This document shows, in pieces, positions 1 to 38,205 of a stretch of DNA of 38,205 bases. The DNA is from Methanocellales archaeon. GTDB lineage: Archaea > Halobacteriota > UBA148. Where the stretch lies: contig JASEEV010000008.1 in NCBI GenBank assembly GCA_030019435.1, positions 9,546 to 47,750 of the forward strand, written 5' to 3'. The position numbers and the translations under genes were made by a program. The notes beneath the pieces were generated by a model. It saw nothing but the letters and a program-made list of their open reading frames with translations. It searched no databases and was not told where the DNA came from. Numbering within the stretch: the stretch's first letter is position 1; every line of letters begins with the position of its first letter.

Positions 1-958
1 TCCCAGAGTAAAACGTAACGGTGATTATTTCTGCTGTGTAATGTATAAAAAACATCAAAAATATTGATATCAAGACCATATATCTTATGGAGTCCGTCAA
101 TGAAAAAGCGATAGATTCACGATCCTCCTTTTTGATAAATGATGGAGTAATGCTGCCCCTAAACGATGTCACCAGTATGAGAATCATGTTTGATAACGTC
201 CTCCCAACGCTAAACTCGGCAAGAGCCCCCATTTTCTCCAGCAATCCCATCATGACTTGCAACACATTTGCTATAACCGGAGACATAATGCTCATTGCCA
301 AGAACCACACCCAGTAATGCTTTGCCTCGTGCTTTATGTCTTCAAATATCGTTCGGGTGGTTTCTTTGGGAAGTGATCTCAAAACATCTTTTGCAGCAAA
401 AAACATGCAAAATAACAACGGTAAAGCGAATACGAGAACAATTAGATCCAGCCTGGAAGTGGAGACGTGATACAGCACGATGTAGACCAAAATTAGTCGA
501 AGAACGCCCTCCAAGATCTGCAGCGATCCAAACAAACGAAAGTGTTGAAAGGACTGCAGAAAACTCCTCATGTACTCGGAGGGTGCAAATAGTATGAAAA
601 ACATTGCAGCATATAGGTAACTTCTGCTAAAAACAAATCCCAGCACGATAAGAGCAAAAAAGGTCAAGAGTATCAGTATTATTTTAATTTTAGAGCCTAA
701 ATACACCATATATTTCGCAACATCGATCTGTTTGTCTTTGTACCTCTGCACGAAGTAGTTCGCAAGTGCATCTAATCCAAAATCGGTGAATAGATATGCC
801 ATAGCAGCTATGGACATGATGAACATGAAAAGTCCAAACATCTCCACTTCCAATTTTCTGGCTAGTAAGATGGAAACTAAAAGCATAGCAGCTGCAGATA
901 TATATGCACCGCCAGTTAAGGCGACAGAGCCTGTGACCACCCTTACTTTCTCTTTCAT
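1..958 (-). CDS. Polysaccharide flippase (Wzx/RfbX-like), C-terminus cut by window edge
   Basis: An open minus-strand frame runs from an ATG at 958 to the window edge without a stop, about 319 codons. It is very hydrophobic. The N-terminus (MKEKVRVVTGSVALTGGAYI) is followed by a membrane segment ending LLARKLEVEMFGLF, the layout of MOP-superfamily oligosaccharide flippases, whose first helix is followed by an R-L/F-G segment. More helices follow at about residues 75-100, 145-165, 205-230 and near the edge. Such proteins move lipid-linked glycans across the cytoplasmic membrane, which fits the glycan genes that follow. The family usually has 400-500 residues, so roughly a third is missing. Confidence in the broad class is good; the substrate cannot be told. 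Confidence 0.75.
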   Translation of the reverse strand, partial: MKEKVRVVTGSVALTGGAYISAAAMLLVSILLARKLEVEMFGLFMFIMSIAAMAYLFTDFGLDALANYFVQRYKDKQIDVAKYMVYLGSKIKIILILLTFFALIVLGFVFSRSYLYAAMFFILFAPSEYMRSFLQSFQHFRLFGSLQILEGVLRLILVYIVLYHVSTSRLDLIVLVFALPLLFCMFFAAKDVLRSLPKETTRTIFEDIKHEAKHYWVWFLAMSIMSPVIANVLQVMMGLLEKMGALAEFSVGRTLSNMILILVTSFRGSITPSFIKKEDRESIAFSLTDSIRYMVLISIFLMFFIHYTAEIITVTFYSG

Positions 959-1044
959 AAGTGATAGAAATAAACGTGATTCTCATATATAGCTAACCCA
1001 ATCTTTTATATTGTTGTTTGGATCAATGTTGAGCGGTGCGTTAC
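959..1044. promoter_or_regulatory. Divergent promoter region
   Basis: Short AT-rich gap between the leftward flippase gene and the rightward gene at 1045. It contains TATA-like stretches (around 985-993 and 1003-1012) that could serve the two divergent genes. Exact promoter assignment is a guess. Confidence 0.3.
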
Positions 1045-1500
1045 ATGTTCTCGGATAAGCATCGCTTCGGAAAGATGCTCCTGATATTCACGCTGATACT
1101 AGCTCTATGCTACTATGGATATTGCAAGGGACCTGAAACCGAAAAACCAGAACTACGCGATTATTTGAACAACGCGGAACTCTTTGATGGAAGAGAGCTG
1201 ATTTCGCCATATTCCAAGGTTGGTAATGTCACCAAGGACAGTTTCGAACTGATCTATGATAACGGAAGAAGTAGGATAGTTGTCATCGGCGATGCTGATG
1301 GGTTGGAAACAGGAGACATCGTGAGTGTTAAAGCGATCTTCAGAAAGGATGGTTTTTTGGAACTAGAAGAGCTTCACGTCCACAAAAATTTGGATATACA
1401 GTGGTATGTGTCTCTTATTCCCATCCCATTTGTCATCCTATTCTTCTTCAGAGAATTCGGATTTAGTCGTAGAAAGTTAGAGTTCAAATGGAGGAGGTAA
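1045..1500 (+). CDS. Small membrane protein with OB-fold-like extracytoplasmic domain
   Basis: About 151 residues. There is a hydrophobic helix near the N-terminus (LLIFTLILALCYYGYC), a polar beta-rich middle of about 85 residues with alternating hydrophobic strands (SRIVVIGDADGLETGDIVSV) typical of an OB-like barrel, and a second helix near the C-terminus followed by a basic tail. I chose ATG 1045 because GGTG at 1035-1038 lies six bases upstream; a GTG at 1036 would add three residues. The stop is one base before the apparent start of the DUF457-like gene, so the two are probably co-transcribed. I do not recognise a named family; the OB-like reading rests on strand pattern only. Confidence 0.6.
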   Translation: MFSDKHRFGKMLLIFTLILALCYYGYCKGPETEKPELRDYLNNAELFDGRELISPYSKVGNVTKDSFELIYDNGRSRIVVIGDADGLETGDIVSVKAIFRKDGFLELEELHVHKNLDIQWYVSLIPIPFVILFFFREFGFSRRKLEFKWRR

Positions 1501-1501
1501 A

Positions 1502-1936
1502 ATTCCAGATCTATTAACACATTTTTTGGTCGCCTACCTGCTTGTGAAGGTGGGGAAAATCGAGAAATACCCGAGTCTGATATACCTGGGCACCATACTA
1601 CCAGACGTCCTTACGAGGTTCAATGATTTCTTAATGCATGATTTCAATTGGTTTTTTACCCCATTGCACACGCCTCTGGTCATGTTCTTGACCTGTCTCT
1701 TGATCACATATTTTTTTGAGGAAAATAGGAGAAAAATGGTTTTCATAAGCCTGATGATAGGATCGTTTTTACATCTGTTCTTGGACGTTCTACAGATACA
1801 CTGGGTTACCACCTACTACCTGTTTTATCCACTTTCATGGGAAAAATTTGAATTTGGCCTGTTTTGGCCCCATCAGAGCATCTATTTTATCCCAGTTCTG
1901 CTGCTTATGTCTGTTATAATCCTTTTGAGAAAGTAA
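1502..1936 (+). CDS. DUF457/YdjM-like membrane-bound metal-dependent hydrolase, apparent ATT start
   Basis: Integral membrane protein of about 144 residues with the family signposts: an N-terminal PDLLTHFLVAY, then GTILPDV, HTPL and GSFLHLFLDVLQ, whose His and Asp residues are thought to bind metal in YdjM-like proteins. A TTG at 1526 would drop the conserved PDLLTH segment. Reading upstream in frame gives Ile-Pro-Asp-Leu-Leu-Thr-His with an ATT at 1502, and a strong GGAGGAGG lies just before it (1490-1497), so ATT is the likely initiation codon. It overlaps no gene and follows the OB-like membrane gene by one base. Function in archaea is unproven; membrane remodelling or lipid hydrolysis is usually assumed. 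Confidence 0.75.
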   Translation: MPDLLTHFLVAYLLVKVGKIEKYPSLIYLGTILPDVLTRFNDFLMHDFNWFFTPLHTPLVMFLTCLLITYFFEENRRKMVFISLMIGSFLHLFLDVLQIHWVTTYYLFYPLSWEKFEFGLFWPHQSIYFIPVLLLMSVIILLRK

Positions 1937-1987
1937 TTCGAGAAACTTTATTTATGATTCATACACGTCTGTATTGAGGGATAACTT

Positions 1988-2593
1988 TTGAGTACAAAAC
2001 AGAACTCAAATCAATCGCCATACGATGACATTTACGTCAAACGTGGGGCTAGACCAACAAAAGAGCATATCCAAGAGATACTTGCCCTTGCAGGAAACGT
2101 CAGTGGCAGAGTTCTAGATGTGGGATGTGGTGAGGGAATAATTCTTCAACATTTTAGCGATGCAGTAGGAATGGATATTTCCGTCAAGGCCTTATTGTTG
2201 GCGAAAAAAAATGTAGATAAGGAGTTAGTCCACTCATCAGCTACCCATTTGCCATTTAAAGAGCATAGCTTTGATTTGCTCGTATTATCCGAGGTTATTC
2301 AATATTTGAATGATTCTGATGTAGACAAAATGCTTAAGGATGCCAAAAGAGTACTAAAACCAAGCGGGAGAGCCATAATTGCAGCTCCAAATAAAAATTG
2401 TTTGCTCCGACCAATCTTTTGGATCTTTAATCCCTTTGCCAGAGCTATCGTCAAACAGTATGGTAAAGATACACTAAAACAAAAACTAAGAGAGCATTTT
2501 GAAGTCGAAAAAATATATTTAAGACCCCATCCCCCCTGGCTGCCAAAATTTGAGTTGCTAGAGCGGAGGATGTATGCGTTGGTCAGAAAATGA
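1988..2593 (+). CDS. SAM-dependent methyltransferase (type 11 family)
   Basis: 201 residues, starting at TTG 1988 with a GAGGG-type site about ten bases upstream. Motif I is VLDVGCGEG (about residues 38-46) with the acidic end of strand 2 in GMDIS; the later LLVLSEVIQYL and VLKPSGRAIIAAPN segments are the usual motif II/III region of class I methyltransferases. It probably methylates a small molecule, sugar or lipid of the glycan pathway. It converges with the next gene: its TGA ends at 2593 and the neighbour's stop begins at 2594, so there is no room for separate terminators. Confidence 0.85.
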   Translation: MSTKQNSNQSPYDDIYVKRGARPTKEHIQEILALAGNVSGRVLDVGCGEGIILQHFSDAVGMDISVKALLLAKKNVDKELVHSSATHLPFKEHSFDLLVLSEVIQYLNDSDVDKMLKDAKRVLKPSGRAIIAAPNKNCLLRPIFWIFNPFARAIVKQYGKDTLKQKLREHFEVEKIYLRPHPPWLPKFELLERRMYALVRK

Positions 2594-3094
2594 TCAATCT
2601 AAATCCAACGATTTTCTCGCTACACAGACTACATCTATGCCTAGATTATAATGATCAAAGACAATATTTCTAAATCCAGCGTTATCACATATCTTCCTCA
2701 GTTCTTCTTCACTGTAGTAGTGTTCATGCATTCCATATTCCCCCAATAACTTGAATTTCACTAAGCTTCTCAAGATGATGTCACCCCACCATTTTGGTGT
2801 CAGAACTATTATTTGCCCCTCGTTTTTTAAAACCCTCACACACTCTCTGAACACAGTCTCAGCCTCTTCAGGCTTCATATGTTCTATTACTTGGCACAAA
2901 ACACAGCATGTAAATATTTTTGATCTAAAAGGCAGATGCCTAATATCTGATTGTACAAACGGTATAAGTCCTCCATGCTTGAATAACCTATCTTTATCAG
3001 TACCGACTTTGTACCCTCTCAGCATAGATGTAATATCTCCATCCTCACACCCCAAGTCTAGGGTTATACCCTCCTCTAGATACTTCAATATCAT
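2594..3094 (-). CDS. SAM-dependent methyltransferase
   Basis: 166 residues; a compact class I methyltransferase with TLDLGCEDGDI as motif I, FTCCVLCQVIEHM as the post-II segment and VLKNEGQIIVLTPKWWGD as motif III. An in-frame TAG seven codons upstream of ATG 3094 fixes the start region. It is a paralogue of the gene at 17,347 (shared ILTP-W-D and EEL segments), and its uninterrupted C-terminus shows what the broken tail of that gene should look like. It is oriented with the radical SAM gene upstream of it. Confidence 0.85.
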   Translation of the reverse strand: MILKYLEEGITLDLGCEDGDITSMLRGYKVGTDKDRLFKHGGLIPFVQSDIRHLPFRSKIFTCCVLCQVIEHMKPEEAETVFRECVRVLKNEGQIIVLTPKWWGDIILRSLVKFKLLGEYGMHEHYYSEEELRKICDNAGFRNIVFDHYNLGIDVVCVARKSLDLD

Positions 3095-3153
3095 TTTTGC
3101 ACATTTTTCCTTCTATAGTTTGTTAAAAGAGCCATGTCTGCCAACAGAAGAGA

Positions 3154-4575
3154 TTACTCGAATAACAAGGTCGACCCCACTCTGATATATTGGTATAGCT
3201 GTCGAGGGCTTCTTATTTCCAAGAGTGCTTTTAGCAATCGTTTAGGTCTAAAGTAGAACTCTTTATAGGCTTTTTTCAAATAATAACTCAAATCCTCTAT
3301 AGAAAGGGTCTTCGTTCTGCATACGCCTCCTTCTGGGGAGTGCAAATCATACATTTCCCAGTCCTCTCCCATCAAACAACCCTCTTCCTTAGCAACTTCA
3401 TAGAGTTCGGTTCCAGGAAATGGGGTCGCCACGCAAAATTGAACATGATTTGGCTCAATTTCTTTCGCGAATTCTATCGTTTCCATTATGGTCTCTTTGG
3501 TATCCCAAGGCATGCCCATCAAAAAACTTGCATTAGCCTGAATCCCTGCATCTTTGGTTGCTTTAAATACATCTCTAATCTGGTCGACCGTTACTTTTTT
3601 CTTCATTTTATCTAAGATGAACTGAGACCCAGATTCGGTGCCAAAAGTTATTTTATAGCAACCAGCTTCACTCATGGCGTCAAGCATCTCTTTGTCTAGC
3701 GTATCAACCCTACTTTCACATCCCCATATCATGCCCGAATCCAATTCTTTTAAGAGTTGGCATATTTTCTTTGTCCTTGCCTTACTCATGGTGAAAATGT
3801 CATCATTGAAAAAAATCTCTTTTACACCAAAATCATCCATCACATGTTTAACTTCTGCTACAACATTCTCGGGAGAGCGGGGACGCCACACTTTCTCGAA
3901 CATGATGCTCGAACCACAAAATATGCAATCATACGGGCATCCTCTGCTGCTGTAGACGGTGGTAAACGGAAGTTTCTTATAGATGACCGGTCGATACTGA
4001 ACATTAGGCAGCAAGTCCCTTGCAGGGTAGGGCAACTCATCGAGGTTTTTGATTAACTCTCTTTTCTCATTTATCTTTATTTCATCTCCATTCTTCCAGC
4101 CCAACCCCTTCACACCAGAAAGGTTCTTTCCGTCTTCTTCCAATTTTTGACAAAGCTCAAGAACAGTTTTTTCAGCTTCACCAATAGCAACAAAATCAAC
4201 AGATTTATCCCTCAACGCTTCGTAGGGCAGGACACTAACATGAGTTCCAAACAAGCAAATTTTTACCTCTGGAAAATTCTCTTTAATTCTCCGAGTCATT
4301 TGAACGTCAGATACGAAGGTAGGAGTGCACGTAGAGGATACAATCAGGTCAGGGGAGATCTTGTTGATTCTTGCAAACATGTCTTCGGGACTCAGTTCTT
4401 CAGCGATGCAATCAATTATGCTAACATCAAAGTCATTTGCCCTGAGAAGCCCTGCAACATAAGCCAGATGAAGAGGTGGTAGAAGCTCATAGACTGGCAT
4501 CCTCAGGATGCATTGACATCTGTACTCTCTAAAGCAATTTTCTTGGAAGGGTAAATTAACGAAGGTTACATGCAT
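3154..4575 (-). CDS. B12-binding-domain radical SAM protein
   Basis: 473 residues. Residues about 1-150 form a cobalamin-binding (B12-binding) domain with PPLHLAYVAGLLRAN and GTHVSVLP. The radical SAM core has the iron-sulfur motif SSRGCPYDCIFCG with Cys213, Cys217 and Cys220. GTESGSQFILDKMKKK and FLMGMPWDT are typical of the core's later strands. These proteins use SAM and often methylcobalamin to methylate or rearrange unreactive carbon centres, or to build unusual lipids and sugars. Placement between methyltransferases in a glycan locus suggests modification of an envelope molecule; the substrate is unknown. Starts at ATG 4575. Confidence 0.88.
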   Translation of the reverse strand: MHVTFVNLPFQENCFREYRCQCILRMPVYELLPPLHLAYVAGLLRANDFDVSIIDCIAEELSPEDMFARINKISPDLIVSSTCTPTFVSDVQMTRRIKENFPEVKICLFGTHVSVLPYEALRDKSVDFVAIGEAEKTVLELCQKLEEDGKNLSGVKGLGWKNGDEIKINEKRELIKNLDELPYPARDLLPNVQYRPVIYKKLPFTTVYSSRGCPYDCIFCGSSIMFEKVWRPRSPENVVAEVKHVMDDFGVKEIFFNDDIFTMSKARTKKICQLLKELDSGMIWGCESRVDTLDKEMLDAMSEAGCYKITFGTESGSQFILDKMKKKVTVDQIRDVFKATKDAGIQANASFLMGMPWDTKETIMETIEFAKEIEPNHVQFCVATPFPGTELYEVAKEEGCLMGEDWEMYDLHSPEGGVCRTKTLSIEDLSYYLKKAYKEFYFRPKRLLKALLEIRSPRQLYQYIRVGSTLLFE

Positions 4576-4595
4576 TTGCCATCATCGTCCACTGA

Positions 4596-5359
4596 TTAAT
4601 TATGGGAGTTGTATATTAACTTTTCACTACCGGGTTTTGCGTAATTTACTTTTTTTACGATACATGACAGAAATAATTTTTTACCAAAAGGTAGGTGCAT
4701 TCCATAATACAGTATCCGATTTATTATGGGAAGCACTGATCCGAGAAGTTTTAAGTAACGTAGAGGTGGCAAATATAACCCGGATTCTTCCGAACTAAGC
4801 TTATTACGAATGTTCCAATAATAATAAATCAGCCCCCCCCATGCAGCTTCTTTTTCAATATTTTAAATCCAACACTTGTAAGTAAATCGATAAAACCATC
4901 ATCATAACGTCTAAAACGTCCTTCAATTTTATCTTTAACAGAATACAACCCCGAATTATAAGGAACCTCAATGAGAGAGATGCCATTCCTTTTTAGGATT
5001 CTGTATATTTCTCGTATTGCTAATGTGTCATTTTCTATATCAGATAGACAATAAGATATGATAATCCTGTCAAAAACTTCGTCCACAAAAGGTAAATGGC
5101 AAATATCTCCTTGAACACATGTATTCTTTATTTTTGCTAAAGGGGCTCTGTCTATGTCCAGACCGATCCACCCTTGTCTAAGCAAATCACCGCTGCCGCA
5201 TCCGATCTCTACAATTTTTCCGCCTTCTTCTGGTGGCATTAATTCAATCATTTGTTTGCTTTTTCTCTTTTGTGAAAATTCGATAGGACCAACTATGTCC
5301 ATCTCTTTCATTTTTTCGTATTCATTTTCACTCCAAAAGACGTCCTTTCTCTTGCTCAT
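4596..5359 (-). CDS. SAM-dependent methyltransferase, frameshifted at a G8 tract
   Basis: The uninterrupted part (5359 to 4829, about 176 residues) has motif I VEIGCGSGDL, then GLDIDRAPLAK and CVQGDICHLPFVDEVFD, nearly the same as the methyltransferase at 15,124-15,840. Its frame stops right after a run of eight G (plus-strand C run at 4833-4840). One more G would continue the frame to a stop at 4596 and give about 80 further residues (LIYYYWNIRNKLSS, then NRILYYGMHLPFGKKLFLSC) that match the paralogue's C-terminus residue for residue in spacing. So this is a full-length gene broken by one missing G, either truly or through assembly. I take ATG 5359 as the start, matching the paralogue's N-terminus. 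Confidence 0.8.
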
Positions 5360-5370
5360 TTCCACAATCT

Positions 5371-6378
5371 CTATCCCATTTTTATCGTCTTTTTGAGCTT
5401 TGCAGACTGAAGGGCAGCCTCAGCCACCTCGATGGCTCTCAATCCCACTTCTCCGTCAGACACTGGTTTTGACCTGTCTTCCACGCATTCTATAAAGTGA
5501 TTGAGCTCTTCTTTAAGGGGCTCTTTATACTCCAAGGGAATGGTATGTACGCCCTCGTCTCTTAGACTAAAGAACGTTTGCCCGTCTACTTCATCGCTCA
5601 CGATCCTTGAACTGAATACTTTGAGCTCATGGGGCTTGAGATAATCGACCAGCGCACTTTTTTCACTTCCCGCCACTACTAACTCACGCCTCTTTCCGTA
5701 TACAGGCGTCAACCAGCTTTCCATGGCAAAACCATAAGTTCCTCCCTCAAATTTCATGGCAATCATGGCCGTTTCCTCAAACTTTGGCTGAAGCTGTTTT
5801 TCTATGAACGCCGTGATCTCTCGGGGATATTTGACATCAAGCAGATGACAGAAGATATCAAACTCATGGATCCCCAATGCGAAAATAACACCCATGTCCT
5901 TCCTAGGCGGTCCCATGGAATACCTATTCCCGATAAGGGTATATATCCTCCCAAGGTCCCCCCTATCCATCATGTCTTTCAATTTACATAGCGCTGAATG
6001 ATATCTAAAAATATGACCTACTGCAAGAATGCTATTTTCCTTCTTTGCAATCTGAATGAGTTCTCTGGCATGCTCGGAATTTAACGTCATCGGCTTCTCG
6101 ACAAATACATCCTTTCCAGCCTCTAAGAATTCCTTTGCTATCTCATAGTGGGTTGTCGATGGAGTGACGATGCTAACTGCTTGTATGTTTGGATCTTTCA
6201 ATATTTTCTCATAATTTGTACATTCCACTCCAAAACTTTGGCTTATTTCTTTAGCTCTCCTCTCATCTACATCATATATCTTGACGTGTTCGACTGCACA
6301 TTCTGCCGCGAGCTCCTTAAACACTCGGACGTGGTTTTCACCCCATTGCCCCACTCCTATTACTGCGACGCCCTTCAT
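5371..6378 (-). CDS. Gfo/Idh/MocA NAD-dependent sugar dehydrogenase (WbpB/WlbA-like)
   Basis: About 335 residues. The N-terminal Rossmann fold begins GVAVIGVGQWGENHVRVF, and FVEKPMT carries the catalytic EKP of the Gfo/Idh/MocA family; the C-terminal half is the alpha/beta dimerisation domain. With the next two genes it forms the known trio that oxidises UDP-GlcNAc uronate at C3, transaminates it and acetylates the amine, giving UDP-2,3-diacetamido-2,3-dideoxy-glucuronate. This sugar occurs in bacterial O-antigens and in archaeal N-glycans. Start: GGAGG at 6388-6384 lies five bases from ATG 6378, and the ATG at 6381 overlaps the aminotransferase stop, so translation is probably coupled. The 6-dehydrogenase that would make the uronate is not in the window. 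Confidence 0.85.
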   Translation of the reverse strand: MKGVAVIGVGQWGENHVRVFKELAAECAVEHVKIYDVDERRAKEISQSFGVECTNYEKILKDPNIQAVSIVTPSTTHYEIAKEFLEAGKDVFVEKPMTLNSEHARELIQIAKKENSILAVGHIFRYHSALCKLKDMMDRGDLGRIYTLIGNRYSMGPPRKDMGVIFALGIHEFDIFCHLLDVKYPREITAFIEKQLQPKFEETAMIAMKFEGGTYGFAMESWLTPVYGKRRELVVAGSEKSALVDYLKPHELKVFSSRIVSDEVDGQTFFSLRDEGVHTIPLEYKEPLKEELNHFIECVEDRSKPVSDGEVGLRAIEVAEAALQSAKLKKTIKMG

Positions 6379-7469
6379 CATCTCCTCCATGCCTTTATTG
6401 TGTTTACAACGTATTCAACTTGCCCTTCTGTTAACTGTGGATGAATCGGTAGAGATAGAACCTCTCTCGCGCACTTTTCGGTATTAGGCAAAGCCAAGTA
6501 TCTCGAATCGCCCATGCATGGCTGCCTGTGAACTGGAAGGGGGTAATGTATGCCAGTGCCAACACCACTCTTTTCCAAATGCTCTCTCAGCCCGTCCCTT
6601 TGGGGGGTTCTTATCACGTAAAGATGATAAACGTGCCTAGCCCATTCTTTTTCGATGGGGGTGGTAATTTGGTCCACATCTTCAAGGAGTTTGGTATAAA
6701 GATCTGCTACTTTTCGCCTTTTTTCTATCCACCCTGGTAGATGCTTCAGTTGTTGCCTCCCTATCGCTGAATGTATCTCACTGAGCCTGAAGTTCAGCCC
6801 AAGGATCCTGTGTATATGCTTATCCTCTTCTCTCCTCCCATGGTCTCGCAACATATATATCTTGTCCGCCAACTCCTCATCGTTTGTAACCACCATGCCC
6901 CCGTCACCACACACCGTCATGTTCTTTGATGGATAAAAACTGAAACAACCTATATCGCCGATTGTGCCAACTTTCTCGTTTTTACAGAGGGCTCCATGAG
7001 CTTGACAGGAATCCTCTATCACATGAAAACCGTTGTCTTGTGCCAAGTCAATTATTGGATCCATATCTGAGGGGTGACCATACAAGTGAACTGGAATGAT
7101 GGCTTTAGTTCTATCTGTAATCTTATCCTCTACATCTATAGGATCTATCGTATAGGTCTCCAGGTCAATGTCCACGAAGATCGGCTTGGCCCCAAGAAAT
7201 AGTATAGGGGTTGCAGTGGCGATGAATGTGTGGGATGGCACTATTACCTCATCCCCTTTACCAATCCCCACCGCAATGAGAGACAAAAGAATCGCAGCTG
7301 TTCCAGAACTTAAGCCGATGGCGTACTTGGCTGAGCAAAAATCTCGAAATTCGCCTTCAAATTTTCTTAACACCTCTCCTTTCACAAACCTTCCACTATC
7401 CAGCACTTCTAGTACTGACCTCCTTATTTCATCGTCGACATACATCTCACTAAGATTTATTTTTTCCAC
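6378..7469 (-). CDS. DegT/DnrJ/EryC1 PLP aminotransferase (WbpE-like)
   Basis: About 363 residues. Fold type I sugar aminotransferase with LSSGTAAILLSL near the N-terminus, HLYGHPSDMDPI, the cofactor-binding VIEDSCQAHGA and the PLP-binding lysine in FYPSKNMTVCGDGGM (about residue 182). LPVHRQP near the C-terminus is also typical. Placed between a Gfo/Idh dehydrogenase and a beta-helix acetyltransferase, the most likely reaction is amination of the 3-keto-uronate sugar nucleotide. Start: GGGAGG sits six bases before GTG 7469, whereas ATG 7487 has no ribosome site, so I prefer GTG; either way it overlaps the acyltransferase gene. Its stop overlaps the next gene's start as ATGA. Confidence 0.9.
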   Translation of the reverse strand: MEKINLSEMYVDDEIRRSVLEVLDSGRFVKGEVLRKFEGEFRDFCSAKYAIGLSSGTAAILLSLIAVGIGKGDEVIVPSHTFIATATPILFLGAKPIFVDIDLETYTIDPIDVEDKITDRTKAIIPVHLYGHPSDMDPIIDLAQDNGFHVIEDSCQAHGALCKNEKVGTIGDIGCFSFYPSKNMTVCGDGGMVVTNDEELADKIYMLRDHGRREEDKHIHRILGLNFRLSEIHSAIGRQQLKHLPGWIEKRRKVADLYTKLLEDVDQITTPIEKEWARHVYHLYVIRTPQRDGLREHLEKSGVGTGIHYPLPVHRQPCMGDSRYLALPNTEKCAREVLSLPIHPQLTEGQVEYVVNTIKAWRR

Positions 7470-8097
7470 GATTGGCCTCCCATTCATATGGCACTTTAAA
7501 ATAATTCAGGTCACACGTCAACTCATCTATTTTTTTGACGGCTTTGGCAGGATATCCGTAGGCCACAGAGTTATCAGGGATGTTTTTTGTAACGAGTGAC
7601 CCCATCCCAATCAGAGAGTTCTTTCCAATAATTACCCGCGGTCCTATGGTGACATTTCCCCCTATCTTGGCATTCCTCTTTATAACGACGCTTTTTGCAC
7701 AGTCCTCAAATCTGGGGCATGGAGGATGGGGGACATTTAAAATGACCACGGACGGACCTATCCAAACGTCATCTTCAATTTTAACGAACTCGGGGATAAA
7801 GCAATTGGAATGAATTCTCACATTATTCCCTATCCTGTTGTCACGCTCCACAACTGTATGACTGCCAATGCTAACGTTATCTCCGATGAGGTTGTTTTCT
7901 CTTAACAAGATTCCATGACCGGTTTGAAAGTTATTTCCTATTCTATTTCCCAAATATATCACGGAATGAGATCTGATGATCGCATCATCCCCAATAATCG
8001 TGGCCTTCTCCAACCCCACAGGCTCAACGCCGATCTCAACATATTCCCCTATCTTTGGATTTTTTCCTATAACCACATTATTACCTATCTTCGTCAT
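7450..8097 (-). CDS. Left-handed beta-helix acyltransferase (WbpD-like N-acetyltransferase)
   Basis: 215 residues made almost wholly of hexapeptide repeats of the [I/V]-G-x-x-x-x type (NKIGNN, VVIGKN, NRIGNN, AKIGGN, VTIGPR), ending in the classic GMGSLVTKNIPDNSVAYGYP cap. Members are trimeric CoA-dependent acetyltransferases. With the aminotransferase and dehydrogenase it should acetylate the new amine at C3 of the uronate sugar. Its start is the first ATG after a short gap from the nucleotidyltransferase, and its end overlaps the aminotransferase start, so the set reads as one operon. Confidence 0.88.
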   Translation of the reverse strand: MTKIGNNVVIGKNPKIGEYVEIGVEPVGLEKATIIGDDAIIRSHSVIYLGNRIGNNFQTGHGILLRENNLIGDNVSIGSHTVVERDNRIGNNVRIHSNCFIPEFVKIEDDVWIGPSVVILNVPHPPCPRFEDCAKSVVIKRNAKIGGNVTIGPRVIIGKNSLIGMGSLVTKNIPDNSVAYGYPAKAVKKIDELTCDLNYFKVPYEWEANRGKNKS

Positions 8098-8117
8098 TTA
8101 TTCTACCTGCTTTCAGT

Positions 8118-9029
8118 CTACAAAATGAAGAGTTTCTCCAAGCTCCTGCCTATACAGTCTTTTTCCACATTCCTTCCTTTTCTAATTATTGCATTTTGAA
8201 CCTTTACGTTTTCCTTTACCTCCACTCCGTCCATTATCAAGGAATTGGTTATTCTGCTACCATAATTTACAGTCACCTTATTACCAATGACGCTTGTCTC
8301 TACTTCACCTTTGATCTTGCATTTTTCTCCGACCAAATATTTCATCTTTCTTTCTTTAATCATCCTGAGGTTGGCTTTCAGCAAATCCGACGGTGTGGTG
8401 ACGTTCATTCTCCACCCGTCAAGCCAAACATAACTAACTCTTAGTCCTCTATCGACTATTAATTGTAATGCGTCGGCGAATTCATATTCTCCTGTCTCCG
8501 ACTTAGTTATCCTTCCTATTGCATCAAATATGACCCGCGTCAAGATATACACTCCCGCAAAGGTGGCGTCACCTGCACCTTCTTTTGGTCTTTCTTCAAT
8601 CCTGGTTATTTTTCCATTTTCTATGAATGCCACGGCACTTTTCTTTATTTTCCTTTCATCCAGTATAAACGAAACATCGGCTCTCCTCTCAAAGTGCGTT
8701 GAAAACAGTCTACTGAGATCTCCTTGAAAAAAATTATCTCCCCATATGAGCAAAAAATCTTCCCCAACATATTTCTCCACCAGTTTAATCGCTTTTGCAG
8801 CACCTTCTATTTTTCTTTGACGTATGAATTTCACTCCCCTGATCTCTCTTTCTATCTGCTCACCCAAATGACCTGTTATCACAAGTATATCCTCTACTCC
8901 GATATCCTGCATCCTTTCTATGGTGTAACTCATGAGTGGTTTGTTTAGGATGGGAAGTAGTGCTTTCGGCGTATCCCCTGTCAGCGGTAACATCCTTTCT
9001 CCGAAACCTGCTGCAGGTATTACGCCCAT
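8118..9029 (-). CDS. Sugar-1-phosphate nucleotidyltransferase with short beta-helix tail
   Basis: About 303 residues. The N-terminal nucleotidyltransferase domain has VIPAAGFGERMLPLT followed by PKALLPI, the nucleotide-binding loop and lysine of the RmlA/GalU-like family, with WGDNFFQGDLS as the metal-binding segment and EYEFADALQL further on. The last 60 residues (CKIKGEVETSVIGNKVTVNY) are hexapeptide-like, as in archaeal bifunctional enzymes, but too short for a full acetyltransferase domain. It activates a sugar phosphate with UTP or dTTP; which one cannot be told. I chose ATG 9029 because GAGG lies four bases upstream; the same frame is open to 9053. Confidence 0.85.
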   Translation of the reverse strand: MGVIPAAGFGERMLPLTGDTPKALLPILNKPLMSYTIERMQDIGVEDILVITGHLGEQIEREIRGVKFIRQRKIEGAAKAIKLVEKYVGEDFLLIWGDNFFQGDLSRLFSTHFERRADVSFILDERKIKKSAVAFIENGKITRIEERPKEGAGDATFAGVYILTRVIFDAIGRITKSETGEYEFADALQLIVDRGLRVSYVWLDGWRMNVTTPSDLLKANLRMIKERKMKYLVGEKCKIKGEVETSVIGNKVTVNYGSRITNSLIMDGVEVKENVKVQNAIIRKGRNVEKDCIGRSLEKLFIL

Positions 9030-9042
9030 CATACCTCGATAA

Positions 9043-10461
9043 TCATCCCTCAAGATACTTTAAGAAGAAACCTACCAAATTAGGATATTTACTTAAAAAC
9101 TTTGCAAATTTGACTTCAGGCCAGAACTTAAAGATGCCGTTTCTCCATCTGAACTCTTCGACTTTTTGGAGAGGTCTGACCAAGGGATTTTTCATTTGCG
9201 CCAATTGAACTAAATAAAATAAATTCTCTAAAACACCTCTGTCACTTTCTTTAATCCATGGTAGATTACATTTAAATCTCCCAACCTCGGTTGCCCAGGA
9301 GACAGAGGAGTTGGGCTGGGTGAAACCATATTTCACTGCCGATTCAAATAACGGTGTCCCAGGATATGGGGTATATACTTTAGGGCCATCCAGTTTAACA
9401 TCGTATTTTTCATACAAATGATACATAAATTCTAATGTCCTTTTCATGTCCTCTTTGGTCTCACCTGGAATACCGATCATGAAGTATACGCCCACGCTAA
9501 TTCCCGCGTTCTTACAAATTTTAATGGCTTCTTCTATTTGAGCGACGGTTAAATCCTTCTGCATTATTTCAAGCACTCTATCTGATCCAGATTCAGCGCC
9601 AATAAACAACTCTTCGCAGTTGTCCTTTAATTCATCTATGAATTTTTCGGAAATGTAGTCTGCCCTGATCTCCGTTCCCCAGGATAAGTCGATGTTTTTG
9701 ACGATATCTAATGCCCTTTTTTTATTGATGAAAAACTCGTCTTCACTGAAGATGATGCCGTCAATACCATGCTTCTTTAGTTCCTCGATTTGCTCCAAGA
9801 CATACTCAGAGCTGTGCCCCCTCCATTTTCTTTTATGAACCAATAGATTGTAGCAGAATCCACATCTGTGAGGGCATCCACGGCTGGTATTAATGGGCAG
9901 AACCTTCTTACACCCCCACTTCTCCTGAAAGTATCTCTCCAATTTAACCAAATTCCATGGAAGTTCATAATCATCAAGATCGGTTATAAACTCCCTCTGG
10001 GGATTGAACTTAAGCCGTGTGTCTTTTTTATATCCCAACCCTCGGATTTCCCCAAAATTTCCCCCATTTTCTAACGCCTTCACCAACTCCACTATCGTTT
10101 GTTCTCCCTCTCCAACCACAACAAAATCTATGCTCTTCTCCCTTAGCGTTATCTCTGGCAGGATTGTAGCATGAATGCCTCCCCACGCAATGGGAACCCC
10201 TATTTTGGATATCTCTTCAGATGCCTTTAAACTAAAAAGTAGCGGACTACCCGTTAGACTTGAGAAGCCTACTAAAATTGGATTTTTTCTGATCACCAAC
10301 TCTCTGAGTTGGTCTATATTTTCTTTCGTTCCTTTTTCATGAATAATTTTGACAGAATAACCTTCTTTTAATAAAGCTGAAGCAGGATAAAGTAAACTAA
10401 AGGGGGGATAAAGTTGATGATGCATTGGGTCTTCCATCTTCACTAGGACTACATCTGTCAT
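9043..10461 (-). CDS. B12-binding-domain radical SAM protein
   Basis: About 472 residues. The cobalamin-binding N-terminal domain has YPPFSLLYPASALLKEG and GGIHATILPE. The radical SAM cluster motif is NTSRGCPHRCGFC with Cys196, Cys200 and Cys203, followed by GAESGSDRVLEIMQ and FMIGIPGETKED. It resembles the 3154-4575 enzyme in architecture but is clearly divergent. An in-frame GTG at 10,551 would add 30 residues. A TATA-like box (about 10,490-10,505) sits where a promoter for a nearly leaderless transcript from ATG 10,461 should be, so I use the shorter form. Likely modifies a lipid or sugar of the envelope; substrate unknown. Confidence 0.85.
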   Translation of the reverse strand: MTDVVLVKMEDPMHHQLYPPFSLLYPASALLKEGYSVKIIHEKGTKENIDQLRELVIRKNPILVGFSSLTGSPLLFSLKASEEISKIGVPIAWGGIHATILPEITLREKSIDFVVVGEGEQTIVELVKALENGGNFGEIRGLGYKKDTRLKFNPQREFITDLDDYELPWNLVKLERYFQEKWGCKKVLPINTSRGCPHRCGFCYNLLVHKRKWRGHSSEYVLEQIEELKKHGIDGIIFSEDEFFINKKRALDIVKNIDLSWGTEIRADYISEKFIDELKDNCEELFIGAESGSDRVLEIMQKDLTVAQIEEAIKICKNAGISVGVYFMIGIPGETKEDMKRTLEFMYHLYEKYDVKLDGPKVYTPYPGTPLFESAVKYGFTQPNSSVSWATEVGRFKCNLPWIKESDRGVLENLFYLVQLAQMKNPLVRPLQKVEEFRWRNGIFKFWPEVKFAKFLSKYPNLVGFFLKYLEG

Positions 10462-10551
10462 TACACAACCAAAGTTAAAGTCCGCTACATAATATATTTT
10501 TGCCCTGAAAAAATTTGGGATTGACTGGGTACACGCATTACATGTTAGCAC

Positions 10552-11769
10552 TTAAGGACGATTTAAGGCTTCATCATAGACTGCTAATAACCTTTCCATC
10601 ATTTTATCCCAAGAAAACTTCTCTAAGGTAAGCCTTCTCGCGTTGATACCGATCTTCCTCGATGTCTTTTGATCTTGCAATAAAGTTTTAATATGGTGGG
10701 CTAACTCCTCGATATTACCAGACTGAAAGAGCACGCCTGTTTTTAGGTGCTCTAAATATTCCTCAACTCCTGGAATGCGAGAAGAGATGATTGGCTTACC
10801 AGAGGCCATAGCCTCCAACAATATATTTGGAAAACCGATATTTGAGAAGGAAGGTGAGACAAATACATCAGCAGCCGCCAAGAATCTGGGGATCATATCA
10901 TGTCGCACTGCACCCGGAAAATGAGCATGGGCAATTCCCAGGCCAGATGCCAGCTTTTGTAAGTTATTTTTATCGTGTCCCTCCCCCAGTATGACAACAG
11001 AAACTGAACCTAGGTCTTCCTGTACAATGGATACCGCCTTCAATAGAACGTCAAACCCCTTCCAAGGGTCCATTCTACCTCCACTTAAAATTATCGGACT
11101 GATAAATTTGGATTTTAATTCTCTGCCATCCGTAGTTGGTGAAAACATTTCTGTGTTTACTCCATAGGGCACCAGTCTAATTTTATGGGGAGGTACACCC
11201 ATATGTAACAACAATCTTTCTCCGTGTTTGGTGTTGGGGAGCATAAAATCATAGATTTTCGAATGATGTATTTGAAGCGAATATGCCATTTTAATCCTGA
11301 AATCTGGCAGGTTCCAACTTGCTTCCACTCCCTTCTTTGGATCCCATCCCTCTGGCTTGAGGAGGCATGCCACCTCGTATGGAAAGTCTCCTCCATACCT
11401 AAGTAAGTAGGAGGGGCGGGGTGCAACTTTATGGGAGACTGACCCAGCAATTGCCCCCAGAGACACGTCCATAGAGTGGACGATATCTACATCGTATTTC
11501 CGCACCACATAAAGTGCGATAGCACTTAAAGAAGAGGCGCCAACAATCCAAGGTAAGAAATTAAAAGTTCCCTTGTGCAAAGGAGGGAAAGGAGCCCTAA
11601 AGACGTCTAATCCATCATATTTTTCATGGAATTTACGTCCTATGGCTGACTGCGTGACGATAAAAATTCTATGTCCCATTTCACGTAGACTTTCAGATAC
11701 CTGATATGCTGTGGAACCAGGGCCCCCAATATGGGGCGGGTATGTTCGTGAAATTAAACATATTTTCAT
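10552..11769 (-). CDS. Glycosyltransferase family 4 protein
   Basis: 405 residues, GT-B fold. The N-terminus ICLISRTYPPHIGGPGSTAY holds the glycine-rich acceptor-side loop. The C-terminal donor-binding half has ILSGGRMDPWKGFDVLL and the E-x7-E region in GFPNILLEAMASGKPI, both standard for retaining GT4 enzymes. It transfers a sugar from a nucleotide donor to a growing lipid-linked glycan on the cytoplasmic side. It follows the deacetylase-like gene by 12 bases in the same direction, so the two are probably co-transcribed. Confidence 0.9.
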   Translation of the reverse strand: MKICLISRTYPPHIGGPGSTAYQVSESLREMGHRIFIVTQSAIGRKFHEKYDGLDVFRAPFPPLHKGTFNFLPWIVGASSLSAIALYVVRKYDVDIVHSMDVSLGAIAGSVSHKVAPRPSYLLRYGGDFPYEVACLLKPEGWDPKKGVEASWNLPDFRIKMAYSLQIHHSKIYDFMLPNTKHGERLLLHMGVPPHKIRLVPYGVNTEMFSPTTDGRELKSKFISPIILSGGRMDPWKGFDVLLKAVSIVQEDLGSVSVVILGEGHDKNNLQKLASGLGIAHAHFPGAVRHDMIPRFLAAADVFVSPSFSNIGFPNILLEAMASGKPIISSRIPGVEEYLEHLKTGVLFQSGNIEELAHHIKTLLQDQKTSRKIGINARRLTLEKFSWDKMMERLLAVYDEALNRP

Positions 11770-11781
11770 AGTTGTGCTCCG

Positions 11782-13719
11782 TCACAGACGCGTGCTTATC
11801 GAGACCTCTTCTTTCGCTGGAAGGTCAACGATAACAAATGCGTCTTCTCCTTTTTTAAACCATCTAAAATCCTTTGATACCATAAAAGAGATTGGCTTTC
11901 GTAGCATTTTAAACCTAAGGGTAAATCCCTTTACACGGTCGTTAGAATACAGTTTTACATCCAATCGGCCCTTTGAATCTATGACGTCCATCTTCACATT
12001 GTCTCTCTTCCTCCACCACTCAGCTATCTGACCTCCCGTAGCAAACCATCCATCTCGATTAAAACAATGTTTAACGAGATTTCGAAAGATCCATTCGCCC
12101 CTAAAAAAGCCCCTATCAAACCTCTTTCTTAACCGTCGTTCTAATCTAAAAACTTCCTCATCAAACGAAGATAAGTGCCAAAGGAGGGCTAATAGTCCGT
12201 TTCTTTCAATGGTGGTATCTGCAAGCTTTTTACATGATTCAAGAGCTTCTGAAGGATCAAACTCCCTCCCCCCCACTAATGCTAAGTCCATAATGGTCAA
12301 GGGCAACTCTAAAATTGATATTTCCCGCCCCTCCTCGGTATCGAAGGGTTCATATGGAAGGCATACACCCGATCTGAAACCTGGAACGTCATTAAAAAAA
12401 TCCGTCGAATCATAAGTGAAACCAACCTTTTCTTGGATCCTCCATGTCTCAGGGTATATAAATCGAGCTCTGTGTTGCCTGACACCCCTGACTTTCTTGT
12501 TTAAGATGCTCTCAAGCAGTTCTTTTTCTTTCTGCAATTGTTTTTGATGATTGTAAGAGTGAAAACTTCCGTGGAGTCCTATTTCGCATCCATGCCGATC
12601 AAGATTTTTGATGATCTTTTTTGTGAATGGGTGTTCCAACGCATATGTACTGTCACGTTTGCTACTATTGTTCAGAAAGAAGAAAGTGGGAACAGTTCCC
12701 ATATCCCTTCCATATTTAACGATTTTCTCAAAATTCAACCATGGATCAAAATCCATGAGATGAAATAACTCCGTAGGTATGAACTTGAGCAAGTCCGCTC
12801 TCCCATAAAAATATCCCATTGAGCCTGGGAGGTATAACATGGACAATAGAAGTTGGATGAGCCCTTTTTTAATCTTTAAGTGAAGTAAGTCCCTCAGTGA
12901 CCTTAACAGGAGAAGATGGGGTGGCTGCAGAAAGTGGTCAACATCATGAGAGGAGAACATTGCAAAGCTTTTTCCATCAGGCCAAAGCCATTTTTGTACT
13001 CCAGGAATACCCGTGATTTGATGGTATTGACAGATGATGTTCCAAATTATAGCCTCATATTCATTCACAAGAGGTGTGTTCACCAAGCCATATTTGTACA
13101 TGACTGAATTAATTCCTGGGATTCTGCCATATTCATCCATTCTCATCCCTCTGTCCTCCTGCAAGGTTGCCTCTCCCCCAGCCAAAAGATATCCCACACT
13201 TTCAAATAGATTGGAACTGATCCACGCGGTCATTCCTCTCCCAATTCTGTGTATTACAATAGCAGGGGTCTTAGTTTTGGCTTTATTGAAATCCAAAACG
13301 GTGCCATTCACCTCGCTATGGCCAACAGACACACAAGGTGTAAAGCCGAAGAAAAAAGGCACATCGTGTTCGGGGATAGATTGCCTTTTATGAAAACGCA
13401 TCCAACCTCCAATTTCTGGTGGCTTTGTGGGGCGGAAACCACGAGACTTCACCCCAAACAGAGCATCTACGTCGGTCTCCGATTCAATACTGCCCACTTT
13501 GATGATACAGGCTCCGTTGGCAACGTACTCATATAAAGAATTGAAATCTTGACCCAATGCAACGCCATCTGGAAACATGGTTACGGGAAAGTTTGAATTT
13601 AACTCTAGACACTCGACATTAGAAATCTGAAATGATAGACCCAGATGCTTCAGGACTTGAGATGCCCCATGTGCTGACAAAGCACTATCGTCCGTACGAG
13701 CCAATTGCACTTTTTGCAT
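11782..13719 (-). CDS. Large protein with polysaccharide-deacetylase (NodB-like) domain
   Basis: 645 residues. Residues 1-240 form an alpha/beta domain I cannot name, possibly a degenerate amidotransferase-like fold. From about 250 the sequence fits a NodB-type deacetylase: FSSHDVDHF (metal-binding Asp and catalytic-base region, 258-262), then EIGLHGSFHS with the HxxxH pair at His383 and His387, RQHRARF, and a closing LLALLWHLSSF. The catalytic barrel is preceded by a basic hydrophobic insertion (about 270-300), perhaps a membrane-associating hairpin. It could de-N-acetylate a surface glycan. Both metal-ligand regions are kept, so it is probably active. Confidence 0.75.
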   Translation of the reverse strand: MQKVQLARTDDSALSAHGASQVLKHLGLSFQISNVECLELNSNFPVTMFPDGVALGQDFNSLYEYVANGACIIKVGSIESETDVDALFGVKSRGFRPTKPPEIGGWMRFHKRQSIPEHDVPFFFGFTPCVSVGHSEVNGTVLDFNKAKTKTPAIVIHRIGRGMTAWISSNLFESVGYLLAGGEATLQEDRGMRMDEYGRIPGINSVMYKYGLVNTPLVNEYEAIIWNIICQYHQITGIPGVQKWLWPDGKSFAMFSSHDVDHFLQPPHLLLLRSLRDLLHLKIKKGLIQLLLSMLYLPGSMGYFYGRADLLKFIPTELFHLMDFDPWLNFEKIVKYGRDMGTVPTFFFLNNSSKRDSTYALEHPFTKKIIKNLDRHGCEIGLHGSFHSYNHQKQLQKEKELLESILNKKVRGVRQHRARFIYPETWRIQEKVGFTYDSTDFFNDVPGFRSGVCLPYEPFDTEEGREISILELPLTIMDLALVGGREFDPSEALESCKKLADTTIERNGLLALLWHLSSFDEEVFRLERRLRKRFDRGFFRGEWIFRNLVKHCFNRDGWFATGGQIAEWWRKRDNVKMDVIDSKGRLDVKLYSNDRVKGFTLRFKMLRKPISFMVSKDFRWFKKGEDAFVIVDLPAKEEVSISTRL

Positions 13720-13940
13720 GTTCTCTCATCCCTTTTTTGAAAAACTTACTTAATTAGAACAATTTACTCTCTATATCAAAAAACGCATATTAAAGATTGT
13801 TCTCGGTTTGGCCTGTTAATAATGCCGTCTCGCGTCCTTAGAAAATATTATGTGTCTCAGAGCCTATCTTTTTATCTGATGTCTGCGGAAGTACTGTAGG
13901 ATAGGAAGGATGTGTAAAGAAAAATGATAACTGCGCTCAG
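13720..13940. promoter_or_regulatory. Divergent intergenic promoter region
   Basis: A 221-base AT-rich gap between divergent genes. On the plus side CTTTTTATCT at about 13,868 is a plausible TATA box for the glycosyltransferase at 13,941. On the minus side AT-rich stretches near 13,770-13,795 could serve the deacetylase operon. No gene fits here. Confidence 0.35.
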
Positions 13941-15104
13941 GTGATAACTATTAAAAAAAGCATCATAATACCAGCATACAATGAGGAGGAGGCTATTGTA
14001 AAAACCATAGACGGTGTAAAAAATGTAATCAACGAGTCTTACGAGGTTCTTGTAATAGATGATGGATCTTCTGACAACACTTATGAGTTAGCGAAAAGTT
14101 GTGGCGTCAAAGTCCTTCGGCATGAGACAAATAAAGGCAAAGCTGCTGCTATAGCAACGGGCATAGAAAATGCATCTGGGGGGATTATCATAACAACCGA
14201 TGCAGATTGCACCTATGAAGCAGAGGCGATCCCTAAATTGGTAGAATTAGTGGAAAAAGGAGCAGACCTGGCTATCGGATCGAGATTTCTAGGTCAAATT
14301 GAGGGCATGAGACTTCTAAATAAGATCGGCAACAAGATCTTTTCAAATTTAATTTCACTGTTCGTAGGACAAAAAAATACAGATGCGCAGAGCGGGCTAC
14401 GATGCTTTAGAAAAGATCTATTTCGCAGACTGATAGTCGAGGCCAAAGGTCTGGATTTCGAGACGGAAATGACGTCCCGGGCTTTGAAGGAAGGCTACAA
14501 AGTCGTTGAAATTCCGATAAAATATAGGGAAAGAGTTGGGGAGTCAAAACTAAATCCATTCGTCGACGGATATCGTATGTTACGGGCTCTTCTGAGAGGT
14601 ACACGCCCCCTTGATAGGTATCGGAGATATTTGCTGAGGAAGGTGATGAGGGAACATATAGAGCCCAATACAAAGGTGCTATACATCGGCTCTGATGGAG
14701 GGAGTCTAGTGAGCCACTTAGTGGGAGTAAACACCATTCATTATTATGGGATCCCCCAGAGATCCGTTCCAAAGGGGCTGGTTTGGCTCAAGGAGCCAGA
14801 AAAAGATTATGACTTTGTCGTGATGACAGACCTAACAGAGGTGGAAGATGATATCAAGTATCTTCAATTGGCGAACAAATGCTTGAAAAATGGGGGGAAA
14901 ATAATTATATGGCTACCCAATCCCAACGCCCATGCTCTCCTCTCTTGGTTGATGCTCTTGAGGTTGTTGGGGCCTTTTGAACACATTAGATACTACACCA
15001 TGGGAATCCAAAAACTTTTACTCCAAACCAATTTCAAGATGGTGCTTTTTAAAAGATGTAACTTACATGTGAACATCCTAGTCATTGGTGAGAAAGAGGA
15101 GTGA
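13941..15104 (+). CDS. GT2 glycosyltransferase fused to a methyltransferase-like domain
   Basis: 387 residues from GTG 13,941. Residues 1-215 are a family 2 glycosyltransferase like polyprenyl-phosphate mannose synthases: IIIPAYNEEEAI, VLVIDDGSSDNTYELA, TTDADCTYE as the DxD metal site, and DAQSGLRCFRKDLF. No C-terminal membrane helices follow. Instead residues about 230-387 look like a class I methyltransferase fold (KVLYIGSDGGSLVSHLVG where motif I should be, then CLKNGGKIIIWLPNPNAHAL and an end beta-hairpin) with a degenerate SAM loop. So the second domain may be non-catalytic or may methylate the transferred sugar. It is the only plus-strand gene between 3 and 17 kb. Confidence 0.85.
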   Translation: MITIKKSIIIPAYNEEEAIVKTIDGVKNVINESYEVLVIDDGSSDNTYELAKSCGVKVLRHETNKGKAAAIATGIENASGGIIITTDADCTYEAEAIPKLVELVEKGADLAIGSRFLGQIEGMRLLNKIGNKIFSNLISLFVGQKNTDAQSGLRCFRKDLFRRLIVEAKGLDFETEMTSRALKEGYKVVEIPIKYRERVGESKLNPFVDGYRMLRALLRGTRPLDRYRRYLLRKVMREHIEPNTKVLYIGSDGGSLVSHLVGVNTIHYYGIPQRSVPKGLVWLKEPEKDYDFVVMTDLTEVEDDIKYLQLANKCLKNGGKIIIWLPNPNAHALLSWLMLLRLLGPFEHIRYYTMGIQKLLLQTNFKMVLFKRCNLHVNILVIGEKEE

Positions 15105-15123
15105 TAATGAAAACATGTTACTG

Positions 15124-15840
15124 CTATGCTTTTTGGGCTACACAGGATAAAAAAAGTTTAGTGCCAAATGGTAGATACATGCCATAATACAGGATCCTGT
15201 TTATTATTGGTGATGATAGTCTGATGAGCTTTAGAAGCCAAGATGGTGGTAGATATAACCCAGAATCTGTTGAACTTAACTTATTGCGAATGTTCCAATA
15301 ATAATAAAGTAAACCTCTACCATATAACCTCTTTTTTAGTATTTTAAATCCACATCCCTTAACTGTGTCAATAAAAGCATCGTCATAACGCCTAAAATGT
15401 CTACATAGCTCATCTTTTGCAGACCATAATCTGGGATTATAGGGGACCTCAATTAGAGCGATTCCGTCTTTTCTCAAAATCCTGTATATTTCCTGTATCG
15501 CTAGCATATCCTCTTCTACATGCTCTAAACAATAAGATGCAACGACCTTGTCGAACGCACCTTCCACAAAAGGTAAATGGCAAATGTCTCCTTGAACACA
15601 TGTGTTTTGTATTTTTGCCAGTGGCTCTCTATCCACATCCAAGCCGATCCACCCCTCCTTAAGTAAATCACCACTACCACATCCAACGTCTATAATCCTC
15701 TCTCCCTCATTCATTGAAATCGATTTGATAATTTGCATGGTTTTTCTTTTGAGTGCGAACTCAACGGGGCCAACAATGCCCATTTCCTTCAATTTAGCAT
15801 ACTCTAGCTCGCTCCAGGAGCTATATGTCTTCTTGTTCAT
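15124..15840 (-). CDS. SAM-dependent methyltransferase, intact paralogue of the gene at 4596-5359
   Basis: About 238 residues. Motif I is IIDVGCGSGDLL, then WIGLDVDREPLAK, CVQGDICHLPF, YCLEHVEEDM and ILRKDGIALIEVPYN. The C-terminal third (LLYYYWNIRNKLSS to LFLSCVAQ) is probably an amphipathic membrane-contact segment. ATG 15,840 is preceded by GGGGGG about seven bases upstream; an ATG at 15,882 lacks such a site. It is a close duplicate of the frameshifted methyltransferase at 4.6-5.4 kb. It converges with the GT2 fusion gene. Confidence 0.87.
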   Translation of the reverse strand: MNKKTYSSWSELEYAKLKEMGIVGPVEFALKRKTMQIIKSISMNEGERIIDVGCGSGDLLKEGWIGLDVDREPLAKIQNTCVQGDICHLPFVEGAFDKVVASYCLEHVEEDMLAIQEIYRILRKDGIALIEVPYNPRLWSAKDELCRHFRRYDDAFIDTVKGCGFKILKKRLYGRGLLYYYWNIRNKLSSTDSGLYLPPSWLLKLIRLSSPIINRILYYGMYLPFGTKLFLSCVAQKA

Positions 15841-15902
15841 TTTTTTTGTCCCCCCTATTAGTGTCCCACAGGCATCAATCATATTGAGTCATCATCGTTC
15901 CT

Positions 15903-16871
15903 TCATTTAGTTTTTATGAAATCACGCAATCCAACGTGCAATGAAAAAACGTATCCGACGATTATTGGTGCTATCGTGAGCAAACGGTAAAGGAGTACGA
16001 CAGCAACGCTAACTTCCCTTGAGATGCCTAACGCTGTGTACAACAAGACCATGGTTGCCTCGCTCACGCCCAGTCCGCCTGGTATATTGGATACCCCACC
16101 CGTAATCGCAGCAACACACTCAACAACGATGATCCATGTGAGGGGGATATAGTAGTCGGCGGACAAGAACAGAGATTTTGTGAATAACGCTCCAACAATC
16201 CAGAATAACGCAGTAATAGGGAGGACATAATACATTTGCTTATTAAAAATTATCGTTATCCACGTCTCTCTGACCGTTTTCATGAGATTAAAAATAAAGG
16301 TTGTTGTTCTCCTCAATATTGGATTTCGTATATGTTCGCTTTTACGTCGTAATTTATCGAAGATGCCAGCAGGGGTGCTGAGGAAAACCAGCGTGCATAT
16401 TCCAACAAAAAGTATGACATAAGTTATTTTAGCTAAAGATATATTTTTAAAAAATAAAAACACCCCAAAGATTCCAATGAATAATGCTATACTCGTATCT
16501 AACGCATATTCAAATGTAACAACTGAGGCTCCGTCACTCGGCTTAACATCACATGTCTTGTTGAGCAGTATCGCCTTTGCCGGAACATTTAATTTAAATG
16601 GAGTGGTGTAGAACAAGAATTTGCTTATAAATTCGATCATAACTATTTTTCTAAAAGGCACGTTTTTCTTATTTGTAGAGAGGAGCAAGTGCTTCATCCG
16701 CAATGCAGCGATAAAACGTAAAATTAAAATTAGCAATATTGCTACGAGAATAAATTGGATGTATTTTATAGAATAGATTATGGATAGGCTTATGTTCATT
16801 TTCCAAATTAAATAAAGCAATATCCCTAACCCTATCAAAGATAGAATTACGCCCTTGATTTGGTTTTTCAT
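15903..16871 (-). CDS. AglD/LPG-synthase-like flippase-domain membrane protein (UPF0104)
   Basis: About 322 residues with seven or eight hydrophobic helices. The family mark is NIPGGLGVSEATMVLLY near the C-terminus (PGGLG-x-x-E), with KFLFYTTPFKLNVPAKA earlier, as in the lysylphosphatidylglycerol synthase transmembrane family. In archaea relatives sit beside or within dolichol-phosphate sugar enzymes and take part in lipid-linked sugar handling for N-glycosylation. ATG 16,871 is the probable start; a GTG at 16,880 is possible but overlaps the SDR remnant's stop. Confidence 0.8.
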   Translation of the reverse strand: MKNQIKGVILSLIGLGILLYLIWKMNISLSIIYSIKYIQFILVAILLILILRFIAALRMKHLLLSTNKKNVPFRKIVMIEFISKFLFYTTPFKLNVPAKAILLNKTCDVKPSDGASVVTFEYALDTSIALFIGIFGVFLFFKNISLAKITYVILFVGICTLVFLSTPAGIFDKLRRKSEHIRNPILRRTTTFIFNLMKTVRETWITIIFNKQMYYVLPITALFWIVGALFTKSLFLSADYYIPLTWIIVVECVAAITGGVSNIPGGLGVSEATMVLLYTALGISREVSVAVVLLYRLLTIAPIIVGYVFSLHVGLRDFIKTK

Positions 16872-16876
16872 GATAA

Positions 16877-17086
16877 TCACTCTTGTCTTACACTATTCAA
16901 CAAAATTTTCAAATCCTCATCAGCGCGGATTTTTGGTTCTCATTTTAACTCTTTCTTAGTTTTTTCAATGTTTGTAAGTGTGCGCTCTGCATCCTCCTTG
17001 TGGCTCTGTTGCCGCATAAATAGTTTTGCCGTAGCTATTGCCCGTTGGTTCAACTGTTCACTGCATTTTATATCGATTTCTTCCAT
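16877..17086 (-). pseudogene. Remnant of the C-terminus of an SDR sugar epimerase/dehydratase
   Basis: The minus strand reads about 70 codons with one internal TGA. Its second half (HKEDAERTLTNIEKTKKELK, stop, EPKIRADEDLKILL) matches the end of extended SDR nucleotide-sugar epimerases, where the line usually reads D-I-E-K-A-K-x-x-L-G-W-E-P-K. The stop replaces the conserved Trp (TGG to TGA). No Rossmann half is present upstream. The remnant ends exactly at the AglD-like gene's start, so part of a lost sugar gene is still attached. Confidence 0.6.
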
Positions 17087-17346
17087 TCCCTAGCTTATAT
17101 AAGTCACTATTCCTCTTCTCAAAGCTCGCATAGTTATATCAACCACGTTACCAACAGATGTTTGTTCATTAGGATATCCATAAGTATCTATAATCTGATA
17201 TCTCAAATAAAAACGATATGGTTAAGAGTTAAGGGTATTTCATGCCAAAATGGTATAGACGATTAAGTACTTTATTTTCCATATATGAGAACAGTTAAAT
17301 GAAATGTTTGGAATGAAAAGGAAAAAATGTGAAGGAGTTGAGGGGG
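17087..17346. other. Intergenic region, no gene seen
   Basis: AT-rich stretch without a convincing reading frame. A TATA-like element near 17,274-17,286 could drive the methyltransferase that follows. Confidence 0.3.
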
Positions 17347-17870
17347 ATGAAGAAATCGTTACTCACAAATCTTCATAGAGATAGAAACTTTAAAATCATT
17401 CAAAAGCTTGTTGACAAAAATGACTTTATTTTAGATATTGGTACTTCAGATGGACTGTTGCTAAATTATTTTAATGGCGTAGGCATCGATGTAACTAGTG
17501 AGAGATTTGAATCCAGTGGGAATATGGTTGTAAACGATGTTGAAAAAAGTTTTTCTTTTAAGGATGAGATCTTTGATGTTTGTGTCGCCTCTCATATAAT
17601 CGAGCATCTGGACAACTATGAGATGCTGATAAAGGAGTGCTATAGGGTACTCAAAAAACACGGAAAAATTATAATTTTAACTCCAGAATGGTATTCTGAT
17701 TACGTGATTAAAATATGCTTAAAACTCAGACTCTTAACTGATATTGATCATAAAAATATTTCACAAAAAAAGAGTTAGAAAGACTTCTAGAGAACAATGG
17801 TTTTTCAAAACTAAAGATGGGCAACTATAAATGCCGAATGAATATGTTTTATGTAGGTATCAAAAAATAA
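17347..17870 (+). CDS. SAM-dependent methyltransferase, frameshifted near the C-terminus
   Basis: The intact part (ATG 17,347 after a GAGGGGG site, to a stop at 17,778) has FILDIGTSDGLL as motif I, VCVASHIIEHL and VLKKHGKIIILTPEWYSD. It is a paralogue of the 2594-3094 gene. The frame breaks in the A-rich stretch 17,750-17,770. Adding one A restores YFTKKELERLLENNGF and a tail ending FYVGIKK at 17,870, which aligns with the paralogue's YYSEEELRKICDNAGF and VCVARK. So this is a full-length gene with one missing base, real or technical. It converges on, and overlaps by 11 bases, the end of the perosamine synthase gene. Confidence 0.75.
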
Positions 17871-18972
17871 TTTTAGAGTTCTCATCGTTTATACCGATGA
17901 TAGTGTTCACAACCTCCTCGATCTCCTCTCTCTTGAGCGATACCGCAGAAGGCAGGCTGATCCCTTTTCTTGACAATTCTTCTGCGATTGGGAGCCTTTC
18001 ATCGCTTTTGTATGGCGGCATGGTATGCATCGGATGGAAAAATGGTCTGGAGTCGATCTCATTTTCCATTAGTCTCAGCATCAACTCATCTCTGTTAATC
18101 CCGAACTCGTCTTCAATTAGTACGGAATACATCCAATACACGTTTTTTGCCCATGTTGCTTCTGGTGGCAACGTTATTCCACCAACATCGTTCAACAACG
18201 AATTATATGATTGTGCATTTTTTCTCTTCGTCTCAACCATTTTATCGATTTTCTCGAGCTGTGCCACGCCCAACGCAGCCTGTATGTTTGTCATCCGATA
18301 GTTGAAACCAATATACTCATGCCAATACCTTTTTTCTTTCGACATCGCATGATCTCTTAACATCATGGCTTTTTTGGCAAACTCCTCATCATTTGTTGTG
18401 AGCATACCACCCTCACCAGTTGTGATTATCTTATTCCCATAGAAGCTAAAACAACCGATATCGCCGATCGATCCCACCTTTCTTCCTTTATACTCTGCAC
18501 CATGTGCCTCTGCCGCGTCCTCGATGATATAAAGGTCATGATCTCTTGTCATATCCACAATTGGGTCCATGTCACATGGGTGACCGTATAGATGCACTGG
18601 GATTATCGCTTTTGTGTTTTTTGTTATTTTCTCTTCTATTTTCTCTGGATCGATGCACCAGTGATCAGGGTGAGAATCGACAAAGACTGGTTTTGCATTA
18701 CAATAAACTACGGCATTTGCAGTTGCCACAAAAGTTAAAGTTGGAACGATTACCTCGTCTCCTTTCTTCATTCCTAATGTTGCTAGAGCTAAATGCAAAG
18801 CAACAGTTCCGTTCGATGCGGCAACGCCATATTTAGTCCCACAATATTTTGCAAATTTTTCCTCGAACTCTGGAATAAATTCTCCTTTTGAGCTGATCCA
18901 ACCAGATTTTATCGCCTTTATGACGTTCTTTAATTCCTTTTCGCCGATGCTTGGCTCTGCTACTGGTATCAT
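17860..18972 (-). CDS. per: GDP-perosamine synthase (GDP-4-keto-6-deoxymannose aminotransferase)
   Basis: 370 residues, DegT/DnrJ/EryC1 family. It follows the RfbE/Per pattern closely: MIPVAEPSIG, GWISSKGEFIPEFEEKFA, SNGTVALHLALATLG, GDEVIVPTLTFVA, HLYGHPCDMDPIV, the PLP lysine in FYGNKIITTGEGGM (about Lys181), YWHEYIGFNYRMTNIQAALG and HPMHTMPPY. The enzyme transfers an amino group from glutamate to GDP-4-dehydro-6-deoxymannose. It lies two bases downstream of gmd, which makes that substrate, so the pair forms a complete route from GDP-mannose to GDP-perosamine. An acetyltransferase of the PerB type is not next to it. Confidence 0.92.
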   Translation of the reverse strand: MIPVAEPSIGEKELKNVIKAIKSGWISSKGEFIPEFEEKFAKYCGTKYGVAASNGTVALHLALATLGMKKGDEVIVPTLTFVATANAVVYCNAKPVFVDSHPDHWCIDPEKIEEKITKNTKAIIPVHLYGHPCDMDPIVDMTRDHDLYIIEDAAEAHGAEYKGRKVGSIGDIGCFSFYGNKIITTGEGGMLTTNDEEFAKKAMMLRDHAMSKEKRYWHEYIGFNYRMTNIQAALGVAQLEKIDKMVETKRKNAQSYNSLLNDVGGITLPPEATWAKNVYWMYSVLIEDEFGINRDELMLRLMENEIDSRPFFHPMHTMPPYKSDERLPIAEELSRKGISLPSAVSLKREEIEEVVNTIIGINDENSKIIF

Positions 18973-18974
18973 TT

Positions 18975-20021
18975 CTATACTCTCAGAGCTCTTGTAACAA
19001 TTTTAGTCTCAGTGGGATAATTAGGAGCATCCCACGGAAATCTTTCTCCACTTTGCCATTTCTCCCACCTATCTAGATCTTCTTTGACCATTATTTTCAC
19101 CAGTTTGTCGAATTTTACCTTTGGTCTCCAACCCAATTTCTGTTTTGCCTTGGAATAATCCCCTTGCAAGAAATTGACATCTAGAGGTCTGAAAAATCTC
19201 TTATCCACTTTAACATTTTCTTGCCAATCCAAACCAACAACATCGAATGCCTTCTCTGCAAACTCTTTAACAGAGTGGGTCTCGTTTGTCGCAATAACGT
19301 AGTCATCTGGCTCTTTTTGCTGTAGCATTAACCACATTGATTCAACGTACTCAGGAGCATATCCCCAATCCCTCTTTGCATCTAAATTACCGAGTCTCAG
19401 CTCCCTTTCTATTCCCAGAGCAATTTTTGCGACAGCATTAGAAATCTTCCTTGTTACAAATTCTAAACCCCTCAAAGGAGATTCATGATTGAAAAGAATC
19501 CCATTACAGGCAAAAATTTTGTAACCTTCTCTATATATCCTCGTTAGCCAGTAACCGTATAGTTTTGCCGCTGCATAAGGACTGGATGGTTGAAACGGTG
19601 TGTCCTCACTCAGGGATGTGAGATTTCCTCTTCCATATAATTCACTCGTCGATGCTTGGTAAAACCTTATATTCGGATTTATCTGTCTTATCGCCTCCAA
19701 AACTCTTGTCACCCCTAAGCCCGTAATTTCACCTGTGCCGACAGGTTGCTCGAAAGAAGCTCCAACAAAACTTTGGGCCGCTAAATGATACACTTCATCA
19801 GGCTCAGAAATTTTAATTGCCTCAACGATAGAAGTCGTGTCAACCAAATCCGCTGGGATCAGGTTTACACTGTCAAAAATCTCCAAATACTGAAGTCTCC
19901 AGAAGTTTGGCGTTGACAATCTTCTATACGTTCCATAGACCTCATAACCTTTCTCTAACAAAAACTTTGCTAGATATGCACCATCTTGCCCTGTTATTCC
20001 CGTTATCAATACTCTTTCCAT
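18975..20021 (-). CDS. gmd: GDP-mannose 4,6-dehydratase
   Basis: About 348 residues, extended SDR. It starts RVLITGITGQDGAYLAKFLL (the GxxGxDGxYL dinucleotide loop specific to Gmd), then YGTYRRLS, HLAAQSFVGASFEQP, ASTSELYG, SSPYAAAKLYGYW with the YxxxK pair, LFNHESPLRG and RDWGYAPEYVESMW, all Gmd hallmarks. It makes GDP-4-dehydro-6-deoxymannose for the perosamine synthase downstream. ATG 20,021 has GGTGG five bases upstream. The first 27 or so bases are the same as in an SDR remnant at 24,303-24,329, and the left edge of the 3.5-kb duplication falls inside this start. Confidence 0.93.
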   Translation of the reverse strand: MERVLITGITGQDGAYLAKFLLEKGYEVYGTYRRLSTPNFWRLQYLEIFDSVNLIPADLVDTTSIVEAIKISEPDEVYHLAAQSFVGASFEQPVGTGEITGLGVTRVLEAIRQINPNIRFYQASTSELYGRGNLTSLSEDTPFQPSSPYAAAKLYGYWLTRIYREGYKIFACNGILFNHESPLRGLEFVTRKISNAVAKIALGIERELRLGNLDAKRDWGYAPEYVESMWLMLQQKEPDDYVIATNETHSVKEFAEKAFDVVGLDWQENVKVDKRFFRPLDVNFLQGDYSKAKQKLGWRPKVKFDKLVKIMVKEDLDRWEKWQSGERFPWDAPNYPTETKIVTRALRV

Positions 20022-20037
20022 TTTCTCCACCTACTTC

Positions 20038-20338
20038 CCTTTTACAAACTCTCCTGGATTAAGTCGAAAATCGAAGATTTTCAGACTGTTAGAAACCCCG
20101 AAGGGTTTCAACTTATCACTGAATTGGCTGCGATGGTCGCCCCAGCGTTTAACATGCTATTAACTCCCGTGTGAACGTTGTCGCCCATGATCACACCAAG
20201 TTTTCTTCTTCCCGAATCGACGAGCTTGCCCTTTATCATGACCCTGGTGTTTTTCATCGAATCGATGATTGGCGACCTTGGTTCCAGCACCAAGATTGTA
20301 GTTAGTCCCGATGATGCTATGCACGTCCTTTTTTGGAT
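20038..20338 (-). pseudogene. Remnant of the 3' end of a glmU-like gene
   Basis: The minus strand matches the last 75 codons or so of the intact gene at 28,993-30,186 (IIGTNYNLGAGTKVANHRFD-type segment, then MIKGKLVDSGRRKLGVIMGD, SMLNAGATI and the terminal PGEFVK), but with one frameshift. A 50-base hairpin repeat interrupts it eight codons before the end. It begins about ten bases after the hepT stop and ends about eight bases before the gmd start region, the same order (glmU end, then SDR start) as elsewhere in the island. Confidence 0.85.
20063..20112. repeat. Hairpin repeat, form A+D
   Basis: Two dyads in a row: one with stem AAAATC and loop GAAG (20,063-20,086) and one reading GAAACCCCGAAGGGTTTC (20,091-20,109). 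It sits inside the glmU remnant between GGATT and TTATCAC. Confidence 0.6.
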
Positions 20339-20752
20339 TCATTTTTTAACGACATCTTTTACTATGTCTACAAATTGCTTGACTACCTCTATCCTCTTAG
20401 ACACATCAAACACATCTTTTTCTGTCAGGTCGTAGTACTCATGTGATAACAAGTTCCTATAAAATACTAAATTGGATAATCTCTTCTCCAATCCCCCCTC
20501 GATAAATTTATTTTTCGCTAGTAATCTAAAAATCTCTCTGTAAGTAGAGGGCATACCAAGATCGTTCGCCACCACCATTTCTTCTCCCAAATCTATAGTT
20601 CTATTGAGAATGGAGAACAAAACCATCGATAACGAGTAAAAATTTTTCTTATCCTCCAAATCCCCTATTTCCTTTATATCTAATCCTTCCAAATCTCTGA
20701 AATATTTTTCAATATCGCTTATTATCTTCCCGATTCTCTCCGTATCATACAT
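20339..20752 (-). CDS. hepT: HepT-like HEPN RNase toxin (DUF86)
   Basis: About 137 residues, all-alpha. The HEPN active-site motif R-x4-H-x-Y is present as RNLLSHEY near residue 103, where Arg and His cut RNA and the Tyr is the AMPylation target in known HepT proteins. It lies downstream of mntA. ATG 20,752 follows the mntA stop with GGTGA upstream; an in-frame GTG at 20,761 is the alternative. This is the toxin of the MNT/HEPN system, kept silent when MntA adds AMP units to it. Its copy at 24,647 is identical in protein sequence. Confidence 0.9.
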   Translation of the reverse strand: MYDTERIGKIISDIEKYFRDLEGLDIKEIGDLEDKKNFYSLSMVLFSILNRTIDLGEEMVVANDLGMPSTYREIFRLLAKNKFIEGGLEKRLSNLVFYRNLLSHEYYDLTEKDVFDVSKRIEVVKQFVDIVKDVVKK

Positions 20753-20753
20753 T

Positions 20754-21116
20754 TCATTCACCCAAGATACGGGAGCAGTACCTCTTAATCATCGGCTGAA
20801 CATCTAAATAGGATTTGAGGATCTCTGCTTTAACCCTCTGCAATGTTAGATCATCTTTTTTATACAAAATTTTCCCCTCTTTTAAAACCCTAAATTGTAT
20901 CATTGGTGGAAGGTCCCAGAATATGGATATATCTATTTTTTTAGATGAATTGCTCAATATTTCTTCTTTTACTTTTTTTGGGATATCCCTATCTGTGAGC
21001 ACACAGATGTCTATGTCGGAAAATGGCTTTACACTGCCTTTGACCCTAGAGCCGAACAGGTATATTGCCTCAACCTCATCCTTCTTCAATTCATCTATTA
21101 CCTTATCAATCTCCAT
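20754..21116 (-). CDS. mntA: MntA-like nucleotidyltransferase antitoxin
   Basis: 120 residues. The minimal nucleotidyltransferase signature G-S-x10-D-x-D is intact in LFGSRVKGSVKPFSDIDICV, with a third acidic residue likely in KIDISIFWD. In characterised pairs MntA uses ATP to polyadenylylate the HepT active-site tyrosine and so neutralises it. The ATG at 21,116 has a GAGGCGAT-like site upstream. The gene runs directly into hepT as one operon. Confidence 0.9.
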   Translation of the reverse strand: MEIDKVIDELKKDEVEAIYLFGSRVKGSVKPFSDIDICVLTDRDIPKKVKEEILSNSSKKIDISIFWDLPPMIQFRVLKEGKILYKKDDLTLQRVKAEILKSYLDVQPMIKRYCSRILGE

Positions 21117-21192
21117 TTCATCGCCTCTTATTTAATCTCCAATCTTGAAATATTTAAGTCTTCTCCGGTTTATCCCAACGCTTGATGCAACT

Positions 21193-21217
21193 CATTTCAC
21201 AAACTCCCCTGGATTTA
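21193..21217 (-). pseudogene. Tiny glmU 3'-end scar without the hairpin repeat
   Basis: These 25 bases read Ile-Asn-Pro-Gly-Glu-Phe-Val-Lys and a stop, the last codons of the glmU-like gene, directly after the DUF3368 stop. GGATTTATCAC appears here uninterrupted, whereas other scars have the hairpin repeat between GGATT and TTATC. It looks like the empty site for that repeat. Confidence 0.6.
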
Positions 21218-21724
21218 TCACTGAATCTCCCTCTCGATGGTCTTTCTGGCATCCTCATAAACACCCACACTGAGCCACATGACCACTGCCAGTTTATCCA
21301 GAGCGTCCAAAGCCTCGTTCTTCGAGATTTTCTGTACTTTCGCAGCCCTGATCAAGACCCCAATCGAACCGATAACCTCCAATCCTAAGTCAATCGCAAA
21401 CCTCCTTGCTGCAAGATCATCGAGAAGGATTGGACATCTCCTTCTTCTTGCGAGCATTATTGCAATCGCCTCCCCAATTTCTATACCCACCCTTTCTGCA
21501 ATTTCTTTTACCTTATCGTTGATATCGTGATCAATTACGATCCATCCGTTCTCTATTTCATTCTCTATCAAAAATGCATCCGCCATTCCTTCTTCCTTTC
21601 CTCGATCGACAACCTCTTTCTTGGCGGCATAAGGTATAACTACCTCTCCAAACAACTCTTTTAGAAGCTTTAACTTGCCTATTCTCGCGAGGTGTATCAA
21701 TGGACCTGAATTGCTGATGATCAT
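21218..21724 (-). CDS. DUF3368 PIN-like toxin
   Basis: About 168 residues. The fold is PIN-like: IISNSGPLIHLARIGKLKLL with the first acidic position replaced by Asn/Ser as usual for DUF3368, GEAIAIMLARRR as the second site, and LLDDLAARRFAIDLGL plus GSIGVLIRAA as the third. These proteins pair with UPF0175 proteins in archaea and cyanobacteria and are taken as RNase toxins. ATG 21,724 overlaps the antitoxin stop as ATGA, so I prefer it to the ATG at 21,739. The copy at 25,526 is identical. Confidence 0.88.
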   Translation of the reverse strand: MIISNSGPLIHLARIGKLKLLKELFGEVVIPYAAKKEVVDRGKEEGMADAFLIENEIENGWIVIDHDINDKVKEIAERVGIEIGEAIAIMLARRRRCPILLDDLAARRFAIDLGLEVIGSIGVLIRAAKVQKISKNEALDALDKLAVVMWLSVGVYEDARKTIEREIQ

Positions 21725-22023
21725 TCTTGCATGGCCCATTGAACGTCCACATCCAAATCCTCTTTTTCATATCGAAAAGGGATGTTTTTCTTCTTTAATT
21801 CTTCCAGTGCTCCCCTATATGTCATTCCAGCCATTCCCGCTGCTTTCCAAAGAGATACCTTCCCCTCACCATACGATTCTAATGCCTTTTTGATACGATA
21901 TTCTCTCAAGGCATTCCCCAGGAGTTTGCGCAGCATCGTACCCTTATCGATGGCCTCCAATTTGCACGCCTCTTCAATATCATGCAAGTATTCTTCTGGC
22001 AGTCTGACAGATATTGTTCTCAT
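21721..22023 (-). CDS. UPF0175 family antitoxin
   Basis: About 100 residues. The N-terminal RTISVRLPEEYLHDIEEAC resembles a ribbon-helix-helix start, and KVSLWKAAGMAGMTYRGALE is the helix-turn-helix typical of UPF0175; the C-terminus (IPFRYEKEDLDVDVQW) is the toxin-contacting tail. ATG 22,023 has AGGTG six bases upstream. A TATA-like CTTAAGTATAC near 22,060-22,070 lies about 40 bases upstream. It probably represses its own operon. Confidence 0.87.
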   Translation of the reverse strand: MRTISVRLPEEYLHDIEEACKLEAIDKGTMLRKLLGNALREYRIKKALESYGEGKVSLWKAAGMAGMTYRGALEELKKKNIPFRYEKEDLDVDVQWAMQE

Positions 22024-22151
22024 GTTTTTCACCTACGTTACATCTTGTTATAATGTATACTTAAGGGTTTGGATGTACTTATTTGAATCCATGCATGACA
22101 AGGGACGGTATCTTTAAAAGCAAGAAATTCTCCTCTTTCGAGAGCTCTTGC

Positions 22152-22168
22152 CCTTGACATGTTGTCAA
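22152..22168. repeat. Short perfect palindrome
   Basis: CTTGAC, five bases, GTCAAG. It lies between the UPF0175 promoter and the SDR scar and could be an operator or a hairpin. It is also in copy 2 at 26,460-26,476. The rest of 22,024-22,511 holds only scars and the hairpin repeat. Confidence 0.4.
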
Positions 22169-22196
22169 GCACTGACTATTTCATCGCCAGCGAAAT

Positions 22197-22246
22197 ATTC
22201 CGCAGTATGAGAGCCCATTAAATCCTGCTCCATATGTGACTAATAT
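22197..22246 (-). pseudogene. Remnant of the 5' end of an SDR epimerase gene
   Basis: The minus strand reads ILVTYGAGFNGLSYCG, a decayed form of [15 protein letters not shown]-type dinucleotide-binding starts seen in the intact SDR at 36,388-37,338. No further homology follows. Confidence 0.55.
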
Positions 22247-22291
22247 TTTTTCTGCCAATTTTGTCACCTATCACAAAAATCTTTTACATAG

Positions 22292-22503
22292 TTTTACAAA
22301 CTCTCCTGGATTAAGTCGAAAATCGAAAATTTTCAGACTGTCGCAGATTGCAAATCTGCTAGAGTTCACAACTCATGGAGTTGGAACAGTTAGAAACCCC
22401 GAAGGGATTCAACTTATCGCTGAATTGGCTCTAATAGTGGCGCCAGCGTTTAACATGCTGTTGATGCCTGTACGCACGTCGTCTCCCATGATCACGCCAA
22501 GCT
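22292..22503 (-). pseudogene. Remnant of the 3' end of a glmU-like gene
   Basis: From eight bases after the vapC stop the minus strand reads LGVIMGDDVRTGINSMLNAG and more of the glmU tail, including bases the same as in the intact gene. It is split by a 99-base hairpin repeat and closes with PGEFVK. The SDR 5' scar follows about 45 bases on. Confidence 0.85.
22315..22413. repeat. Hairpin repeat, long form A+B+C+D
   Basis: Four successive dyads: AAAATCGAAAATTTT; GCAGATTGCAAATCTGC; an imperfect dyad around CAACTCATGGAGTTG; and GAAACCCCGAAGGGATTC. It occupies the same position in the glmU scar as the shorter forms, so size varies by whole hairpins. Confidence 0.6.
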
Positions 22504-22511
22504 TACCATGT

Positions 22512-23006
22512 TCATCCCCATCGAACTATATCAGGGACCAAATCAAAGTCATCGTCATATGATGCGATGTCATTGATTTTTAATTCTTTCATCGTTGCAA
22601 CATGAATCGCATCCCTCGGAAAAAGACCCATCCTCATCACGTCAACGAACGTCCCGATCGTTCTCTCTGGCACGGGGACTACTTTCAGTTTGCTGAACGA
22701 AGCAATCCAGTCTATGATCTCCCCTGCATCATCGCAGTATTTTTTTATTTTCTCTGGGCTATCTCTCATGACATCTGCTATGTGCAAATTCTCACGTATC
22801 TTCATAAGTGCACCAATGTAATTAAAAACTATCTCATCTACAACGAGAACAGATATGATGCCTTCAAATTCTTTATCTGCCAGTCGCTGAAAGAAATCTT
22901 CCGTCTTCTCATTGACCCTTGGATCATCTGAGCCCAGGAGATACTTGAGAAAAATCGTGGCATCAATATAGATTTTGTCGCCGCTAAACTGGTCTATTGG
23001 GTTCAC
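22512..23006 (-). CDS. vapC: PIN-domain RNase toxin (VapC-like)
   Basis: About 164 residues. IYIDATIFLKYLL gives the first catalytic Asp, VDEIVFNY the Glu, FPRDAIHVATM the second Asp and IASYDDDFDLV the last acidic pair, so the PIN site is complete. It should cleave RNA with Mg2+ when its antitoxin is lost. GTG 23,006 follows the antitoxin stop with GGTGA four bases upstream and gives an N-terminus like that of the deleted PIN gene at 37,497; an ATG at 23,042 would overlap the antitoxin by 32 bases. The copy at 26,820 is identical. Confidence 0.88.
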   Translation of the reverse strand: MNPIDQFSGDKIYIDATIFLKYLLGSDDPRVNEKTEDFFQRLADKEFEGIISVLVVDEIVFNYIGALMKIRENLHIADVMRDSPEKIKKYCDDAGEIIDWIASFSKLKVVPVPERTIGTFVDVMRMGLFPRDAIHVATMKELKINDIASYDDDFDLVPDIVRWG

Positions 23007-23010
23007 ATTT

Positions 23011-23262
23011 TCACCGCTGATATTCAGCTTTTTCCATTTCATCTCTGAACCGCTTGAACTCTTTTTCGCTCATTCTCATGCCAAGGCGGAGTTCTTCACC
23101 TTTTTTCATGGGATTCACCTTTCGCTTGATTATGAGTTCGTCCTCTTGGATCTCGATTGTGAGCGTATCCCCTTCCTCAATGCCCCATTCTTCCCTTATG
23201 ACTTTTGGCAATGTCACCTGACCTCTTTTTCCAACATACCACTTGCTTTTGATGGCACTCAT
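23011..23262 (-). CDS. AbrB/MazE-type antitoxin
   Basis: 83 residues. The swapped-hairpin AbrB DNA-binding domain is clear: YVGKRGQVTLPKVIREEWGI then EGDTLTIEIQEDELIIK. The C-terminal helix (EKEFKRFRDEMEKAEYQR) would bind the PIN toxin encoded next. The ATG has GGTGAT upstream. It differs from its copy at 27,319 by a single residue (Asn versus Asp before PMKK). Four TCAGAA-type boxes lie upstream. Confidence 0.9.
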   Translation of the reverse strand: MSAIKSKWYVGKRGQVTLPKVIREEWGIEEGDTLTIEIQEDELIIKRKVNPMKKGEELRLGMRMSEKEFKRFRDEMEKAEYQR

Positions 23263-23285
23263 GAAATCACCAGCTAAAAATACTT

Positions 23286-23347
23286 CGTTCTGATATATAA
23301 GTTTATCTGAATTCTTTTTTATTCAGAATAATAATAGTTTTCAGAAT
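23286..23347. promoter_or_regulatory. Promoter with four TTCTGA/TCAGAA boxes, likely AbrB operator
   Basis: Boxes at 23,287-23,294, 23,306-23,314, 23,322-23,329 and 23,340-23,347 share the core CTGA/TCAG in both orientations, around a TATA-like TTATATAT. This is a good candidate for autoregulation by the adjacent AbrB protein. Confidence 0.5.
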
Positions 23348-23388
23348 ATCATTTAAATGATTATGAGTTCTTAGATTCGCTTGACACA

Positions 23389-23475
23389 ACTCCTTTCACA
23401 GACTCTCCTGGATTAAGTCGAAAATCGAAGGGTTTCAACTTATCGCTGAATTGGCTGCGATGATGAACGGACAAA
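23389..23475 (-). pseudogene. glmU 3'-end scar with a shortened hairpin repeat
   Basis: A short glmU tail remnant (AANSA, then the repeat, then PGEFVK-like codons with a changed base). Upstream, 23,476-23,504 reads a stretch with KGAG before a stop, like the start of the flippase fragment at 28,589-28,756. Confidence 0.6.
23417..23439. repeat. Hairpin repeat, deleted form (A/D hybrid)
   Basis: This is the left half of hairpin A joined to the right half of hairpin D at their common CGAAG loop. It is what a deletion between the two loops of form A+D would leave. Confidence 0.55.
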
Positions 23476-23506
23476 ACCAGACTTCTGCATCTATCCTGCT
23501 CCTTTC

Positions 23507-23917
23507 CTATGCAATTTCTTTTGGGTCGACTCGCTGGATGTCTGGTAAGACATCAAAGTCAGCATCATAAGAGAGTATCTTCTCTATACCATTTTCCATC
23601 ATGCATTGATATGCCAACGCATCATCAAAATTCAGCCCAAAATTTTTCATATGAGATGTTGCGCTTATCCTACTGCCCAGAGTCATTGGCTGTACCGTTA
23701 ATCCCTCATATCTGAGAAGCCCGGAAAGAAAGATCGCAATGTCCCTCCATCCCAATTTGTAGTTCTCCATGACCACTATGACGGCATCAACATGGAAATC
23801 AGTTATCATCCCCCTTAATTCACCGTCTTTGAATCTGCTTAGAACATCCTTGGAGTGCATGCCCTTGGGTTGGCCTAATTCAACCTCCAAGAATATGTTG
23901 GCGTCGACCAGATACAT
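23507..23917 (-). CDS. vapC: PIN-domain toxin VapC
   Basis: About 136 residues. YLVDANIFLEVEL holds the first Asp, FHVDAVIVVMENY the acidic middle position, LNFDDALAYQCM the third and ILSYDADFDVLP the last, so the active site is complete. ATG 23,917 starts one base after the antitoxin stop (23,919). It lies in the unique 0.8 kb between the two copies of the large repeat and has no duplicate in the window. Confidence 0.88.
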   Translation of the reverse strand: MYLVDANIFLEVELGQPKGMHSKDVLSRFKDGELRGMITDFHVDAVIVVMENYKLGWRDIAIFLSGLLRYEGLTVQPMTLGSRISATSHMKNFGLNFDDALAYQCMMENGIEKILSYDADFDVLPDIQRVDPKEIA

Positions 23918-23918
23918 C

Positions 23919-24197
23919 CTATTGCCCCATAGCCCTTCTTGATCTGATTTTAGCCACCTCATGTTGTAGCTCGACGCCTGATTTATCTACATGTGAGAGC
24001 ATGCCCCAAATCGACTCCACTGGATCTTCTGGTGGCTCCATTATTTTGAGGGCTTCTTTCGTCCTGGTGGCCCATTCATCTAGAGCTTTTTCTGCGGCAA
24101 GACTAATAGATCCCTTTTTGTACCCGAAACTGCTCATAGCCGCCTCTCTAAATTTTTTTTCCACATCATCTGAGATACAAACTTTTATACCACCCAT
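23919..24197 (-). CDS. VapB-type antitoxin
   Basis: About 92 residues from ATG 24,197. The N-terminus KVCISDDVEKKFREAA resembles a short ribbon-helix-helix domain, followed by YKKGSISLAAEKALDEW and a charged tail reaching the toxin start. The same frame stays open up to 24,338, but that extension is SDR sequence plus promoter, so the long chimeric reading is an artefact. Its likely promoter is the AT-rich 24,209-24,240 stretch with a doubled TACCTTAA. Confidence 0.75.
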   Translation of the reverse strand: MGGIKVCISDDVEKKFREAAMSSFGYKKGSISLAAEKALDEWATRTKEALKIMEPPEDPVESIWGMLSHVDKSGVELQHEVAKIRSRRAMGQ

Positions 24198-24248
24198 CTT
24201 AATTCCCAATGATATTAAGGTATTAAGGTATAAAAATCCTTCTCTGAT

Positions 24249-24329
24249 GACTTCGTTCTTGCCCAACAAAAACTCCGCCAAGTGAGAGCCGACGAAACCG
24301 GATATTCCCGTTATCAATACTCTTTCCAT
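24249..24329 (-). pseudogene. 5' remnant of an SDR gene (gmd/rmd-like start)
   Basis: Reads MERVLITGISGFVGSHLAEF and six more residues, then runs out where the VapB promoter begins. The first nine codons equal those of gmd, but GFVGSHL shows a different SDR, perhaps a GDP-sugar reductase or epimerase. The TA pair probably landed just inside this gene. Confidence 0.7.
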
Positions 24330-24345
24330 TTTCTCCACCTACTTC

Positions 24346-24646
24346 CCTTTTACAAACTCTCCTGGATTAAGTCGAAAATCGAAGATTTTCAGACTGTTAG
24401 AAACCCCGAAGGGTTTCAACTTATCACTGAATTGGCTGCGATGGTCGCCCCAGCGTTTAACATGCTATTAACTCCCGTGTGAACGTTGTCGCCCATGATC
24501 ACACCAAGTTTTCTTCTTCCCGAATCGACGAGCTTGCCCTTTATCATGACCCTGGTGTTTTTCATCGAATCGATGATTGGCGACCTTGGTGCCAGCACCA
24601 AGATTGTAGTTGGTTCCGATGATGCTATGCACGTCCTTTTTTGGAT
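24346..24646 (-). pseudogene. glmU 3'-end remnant, copy 2
   Basis: Same as the remnant at 20,038-20,338 apart from a few bases; contains the A+D hairpin repeat. Confidence 0.85.
24371..24420. repeat. Hairpin repeat, form A+D, copy 2
   Basis: Same as 20,063-20,112, offset 4,308. Confidence 0.6.
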
Positions 24647-25060
24647 TCATTTTTTAACGACATCTTTTACTATGTCTACAAATTGCTTGACTACCTCTAT
24701 CCTCTTAGACACATCAAACACATCTTTTTCTGTCAGGTCGTAGTACTCATGTGATAACAAGTTCCTATAAAATACTAAATTGGATAATCTCTTCTCCAAT
24801 CCCCCCTCGATAAATTTATTTTTCGCTAGTAATCTAAAAATCTCTCTGTAAGTAGAGGGCATACCAAGATCGTTCGCCACCACCATTTCTTCTCCCAAAT
24901 CTATAGTTCTATTGAGAATGGAGAACAAAACCATCGATAACGAGTAAAAATTTTTCTTATCCTCCAAATCCCCTATTTCCTTTATATCTAATCCTTCCAA
25001 ATCTCTGAAATATTTTTCAATATCGCTTATTATCTTCCCGATTCTCTCCGTATCATACAT
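24647..25060 (-). CDS. hepT: HepT-like HEPN toxin, second copy
   Basis: Protein identical to the one at 20,339-20,752, including the RNLLSHEY active site. With its own intact mntA upstream it should work independently, or cross-talk fully with the first copy. Confidence 0.9.
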   Translation of the reverse strand: MYDTERIGKIISDIEKYFRDLEGLDIKEIGDLEDKKNFYSLSMVLFSILNRTIDLGEEMVVANDLGMPSTYREIFRLLAKNKFIEGGLEKRLSNLVFYRNLLSHEYYDLTEKDVFDVSKRIEVVKQFVDIVKDVVKK

Positions 25061-25061
25061 T

Positions 25062-25424
25062 TCATTCACCCAAGATACGGGAGCAGTACCTCTTAATCAT
25101 CGGCTGAACATCTAAATAGGATTTGAGGATCTCTGCTTTAACCCTCTGCAATGTTAGATCATCTTTTTTATACAAAATTTTCCCCTCTTTTAAAACCCTA
25201 AATTGTATCATTGGTGGAAGGTCCCAGAATATGGATATATCTATTTTTTTAGATGAATTGCTCAATATTTCTTCTTTTACTTTTTTTGGGATATCCCTAT
25301 CTGTGAGCACACAGATGTCTATGTCGGAAAATGGCTTTACACTGCCTTTGACCCTAGAGCCGAACAGGTATATTGCCTCAACCTCATCCTTCTTCAATTC
25401 ATCTATTACCTTATCAATCTCCAT
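25062..25424 (-). CDS. mntA: MntA-like antitoxin, second copy
   Basis: Protein identical to 20,754-21,116 with the complete G-S-x10-D-x-D motif. It forms an operon with the second hepT. Confidence 0.9.
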   Translation of the reverse strand: MEIDKVIDELKKDEVEAIYLFGSRVKGSVKPFSDIDICVLTDRDIPKKVKEEILSNSSKKIDISIFWDLPPMIQFRVLKEGKILYKKDDLTLQRVKAEILKSYLDVQPMIKRYCSRILGE

Positions 25425-25500
25425 TTCATCGCCTCTTATTTAATCTCCAATCTTGAAATATTTAAGTCTTCTCCGGTTTATCCCAACGCTTGATGCAACT

Positions 25501-25525
25501 CATTTCACAAACTCCCCTGGATTTA
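25501..25525 (-). pseudogene. glmU 3'-end scar without hairpin repeat, copy 2
   Basis: Same as 21,193-21,217. Confidence 0.6.
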
Positions 25526-26032
25526 TCACTGAATCTCCCTCTCGATGGTCTTTCTGGCATCCTCATAAACACCCACACTGAGCCACATGACCACTGCCAG
25601 TTTATCCAGAGCGTCCAAAGCCTCGTTCTTCGAGATTTTCTGTACTTTCGCAGCCCTGATCAAGACCCCAATCGAACCGATAACCTCCAATCCTAAGTCA
25701 ATCGCAAACCTCCTTGCTGCAAGATCATCGAGAAGGATTGGACATCTCCTTCTTCTTGCGAGCATTATTGCAATCGCCTCCCCAATTTCTATACCCACCC
25801 TTTCTGCAATTTCTTTTACCTTATCGTTGATATCGTGATCAATTACGATCCATCCGTTCTCTATTTCATTCTCTATCAAAAATGCATCCGCCATTCCTTC
25901 TTCCTTTCCTCGATCGACAACCTCTTTCTTGGCGGCATAAGGTATAACTACCTCTCCAAACAACTCTTTTAGAAGCTTTAACTTGCCTATTCTCGCGAGG
26001 TGTATCAATGGACCTGAATTGCTGATGATCAT
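25526..26032 (-). CDS. DUF3368 PIN-like toxin, second copy
   Basis: Protein identical to 21,218-21,724; overlaps the upstream antitoxin stop as ATGA. Confidence 0.88.
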   Translation of the reverse strand: MIISNSGPLIHLARIGKLKLLKELFGEVVIPYAAKKEVVDRGKEEGMADAFLIENEIENGWIVIDHDINDKVKEIAERVGIEIGEAIAIMLARRRRCPILLDDLAARRFAIDLGLEVIGSIGVLIRAAKVQKISKNEALDALDKLAVVMWLSVGVYEDARKTIEREIQ

Positions 26033-26331
26033 TCTTGCATGGCCCATTGAACGTCCACATCCAAATCCTCTTTTTCATATCGAAAAGGGATGTTTTTCTT
26101 CTTTAATTCTTCCAGTGCTCCCCTATATGTCATTCCAGCCATTCCCGCTGCTTTCCAAAGAGATACCTTCCCCTCACCATACGATTCTAATGCCTTTTTG
26201 ATACGATATTCTCTCAAGGCATTCCCCAGGAGTTTGCGCAGCATCGTACCCTTATCGATGGCCTCCAATTTGCACGCCTCTTCAATATCATGCAAGTATT
26301 CTTCTGGCAGTCTGACAGATATTGTTCTCAT
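26029..26331 (-). CDS. UPF0175 antitoxin, second copy
   Basis: Protein identical to 21,721-22,023, with the same TATA-like box and AGGTG site. Confidence 0.87.
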   Translation of the reverse strand: MRTISVRLPEEYLHDIEEACKLEAIDKGTMLRKLLGNALREYRIKKALESYGEGKVSLWKAAGMAGMTYRGALEELKKKNIPFRYEKEDLDVDVQWAMQE

Positions 26332-26504
26332 GTTTTTCACCTACGTTACATCTTGTTATAATGTATACTTAAGGGTTTGGATGTACTTATTTGAATCCAT
26401 GCATGACAAGGGACGGTATCTTTAAAAGCAAGAAATTCTCCTCTTTCGAGAGCTCTTGCCCTTGACATGTTGTCAAGCACTGACTATTTCATCGCCAGCG
26501 AAAT

Positions 26505-26554
26505 ATTCCGCAGTATGAGAGCCCATTAAATCCTGCTCCATATGTGACTAATAT
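26505..26554 (-). pseudogene. SDR 5'-end remnant, copy 2
   Basis: Same as 22,197-22,246. Confidence 0.55.
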
Positions 26555-26599
26555 TTTTTCTGCCAATTTTGTCACCTATCACAAAAATCTTTTACATAG

Positions 26600-26811
26600 T
26601 TTTACAAACTCTCCTGGATTAAGTCGAAAATCGAAAATTTTCAGACTGTCGCAGATTGCAAATCTGCTAGAGTTCACAACTCATGGAGTTGGAACAGTTA
26701 GAAACCCCGAAGGGATTCAACTTATCGCTGAATTGGCTCTAATAGTGGCGCCAGCGTTTAACATGCTGTTGATGCCTGTACGCACGTCGTCTCCCATGAT
26801 CACGCCAAGCT
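26600..26811 (-). pseudogene. glmU 3'-end remnant, copy 2
   Basis: Same as 22,292-22,503, interrupted by the long hairpin repeat. Confidence 0.85.
26623..26721. repeat. Hairpin repeat, long form, copy 2
   Basis: Same as 22,315-22,413. Confidence 0.6.
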
Positions 26812-26819
26812 TACCATGT

Positions 26820-27314
26820 TCATCCCCATCGAACTATATCAGGGACCAAATCAAAGTCATCGTCATATGATGCGATGTCATTGATTTTTAATTCTTTCAT
26901 CGTTGCAACATGAATCGCATCCCTCGGAAAAAGACCCATCCTCATCACGTCAACGAACGTCCCGATCGTTCTCTCTGGCACGGGGACTACTTTCAGTTTG
27001 CTGAACGAAGCAATCCAGTCTATGATCTCCCCTGCATCATCGCAGTATTTTTTTATTTTCTCTGGGCTATCTCTCATGACATCTGCTATGTGCAAATTCT
27101 CACGTATCTTCATAAGTGCACCAATGTAATTAAAAACTATCTCATCTACAACGAGAACAGATATGATGCCTTCAAATTCTTTATCTGCCAGTCGCTGAAA
27201 GAAATCTTCCGTCTTCTCATTGACCCTTGGATCATCTGAGCCCAGGAGATACTTGAGAAAAATCGTGGCATCAATATAGATTTTGTCGCCGCTAAACTGG
27301 TCTATTGGGTTCAC
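26820..27314 (-). CDS. vapC: PIN-domain toxin, second copy
   Basis: Protein identical to 22,512-23,006 with all PIN acidic residues. Confidence 0.88.
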   Translation of the reverse strand: MNPIDQFSGDKIYIDATIFLKYLLGSDDPRVNEKTEDFFQRLADKEFEGIISVLVVDEIVFNYIGALMKIRENLHIADVMRDSPEKIKKYCDDAGEIIDWIASFSKLKVVPVPERTIGTFVDVMRMGLFPRDAIHVATMKELKINDIASYDDDFDLVPDIVRWG

Positions 27315-27318
27315 ATTT

Positions 27319-27570
27319 TCACCGCTGATATTCAGCTTTTTCCATTTCATCTCTGAACCGCTTGAACTCTTTTTCGCTCATTCTCATGCCAAGGCGGAGT
27401 TCTTCACCTTTTTTCATGGGATCCACCTTTCGCTTGATTATGAGTTCGTCCTCTTGGATCTCGATTGTGAGCGTATCCCCTTCCTCAATGCCCCATTCTT
27501 CCCTTATGACTTTTGGCAATGTCACCTGACCTCTTTTTCCAACATACCACTTGCTTTTGATGGCACTCAT
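27319..27570 (-). CDS. AbrB-type antitoxin, second copy
   Basis: Differs from the 23,011-23,262 protein at one residue (Asp instead of Asn before PMKK), the only protein-level difference I found between the two repeat copies. Confidence 0.9.
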   Translation of the reverse strand: MSAIKSKWYVGKRGQVTLPKVIREEWGIEEGDTLTIEIQEDELIIKRKVDPMKKGEELRLGMRMSEKEFKRFRDEMEKAEYQR

Positions 27571-27593
27571 GAAATCACCAGCTAAAAATACTT

Positions 27594-27655
27594 CGTTCTG
27601 ATATATAAGTTTATCTGAATTCTTTTTTATTCAGAATAATAATAGTTTTCAGAAT
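27594..27655. promoter_or_regulatory. AbrB promoter/operator boxes, copy 2
   Basis: Same four TTCTGA/TCAGAA boxes as 23,286-23,347. Confidence 0.5.
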
Positions 27656-27696
27656 ATCATTTAAATGATTATGAGTTCTTAGATTCGCTTGACACA

Positions 27697-27783
27697 ACTC
27701 CTTTTACAAACTCTCCTGGATTAAGTCGAAAATCGAAGGGATTCAACTTATCGCTGAATTGGCTGCGATGATGAACGGACAAA
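27697..27783 (-). pseudogene. glmU 3'-end scar, copy 2 of the short form
   Basis: Matches 23,389-23,475 with three base changes. Just upstream (27,797-27,830) the minus strand reads KIAKGAG and then a stop, like the start of the flippase fragment at 28,589-28,756. Confidence 0.6.
27725..27747. repeat. Hairpin repeat, deleted form, copy 2
   Basis: A/D hybrid as at 23,417-23,439, with A instead of T in the last stem. Confidence 0.55.
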
Positions 27784-27914
27784 ACCAGACTTCTGCATCT
27801 ATCCAGCTCCTTTTGCGATTTTCTTTATTTTGCTTGTACTTGCTCCCTTATTGTATATAAACACACATAAAAGTAGCACATAATAAATTGATCATCAGAA
27901 AAACCAGCATGTTT

Positions 27915-28316
27915 TTATGGAACTTCATCAGGTTCGTACCTGGTTAAATTAGGAACAACGTCATATGCAGCATCGGTCGAGATTATTATTCTATCCTGAC
28001 TTAATGCAGTTGCTGCATGGTGGGAGTCAAAAAATGTGAGATTATAGTTCCTCCTCAAAGCAATGCTGGATATGACCATTTCTGGTGTTATCGGCAAAAA
28101 TTTTATGTTTTTTATGCCTTTCAAAGCCATCACACTGCCAAGTAGTTCATCCTCTCTATCCTCGCTCTTGAAAATTAGTTCCATCTCTAGTAGGCATGCT
28201 GATGATGCTTCTACATTTAGCTTTTTATGAAACCTGGAAAATAGTATTTCGGCTTTTCCATGATTTGGATCCAGTTCGTTCATGTATGCAAAGATGACAT
28301 CGTTCTCTATGAGCAA
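27915..28316 (-). CDS. vapC: PIN-domain toxin VapC
   Basis: About 133 residues. IENDVIFAYMNELDPNH gives the first Asp, SACLLEMELIF the Glu, LTFFDSHHAATAL the second Asp and IISTDAAYDVVP the last. I prefer TTG 28,316: AGGTGATC, a full anti-16S match, lies just upstream and the protein then begins at the usual PIN N-terminus. An ATG at 28,352 would overlap the antitoxin by 32 bases. Ends YEPDEVP, a common VapC tail in this island. Confidence 0.85.
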   Translation of the reverse strand: MLIENDVIFAYMNELDPNHGKAEILFSRFHKKLNVEASSACLLEMELIFKSEDREDELLGSVMALKGIKNIKFLPITPEMVISSIALRRNYNLTFFDSHHAATALSQDRIIISTDAAYDVVPNLTRYEPDEVP

Positions 28317-28320
28317 GAGA

Positions 28321-28563
28321 TCACCTACTGGTGGATGCCTCCCTAATAACAAGTTCTTCAGCTATTTTTCTTAGTTCTTTGAACGTTTTTGGTGTGTTAA
28401 AGCTTCCATGCAGCTCTTTGAAGGGGTCTGATGGAGCAGGGTAAATACCTATATGATTTCCCAAGTCTACCAAAACCGCACTGTCTTTCAATCCAAGCTT
28501 TTCAATCATATCCTTTGGGATGACTATTCTGTTTTTTCCGTCAATCGATATTGTACTAGCCAT
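28321..28563 (-). CDS. AbrB-type antitoxin
   Basis: 80 residues. STISIDGKNRIVIPKDMIEK and LGLKDSAVLVDLGNHIGIYP form the AbrB hairpin domain; the rest is a helical toxin-binding tail. Four bases separate its stop from the vapC TTG. Unrelated in detail to the AbrB protein in the 3.5-kb repeat. Confidence 0.88.
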   Translation of the reverse strand: MASTISIDGKNRIVIPKDMIEKLGLKDSAVLVDLGNHIGIYPAPSDPFKELHGSFNTPKTFKELRKIAEELVIREASTSR

Positions 28564-28588
28564 ATTTTTGCACCCATAAACCTTTTAG

Positions 28589-28756
28589 TTACGGGATTAG
28601 TATAAAGTTTTCCCTTAAATCAGCCATTGGGTCCAAATTGGTGATGAGCATCTGTAGCCAAAACTCATGCCAATGATTTGTGAAGCCTGTCCCTGCCCCT
28701 TTTGCAATTTTTCTTAGCGAAACATCCAGATGGGAGACTTCTGAGCTTGATGTCAT
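28589..28756 (-). pseudogene. Possible 5' remnant of a polysaccharide flippase gene
   Basis: A 55-codon minus-strand frame starting SSSEVSHLDVSLRKIAKGAG, which looks like the cytosolic N-terminus that precedes helix 1 in many archaeal Wzx proteins (the line usually runs on into a hydrophobic segment). Here the reading turns polar at once (TGFTNHWHEF) and ends, so only the gene start remains. Similar KIAKGAG bits occur beside the scars at 23,490 and 27,800. Confidence 0.4.
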
Positions 28757-28847
28757 TAGATCATTCCTTCAATCCTTACAAATCCACATAAAGGTAACAG
28801 TTTTAGATAAGTGAACTACTTAGCTCGTATAAAAATCTTCCAACGAG

Positions 28848-28937
28848 TATGCAACGTTTGTGTTAGAGGAAGTATTTTCAGAAAAGGACGAACAAAAAGT
28901 GAAGGAGCGATTGAGGGCATTGGGGTATTTGGATTAA
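28848..28937 (+). pseudogene. Possible C-terminal fragment of an unknown protein
   Basis: The plus strand reads 29 codons ending EEVFSEKDEQKVKERLRALG and YLD before a stop. Such endings are common in sulfatase-like and some small regulatory proteins, but there is no start or upstream domain. Confidence 0.25.
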
Positions 28938-28982
28938 AATGCGAGCCTATTGAATCCTGAACCACCGGTTATGAGTGCCTCA
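28937..28982 (-). pseudogene. SDR 5'-end remnant
   Basis: Reads ALITGGSGFNRLAF, a frameshifted and shortened SDR start, placed about ten bases downstream of the intact glmU-like stop. This shows the ancestral order glmU then SDR. Confidence 0.6.
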
Positions 28983-28992
28983 TTTGATCCCT

Positions 28993-30186
28993 CTACTTCA
29001 CAAACTCTCCTGGATTAATGGTTGAATTGGCATCAATAACTGCTCCAGCGTTTAACATGCTGTTGATGCCTGTACGCACGTCGTCTCCCATGATCACGCC
29101 AAGTTTTCTTCTTTTCGAGTCTACAAGTTCACCTTTTATCATCACTTTGATGTTTTTCTCATCCAATCGTAGGTTGGCTACCTTTGTACCTGCACCAAGA
29201 TTGCAGTTAGTCCCAATGATGCTATCACCTACATAGCTCAGATGACCGATGTTTGTTCCGCTCATCACAATCGAATTCTTTATTTCAACGGCATTTCCAA
29301 TGCGAACATCGTCGCCCAGAGACGTGCTTGGACGAATGAGACAGTTCGGCCCAACATCGCAGTTTTCACCTATCGCAACTGGACCAACTATGTAGGCACC
29401 ATTTCGGATGATCGTGTTTTTACCAACTATGATCGGTTCTTTAATTGTCGCATATGGCTCGACCGTTCCTTGTATGTCAGTTTCTATGTCCTTCAAAAGG
29501 AGTTCGTTTGCATCCAGCAGATCCCATGGTCTACCAATATCAAACCAATAATCAATGACTTGATAACCGACAGCATAACCATCATCGATCAGTATTTGTA
29601 ATGAATCTGTTATTTCGTGCTCGCCTCTTGAAGATAAGAGTGTTTTGTCGATCGCATCGAATACCTCTGGCTCGAATACGTAGATTCCGGCATTAGCAAG
29701 ATTAGAGGGTGGGCTTTTCGATTTCTCGACTACTCTGGTAACCCTATCGCCCTGCACCTCGATGACTCCAAATTCTTGGGGATTGTCCACCTCTTTTACA
29801 GCCAGAACCACATCTTTTTTCTCCTTCATCAAGCTTTGTAGATCCATGGACTGAACTAGCACGTCACCATTTAAAGCCAAAAATCGACCATCTACAAGGT
29901 TTTCGGCAACTTTAACAGCATTGGCAGTCCCCAACTGCTTCTTCTGCTCTGCATATTCTATGTGGACGTCCCACCTGGAGCCGACTCCAAAATGATTCAT
30001 AATGGTATCAGATCGATATCCCACTATGAACACAAACTCGCTGATCCCCGCATCTCTAACTGCAAGCATGATGTGCTCTAATATCGGCTTATTCCCCACA
30101 GGTAGCATCACCTTGGGGCGGTTTTGCGTTAATGGACGCATCCTGGTTCCTTCACCAGCTGCAAGAATTACAGCTTTCAAATTCAT
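28993..30186 (-). CDS. glmU: Bifunctional sugar-1-P nucleotidylyltransferase/acetyltransferase (archaeal GlmU-like)
   Basis: About 397 residues. The N-terminal domain has AVILAAGEGTRMRPLT, RPKVMLPVGNKP, LGTANAVKVAE, FLALNGDVLV and HEITDSLQILIDDG. The C-terminal half is a left-handed beta-helix (IVGKNTIIRNGAYIVGPVAI and further repeats) ending in GTNCNLGAGTKVANLRLDEK, KLGVIMGDDVRTGINSMLNA and INPGEFVK, the pattern of archaeal enzymes that acetylate glucosamine-1-P and then join it to UTP. With glmS it supplies UDP-GlcNAc. ATG 30,186 has a GGGAT site; an ATG at 30,237 would run into the divergent promoter. Its 3' end is the parent of all glmU scars in the island. Confidence 0.9.
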   Translation of the reverse strand: MNLKAVILAAGEGTRMRPLTQNRPKVMLPVGNKPILEHIMLAVRDAGISEFVFIVGYRSDTIMNHFGVGSRWDVHIEYAEQKKQLGTANAVKVAENLVDGRFLALNGDVLVQSMDLQSLMKEKKDVVLAVKEVDNPQEFGVIEVQGDRVTRVVEKSKSPPSNLANAGIYVFEPEVFDAIDKTLLSSRGEHEITDSLQILIDDGYAVGYQVIDYWFDIGRPWDLLDANELLLKDIETDIQGTVEPYATIKEPIIVGKNTIIRNGAYIVGPVAIGENCDVGPNCLIRPSTSLGDDVRIGNAVEIKNSIVMSGTNIGHLSYVGDSIIGTNCNLGAGTKVANLRLDEKNIKVMIKGELVDSKRRKLGVIMGDDVRTGINSMLNAGAVIDANSTINPGEFVK

Positions 30187-30252
30187 CCCTATAGGGTTGT
30201 TCAACTTTGGATATAAAACTTGAGTGCCGATCTTCAAAAAGAATAAGACTTA

Positions 30253-30272
30253 AATAAGATAATCTTCTTATT
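30253..30272. promoter_or_regulatory. Inverted repeat in the AbrB/VapC promoter
   Basis: AATAAG, eight bases, CTTATT, lying 17 bases before the TTG start and overlapping TATA-like sequence. A likely operator for the antitoxin encoded next. Confidence 0.4.
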
Positions 30273-30289
30273 ATATAGTGGTGATAACG

Positions 30290-30553
30290 TTGGCTACGGT
30301 TAAGATGTCTTCTAGAGGGCAGGTAGTGATACCCCAACAATTACGAGAAGGGCTTGGTCTGGTTGAGGGTTGCAAATTAAAGGTGTACCAAGAGGGGAAA
30401 AAGATCATCATGGTGGCAGAACCCGAAAGCAAGCCAGAAGAATTATTTGTAGCTGCCAGTAAAGATGCCACAAAAAAGGCTATGGAAATCTCACATGAAC
30501 TCGATGAGACGAAACTGAGAGAACTTCTGAAAGAGATCGGCGTCAAAGCATGA
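30290..30553 (+). CDS. AbrB-type antitoxin
   Basis: About 87 residues. ATVKMSSRGQVVIPQQLREG and LGLVEGCKLKVYQEGKKIIM make the AbrB domain; the tail MEISHELDETKLRELLKEIG is a toxin-binding helix. TTG 30,290 is preceded by GGTGAT (30,280-30,285), better than the GTG codons at 30,278 and 30,281, which are part of that site. It is divergent from the glmU-like gene. Confidence 0.87.
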   Translation: MATVKMSSRGQVVIPQQLREGLGLVEGCKLKVYQEGKKIIMVAEPESKPEELFVAASKDATKKAMEISHELDETKLRELLKEIGVKA

Positions 30554-31005
30554 GCAAAGTCGTATTAGACACCGGAGTATGGGTGGAGTACATCAACAAA
30601 AACGGCAGATATCATGTGCAAGCTAAAACGATTATCGATCGAATAGATGATGGTGAAATAGTTGCGATGGTCAGTCCAATAACCCTAACCGATATATACT
30701 ATGTTTCTGAGAGGGTTTACAAAGAAGTGTTTGGAGCAAACATAGCAAAACAAAAAGCCGAAAAGCTTTATGATTTCGTCTACTATCACCCGAACACAGA
30801 AGTTGCGTCTATCGACTACAAACTAGGCCTAAGGGCTGGAGAGATAAAATCAGAACATAACATCGCCATATCCGACTGCTATTCGCTTGCTTTATCTGAA
30901 AAGGAGGAATGCCCAGCTATATTCAGGCACGTTGAGAGTGAAATGTTACCGTGTCTTGGAGATCTGCAAAAAAGATTCAACTTGATATTTCTCGAAAAAT
31001 ATTAG
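30550..31005 (+). CDS. vapC: PIN-domain toxin VapC
   Basis: 151 residues. VVLDTGVWVEYIN carries the first Asp, ITLTDIYYVSERV the middle acidic site, NIAISDCYSLALSE the second Asp; the usual final Asp region is less clear (IFRHVESEM gives a Glu). The ATG overlaps the antitoxin stop as ATGA. One of few plus-strand genes in the island. Confidence 0.87.
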   Translation: MSKVVLDTGVWVEYINKNGRYHVQAKTIIDRIDDGEIVAMVSPITLTDIYYVSERVYKEVFGANIAKQKAEKLYDFVYYHPNTEVASIDYKLGLRAGEIKSEHNIAISDCYSLALSEKEECPAIFRHVESEMLPCLGDLQKRFNLIFLEKY

Positions 31006-31021
31006 TATGGAATGAAGTAAA

Positions 31022-31450
31022 TTACTGACCTAATCTAGTTACGATTCCATCAAAGCTGGCATCAAAGCTGGCGATATAATCAATGCTTCTTTTGTGCATT
31101 AGACTAATTGAAGTGCAGTCAGTAAAACTCAGCCTTTTTTCCGGATAGTGTTGAAATAGATTCCATGCATCATCAAAGACATCTCTTGTCACCTGCAAGA
31201 TGCTTACGAACCGCAGAATCTTCTTTTTTTCGTCACCGAGGATCAGCGTTCCAGCCTCATGTGCCTTCGCCAGTCTTTTGGTTCGACGCAATGCAACGGT
31301 GACGACCTCATCAAAAACATAATCCGATGTGAAAGGTGCCCCGTATTCGTCCTTCATTATGCTTTCGAGAAGACTGGTAGCATCCCCGTGACGCTCATCA
31401 CTTCTATTAACGTACGCTACAAAAACGCCAGTATCGATGAATACGCTCAT
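31022..31450 (-). CDS. vapC: PIN-domain toxin VapC
   Basis: 142 residues. SVFIDTGVFVAYVNRSDERH has the first Asp, YVFDEVVTVAL the Glu, LSFTDCTSISLM the second Asp and IASFDASFDGI the last, a complete active site. The start overlaps the antitoxin stop (TAATG). It is convergent with the 30,550 toxin gene, 16 bases apart. Confidence 0.9.
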   Translation of the reverse strand: MSVFIDTGVFVAYVNRSDERHGDATSLLESIMKDEYGAPFTSDYVFDEVVTVALRRTKRLAKAHEAGTLILGDEKKKILRFVSILQVTRDVFDDAWNLFQHYPEKRLSFTDCTSISLMHKRSIDYIASFDASFDGIVTRLGQ

Positions 31451-31725
31451 TATTGTGCTCCATAGAGGACTTCGTCAACTTCTTTTTCCCTGGTTACAAC
31501 ACCCCAATCGCTTTGGAGTTTTCTAAACTTGTCTACATCCCTATTTGATAATGGCAGGCTAACATATCTGGTGAAAAATTCTCCTTTAGACGATTCGACG
31601 AAGTCGAGTAGCTTTGAAAATAATTCTTGTTGCGTCACTTTTTTACCAACCTTCAGCGTAAACTCAGATTGCAACAGGTCAAATTCTTTTTTATCGTCCT
31701 CTCTGATTTTTATTGTCGTATTCAT
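31450..31725 (-). CDS. Antitoxin of the PIN pair, RHH-like
   Basis: 91 residues. TTIKIREDDKKEFDLLQSEF followed by KKVTQQELFSKLLDFVES looks like a ribbon-helix-helix domain (strand, helix, helix); the C-terminal WGVVTREKEVDEVLYGA would bind the toxin. Adjacent to, and translationally coupled with, the PIN gene. Confidence 0.75.
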   Translation of the reverse strand: MNTTIKIREDDKKEFDLLQSEFTLKVGKKVTQQELFSKLLDFVESSKGEFFTRYVSLPLSNRDVDKFRKLQSDWGVVTREKEVDEVLYGAQ

Positions 31726-31777
31726 AGTCCCATTTTTAGTTTATTTTTCTACTTTATATACTTTTCTACTTTTGAAA

Positions 31778-33541
31778 CTACTCCACCGTCACGCTTTTCG
31801 CCAGATGGCGCGGCCTGTCCGGATCTAAACCCTTCAGAACGGCCAAATAATAGCTCAGTATTTGAATCGGAATGATTTGAATGATTGAACTAAGCAAGCC
31901 AACTTCTGGTACCTTAATCCAGAAATCAAAGATTTCGTTTTGTTGGGGTGATACGCCAATTATGACCCCGCCCCTCGACTTGATTTCGTGGACATTTTGA
32001 ATTATTTTATTGTTTTCCCCTGATACAAAAACGATACAAGGAGTGCCCTCTTCTATAAGTGCAAGAGTGCCGTGCTTGAGCTCCCCCCCAGCAAAAGCCT
32101 CCGCATGGATATAGGAGACTTCTTTGATTTTTAGTGCTGCCTCCAATGCGGTCGTATATTGCAAGCCTCTTCCAATCAAATATACGTGCTCTGCATTTAT
32201 CATTGGGTGAGCTAACTTTCTTATATGTTCTCTCATGGTTCTTGACGTCAACTTGTAAATTTCCAACCATAGCTTCTTCATCTCGTTTTTACCATCTTCC
32301 AGTCTATCAGCAACTACAAATGCAAGTAGGGTGAGCAGTGCAACTTGTGAGGTATATGTTTTCGTTGAAAGAACACACATCTCTGGTCCAGCTTTTAAAA
32401 GGAGTGAAACTTCCCCTTCCCTCATTAGAGAGGAGCCCATGACGTTTACTATGGTCAGTATTTTACAACCTTTTTTCTTTGCAACTCTTACTGCCCCAAG
32501 AGTGTCAGCAGTCTCCCCACTTTGAGATATCGCTACAACAAGTGTTTCCGGCGTTAAGAAATGCTCAAAATTCTCAAATTCGGACCCCAAACACACATTG
32601 ACATGTAGATTAGAGATCTTTGAAAAGACGTAGCTTCCCGCAAGACATGCATGGTAGCTGGAGCCACAACCAACGAAAAAGATCCCTTTTGCGCTTTTAA
32701 ATGCCTCCGAGATCTGCTTTACGATAGTCTCATCTTGCTGGATTGCCCTCTGAATGGTCTCCGTCTGTTCCATGATTTCTTTGAGCATAAAATGATCGAA
32801 GTCTCCCTTTTTGACCTGTTCAACATCCCAATCGATCGTGTCGATGGGCCTGTGAACTTTTGCTTCATTGGAAAAAACGTTAAAGCCATCTGGAGAAGCC
32901 TTAACGATGTCACCATCATGGAAATAAACTACGTTTTTCGTATGTTCAAGGAAAGAAGGGATGTCTGAGGAAATGAAAATTCCATGCTCAGAAACCCCAA
33001 GAACGAGAGGCGAGGATTTTTTTGCACCAAGTATCACCTTTTCATCAGCCTTGATGGCGAGAATCGCATAACTTCCTTCCAGCCTTTTCAAAGCTTCTGA
33101 AAACGCATCAAGAAACGTCGGTTTGATTTTTAGATACTCCTCGATGATGTGTGCGATGAGCTCAGAATCTGTCTCGCTTCTTATGATGTGTTTCCTCTTT
33201 AGAAGCTCGCTCTTGAGCTCTCTGAAATTTTCCAATATGCCGTTATGAACGATCGCTATCTTCTCAGTACAATCGGTATGGGGGTGTGCATTCTCAACAC
33301 AAACTTTTCCATGGGTTGCCCATCGTGTGTGACCTATGCCGATAACACCTTTTGTTTTATTAAAATTAGGATCTGCTAGAAGTCGATCCACCCTTCCGAC
33401 GTCTTTTTTAATACGAAGTTGATCGTTTGATATGACAGCGATTCCTGCAGAGTCGTATCCACGATACTCAAGATTTTTTAATCCTTCTAGTATGAGGGGC
33501 AGTGCCGTCCTCGAGCCAACATATCCGATTATTCCACACAT
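31778..33541 (-). CDS. glmS: Glutamine--fructose-6-phosphate aminotransferase (isomerizing)
   Basis: 587 residues, full length. Cys2 of MCGIIGYVGSR is the glutaminase nucleophile; GIGHTRWATHG, HNGILENF and RSETDSELIAH complete the N-terminal amidotransferase. Two SIS domains follow (FVGCGSSYHACLAGSYVFS and SQSGETADTLGAV; then YLIGRGLQYTTALEAALKIK), and the closing PRHLAKSVTVE is standard. It makes glucosamine-6-phosphate, the first step to UDP-GlcNAc. Between it and the glmU-like gene lie two TA pairs that interrupt what may once have been one operon. Confidence 0.97.
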   Translation of the reverse strand: MCGIIGYVGSRTALPLILEGLKNLEYRGYDSAGIAVISNDQLRIKKDVGRVDRLLADPNFNKTKGVIGIGHTRWATHGKVCVENAHPHTDCTEKIAIVHNGILENFRELKSELLKRKHIIRSETDSELIAHIIEEYLKIKPTFLDAFSEALKRLEGSYAILAIKADEKVILGAKKSSPLVLGVSEHGIFISSDIPSFLEHTKNVVYFHDGDIVKASPDGFNVFSNEAKVHRPIDTIDWDVEQVKKGDFDHFMLKEIMEQTETIQRAIQQDETIVKQISEAFKSAKGIFFVGCGSSYHACLAGSYVFSKISNLHVNVCLGSEFENFEHFLTPETLVVAISQSGETADTLGAVRVAKKKGCKILTIVNVMGSSLMREGEVSLLLKAGPEMCVLSTKTYTSQVALLTLLAFVVADRLEDGKNEMKKLWLEIYKLTSRTMREHIRKLAHPMINAEHVYLIGRGLQYTTALEAALKIKEVSYIHAEAFAGGELKHGTLALIEEGTPCIVFVSGENNKIIQNVHEIKSRGGVIIGVSPQQNEIFDFWIKVPEVGLLSSIIQIIPIQILSYYLAVLKGLDPDRPRHLAKSVTVE

Positions 33542-33579
33542 ATTAACTCTCCAATCCTTATAATCTATGAGATCGCTTT

Positions 33580-33650
33580 AAACCACTCTATATTCAAGCT
33601 GCATCTATTAACCTTTGGTTTCCAGCTCCAAATCTTCCCGGCTTTACCTA
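33580..33650 (-). pseudogene. SDR 3'-end remnant
   Basis: Reads AGKIWSWKPKVN and then LNIEWF in a shifted frame, against [13 protein letters not shown] and LNKTIEWY in the intact SDR at 36,388. It lies about 40 bases upstream of glmS. The rest of 33,651-33,799 shows nothing convincing. Confidence 0.6.
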
Positions 33651-33799
33651 GACGATTCTTCACTGTTCGATTTATGGAACATGTGTACGATATTACGAAC
33701 ACTCACATTTAGATGTTTCATAGATACTTGACTTCCGACCACGGCACCCTATTTACTATATCATGAGTCCACATAATGTAATTAATGTAATATTTTTTT

Positions 33800-33953
33800 A
33801 TTGAGTATTCTATCATTATTTAAAGTATCTAAATTTTTATAGACTTCCCATTTCCCATTGGCATCATACCCTATCCTCATAGCTTCTTATACAATAATTT
33901 TTCACACAGATGCGAGCCTATGAATCCTGCTCCGCCAGTTACAAGGTTTTCAT
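33800..33953 (-). pseudogene. Internally deleted SDR gene: 5' and 3' ends only
   Basis: The 5' part (33,877-33,953) reads MKTL then, after one missing base, [17 protein letters not shown], almost the start of the intact SDR. After about 25 bases the 3' part (33,800-33,844) matches that gene's last codons KSIKI and 20 bases beyond its stop (compare 36,365-36,406). So the middle of an SDR copy, about 0.9 kb, is gone. Its ATG overlaps the stop of the membrane gene upstream. Confidence 0.7.
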
Positions 33954-33958
33954 ATTTT

Positions 33959-34314
33959 TCATATTATCCTACCACCAATAACTAATCGAGTAATGATTCC
34001 AACAATCATCGCAAAGGCTATGCTTAGAAGCGTGCCAATCAAATAGTACTCAGCCATTTTCCTATCCTTTAATTCATTGAATCTCGCAATGGATTTGGCA
34101 GCAAAAATAACTGTTATTGCTGTGTATTGATCGACCAACACAAATGTCAAAACTATAATTCTCTCAATTACTCCTATCACCATACCAGCACCTTTCAAGC
34201 CACCGCCCAACCCTTTCTCATATCTCCTGAGCATTAGTTTAATGAAATAAGCACCGATGACGCTTACGGTGATATATGCGAAATTATCACAGCAATTTTG
34301 AAGGTATAATTCAT
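33959..34314 (-). CDS. Small membrane protein, DUF3307-like C-terminal region, frameshifted
   Basis: From ATG 34,314, one base after the SatD gene's stop and with GGAG upstream, the reading MNYTFKIAVII breaks at about 34,280. Adding one base in the short A/T run joins it to FAYITVSVIGAYFIKLMLRR and then to the open frame 34,234-33,959. That frame contains GVIERIIVLTFVL, FAAKSIARFNELKDRKMAEY and YLIGTLLSIAFAM, which match my memory of the C-terminal half of DUF3307 proteins. Three to four helices. No DUF3307 N-terminal domain exists here. It is probably the partner of the SatD protein. Confidence 0.6.
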
Positions 34315-34315
34315 C

Positions 34316-35011
34316 TCATCTTTCTCCTTTATCAGCCATTTCTGGCTTATATCCTTCTGTCAACCATTTTTGGCTTATAAAATCCCCAAAACTCCTCTCC
34401 GCCCCCTCTACCATCTTGTATTTGCTCCTCTTTAATATTTTAGAAATAGTTTGTTTTGTTATCTTCATGTCGTCCGCTATCTCTTCTAATGTGATATCAC
34501 CTTTCTTACTTTTTGCCCTTTTGTAGTGCGTTATAACTTCTTTCTGCCTTCCAGTCCAACTCCACATCACATCTGCCATGAAATTCAATAAACACGTGAC
34601 AATCCCATCGATTTCCCTCTCACTTTTGAATTTAATCCATACATTCTCTTTTTTTGCCTGCTCTAAAGCATCAAATGCCTTATGAAACGCCTCACCATCC
34701 ATCTCCCCTACGTTCTCGCTTAAATGTGTGGATATGCTACCAACACCAACTCCTAAATAGAACTGATGACCGATGTTTTCAAAAAGCACATAATAAATAT
34801 CAAATAAATATCTAGGGGAGGAGAGCATTCCCTGAAAACTGTCCCCACGCACAACTATAAATTCTGCGACTATCGAATCCTCAAATCTTTTATTGATTAT
34901 CGTTAAGGCGTTCTTTAAACCCTCTTGAATTTTCGCCCTATCTTCCAACTTCCTTGAAGACTTCAGATCCCCAGTTACAACGACATATCTATCTTGCAAT
35001 GTTGGAACCAT
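34316..35011 (-). CDS. SatD-family protein with C-terminal helix-turn-helix
   Basis: About 231 residues. YVVVTGDLKSSRKLEDRAKI, then FIVVRGDSFQGML and FYLGVGVGSISTHLSENVGE, then GEAFHKAFDALEQAK fit the SatD family. The C-terminus (WTGRQKEVITHY, then ITLEEIADDMKITKQTISKI) is a helix-turn-helix. The order of a GD-x-F-x-G turn and a following G-V-G-x-G-x-I strand recalls palm-type nucleotidyl cyclase folds, but no catalytic assignment can be made from one sequence. Start ATG 35,011 has GGTG five bases upstream. It is coupled to the small membrane protein gene and lies between SDR scars. Confidence 0.75.
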   Translation of the reverse strand: MVPTLQDRYVVVTGDLKSSRKLEDRAKIQEGLKNALTIINKRFEDSIVAEFIVVRGDSFQGMLSSPRYLFDIYYVLFENIGHQFYLGVGVGSISTHLSENVGEMDGEAFHKAFDALEQAKKENVWIKFKSEREIDGIVTCLLNFMADVMWSWTGRQKEVITHYKRAKSKKGDITLEEIADDMKITKQTISKILKRSKYKMVEGAERSFGDFISQKWLTEGYKPEMADKGER

Positions 35012-35030
35012 CATATCACCCAGTTTCAAT

Positions 35031-35066
35031 TAAAATTTGCATCTAAATCAACCTTTTACTCCCAAC
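35031..35066 (-). pseudogene. SDR 3'-end scar
   Basis: Reads W-E-stop-KVDLDANFN, against [12 protein letters not shown] in the intact SDR. It begins at the stop of the DUF4143 gene and runs to the SatD gene. Confidence 0.6.
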
Positions 35067-36360
35067 CTACATATAACATGCCGGAATGAATTTTATTAAG
35101 GTTTTTTCGAGTTTGATCTCACCCCAGTAATCCTTTGTGATGATTAAAGCTCTTCCTGGGTTATAAGCTGAGATAAAACTTCTAAAACTTTTTGAGATGG
35201 CTGGCTTTTTGAACGTGGCATATTTGACTTCTACCGGGATTACTTCACCTCCAACATTTAAAATAAAGTCAACTTCTGCTTTTCCAAGGGTTCTCCAGTA
35301 ATTTACCTTTTCTGTCAAGTGAGACAGCTGATTTAAAGCAAAGTTTTCAACCAAGGCTCCAGCATCAACCCTTTTTTCCAGCTCGTTAAAGTTGTTTATC
35401 ACATAATTTCTTAAACCAGGATCAACGAAGTAGACTTTTGGGTTCTTCCTCAGTTCTGTTCTAAGATTTCTATAAAAGGGTCGTATATTTCTTATAACGA
35501 AGGTTTCTTCTAAAACCTCTAGAAGCCCAAGAATTTCCTTATAATAAGAGTTGCAAAGAGATGCCAACTCATTGTAGTTGATCATACCACCCAACTGAGA
35601 ACTCAGCAAGGTTGTAAGCCTTCTAAATTTGAATACATCGTGAATTTTCAGCAGCTCTATTATCTCTCTCCCTATATAAGTCTCATAGATATTCTTTATT
35701 ATCACCCGCTTGGTCTCTTCATCTCTGGTTTTAATGACCTCTGGATATCCACCAAATGTGATGAACTCCTCCAACAAATTTTCAAAATCCTTGAGGAATA
35801 TATCACTTTCTACTGTAAAATTCTCTCCTTTCGAAATGAAATTGTTAACAAGCTCGTTTCTTTTTTTGTATATCCTCCAAAGCCTCTCGTCCCTTGCCTT
35901 TAGAAACTCACCGAGGTTAAAAGGAAATAGATAAAAGGAGAACATCCTTCCAACCAAATACTTAGATGTTGCACCTGTCAGCTCCAATGAAGAAGACCCA
36001 GTGACTATAAATTTTACATTTTCAGTTATGTCGTATAAGAGTTTTAGCTTCTGCCCCCCCCTCCTCCACATAGTGGAGCTCATCAAGAAGAAAATAGTAT
36101 TTCTGTTTCTCATCCAGAACAAAACTTTTAATAAATCCCTCTGGGTCCAAGCTGAATTTTTCCAGATTCTCCCTGTCTTCAAATGTGATAAAGATTATGT
36201 TTTTAGGATTTGCCTTCTTCGTTTTTATTAGCCAATCCCTTAGCATGAACAAAATAGTTGTCTTTCCCGCTTGTCTGGGTCCCTTTATTATGTAAACTTC
36301 CTTTCTGCCCATCCATTTCTTGAGTTGCTCAAGAATCTCTCTTTCATAATACTTTTTCAT
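35067..36360 (-). CDS. DUF4143-type AAA ATPase, split by a frameshift in a G8 tract
   Basis: Two overlapping frames make one gene of about 430 codons. The first (36,360 to about 36,055) has the Walker A loop IKGPRQAGKTT and the Walker B stretch YYFLLDELHYVEE. After a run of eight G (plus C run 36,054-36,061) the other frame continues GQKLKLLYDITENVKFIVTG, SSSLELTG and the DUF4143 domain with a PD-(D/E)xK-like EVDFILNVGGEVIPVEVKYA. Seven G would join them in the usual family spacing, so one extra G breaks the gene. Such ATPases are frequent stand-alone accessory genes in archaea; their function is unclear. SDR 3'-end sequence lies on both sides of it. Confidence 0.85.
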
Positions 36361-36364
36361 TAGT

Positions 36365-36406
36365 TATTCTATCATTATTTAAAGTATTTAAATTTTTATA
36401 GACTTC
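36365..36406. repeat. 42-base direct repeat shared with 33,800-33,844
   Basis: The last codons of the SDR gene and the bases beyond its stop (ATTCTATCATTATTTAAAGT and following) recur almost unchanged at 33,800. They mark a second, lost SDR copy. Confidence 0.8.
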
Positions 36407-37338
36407 TTATTCATGTACCATTCTATCGTTTTATTCAAGCCTGCATCTAAATCAACCTTTGGCTCCCAGCTCAGGATTTCCCTTGCCTTTGAAATATCCG
36501 GACATCTCTGCTTTGGATCGTCCTCGGGCAATTTCTTAAATATGATTTTTGAATTTGAGTTGGTGAGCTTCTTGATCCTTTCAGCCAATTCGAGCACTGT
36601 TATCTCGTTTTGGCTGCCCAGATTGACGACCTCACCACTCATCTCTTTTGAGAACATCGCCTTGCATATGCCATTTACCATATCAGAGATGTAACAAAAA
36701 CTTCTCGTTTGAGAACCATCGCCGTAGACCGTAATTGGCTCATTGGCTAGGGCTTGAGTGATGAAGTTAGGAATGGCTCTACCATCATCTTTTCTCATCC
36801 TTGGTCCGTACGTGTTGAATATTCTGACGATTCGCACATCTAGACCATATTTCCGATGATATGCCATCGTTAATGCCTCTGCAAACCTCTTCGCCTCATC
36901 ATAACAACTTCTTGGACCGATGGGGTTTACGTTGCCCAAATAATCCTCCCGCTGTGGATGTACTTGAGGGTCGCCATAGACCTCAGATGATGATGTCAGC
37001 AAGAATACGGCTCCTTTTTCCTTAGCCAGTTCCAATGCATTATGAGTACCAGATGAGCCTGTCAATAATGTCTCTATCGGCATTTCTTGGTAATCCACTG
37101 GGCTGGCAGGGCTTGCCAGGTGGAAAAGATGATTGATTTCCTCCTCGATCGCTAATGGCTTGGTTATATCGTGCTGTAAGTAAGCGAACCTATCATCGCT
37201 CAGCAAGCGCTGGATGTTGTCCTCGTCTCCAGTAGACAAGTCATCAAGACAGATGACCTTATAGCCTTCATCTAGCAGTTTTTCACACAGATGTGAGCCT
37301 ATAAATCCTGCTCCACCTGTTACAAGCATTGTTTTCAT
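36388..37338 (-). CDS. UDP-glucuronate decarboxylase-like SDR (UXS family)
   Basis: About 316 residues. [19 protein letters not shown] is the NAD loop; [50 protein letters not shown] with the YxxxK-type pair, [19 protein letters not shown] and [16 protein letters not shown] are close to UDP-xylose synthases rather than 4-epimerases. It would convert UDP-glucuronate to UDP-xylose. ATG 37,338 has GGTGA six bases upstream. Its two ends are the source type for most SDR scars. Confidence 0.88.
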
Positions 37339-37356
37339 TTGATTCACCACTTGTGA

Positions 37357-37497
37357 TCAAGGTTTCCACACCTTAATCTCTTTAACTCTGTCAAAATCGG
37401 GGTCGTTCGTTGCGATGTTCTCAATGTTGTTCTCGTCCATTATTGCCAGGTTTATTGCATCGACGAAGATTCTGCTTCCATCTGGGATGTCTTTCAA
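37357..37497 (-). pseudogene. PIN toxin with in-frame internal deletion (46 residues left)
   Basis: Starting at TTG 37,497 with GGGAGG six bases upstream, it reads LKDIPDGSRIFVDA and then at once INLAIMDENNIENIATNDPD and a short tail. The first part is a PIN start, the second a PIN end (D-A-I-x-L-A and the ATxDxDFD line). About 80-90 residues between two similar GATGCAA sites are missing, which suggests deletion between short repeats. The toxin should be dead, though its antitoxin gene is intact. Confidence 0.75.
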
Positions 37498-37498
37498 G

Positions 37499-37702
37499 TT
37501 AATCCTCCCACATCGAAAGGGCTAACTCCTTGCTCTCTGCTATTTCTTTTGCCATTTTTGGATCTATGTTGATACGTCCTGTTATCTCATCCACTATGCT
37601 CATCTTTCTCTTTATTTCTATCTCGATTTCCTCATTTTCTTTTAAGTCCAGTTTTACAGATGGTTTGATCACACCATCCTTGTATACCGCCGAGATTGGC
37701 AT
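37499..37702 (-). CDS. DUF104 (AF2212-like) antitoxin
   Basis: About 67 residues. PISAVYKDGVIKPSVKLDLK and ENEEIEIEIKRK are the DUF104 beta-barrel; the rest is an acidic helix (MAKEIAESKELALSMWED) that would bind a PIN toxin. ATG 37,702 matches the family's usual start. It is followed after one base by the deleted toxin gene. Confidence 0.85.
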   Translation of the reverse strand: MPISAVYKDGVIKPSVKLDLKENEEIEIEIKRKMSIVDEITGRINIDPKMAKEIAESKELALSMWED

Positions 37703-37791
37703 AATCTCAACTCCAAACACGATGTATACTCGTTATGTAGTAAAAAGGTTAGCTAATAAAACGATTTCATTTGTATTTTTGGTTTCAATGT

Positions 37792-37840
37792 GTCGCAGAT
37801 CGAAGATCTGCGAGAGTTGTAACCCCTATGGGATTTCAAC
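37792..37840. repeat. Hairpin repeat, form B+D'
   Basis: A perfect dyad CGCAGATCGAAGATCTGCG, then a second dyad around AACCCCTATGGGATT ending in TTTCAAC. Unlike the other copies it sits in an SDR 5' scar, not in a glmU scar, in the same orientation. Confidence 0.6.
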
Positions 37841-37849
37841 AAAGTAAAA

Positions 37850-37888
37850 AAACGATAAATCCTGCACCACCAGTCACGAGTATCTTCA
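37850..37888 (-). pseudogene. SDR 5'-end remnant cut near the hairpin repeat
   Basis: From an ATG at 37,888 with a strong GAGGTGAT site it reads [12 protein letters not shown], then turns into non-SDR sequence that leads into the hairpin repeat about ten bases on. Confidence 0.7.
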
Positions 37889-37936
37889 TATTATCACCTC
37901 ATCAAGCCCCCTAGGCTCTTTTAGCACAACAAAAGA

Positions 37937-38176
37937 TTAGGCCTCAGCTTTCATCCTTATATGGGTTTTCATATAGCTCTCTGGCAATCTTCGTGAGGCG
38001 TTGAAGATTTCAATCCCGATGATCTCGCCCTTTGCATCCAATTCTATGTTAACGCCTTCAGCTATCTCAACAAACTCTTCCTCTTCACCCTCTTTTGCCA
38101 TAATATAGAGGATGTCGTGCTCTTTATCGTAATGAAACTCTGGAGCGGCTTCAGATTCTACCATTTTTATCACCAT
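37937..38176 (-). CDS. DUF2283 family protein, probable antitoxin
   Basis: About 79 residues. FHYDKEHDILYIMAKEGEEE, then GVNIELDAKGEIIGIEIFNA and SRRLPESYMK are the DUF2283 beta-hairpin pattern. Members often pair with DUF4258 toxins, whose gene would lie beyond the right edge, upstream on this strand. ATG 38,176 follows GGTGAGGGA; the open frame reaches 38,200. Confidence 0.85.
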   Translation of the reverse strand: MVIKMVESEAAPEFHYDKEHDILYIMAKEGEEEEFVEIAEGVNIELDAKGEIIGIEIFNASRRLPESYMKTHIRMKAEA

Positions 38177-38205
38177 TCTTTCTCCCTCACCCCAATCCAT
38201 CTTCC

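Follow-up and report, generated by a model that had tools for sequence, protein, structure and literature searches.

By what route small toxin–antitoxin (TA) pairs spread when no mobile element carries them is, to our knowledge, an open question, and it is raised by the stretch analysed here (the window; 38,205 nt of contig JASEEV010000008.1 from a Methanocellales archaeon, whose genome is labelled G000). The initial annotation had described TA pairs and other accessory genes flanked by copies of a single gene junction, in which the glmU 3' end adjoins the 5' end of an SDR gene, and this core idea holds. The main comparison genome, G005, belongs to another family and is closed in a single contig. 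The methanogen marker mcrA, sought as a clue to taxonomy, is absent. The intact genes of the sugar operon, the copies of the glmU tail (scars A to D) and the gene-start remnants are as follows.

28,993–30,186, minus strand: intact glmU-like gene (Pfam NTP_transferase and Hexapep), source of the tail copies
18,975–20,030, minus strand: intact gmd, GDP-mannose dehydratase (Pfam)
20,038–20,320, minus strand: scar B, before gmd (about 78–79% identity to glmU, 203 bp aligned)
21,190–21,226, minus strand: scar D, short, overlapping a toxin stop codon; second copy at 25,498–25,534
22,292–22,504, minus strand: scar C, with extra hairpins (90% identity to glmU over 84 bp, plus tail)
23,392–23,462, minus strand: scar A (blastn and alignment to glmU)
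28,930–28,983, minus strand: SDR start remnant, frameshifted, 10 bp past glmU (sequence and alignment)
22,219–22,251, minus strand: SDR start remnant behind scar C (sequence comparison)
24,264–24,338, minus strand: start remnant of SDR' (rmd-like), behind the second copy of scar B (88% identity with intact SDR' in G005)
28,640–28,757, minus strand: start remnant of a Wzx-flippase gene (28,681–28,761 is a 78% DNA match to a flippase-like start in G005, locus L194)

The intact glmU is the sole strong copy in the genome, and the scars align to it, as had been proposed, with blastn E values as low as 1e-43. The core GACTTAATCCAGGAGAGT occurs seven times against 0.03 expected. All six glmU-tail scars originally listed are present, but three of them (24,346, 26,600 and 27,697) are second copies within a 3,511-bp repeat. 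The accompanying SDR pieces fared less evenly: the remnant 10 bp past glmU was correctly recognised, the piece at 24,329 is an SDR start but that of a different SDR (the rmd-like gene above), and the supposed scar at 20,021 is actually the start of intact gmd. Scar D, the flippase-start remnant and a plus-strand AbrB/PIN pair (30,278–31,005) had been missed. Scars A, B and C have in common a hairpin-rich insert, shortened in A, which in B and C includes GAAACCC/GAATCCC TTCG GGGTTTC .. GAAAATCTTCGATTTTC; since intact glmU lacks it, these three scars descend, at least partly, from each other. The possibility that the hairpins are a dispersed genomic repeat was rejected, as they occur at the glmU-scar locus only.

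The large repeat duplicates several scars and cassettes together.

19,995–23,505, no strand assigned: first copy of the 3,511-bp repeat (99.77% identity to the second)
24,303–27,813, no strand assigned: second copy (8 differences, seven of them close to the repeat ends)
24,346–24,628, minus strand: second copy of scar B, followed by the SDR' start (blastn and alignment)
27,700–27,770, minus strand: second copy of scar A (blastn)

The second copy of scar C, at 26,600, also lies inside it, and the 797 bp between the two repeat copies hold one further PIN cassette. The G000 assembly is fragmented (87 contigs), and it is conceivable that two strain variants were joined here. The suggestion that the window repeats as a whole are an assembly artefact of mixed strains, to which the few, mostly terminal differences of the 3,511-bp repeat and the contig number would lend themselves, can practically be discarded, as the scars differ from intact glmU by 10–22% and a genome assembled in one contig shows the same pattern.

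Between these fragments and those of a second locus (below) lie the following cassettes.

20,309–21,186, minus strand: MntA/HepT cassette (88% match to G005 L194, 5583–6455)
21,218–22,032, minus strand: UPF0175 antitoxin and PIN/DUF3368-like toxin (Pfam; UPF0175 above its cut-off, the PIN-TPR-GreABC and DUF3368 matches of the toxin below theirs)
22,512–23,262, minus strand: AbrB/PIN cassette (Pfam MazE_antitoxin and PIN)
23,507–24,251, minus strand: PINc cassette, antitoxin-like ORF and PIN toxin (87% match to G005 over 23,515–24,251)
27,915–28,563, minus strand: AbrB/MraZ-like antitoxin and PIN toxin (Pfam)
30,278–31,005, plus strand: AbrB/PIN pair, oppositely oriented, in the glmU–glmS interval (PIN match G000:C86:40104-40466:+; AbrB-like similarity, E 0.004)
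31,022–31,725, minus strand: PIN toxin (Pfam) and an upstream ORF without Pfam match, between glmS and glmU
33,959–35,029, minus strand: SatD gene (Pfam) and a small membrane-like ORF without Pfam match
35,067–36,360, minus strand: AAA_14/DUF4143 ATPase in two overlapping frames (Pfam)

Scars had been reported to begin within about ten bases of toxin stop codons. Most do begin 2–19 bp from the stop of a toxin or cassette, or overlap it, the exception being the 3.5-kb copy, which lies 102 bp past the PIN stop at 27,915. The match of the MntA/HepT cassette to G005 L194 stops at scars D and B, so that its ends are fixed independently by the relative. Overall, the annotated cargo of the cassettes comprises TA pairs, MNT/HEPN pairs, DUF234 and DUF4143 ATPases, a P-type ATPase and SatD; a restriction-modification (R-M) system is not among it. 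Ahead of the antitoxin, the cassettes retain a TATA-like stretch rich in A and T, which may be a promoter, and its retention makes mRNA-mediated retroposition unlikely.

The SDR ends at 33,580, 33,800–33,953, 35,031 and 37,850, which had been counted with the glmU-SDR junction, are indeed SDR ends, but they belong to another gene, SDR2, and form a second locus (33.6–37.9 kb).

36,388–37,350, minus strand: intact SDR2, source of the copies at this locus (Pfam; 78% to G005)
37,855–37,888, minus strand: native SDR2 head, now a scar (in the empty-site alignment joined to the DUF2283 side as in G005)
35,038–35,064, minus strand: SDR2 tail copy, 3 bp past the ATPase stop
33,898–33,961, minus strand: SDR2 head copy (alignment; part of block 33,591–33,961)
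33,788–33,847, minus strand: copy of the SDR2-end/ATPase-start junction (alignment; same block)
33,591–33,628, minus strand: SDR2 tail copy adjoining glmS (alignment; same block)

Here the native head survives as the scar; the upstream region and N-terminus of the intact gene are different. G005 is cassette-free and single-copy at two junctions of the window, DUF2283/SDR2 and SDR2/glmS.

The view of the glmU-SDR junction as a special hotspot is not supported, as the same architecture is found at many unrelated gene ends, both in G000 and in further genera of this order. In G000, direct repeats bracket 18 of the 48 PIN genes, compared with 1.7% of control intervals, and inverted repeats bracket none of the 48; in G005 the figure is 6/31, again never inverted, against a background of 3–4%. 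The control stretches were picked for lacking PIN genes and contain other cassettes (e.g. MNT/HEPN pairs in G005), so these enrichments are lower bounds. In G000 the bracketing repeats consist of gene ends (PGF-CTERM, glmU, SDR and others), and one PGF-CTERM gene has seven additional, near-equal copies of its tail, which separate seven cassettes. The arrangement recurs in G005 at alaS, argJ and archease. Cassette-free, single-copy sites emerged from comparisons of G008 with G009, of G006 with G005 (argJ) and of G005 with C21 of G000; for most of the cassette-free sites, those of the window included, either gain or loss is possible. Cassettes in different families are 85–96% identical, while the median for the shared DNA of those families is 71%. 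Both orientations occur, three of seven cassettes in the array C15 and two of three in C75 being opposite to the tail. No description of gene-end arrays around archaeal TA pairs was found in the open-access literature.

Several of the copies have diverged from the gene end that they resemble, and the differences fall mainly at third codon positions. Scar B differs from glmU at 5/8/29 sites (positions 1/2/3) and the SDR' remnant from the G005 gene at 0/3/7; pooled over gene ends and copies, the counts are 34/26/98 (tested against 1:1:1, p=1e-13; against 1:1:2, p=0.007), related tails being pooled and several cases small. To judge from this codon bias, many copies are divergent functional alleles and not fresh self-duplications, which favours homology-driven import followed by recombination among the copies. 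A later swap of the intact gene for another allele could yield an equal third-position bias.

On balance, it is probable that the cassettes were imported and rearranged by homologous recombination at shared gene ends, without an integrase. An accessory cassette, consisting of a promoter-sized leader with antitoxin and toxin, or of one gene only, such as that of an ATPase or SatD, would arrive at a gene boundary on foreign DNA that also bears the orthologous gene end. The shared end would recombine homologously, either with a circularised fragment integrating through a single crossover or by one-sided homology-facilitated illegitimate recombination (HFIR), and both the resident and the incoming end would be retained as direct repeats flanking the cassette. 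Each scar would then offer added homology by which more cassettes may be gained, exchanged or deleted, while recombination between copies could duplicate larger segments, such as the 3.5-kb repeat. Selection would retain insertions that leave a complete gene on either side, and scars would thus pile up at 3' and 5' ends. Seen directly in the sequences are the scars and cassette boundaries, the orientation of the repeats, the sites without cassettes in relatives, the divergence of several copies as alleles and the cassettes that are nearly identical across families; we infer the recombination steps, their order and the enzymes. In E. coli, a single crossover produces 109–950-bp duplications of a gene end (PMC3240628), and arrays of immunity genes have been ascribed to a process akin to HFIR (PMC5361080). 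Import is supported by the exclusively direct bracketing, the cassette-free sites, the codon bias, the SDR2 head, the identity of cassettes across families, their occurrence in both orientations and the lack of a nearby recombinase. Counting against it are some cassettes without flanking repeats (L203; the AbrB/PIN cassette in L227 vs L231) and some near-identical repeat pairs (L232, 155 bp, 99%; L219, 50 bp, 100%), as a fresh target duplication predicts.

The most serious, if rather unlikely, alternative is insertion with a long and variable target duplication, as proposed for R-M genes, in which a staggered or replication-associated break takes up a cassette and the target, here a gene end, becomes directly duplicated, the scars being the resident's own sequence that later decays. 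Besides the near-identical pairs, the direct repeats of about 25–300 bp, the single-copy sites in relatives and the presence of both orientations agree with it, and R-M systems provide a precedent with duplications of the order of 100 bp (PMC3874152; PMC3031569). The third-position bias, which marks several copies as foreign alleles, argues against it, as does intact SDR2, whose upstream region and N-terminus are unlike the native head scar and point to a foreign allele. Of the original proposal of a homology-driven process needing no integrase, the general thrust is therefore favoured (no recombinase nearby, no convincing attC, divergent alleles), but seeding by target duplication is also possible.

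Less probable still, the scars could be leftovers of a larger set of sugar and surface-protein genes, from which the genes between toxin cassettes have been deleted. G005 retains only the glmS head and the glmU tail around MntA/HepT and PINc, and flippase and SDR' starts persist in the window, as such losses would leave them; seven near-equal copies of one PGF-CTERM tail and the single-copy argJ and SDR2 sites of relatives are left unexplained.

A site-specific element, integron-like or with a tyrosine recombinase, for which gene ends would serve as attachment sites carried along by the cassettes, is very unlikely. Arrays with a repeated separating site do resemble those of integrons, and archaeal integrons exist (PMC9668308). 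Against this, each genome has one PF00589 match, lying either on another contig or beyond the stretches with arrays, and none is on the contig of the window or near arrays. The tail of the best array (C15) has neither RYYYAAC nor GTTRRRY; a simple consensus scan of five repeats gave no convincing attC, with scattered matches in the others of the five. Moreover, cassette orientation relative to the tail is not fixed, each locus has its own gene end, and a by-eye comparison of the ends of 14 cassette copies (about 10 types) found no common terminal repeat or motif. In one cassette family both ends have an ATCAAA-like match, probably by chance. Hairpins as a general landing signal were also rejected (3/25 repeats reach P<=0.05, the pooled p is 0.06 and the folding z averages +0.3).

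Homology-driven import at gene ends, the reading preferred here, has partial counterparts. The insertion of R-M genes with long target duplication (Nobusato 2000; Furuta 2010; summarised in PMC3874152) is alike in its selfish two-gene modules, direct repeats of the order of 100 bp, single-copy sites in relatives and lack of a transposase. The present case departs from it in its cargo of TA pairs and ATPases, in having up to seven cassettes per target, in duplicating what is typically a gene end, and in that foreign alleles account for many copies. Orphan immunity arrays of T6SS and orphan tips of Rhs/CDI systems (PMC5361080) likewise have toxin-related modules inserted serially at the 3' end of a gene, together with displaced remnants of gene ends, and an HFIR-like process has been proposed; there the anchor is the effector locus, whereas here unrelated host genes (glmU, PGF-CTERM, argJ, alaS, archease) anchor TA pairs. 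Integron and CALIN arrays, including archaeal ones (PMC9668308), share the small tandem cassettes, the many TA pairs and the repeated separating site, but differ from the arrays described here, which lack a nearby integrase and, in the tail of the best array, an attC consensus, and which have a site that varies by locus and cassettes in both orientations.

Since the ends of cassettes, their landing sites, the sites without cassettes and the donor alleles are all legible in the sequences of several genomes, target duplication, single crossover and one-sided homology give distinct predictions that can be tested. Caution is also needed before repeated pieces of gene ends between toxin genes are set aside as decayed genes or assembly noise, as such pieces can be footprints of import. 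Tentatively, this archaeal order may keep gene-end arrays in which 3' ends act as reusable homologous landing pads, an integrase-free counterpart of the integron, possibly with dedicated machinery. The 3' ends meant are conserved ones, of surface-protein and biosynthesis genes, and TA and defence-like cassettes would be collected, swapped and lost at these landing pads.

The glmU-tail scars proposed in the initial annotation (copies of the glmU 3' end beside small accessory cassettes) are real, as they align to the intact glmU gene, and a core pattern of the tail occurs 7 times against 0.03 expected. The relevant features of the window are:

28,993-30,186 (-), intact glmU-like gene
20,120-20,320, scar B, 203 bp at 78% identity to intact glmU (E 1e-43)
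22,421-22,504, scar C, 84 bp at 90% identity to intact glmU
21,196-21,226, further copy of the last 22 bp of glmU, at lower identity
19,995-23,505 and 24,303-27,813, direct repeat of 3,511 bp with 8 differences
36,388-37,350 (-), SDR2, the second SDR gene

The last 22 bp of glmU were found again at all six places claimed for a tail. Although the scars are present, they are not all separate sites: given the 3,511-bp repeat, scars B, C and A (and D) each occur twice through one event. The copies are separated by 797 bp, containing an rmd-like SDR start remnant and a PIN cassette. Of the eight differences, seven lie close to the ends of the repeat. Unequal crossing-over between two alleles would give this, as would two strain variants joined by the assembler (the assembly is 1.42 Mb in 87 contigs). 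A hairpin-rich insert is common to scars A, B and C, is missing from intact glmU, and had no other occurrence in a search of this genome. Two other assignments were mistaken: position 20,021 is the start of an intact GDP-mannose dehydratase gene (gmd), not an SDR scar, and the scars at 33.6-37.9 kb belong to SDR2 rather than to the glmU junction. Within this region, a DUF4143 ATPase (35,067-36,360) is spread over two overlapping reading frames, and is therefore probably frameshifted.

Cassettes do lie between copied gene ends, but the glmU junction does not stand out as a special site, as the phenomenon extends to many other genes. Self-comparison of 26 stretches around PIN toxin genes of the same genome (283 kb) gave 52 direct and no inverted repeat pairs, compared with 8 direct and 1 inverted in 13 control stretches (249 kb). 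Direct repeats bracket 18 of 48 PIN genes (none of the 48 lies between inverted repeats), while for random intervals the rate is 12% within the PIN stretches and 1.7% within the control stretches. G005, a closed genome from another family of the order (single contig, 1,067,436 bp), shows the same pattern at other genes, with 6/31 PIN genes bracketed against a 3-4% background; the repeated ends are the tails of alaS, argJ and a PGF-CTERM protease gene, and the heads of archease and of one signal-peptidase-like gene. PIN domains number 49 in the 1.42 Mb of the window's genome, 35 in G005, and 1-3 in each of four same-family relatives.

Contig C15 has the clearest array. An intact gene for a 523-aa PGF-CTERM surface protein is followed there by seven extra tail copies (no more than the final ~25 codons, with a hairpin) between seven cassettes: MNT/HEPN-like pairs, DUF4258, two aspartyl-protease-like pairs, a DUF234 ATPase and AbrB/PIN. 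The tails run in one direction throughout, the cassettes in both, and the array terminates at a GTPase gene. Comparable arrays occur on contigs C75 and C21. In G005 (L215, 2090-5030), 48-bp direct repeats (96%) enclose the gene for an 893-aa P-type cation ATPase, adjoining a PII-like gene, so the cargo is wider than toxin-antitoxin genes. In another stretch (L139, same as L166), CRISPR-repeat-like sequences (CTTTCAATCC...GAAAC; 1310-1346 and 2225-2261) stand on both sides of an AbrB/PIN pair.

Relatives provide cassette-free sites. A sequence of ~52 bp found once in G008 occurs twice in G009, on either side of 834 inserted bp that include an acylphosphatase-like gene; in the same region, an insertion of IS200/IS605 type (judged from its ORFs) lacks a duplication. 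G006, ~89% identical to G005, has a single argJ end with no cassette after it, and its next gene follows alaS almost directly. On C21 of the window's genome a DUF234 ATPase lies between two tails, while in G005 a single tail joins the same two neighbouring cassettes. DUF2283 directly precedes SDR2 in G005 (L194), and SDR2 a glmS head; in the window, by comparison, intact SDR2 is preceded by a scar, the native SDR2 head, and by 504 bp more, and glmS by ATPase and SatD genes (2.85 kb). The window's MntA/HepT and PINc cassettes lie in G005 between glmS head and glmU tail. Such sites would represent either gain or loss, which are not separable at every site. Between glmU and glmS in the window (30,278-31,725) are two TA-like pairs, tail to tail, with ~17 bp between stops.

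Between families, cassette identity is 85-96%, compared with a median of 71% over the DNA that these families share. In an RHH/PIN pair found at three sites, in three species, identity extends from 41-46 bp upstream of the antitoxin to 2 bp past the toxin stop codon, which is why scars begin at toxin stops. The ends of the MntA/HepT unit (20,309-21,186, limits from the G005 match) meet the starts of scars D and B. Comparison of cassette ends revealed no common terminal sequence. In two genomes an AbrB/PIN cassette has an argJ-tail-like sequence upstream (L150, 6028-6168; L195, 6179-6319), with no argJ ORF listed around either copy; the intact argJ of G005 is elsewhere.

If the copies arose purely by self-duplication and then decayed, differences should be spread across the codon positions, with a ratio of about 1:1:2 at most should the intact gene drift as well. 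The pooled counts were 34/26/98 (p=1e-13 against 1:1:1, p=0.007 against 1:1:2; rough values, since the tails are partly related), and scar B alone gave 5/8/29. The SDR2 scar matches the resident G005 allele, upstream sequence included, while intact SDR2 has a different upstream region and N-terminus. Several of the copies are thus foreign alleles, which points to homologous recombination with imported DNA. In E. coli, a single crossover with circular DNA produces gene-end duplications of 109-950 bp (PMC3240628). For Vibrio immunity-gene arrays, the proposed mechanism resembles homology-facilitated illegitimate recombination (PMC5361080). R-M genes are known to insert with long target duplication (PMC3874152), and this may account here for seeding and for the near-identical pairs (L232, L219). 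A homology-driven process without an integrase, as initially proposed, is favoured but falls short of proof.

There is also a hint of this process outside the order: in the ANME-2 cluster archaeon WYZ-LMO14 (L029, 2664-2865), a SatD start remnant comes immediately after glmU (61% to that of the window), and a short sequence like a glmU tail comes next. The window also carries, in one sugar cluster, two methyltransferase-like genes (4,649-5,314 and 15,129-15,795) with 71% DNA identity.

Follow-up and report, generated by a model that had tools for sequence, protein, structure and literature searches.

Palm-fold proteins encoded next to a membrane protein have a described precedent in the two-gene operon of Panoptes, in which the synthase OptS binds metals through the aspartates D6 and D57, both required for activity, and the membrane protein OptE consists of two transmembrane segments and a beta-rich nucleotide-binding domain (PMC12657218). 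The pair analysed here, a protein of the SatD family followed by a small membrane protein, resembles Panoptes in its operon arrangement, in the structural similarity of OptS to the predicted SatD model (9mnr, TMt 0.57) and in an aspartate pair at the palm metal site. It differs in that its membrane partner is modelled as four helices with no beta domain of the S-2TM-beta type, unlike OptE, and in that OptS has no helix-turn-helix (HTH), whereas SatD is a separate sequence family that carries one. With class III nucleotidyl cyclases, among them the one of Pycsar, SatD shares the predicted fold, the order of its elements, both metal-site Asp residues and an IGxxxG strand, yet SatD has no evident transition-state residues, bears an added C-terminal HTH and is paired with a different effector. 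Regulators of the PucR/CdaR type, such as Rv2242, likewise combine a degenerate palm-like domain with an HTH, but in SatD the two metal-site aspartates are retained, and its gene comes with that of a membrane partner; PucR-type palms are not known to have this aspartate pair.

The SatD gene was examined in a window of 38,205 nucleotides from the genome of a Methanocellales archaeon (contig JASEEV010000008.1). Neither SatD nor its partner matched a family in PADLOC-DB 2.0.0, where only the HTH region gave matches, and this rules out a defence family catalogued there. The pair was undescribed in the literature searched, in which we found no paper mentioning PF16264 or PF11750, the Pfam models of SatD and DUF3307; DUF3307 was mentioned in one paper found, as a jumbo phage protein.

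Linkage of SatD and a membrane protein core

Profiles were built for SatD from 87 sequences and for the core of the partner from 76 sequences (107 positions). The survey anchored on SatD gave 92 distinct matches, 85 of them intact, from archaea, Calditrichota, Planctomycetota, Proteobacteria and Bacteroidota, and for 77 of the 85 distinct intact SatD genes the next gene on the same strand was an intact partner carrying the 107-residue membrane core. One of the eight others (L012) stops at a contig edge; at L021, L061 and L101 SatD stands without an adjacent partner and with no visible remnants of one. The two genes are closely spaced, the partner starting between −30 and +30 nucleotides from the SatD stop codon in 56 of the 76 pairs measured, with many ATGA overlaps. 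When the search was anchored on the partner instead, SatD lay upstream in 55 of the 60 loci read, the exceptions being three loci of a single archaeal genus in which a DUF3307 protein occurs without SatD (L136, L137 and L140), a contig edge (L161) and unlinked genes (L061/L164). The last of these are a natural unlinked pair from one genome of the phylum Calditrichota (G434), with SatD on L061 and the DUF3307 protein on L164, on separate contigs. Many partners from genomes with no Pfam SatD match are preceded by a diverged SatD, and the Pfam model PF16264 overlooks many true relatives on proteobacterial plasmids, which our wider profile scores at 120–137 bits.

Linkage of this kind was seen in Halobacteriota, Calditrichota and Planctomycetota, and on plasmids of Proteobacteria, Bacteroidota and Haloarchaea. 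A scan of genome contigs yielded 13 archaeal loci (Methanophagales, Methanosarcinales or ANME-1), one from Planctomycetota and one from Caldithrix, with a membrane gene immediately after SatD in almost all of them. A preliminary description of this DNA had named SatD and DUF3307 genes as neighbours in bacteria and proposed a survey of their co-occurrence; from both anchors, the two proved to be near-obligate neighbours. SatD and the membrane protein corresponding to the DUF3307 C-terminus almost certainly constitute a conserved two-gene module, in which two families of unassigned function are near-obligate partners across archaea and bacteria.

The boundary of the partner family had to be corrected in the course of this work. 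Judged by homology, the conserved partner of SatD is the C-terminal membrane core of DUF3307 proteins, which has no Pfam model, and not the Pfam DUF3307 domain. In haloarchaea, Bacteroidota and Proteobacteria, SatD is followed by full-length DUF3307 proteins, to whose C-terminus this core is homologous; a single profile retrieves the short partners as well as the C-terminal parts of DUF3307 proteins of 250 residues. The short partner of ANME-1 consists of the C-terminal core alone, whereas the Pfam DUF3307 model spans the opposite end, so that the short partner is without the N-terminal PF11750 domain, as it is without any Pfam match. A search with PF11750 gave zero matches in the window frame, in the intact partner at L008 and in the whole window genome, which rules out the partner as a PF11750 member. 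The core has five invariant residues, G41, E44, R71, Y83 and G87 (in the numbering of the first row of the alignment). An AlphaFold2 model of the intact L008 homologue shows four helices and found no structural match in the PDB; the partner is predicted to be all-helical, with neither a beta domain nor a soluble nucleotide-binding domain. The earlier impression that the membrane protein resembles only the helical end of DUF3307 agrees with these results, in that the open reading frame after SatD in the window shows homology to the helices at the C-terminal end of DUF3307 proteins.

Predicted fold and metal site of SatD

An AlphaFold2 model of SatD made from 14 sequences (pLDDT 81.7) predicts strands and helices in the order b-a-b-b-a-b-a-b, the topology of class III cyclases and palm domains, and after these come further helices and the HTH. 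Searched against the PDB with Foldseek, the model matched adenylyl and guanylyl cyclases of class III with a probability of 1.00 and, further, Cas10 (4doz), a GGDEF domain (3qyy) and OptS, at modest E-values of ~0.001–0.01; rank 1 was Rv2242, a fragment of a transcription regulator. Sequence searches found no solved structure of a SatD relative. Profile comparison with hhalign gave the SatD palm alignment a probability of 80.7% against class III cyclases and 55.9% against GGDEF, where 30 column shuffles reached at most 2.1% and 4.7%, respectively, and where class III cyclases compared with GGDEF, as a yardstick on the same scale, gave 84.6%. The cyclase and GGDEF domains for this comparison were taken from the same genomes; the cyclase set was cut by coordinates, and at least one of its segments (L213) is wrong, an error that can be expected only to lower the score with SatD.

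The hhalign alignment places D15 of SatD on the first cyclase Asp and D57 on the second. Among the 87 SatD sequences, weighted by 47 clusters, D15 is conserved at 98%, S19 at 99%, G56 at 98%, D57 at 100% and G106 at 94%. At the position of the GGDEF hairpin the family has the consensus GDEF, which lacks the first G, and the window protein reads GDSF. The helix that corresponds to the one with the cyclase transition-state Asn and Arg contains no invariant Asn or Arg in SatD (H110, 47%; Arg at position 113, 53%). The likeness to palm and cyclase folds that the preliminary description had read from the GD-x-F and G-V-G-x-G motifs, and had proposed to check by structure prediction, is therefore upheld by the predicted palm/cyclase fold, by the profile comparison with its shuffled controls and by the near-invariant D15 and D57. 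On this predicted structure, SatD very probably has a palm fold in which the metal site is preserved.

The explanation that we favour, although only tentatively, is that SatD makes or senses a nucleotide, binds DNA and controls its membrane partner; catalysis, signal, control and partner action are all steps that we infer. SatD and the membrane protein would act as one functional module, in which D15 and D57 would let SatD bind a metal and a nucleoside triphosphate; SatD would either make a nucleotide signal or sense by means of the nucleotide it has bound. The HTH of SatD would most likely regulate its own operon, while the nucleotide-dependent state of SatD would control the small multi-helix membrane protein, and the latter would carry out the response, probably a membrane change. 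The conserved linkage, the fold class, the conserved metal-site residues and the HTH are what the analysis shows; the linkage, the fold with its profile match, the metal-site residues with the comparable aspartate pair of OptS, the decay of the partner beside an intact SatD and the portability of the pair on a Klebsiella plasmid support this explanation. Several observations stand against it: the cyclase transition-state Asn and Arg are not evidently conserved, the Foldseek E-values are modest with Rv2242 at rank 1, SatD genes without a partner and partners without SatD exist, a SatD-like protein of Aerococcus stands beside DUF975, and the partner, as modelled, has neither a soluble nucleotide-binding domain nor a fold match in the PDB. 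A conserved HTH is, moreover, unusual for signal synthases. It is possible, but rather doubtful, that SatD proteins are synthases of nucleotide signals whose family has so far gone unrecognised and has a DNA-binding domain of its own, and that the DUF3307 C-terminal core is a new class of signal-gated membrane effector, the two forming a widespread signalling or immune module in archaea and bacteria. If SatD does make or read a nucleotide, the pair would be a signalling module of wide occurrence that is missing from today's catalogues of defence and signalling.

A different possibility is that SatD is a transcription regulator whose palm only senses a ligand, in the manner of PucR and CdaR, with the membrane protein as a sensor, transporter or anchor feeding SatD, and with no signal and no toxic effector. 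Conservation of the HTH in most of the SatD family, the regulator fragment at rank 1 of the structural matches, and a broad chromosomal distribution among housekeeping neighbours are all what such a regulator would lead one to expect. The metal-site aspartates, however, are near-invariant over the 47 clusters, which exceeds the need of a purely structural palm, and a search upstream of the ANME-1 copies showed no conserved sequence resembling an operator, although this was a weak test; we consider a regulator of this kind possible but unlikely.

The window copy and the decay of the partner

The SatD-family gene of the window lies at 34316–35011 on the minus strand, encodes 231 residues and is intact and single-copy in the genome (1.42 Mb). 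Its product matches positions 1–199 of the 211 positions of PF16264 at 82.5 bits (cut-off 29). Alternative starts are a TTG at 35029 and an ATG at 35014, and the stop codon occupies 34318–34316. The predicted palm, or class III cyclase-like, domain comprises residues 8–130 (34622–34990, minus strand), as delimited by the AlphaFold2 model, Foldseek and hhalign, and includes the motifs GDSFQG (residues 56–61) and GVGVG (residues 87–91). Within it, the codon of D15, the first predicted metal-binding Asp (34967–34969, minus strand), is at the end of strand 1 and aligns with the Asp of the cyclase FxDI motif, and that of D57, the second (34841–34843, minus strand), is in the GD(E/S)F hairpin and aligns with cyclase GDA and GGDEF. 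The C-terminal HTH at residues 154–195 (34427–34552, minus strand) scores 24.9 bits against Sigma70_r4 (cut-off 24.1), so that the original assignment of a SatD-family protein with an HTH was correct; most members of the family have one.

The partner gene is not intact. One base past the SatD stop, the ATG at 34314–34312 opens a frame, MNYTFKIAVIISHISP, that ends at the stop at 34264 (34264–34314, minus strand); it is closed after 16 codons, MNYTFKIAVIIS then HISP and the stop, where in the intact relatives the reading runs on as AYIIVSIIGAYFIKLMLRRYE. A nucleotide alignment of ten copies, the window and nine relatives, places a one-base deletion at about 34280–34281 of the minus strand. The remainder of the gene (33959–34279, minus strand), in the shifted frame, is otherwise undamaged to its stop and corresponds by homology to the C-terminal core of DUF3307 proteins. 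The DUF3307-like frame as a whole (33959–34315) scores 150.8 bits with the partner HMM, yet its first ATG, GTG or TTG is only at 34234, with none near SatD. An intact coupled pair in the window is ruled out by the deletion: the one-base translational coupling noticed at first fails here, where the ATG belongs to the other frame of 16 codons, but holds in intact relatives, with an ATGA overlap at L008 and a one-base gap at L010. The window stretch is one intact gene and one frameshifted gene, or contains an assembly error. Unless the missing base is such an error, the frameshift in the partner probably makes the window copy of the pair, as assembled, an inactive or decaying one. Upstream of SatD, a DUF4143/AAA_14 ATPase is split into two overlapping frames (35067–36182 and 36022–36360); its relative at L038 is a single frame and is found downstream of SatD there. 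Given the frameshifted partner and the split ATPase beside SatD, this stretch is either decaying or contains assembly errors.

Damage to the partner with SatD intact recurs in five archaeal copies with five different lesions, namely one base missing in the window, one base added at L018, an internal deletion at L009, an internal replacement at L011 and loss of the 3′ part at L038. In the ANME-1-type set no damaged SatD was found next to a partner that was clearly intact; for the broken SatD copies at L020/L006, L074 and L084, the sequence read contains no partner, and both genes are partial at L082. By gene length alone, the chance that none of the five lesions would fall in SatD is about 0.4%, a figure drawn from few cases and draft genomes. 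This asymmetry hints that SatD is the controlling half of the pair, as it would be under the nucleotide-dependent control that we favour; loss of the membrane gene with SatD kept would then be tolerable.

A toxin–antitoxin (TA) or abortive-infection pair, in which the membrane protein would be toxic and SatD would hold it in check by binding it directly or by repression, with no nucleotide involved, would also explain why the partner was lost first in five ANME-1-type copies, and would suit the carriage of the pair as plasmid cargo and its TA- or defence-rich surroundings in some cases. In Streptococcus pyogenes, satD is reported to be alone among accessory genes in reaching the top quarter of essentiality scores (PMC11323703), which would fit a gene that restrains something else. 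We nevertheless hold such a pair to be improbable: the order of SatD and partner is fixed, SatD is the larger protein and has an enzyme-like active site, the asymmetry of lesions comes from the few cases given above, one genus has partners without SatD, and a relative in Lactobacillales has another partner. The latter, a SatD-like protein of Aerococcus without the GD motif (L251, 5917–8709), is followed by a different membrane family, DUF975, so that a swap of DUF975 for the DUF3307 core is possible in Lactobacillales; barnase/barstar-like genes precede it. If SatD makes or reads a nucleotide, as in our favoured explanation, there would be a testable reason for the essentiality of satD in S. 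pyogenes, provided that the strains carry the partner.

The closest SatD to that of the window, at L038, is 79% identical. No SatD was found in the ten genomes searched of the family and order to which the window genome belongs, and against the best ANME-1-family genome tested the window glmS is only 43% identical, compared with about 72% for SatD, which together suggest that SatD moved horizontally. The low identity of glmS also leaves a wholly ANME-1 origin of the contig unsupported. SatD is patchy in its occurrence, being present in 51 of 394 Halobacteriota genomes and 15 of 294 Planctomycetota genomes.

Genomic surroundings of the pair

The preliminary description placed the pair in an island otherwise full of TA pairs. 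TA genes (HepT/MntA, PIN, MazE-like and UPF0175) are indeed found at about 20–31.7 kb of the window, but they are interspersed with sugar-nucleotide genes. It had also suggested a check for enrichment near defence genes, for which 126 neighbour proteins from 20 chromosomal loci were compared with 135 from control stretches of the same contigs; this weak test on a small sample gave no clear excess of genuine systems over the controls in the top-25 PADLOC lists. The matches to cysteine desulfurase and kinase models are of a housekeeping type, and no Pfam family occurred in more than 2 of the 126 neighbour proteins. Phage records yielded no matches to the pair, viral contigs none, and E. coli genomes no DNA-level relatives of two of the plasmid pairs.

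Several plasmid copies of the pair do lie in defence- or TA-rich stretches, although general enrichment near defence genes is not supported. A Klebsiella plasmid of 4.4 kb carries the pair as its main cargo, with little else; on a Pseudomonas fragi plasmid it occurs with TA genes and on an Enterobacter plasmid near an ATPase–helicase pair. On a plasmid of Sphingomonas insulae (L026, 2965–10455) it adjoins a separate cyclase with a Pycsar effector, and a TIR gene and an ATPase–helicase pair are close by.

A housekeeping envelope or acid-tolerance function unrelated to nucleotide signalling, to which the name SatD (secretion and acid tolerance), its association with the Streptococcus mutans sat operon (reported in PMC11323703) and the position of several ANME-1 copies ahead of sugar-nucleotide genes might point, is very unlikely in view of the patchy occurrence, the carriage on plasmids, the absence of SatD from the ten searched genomes of the window genome's family and order and the lack of a recurring neighbour family.

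In four loci of the ANME-1 family (L042, L048, L050 and L051), a diaminopimelate epimerase-like gene comes after the SatD pair. In the window, the truncated head of an NAD-dependent epimerase gene (33877–33963) directly follows the SatD partner, and another such head (23919–24338) is fused ahead of a different open reading frame near a PIN gene. Positions 19990–28600 of the window are a tandem duplication with a period of 4308 nucleotides and nearly identical open reading frames, so that a block of HepT/MntA, PIN with UPF0175, and PIN with an AbrB-like gene is present twice; this is either a recent duplication or an assembly artefact. A repeat of 136 nucleotides occurs in five copies with 62–100% identity (at 20120, 22421, 24428, 26729 and 29023) and matches, by position, the 3′ end of a sugar nucleotidyltransferase gene (28993–30237), fragments of which lie like scars between the TA modules.
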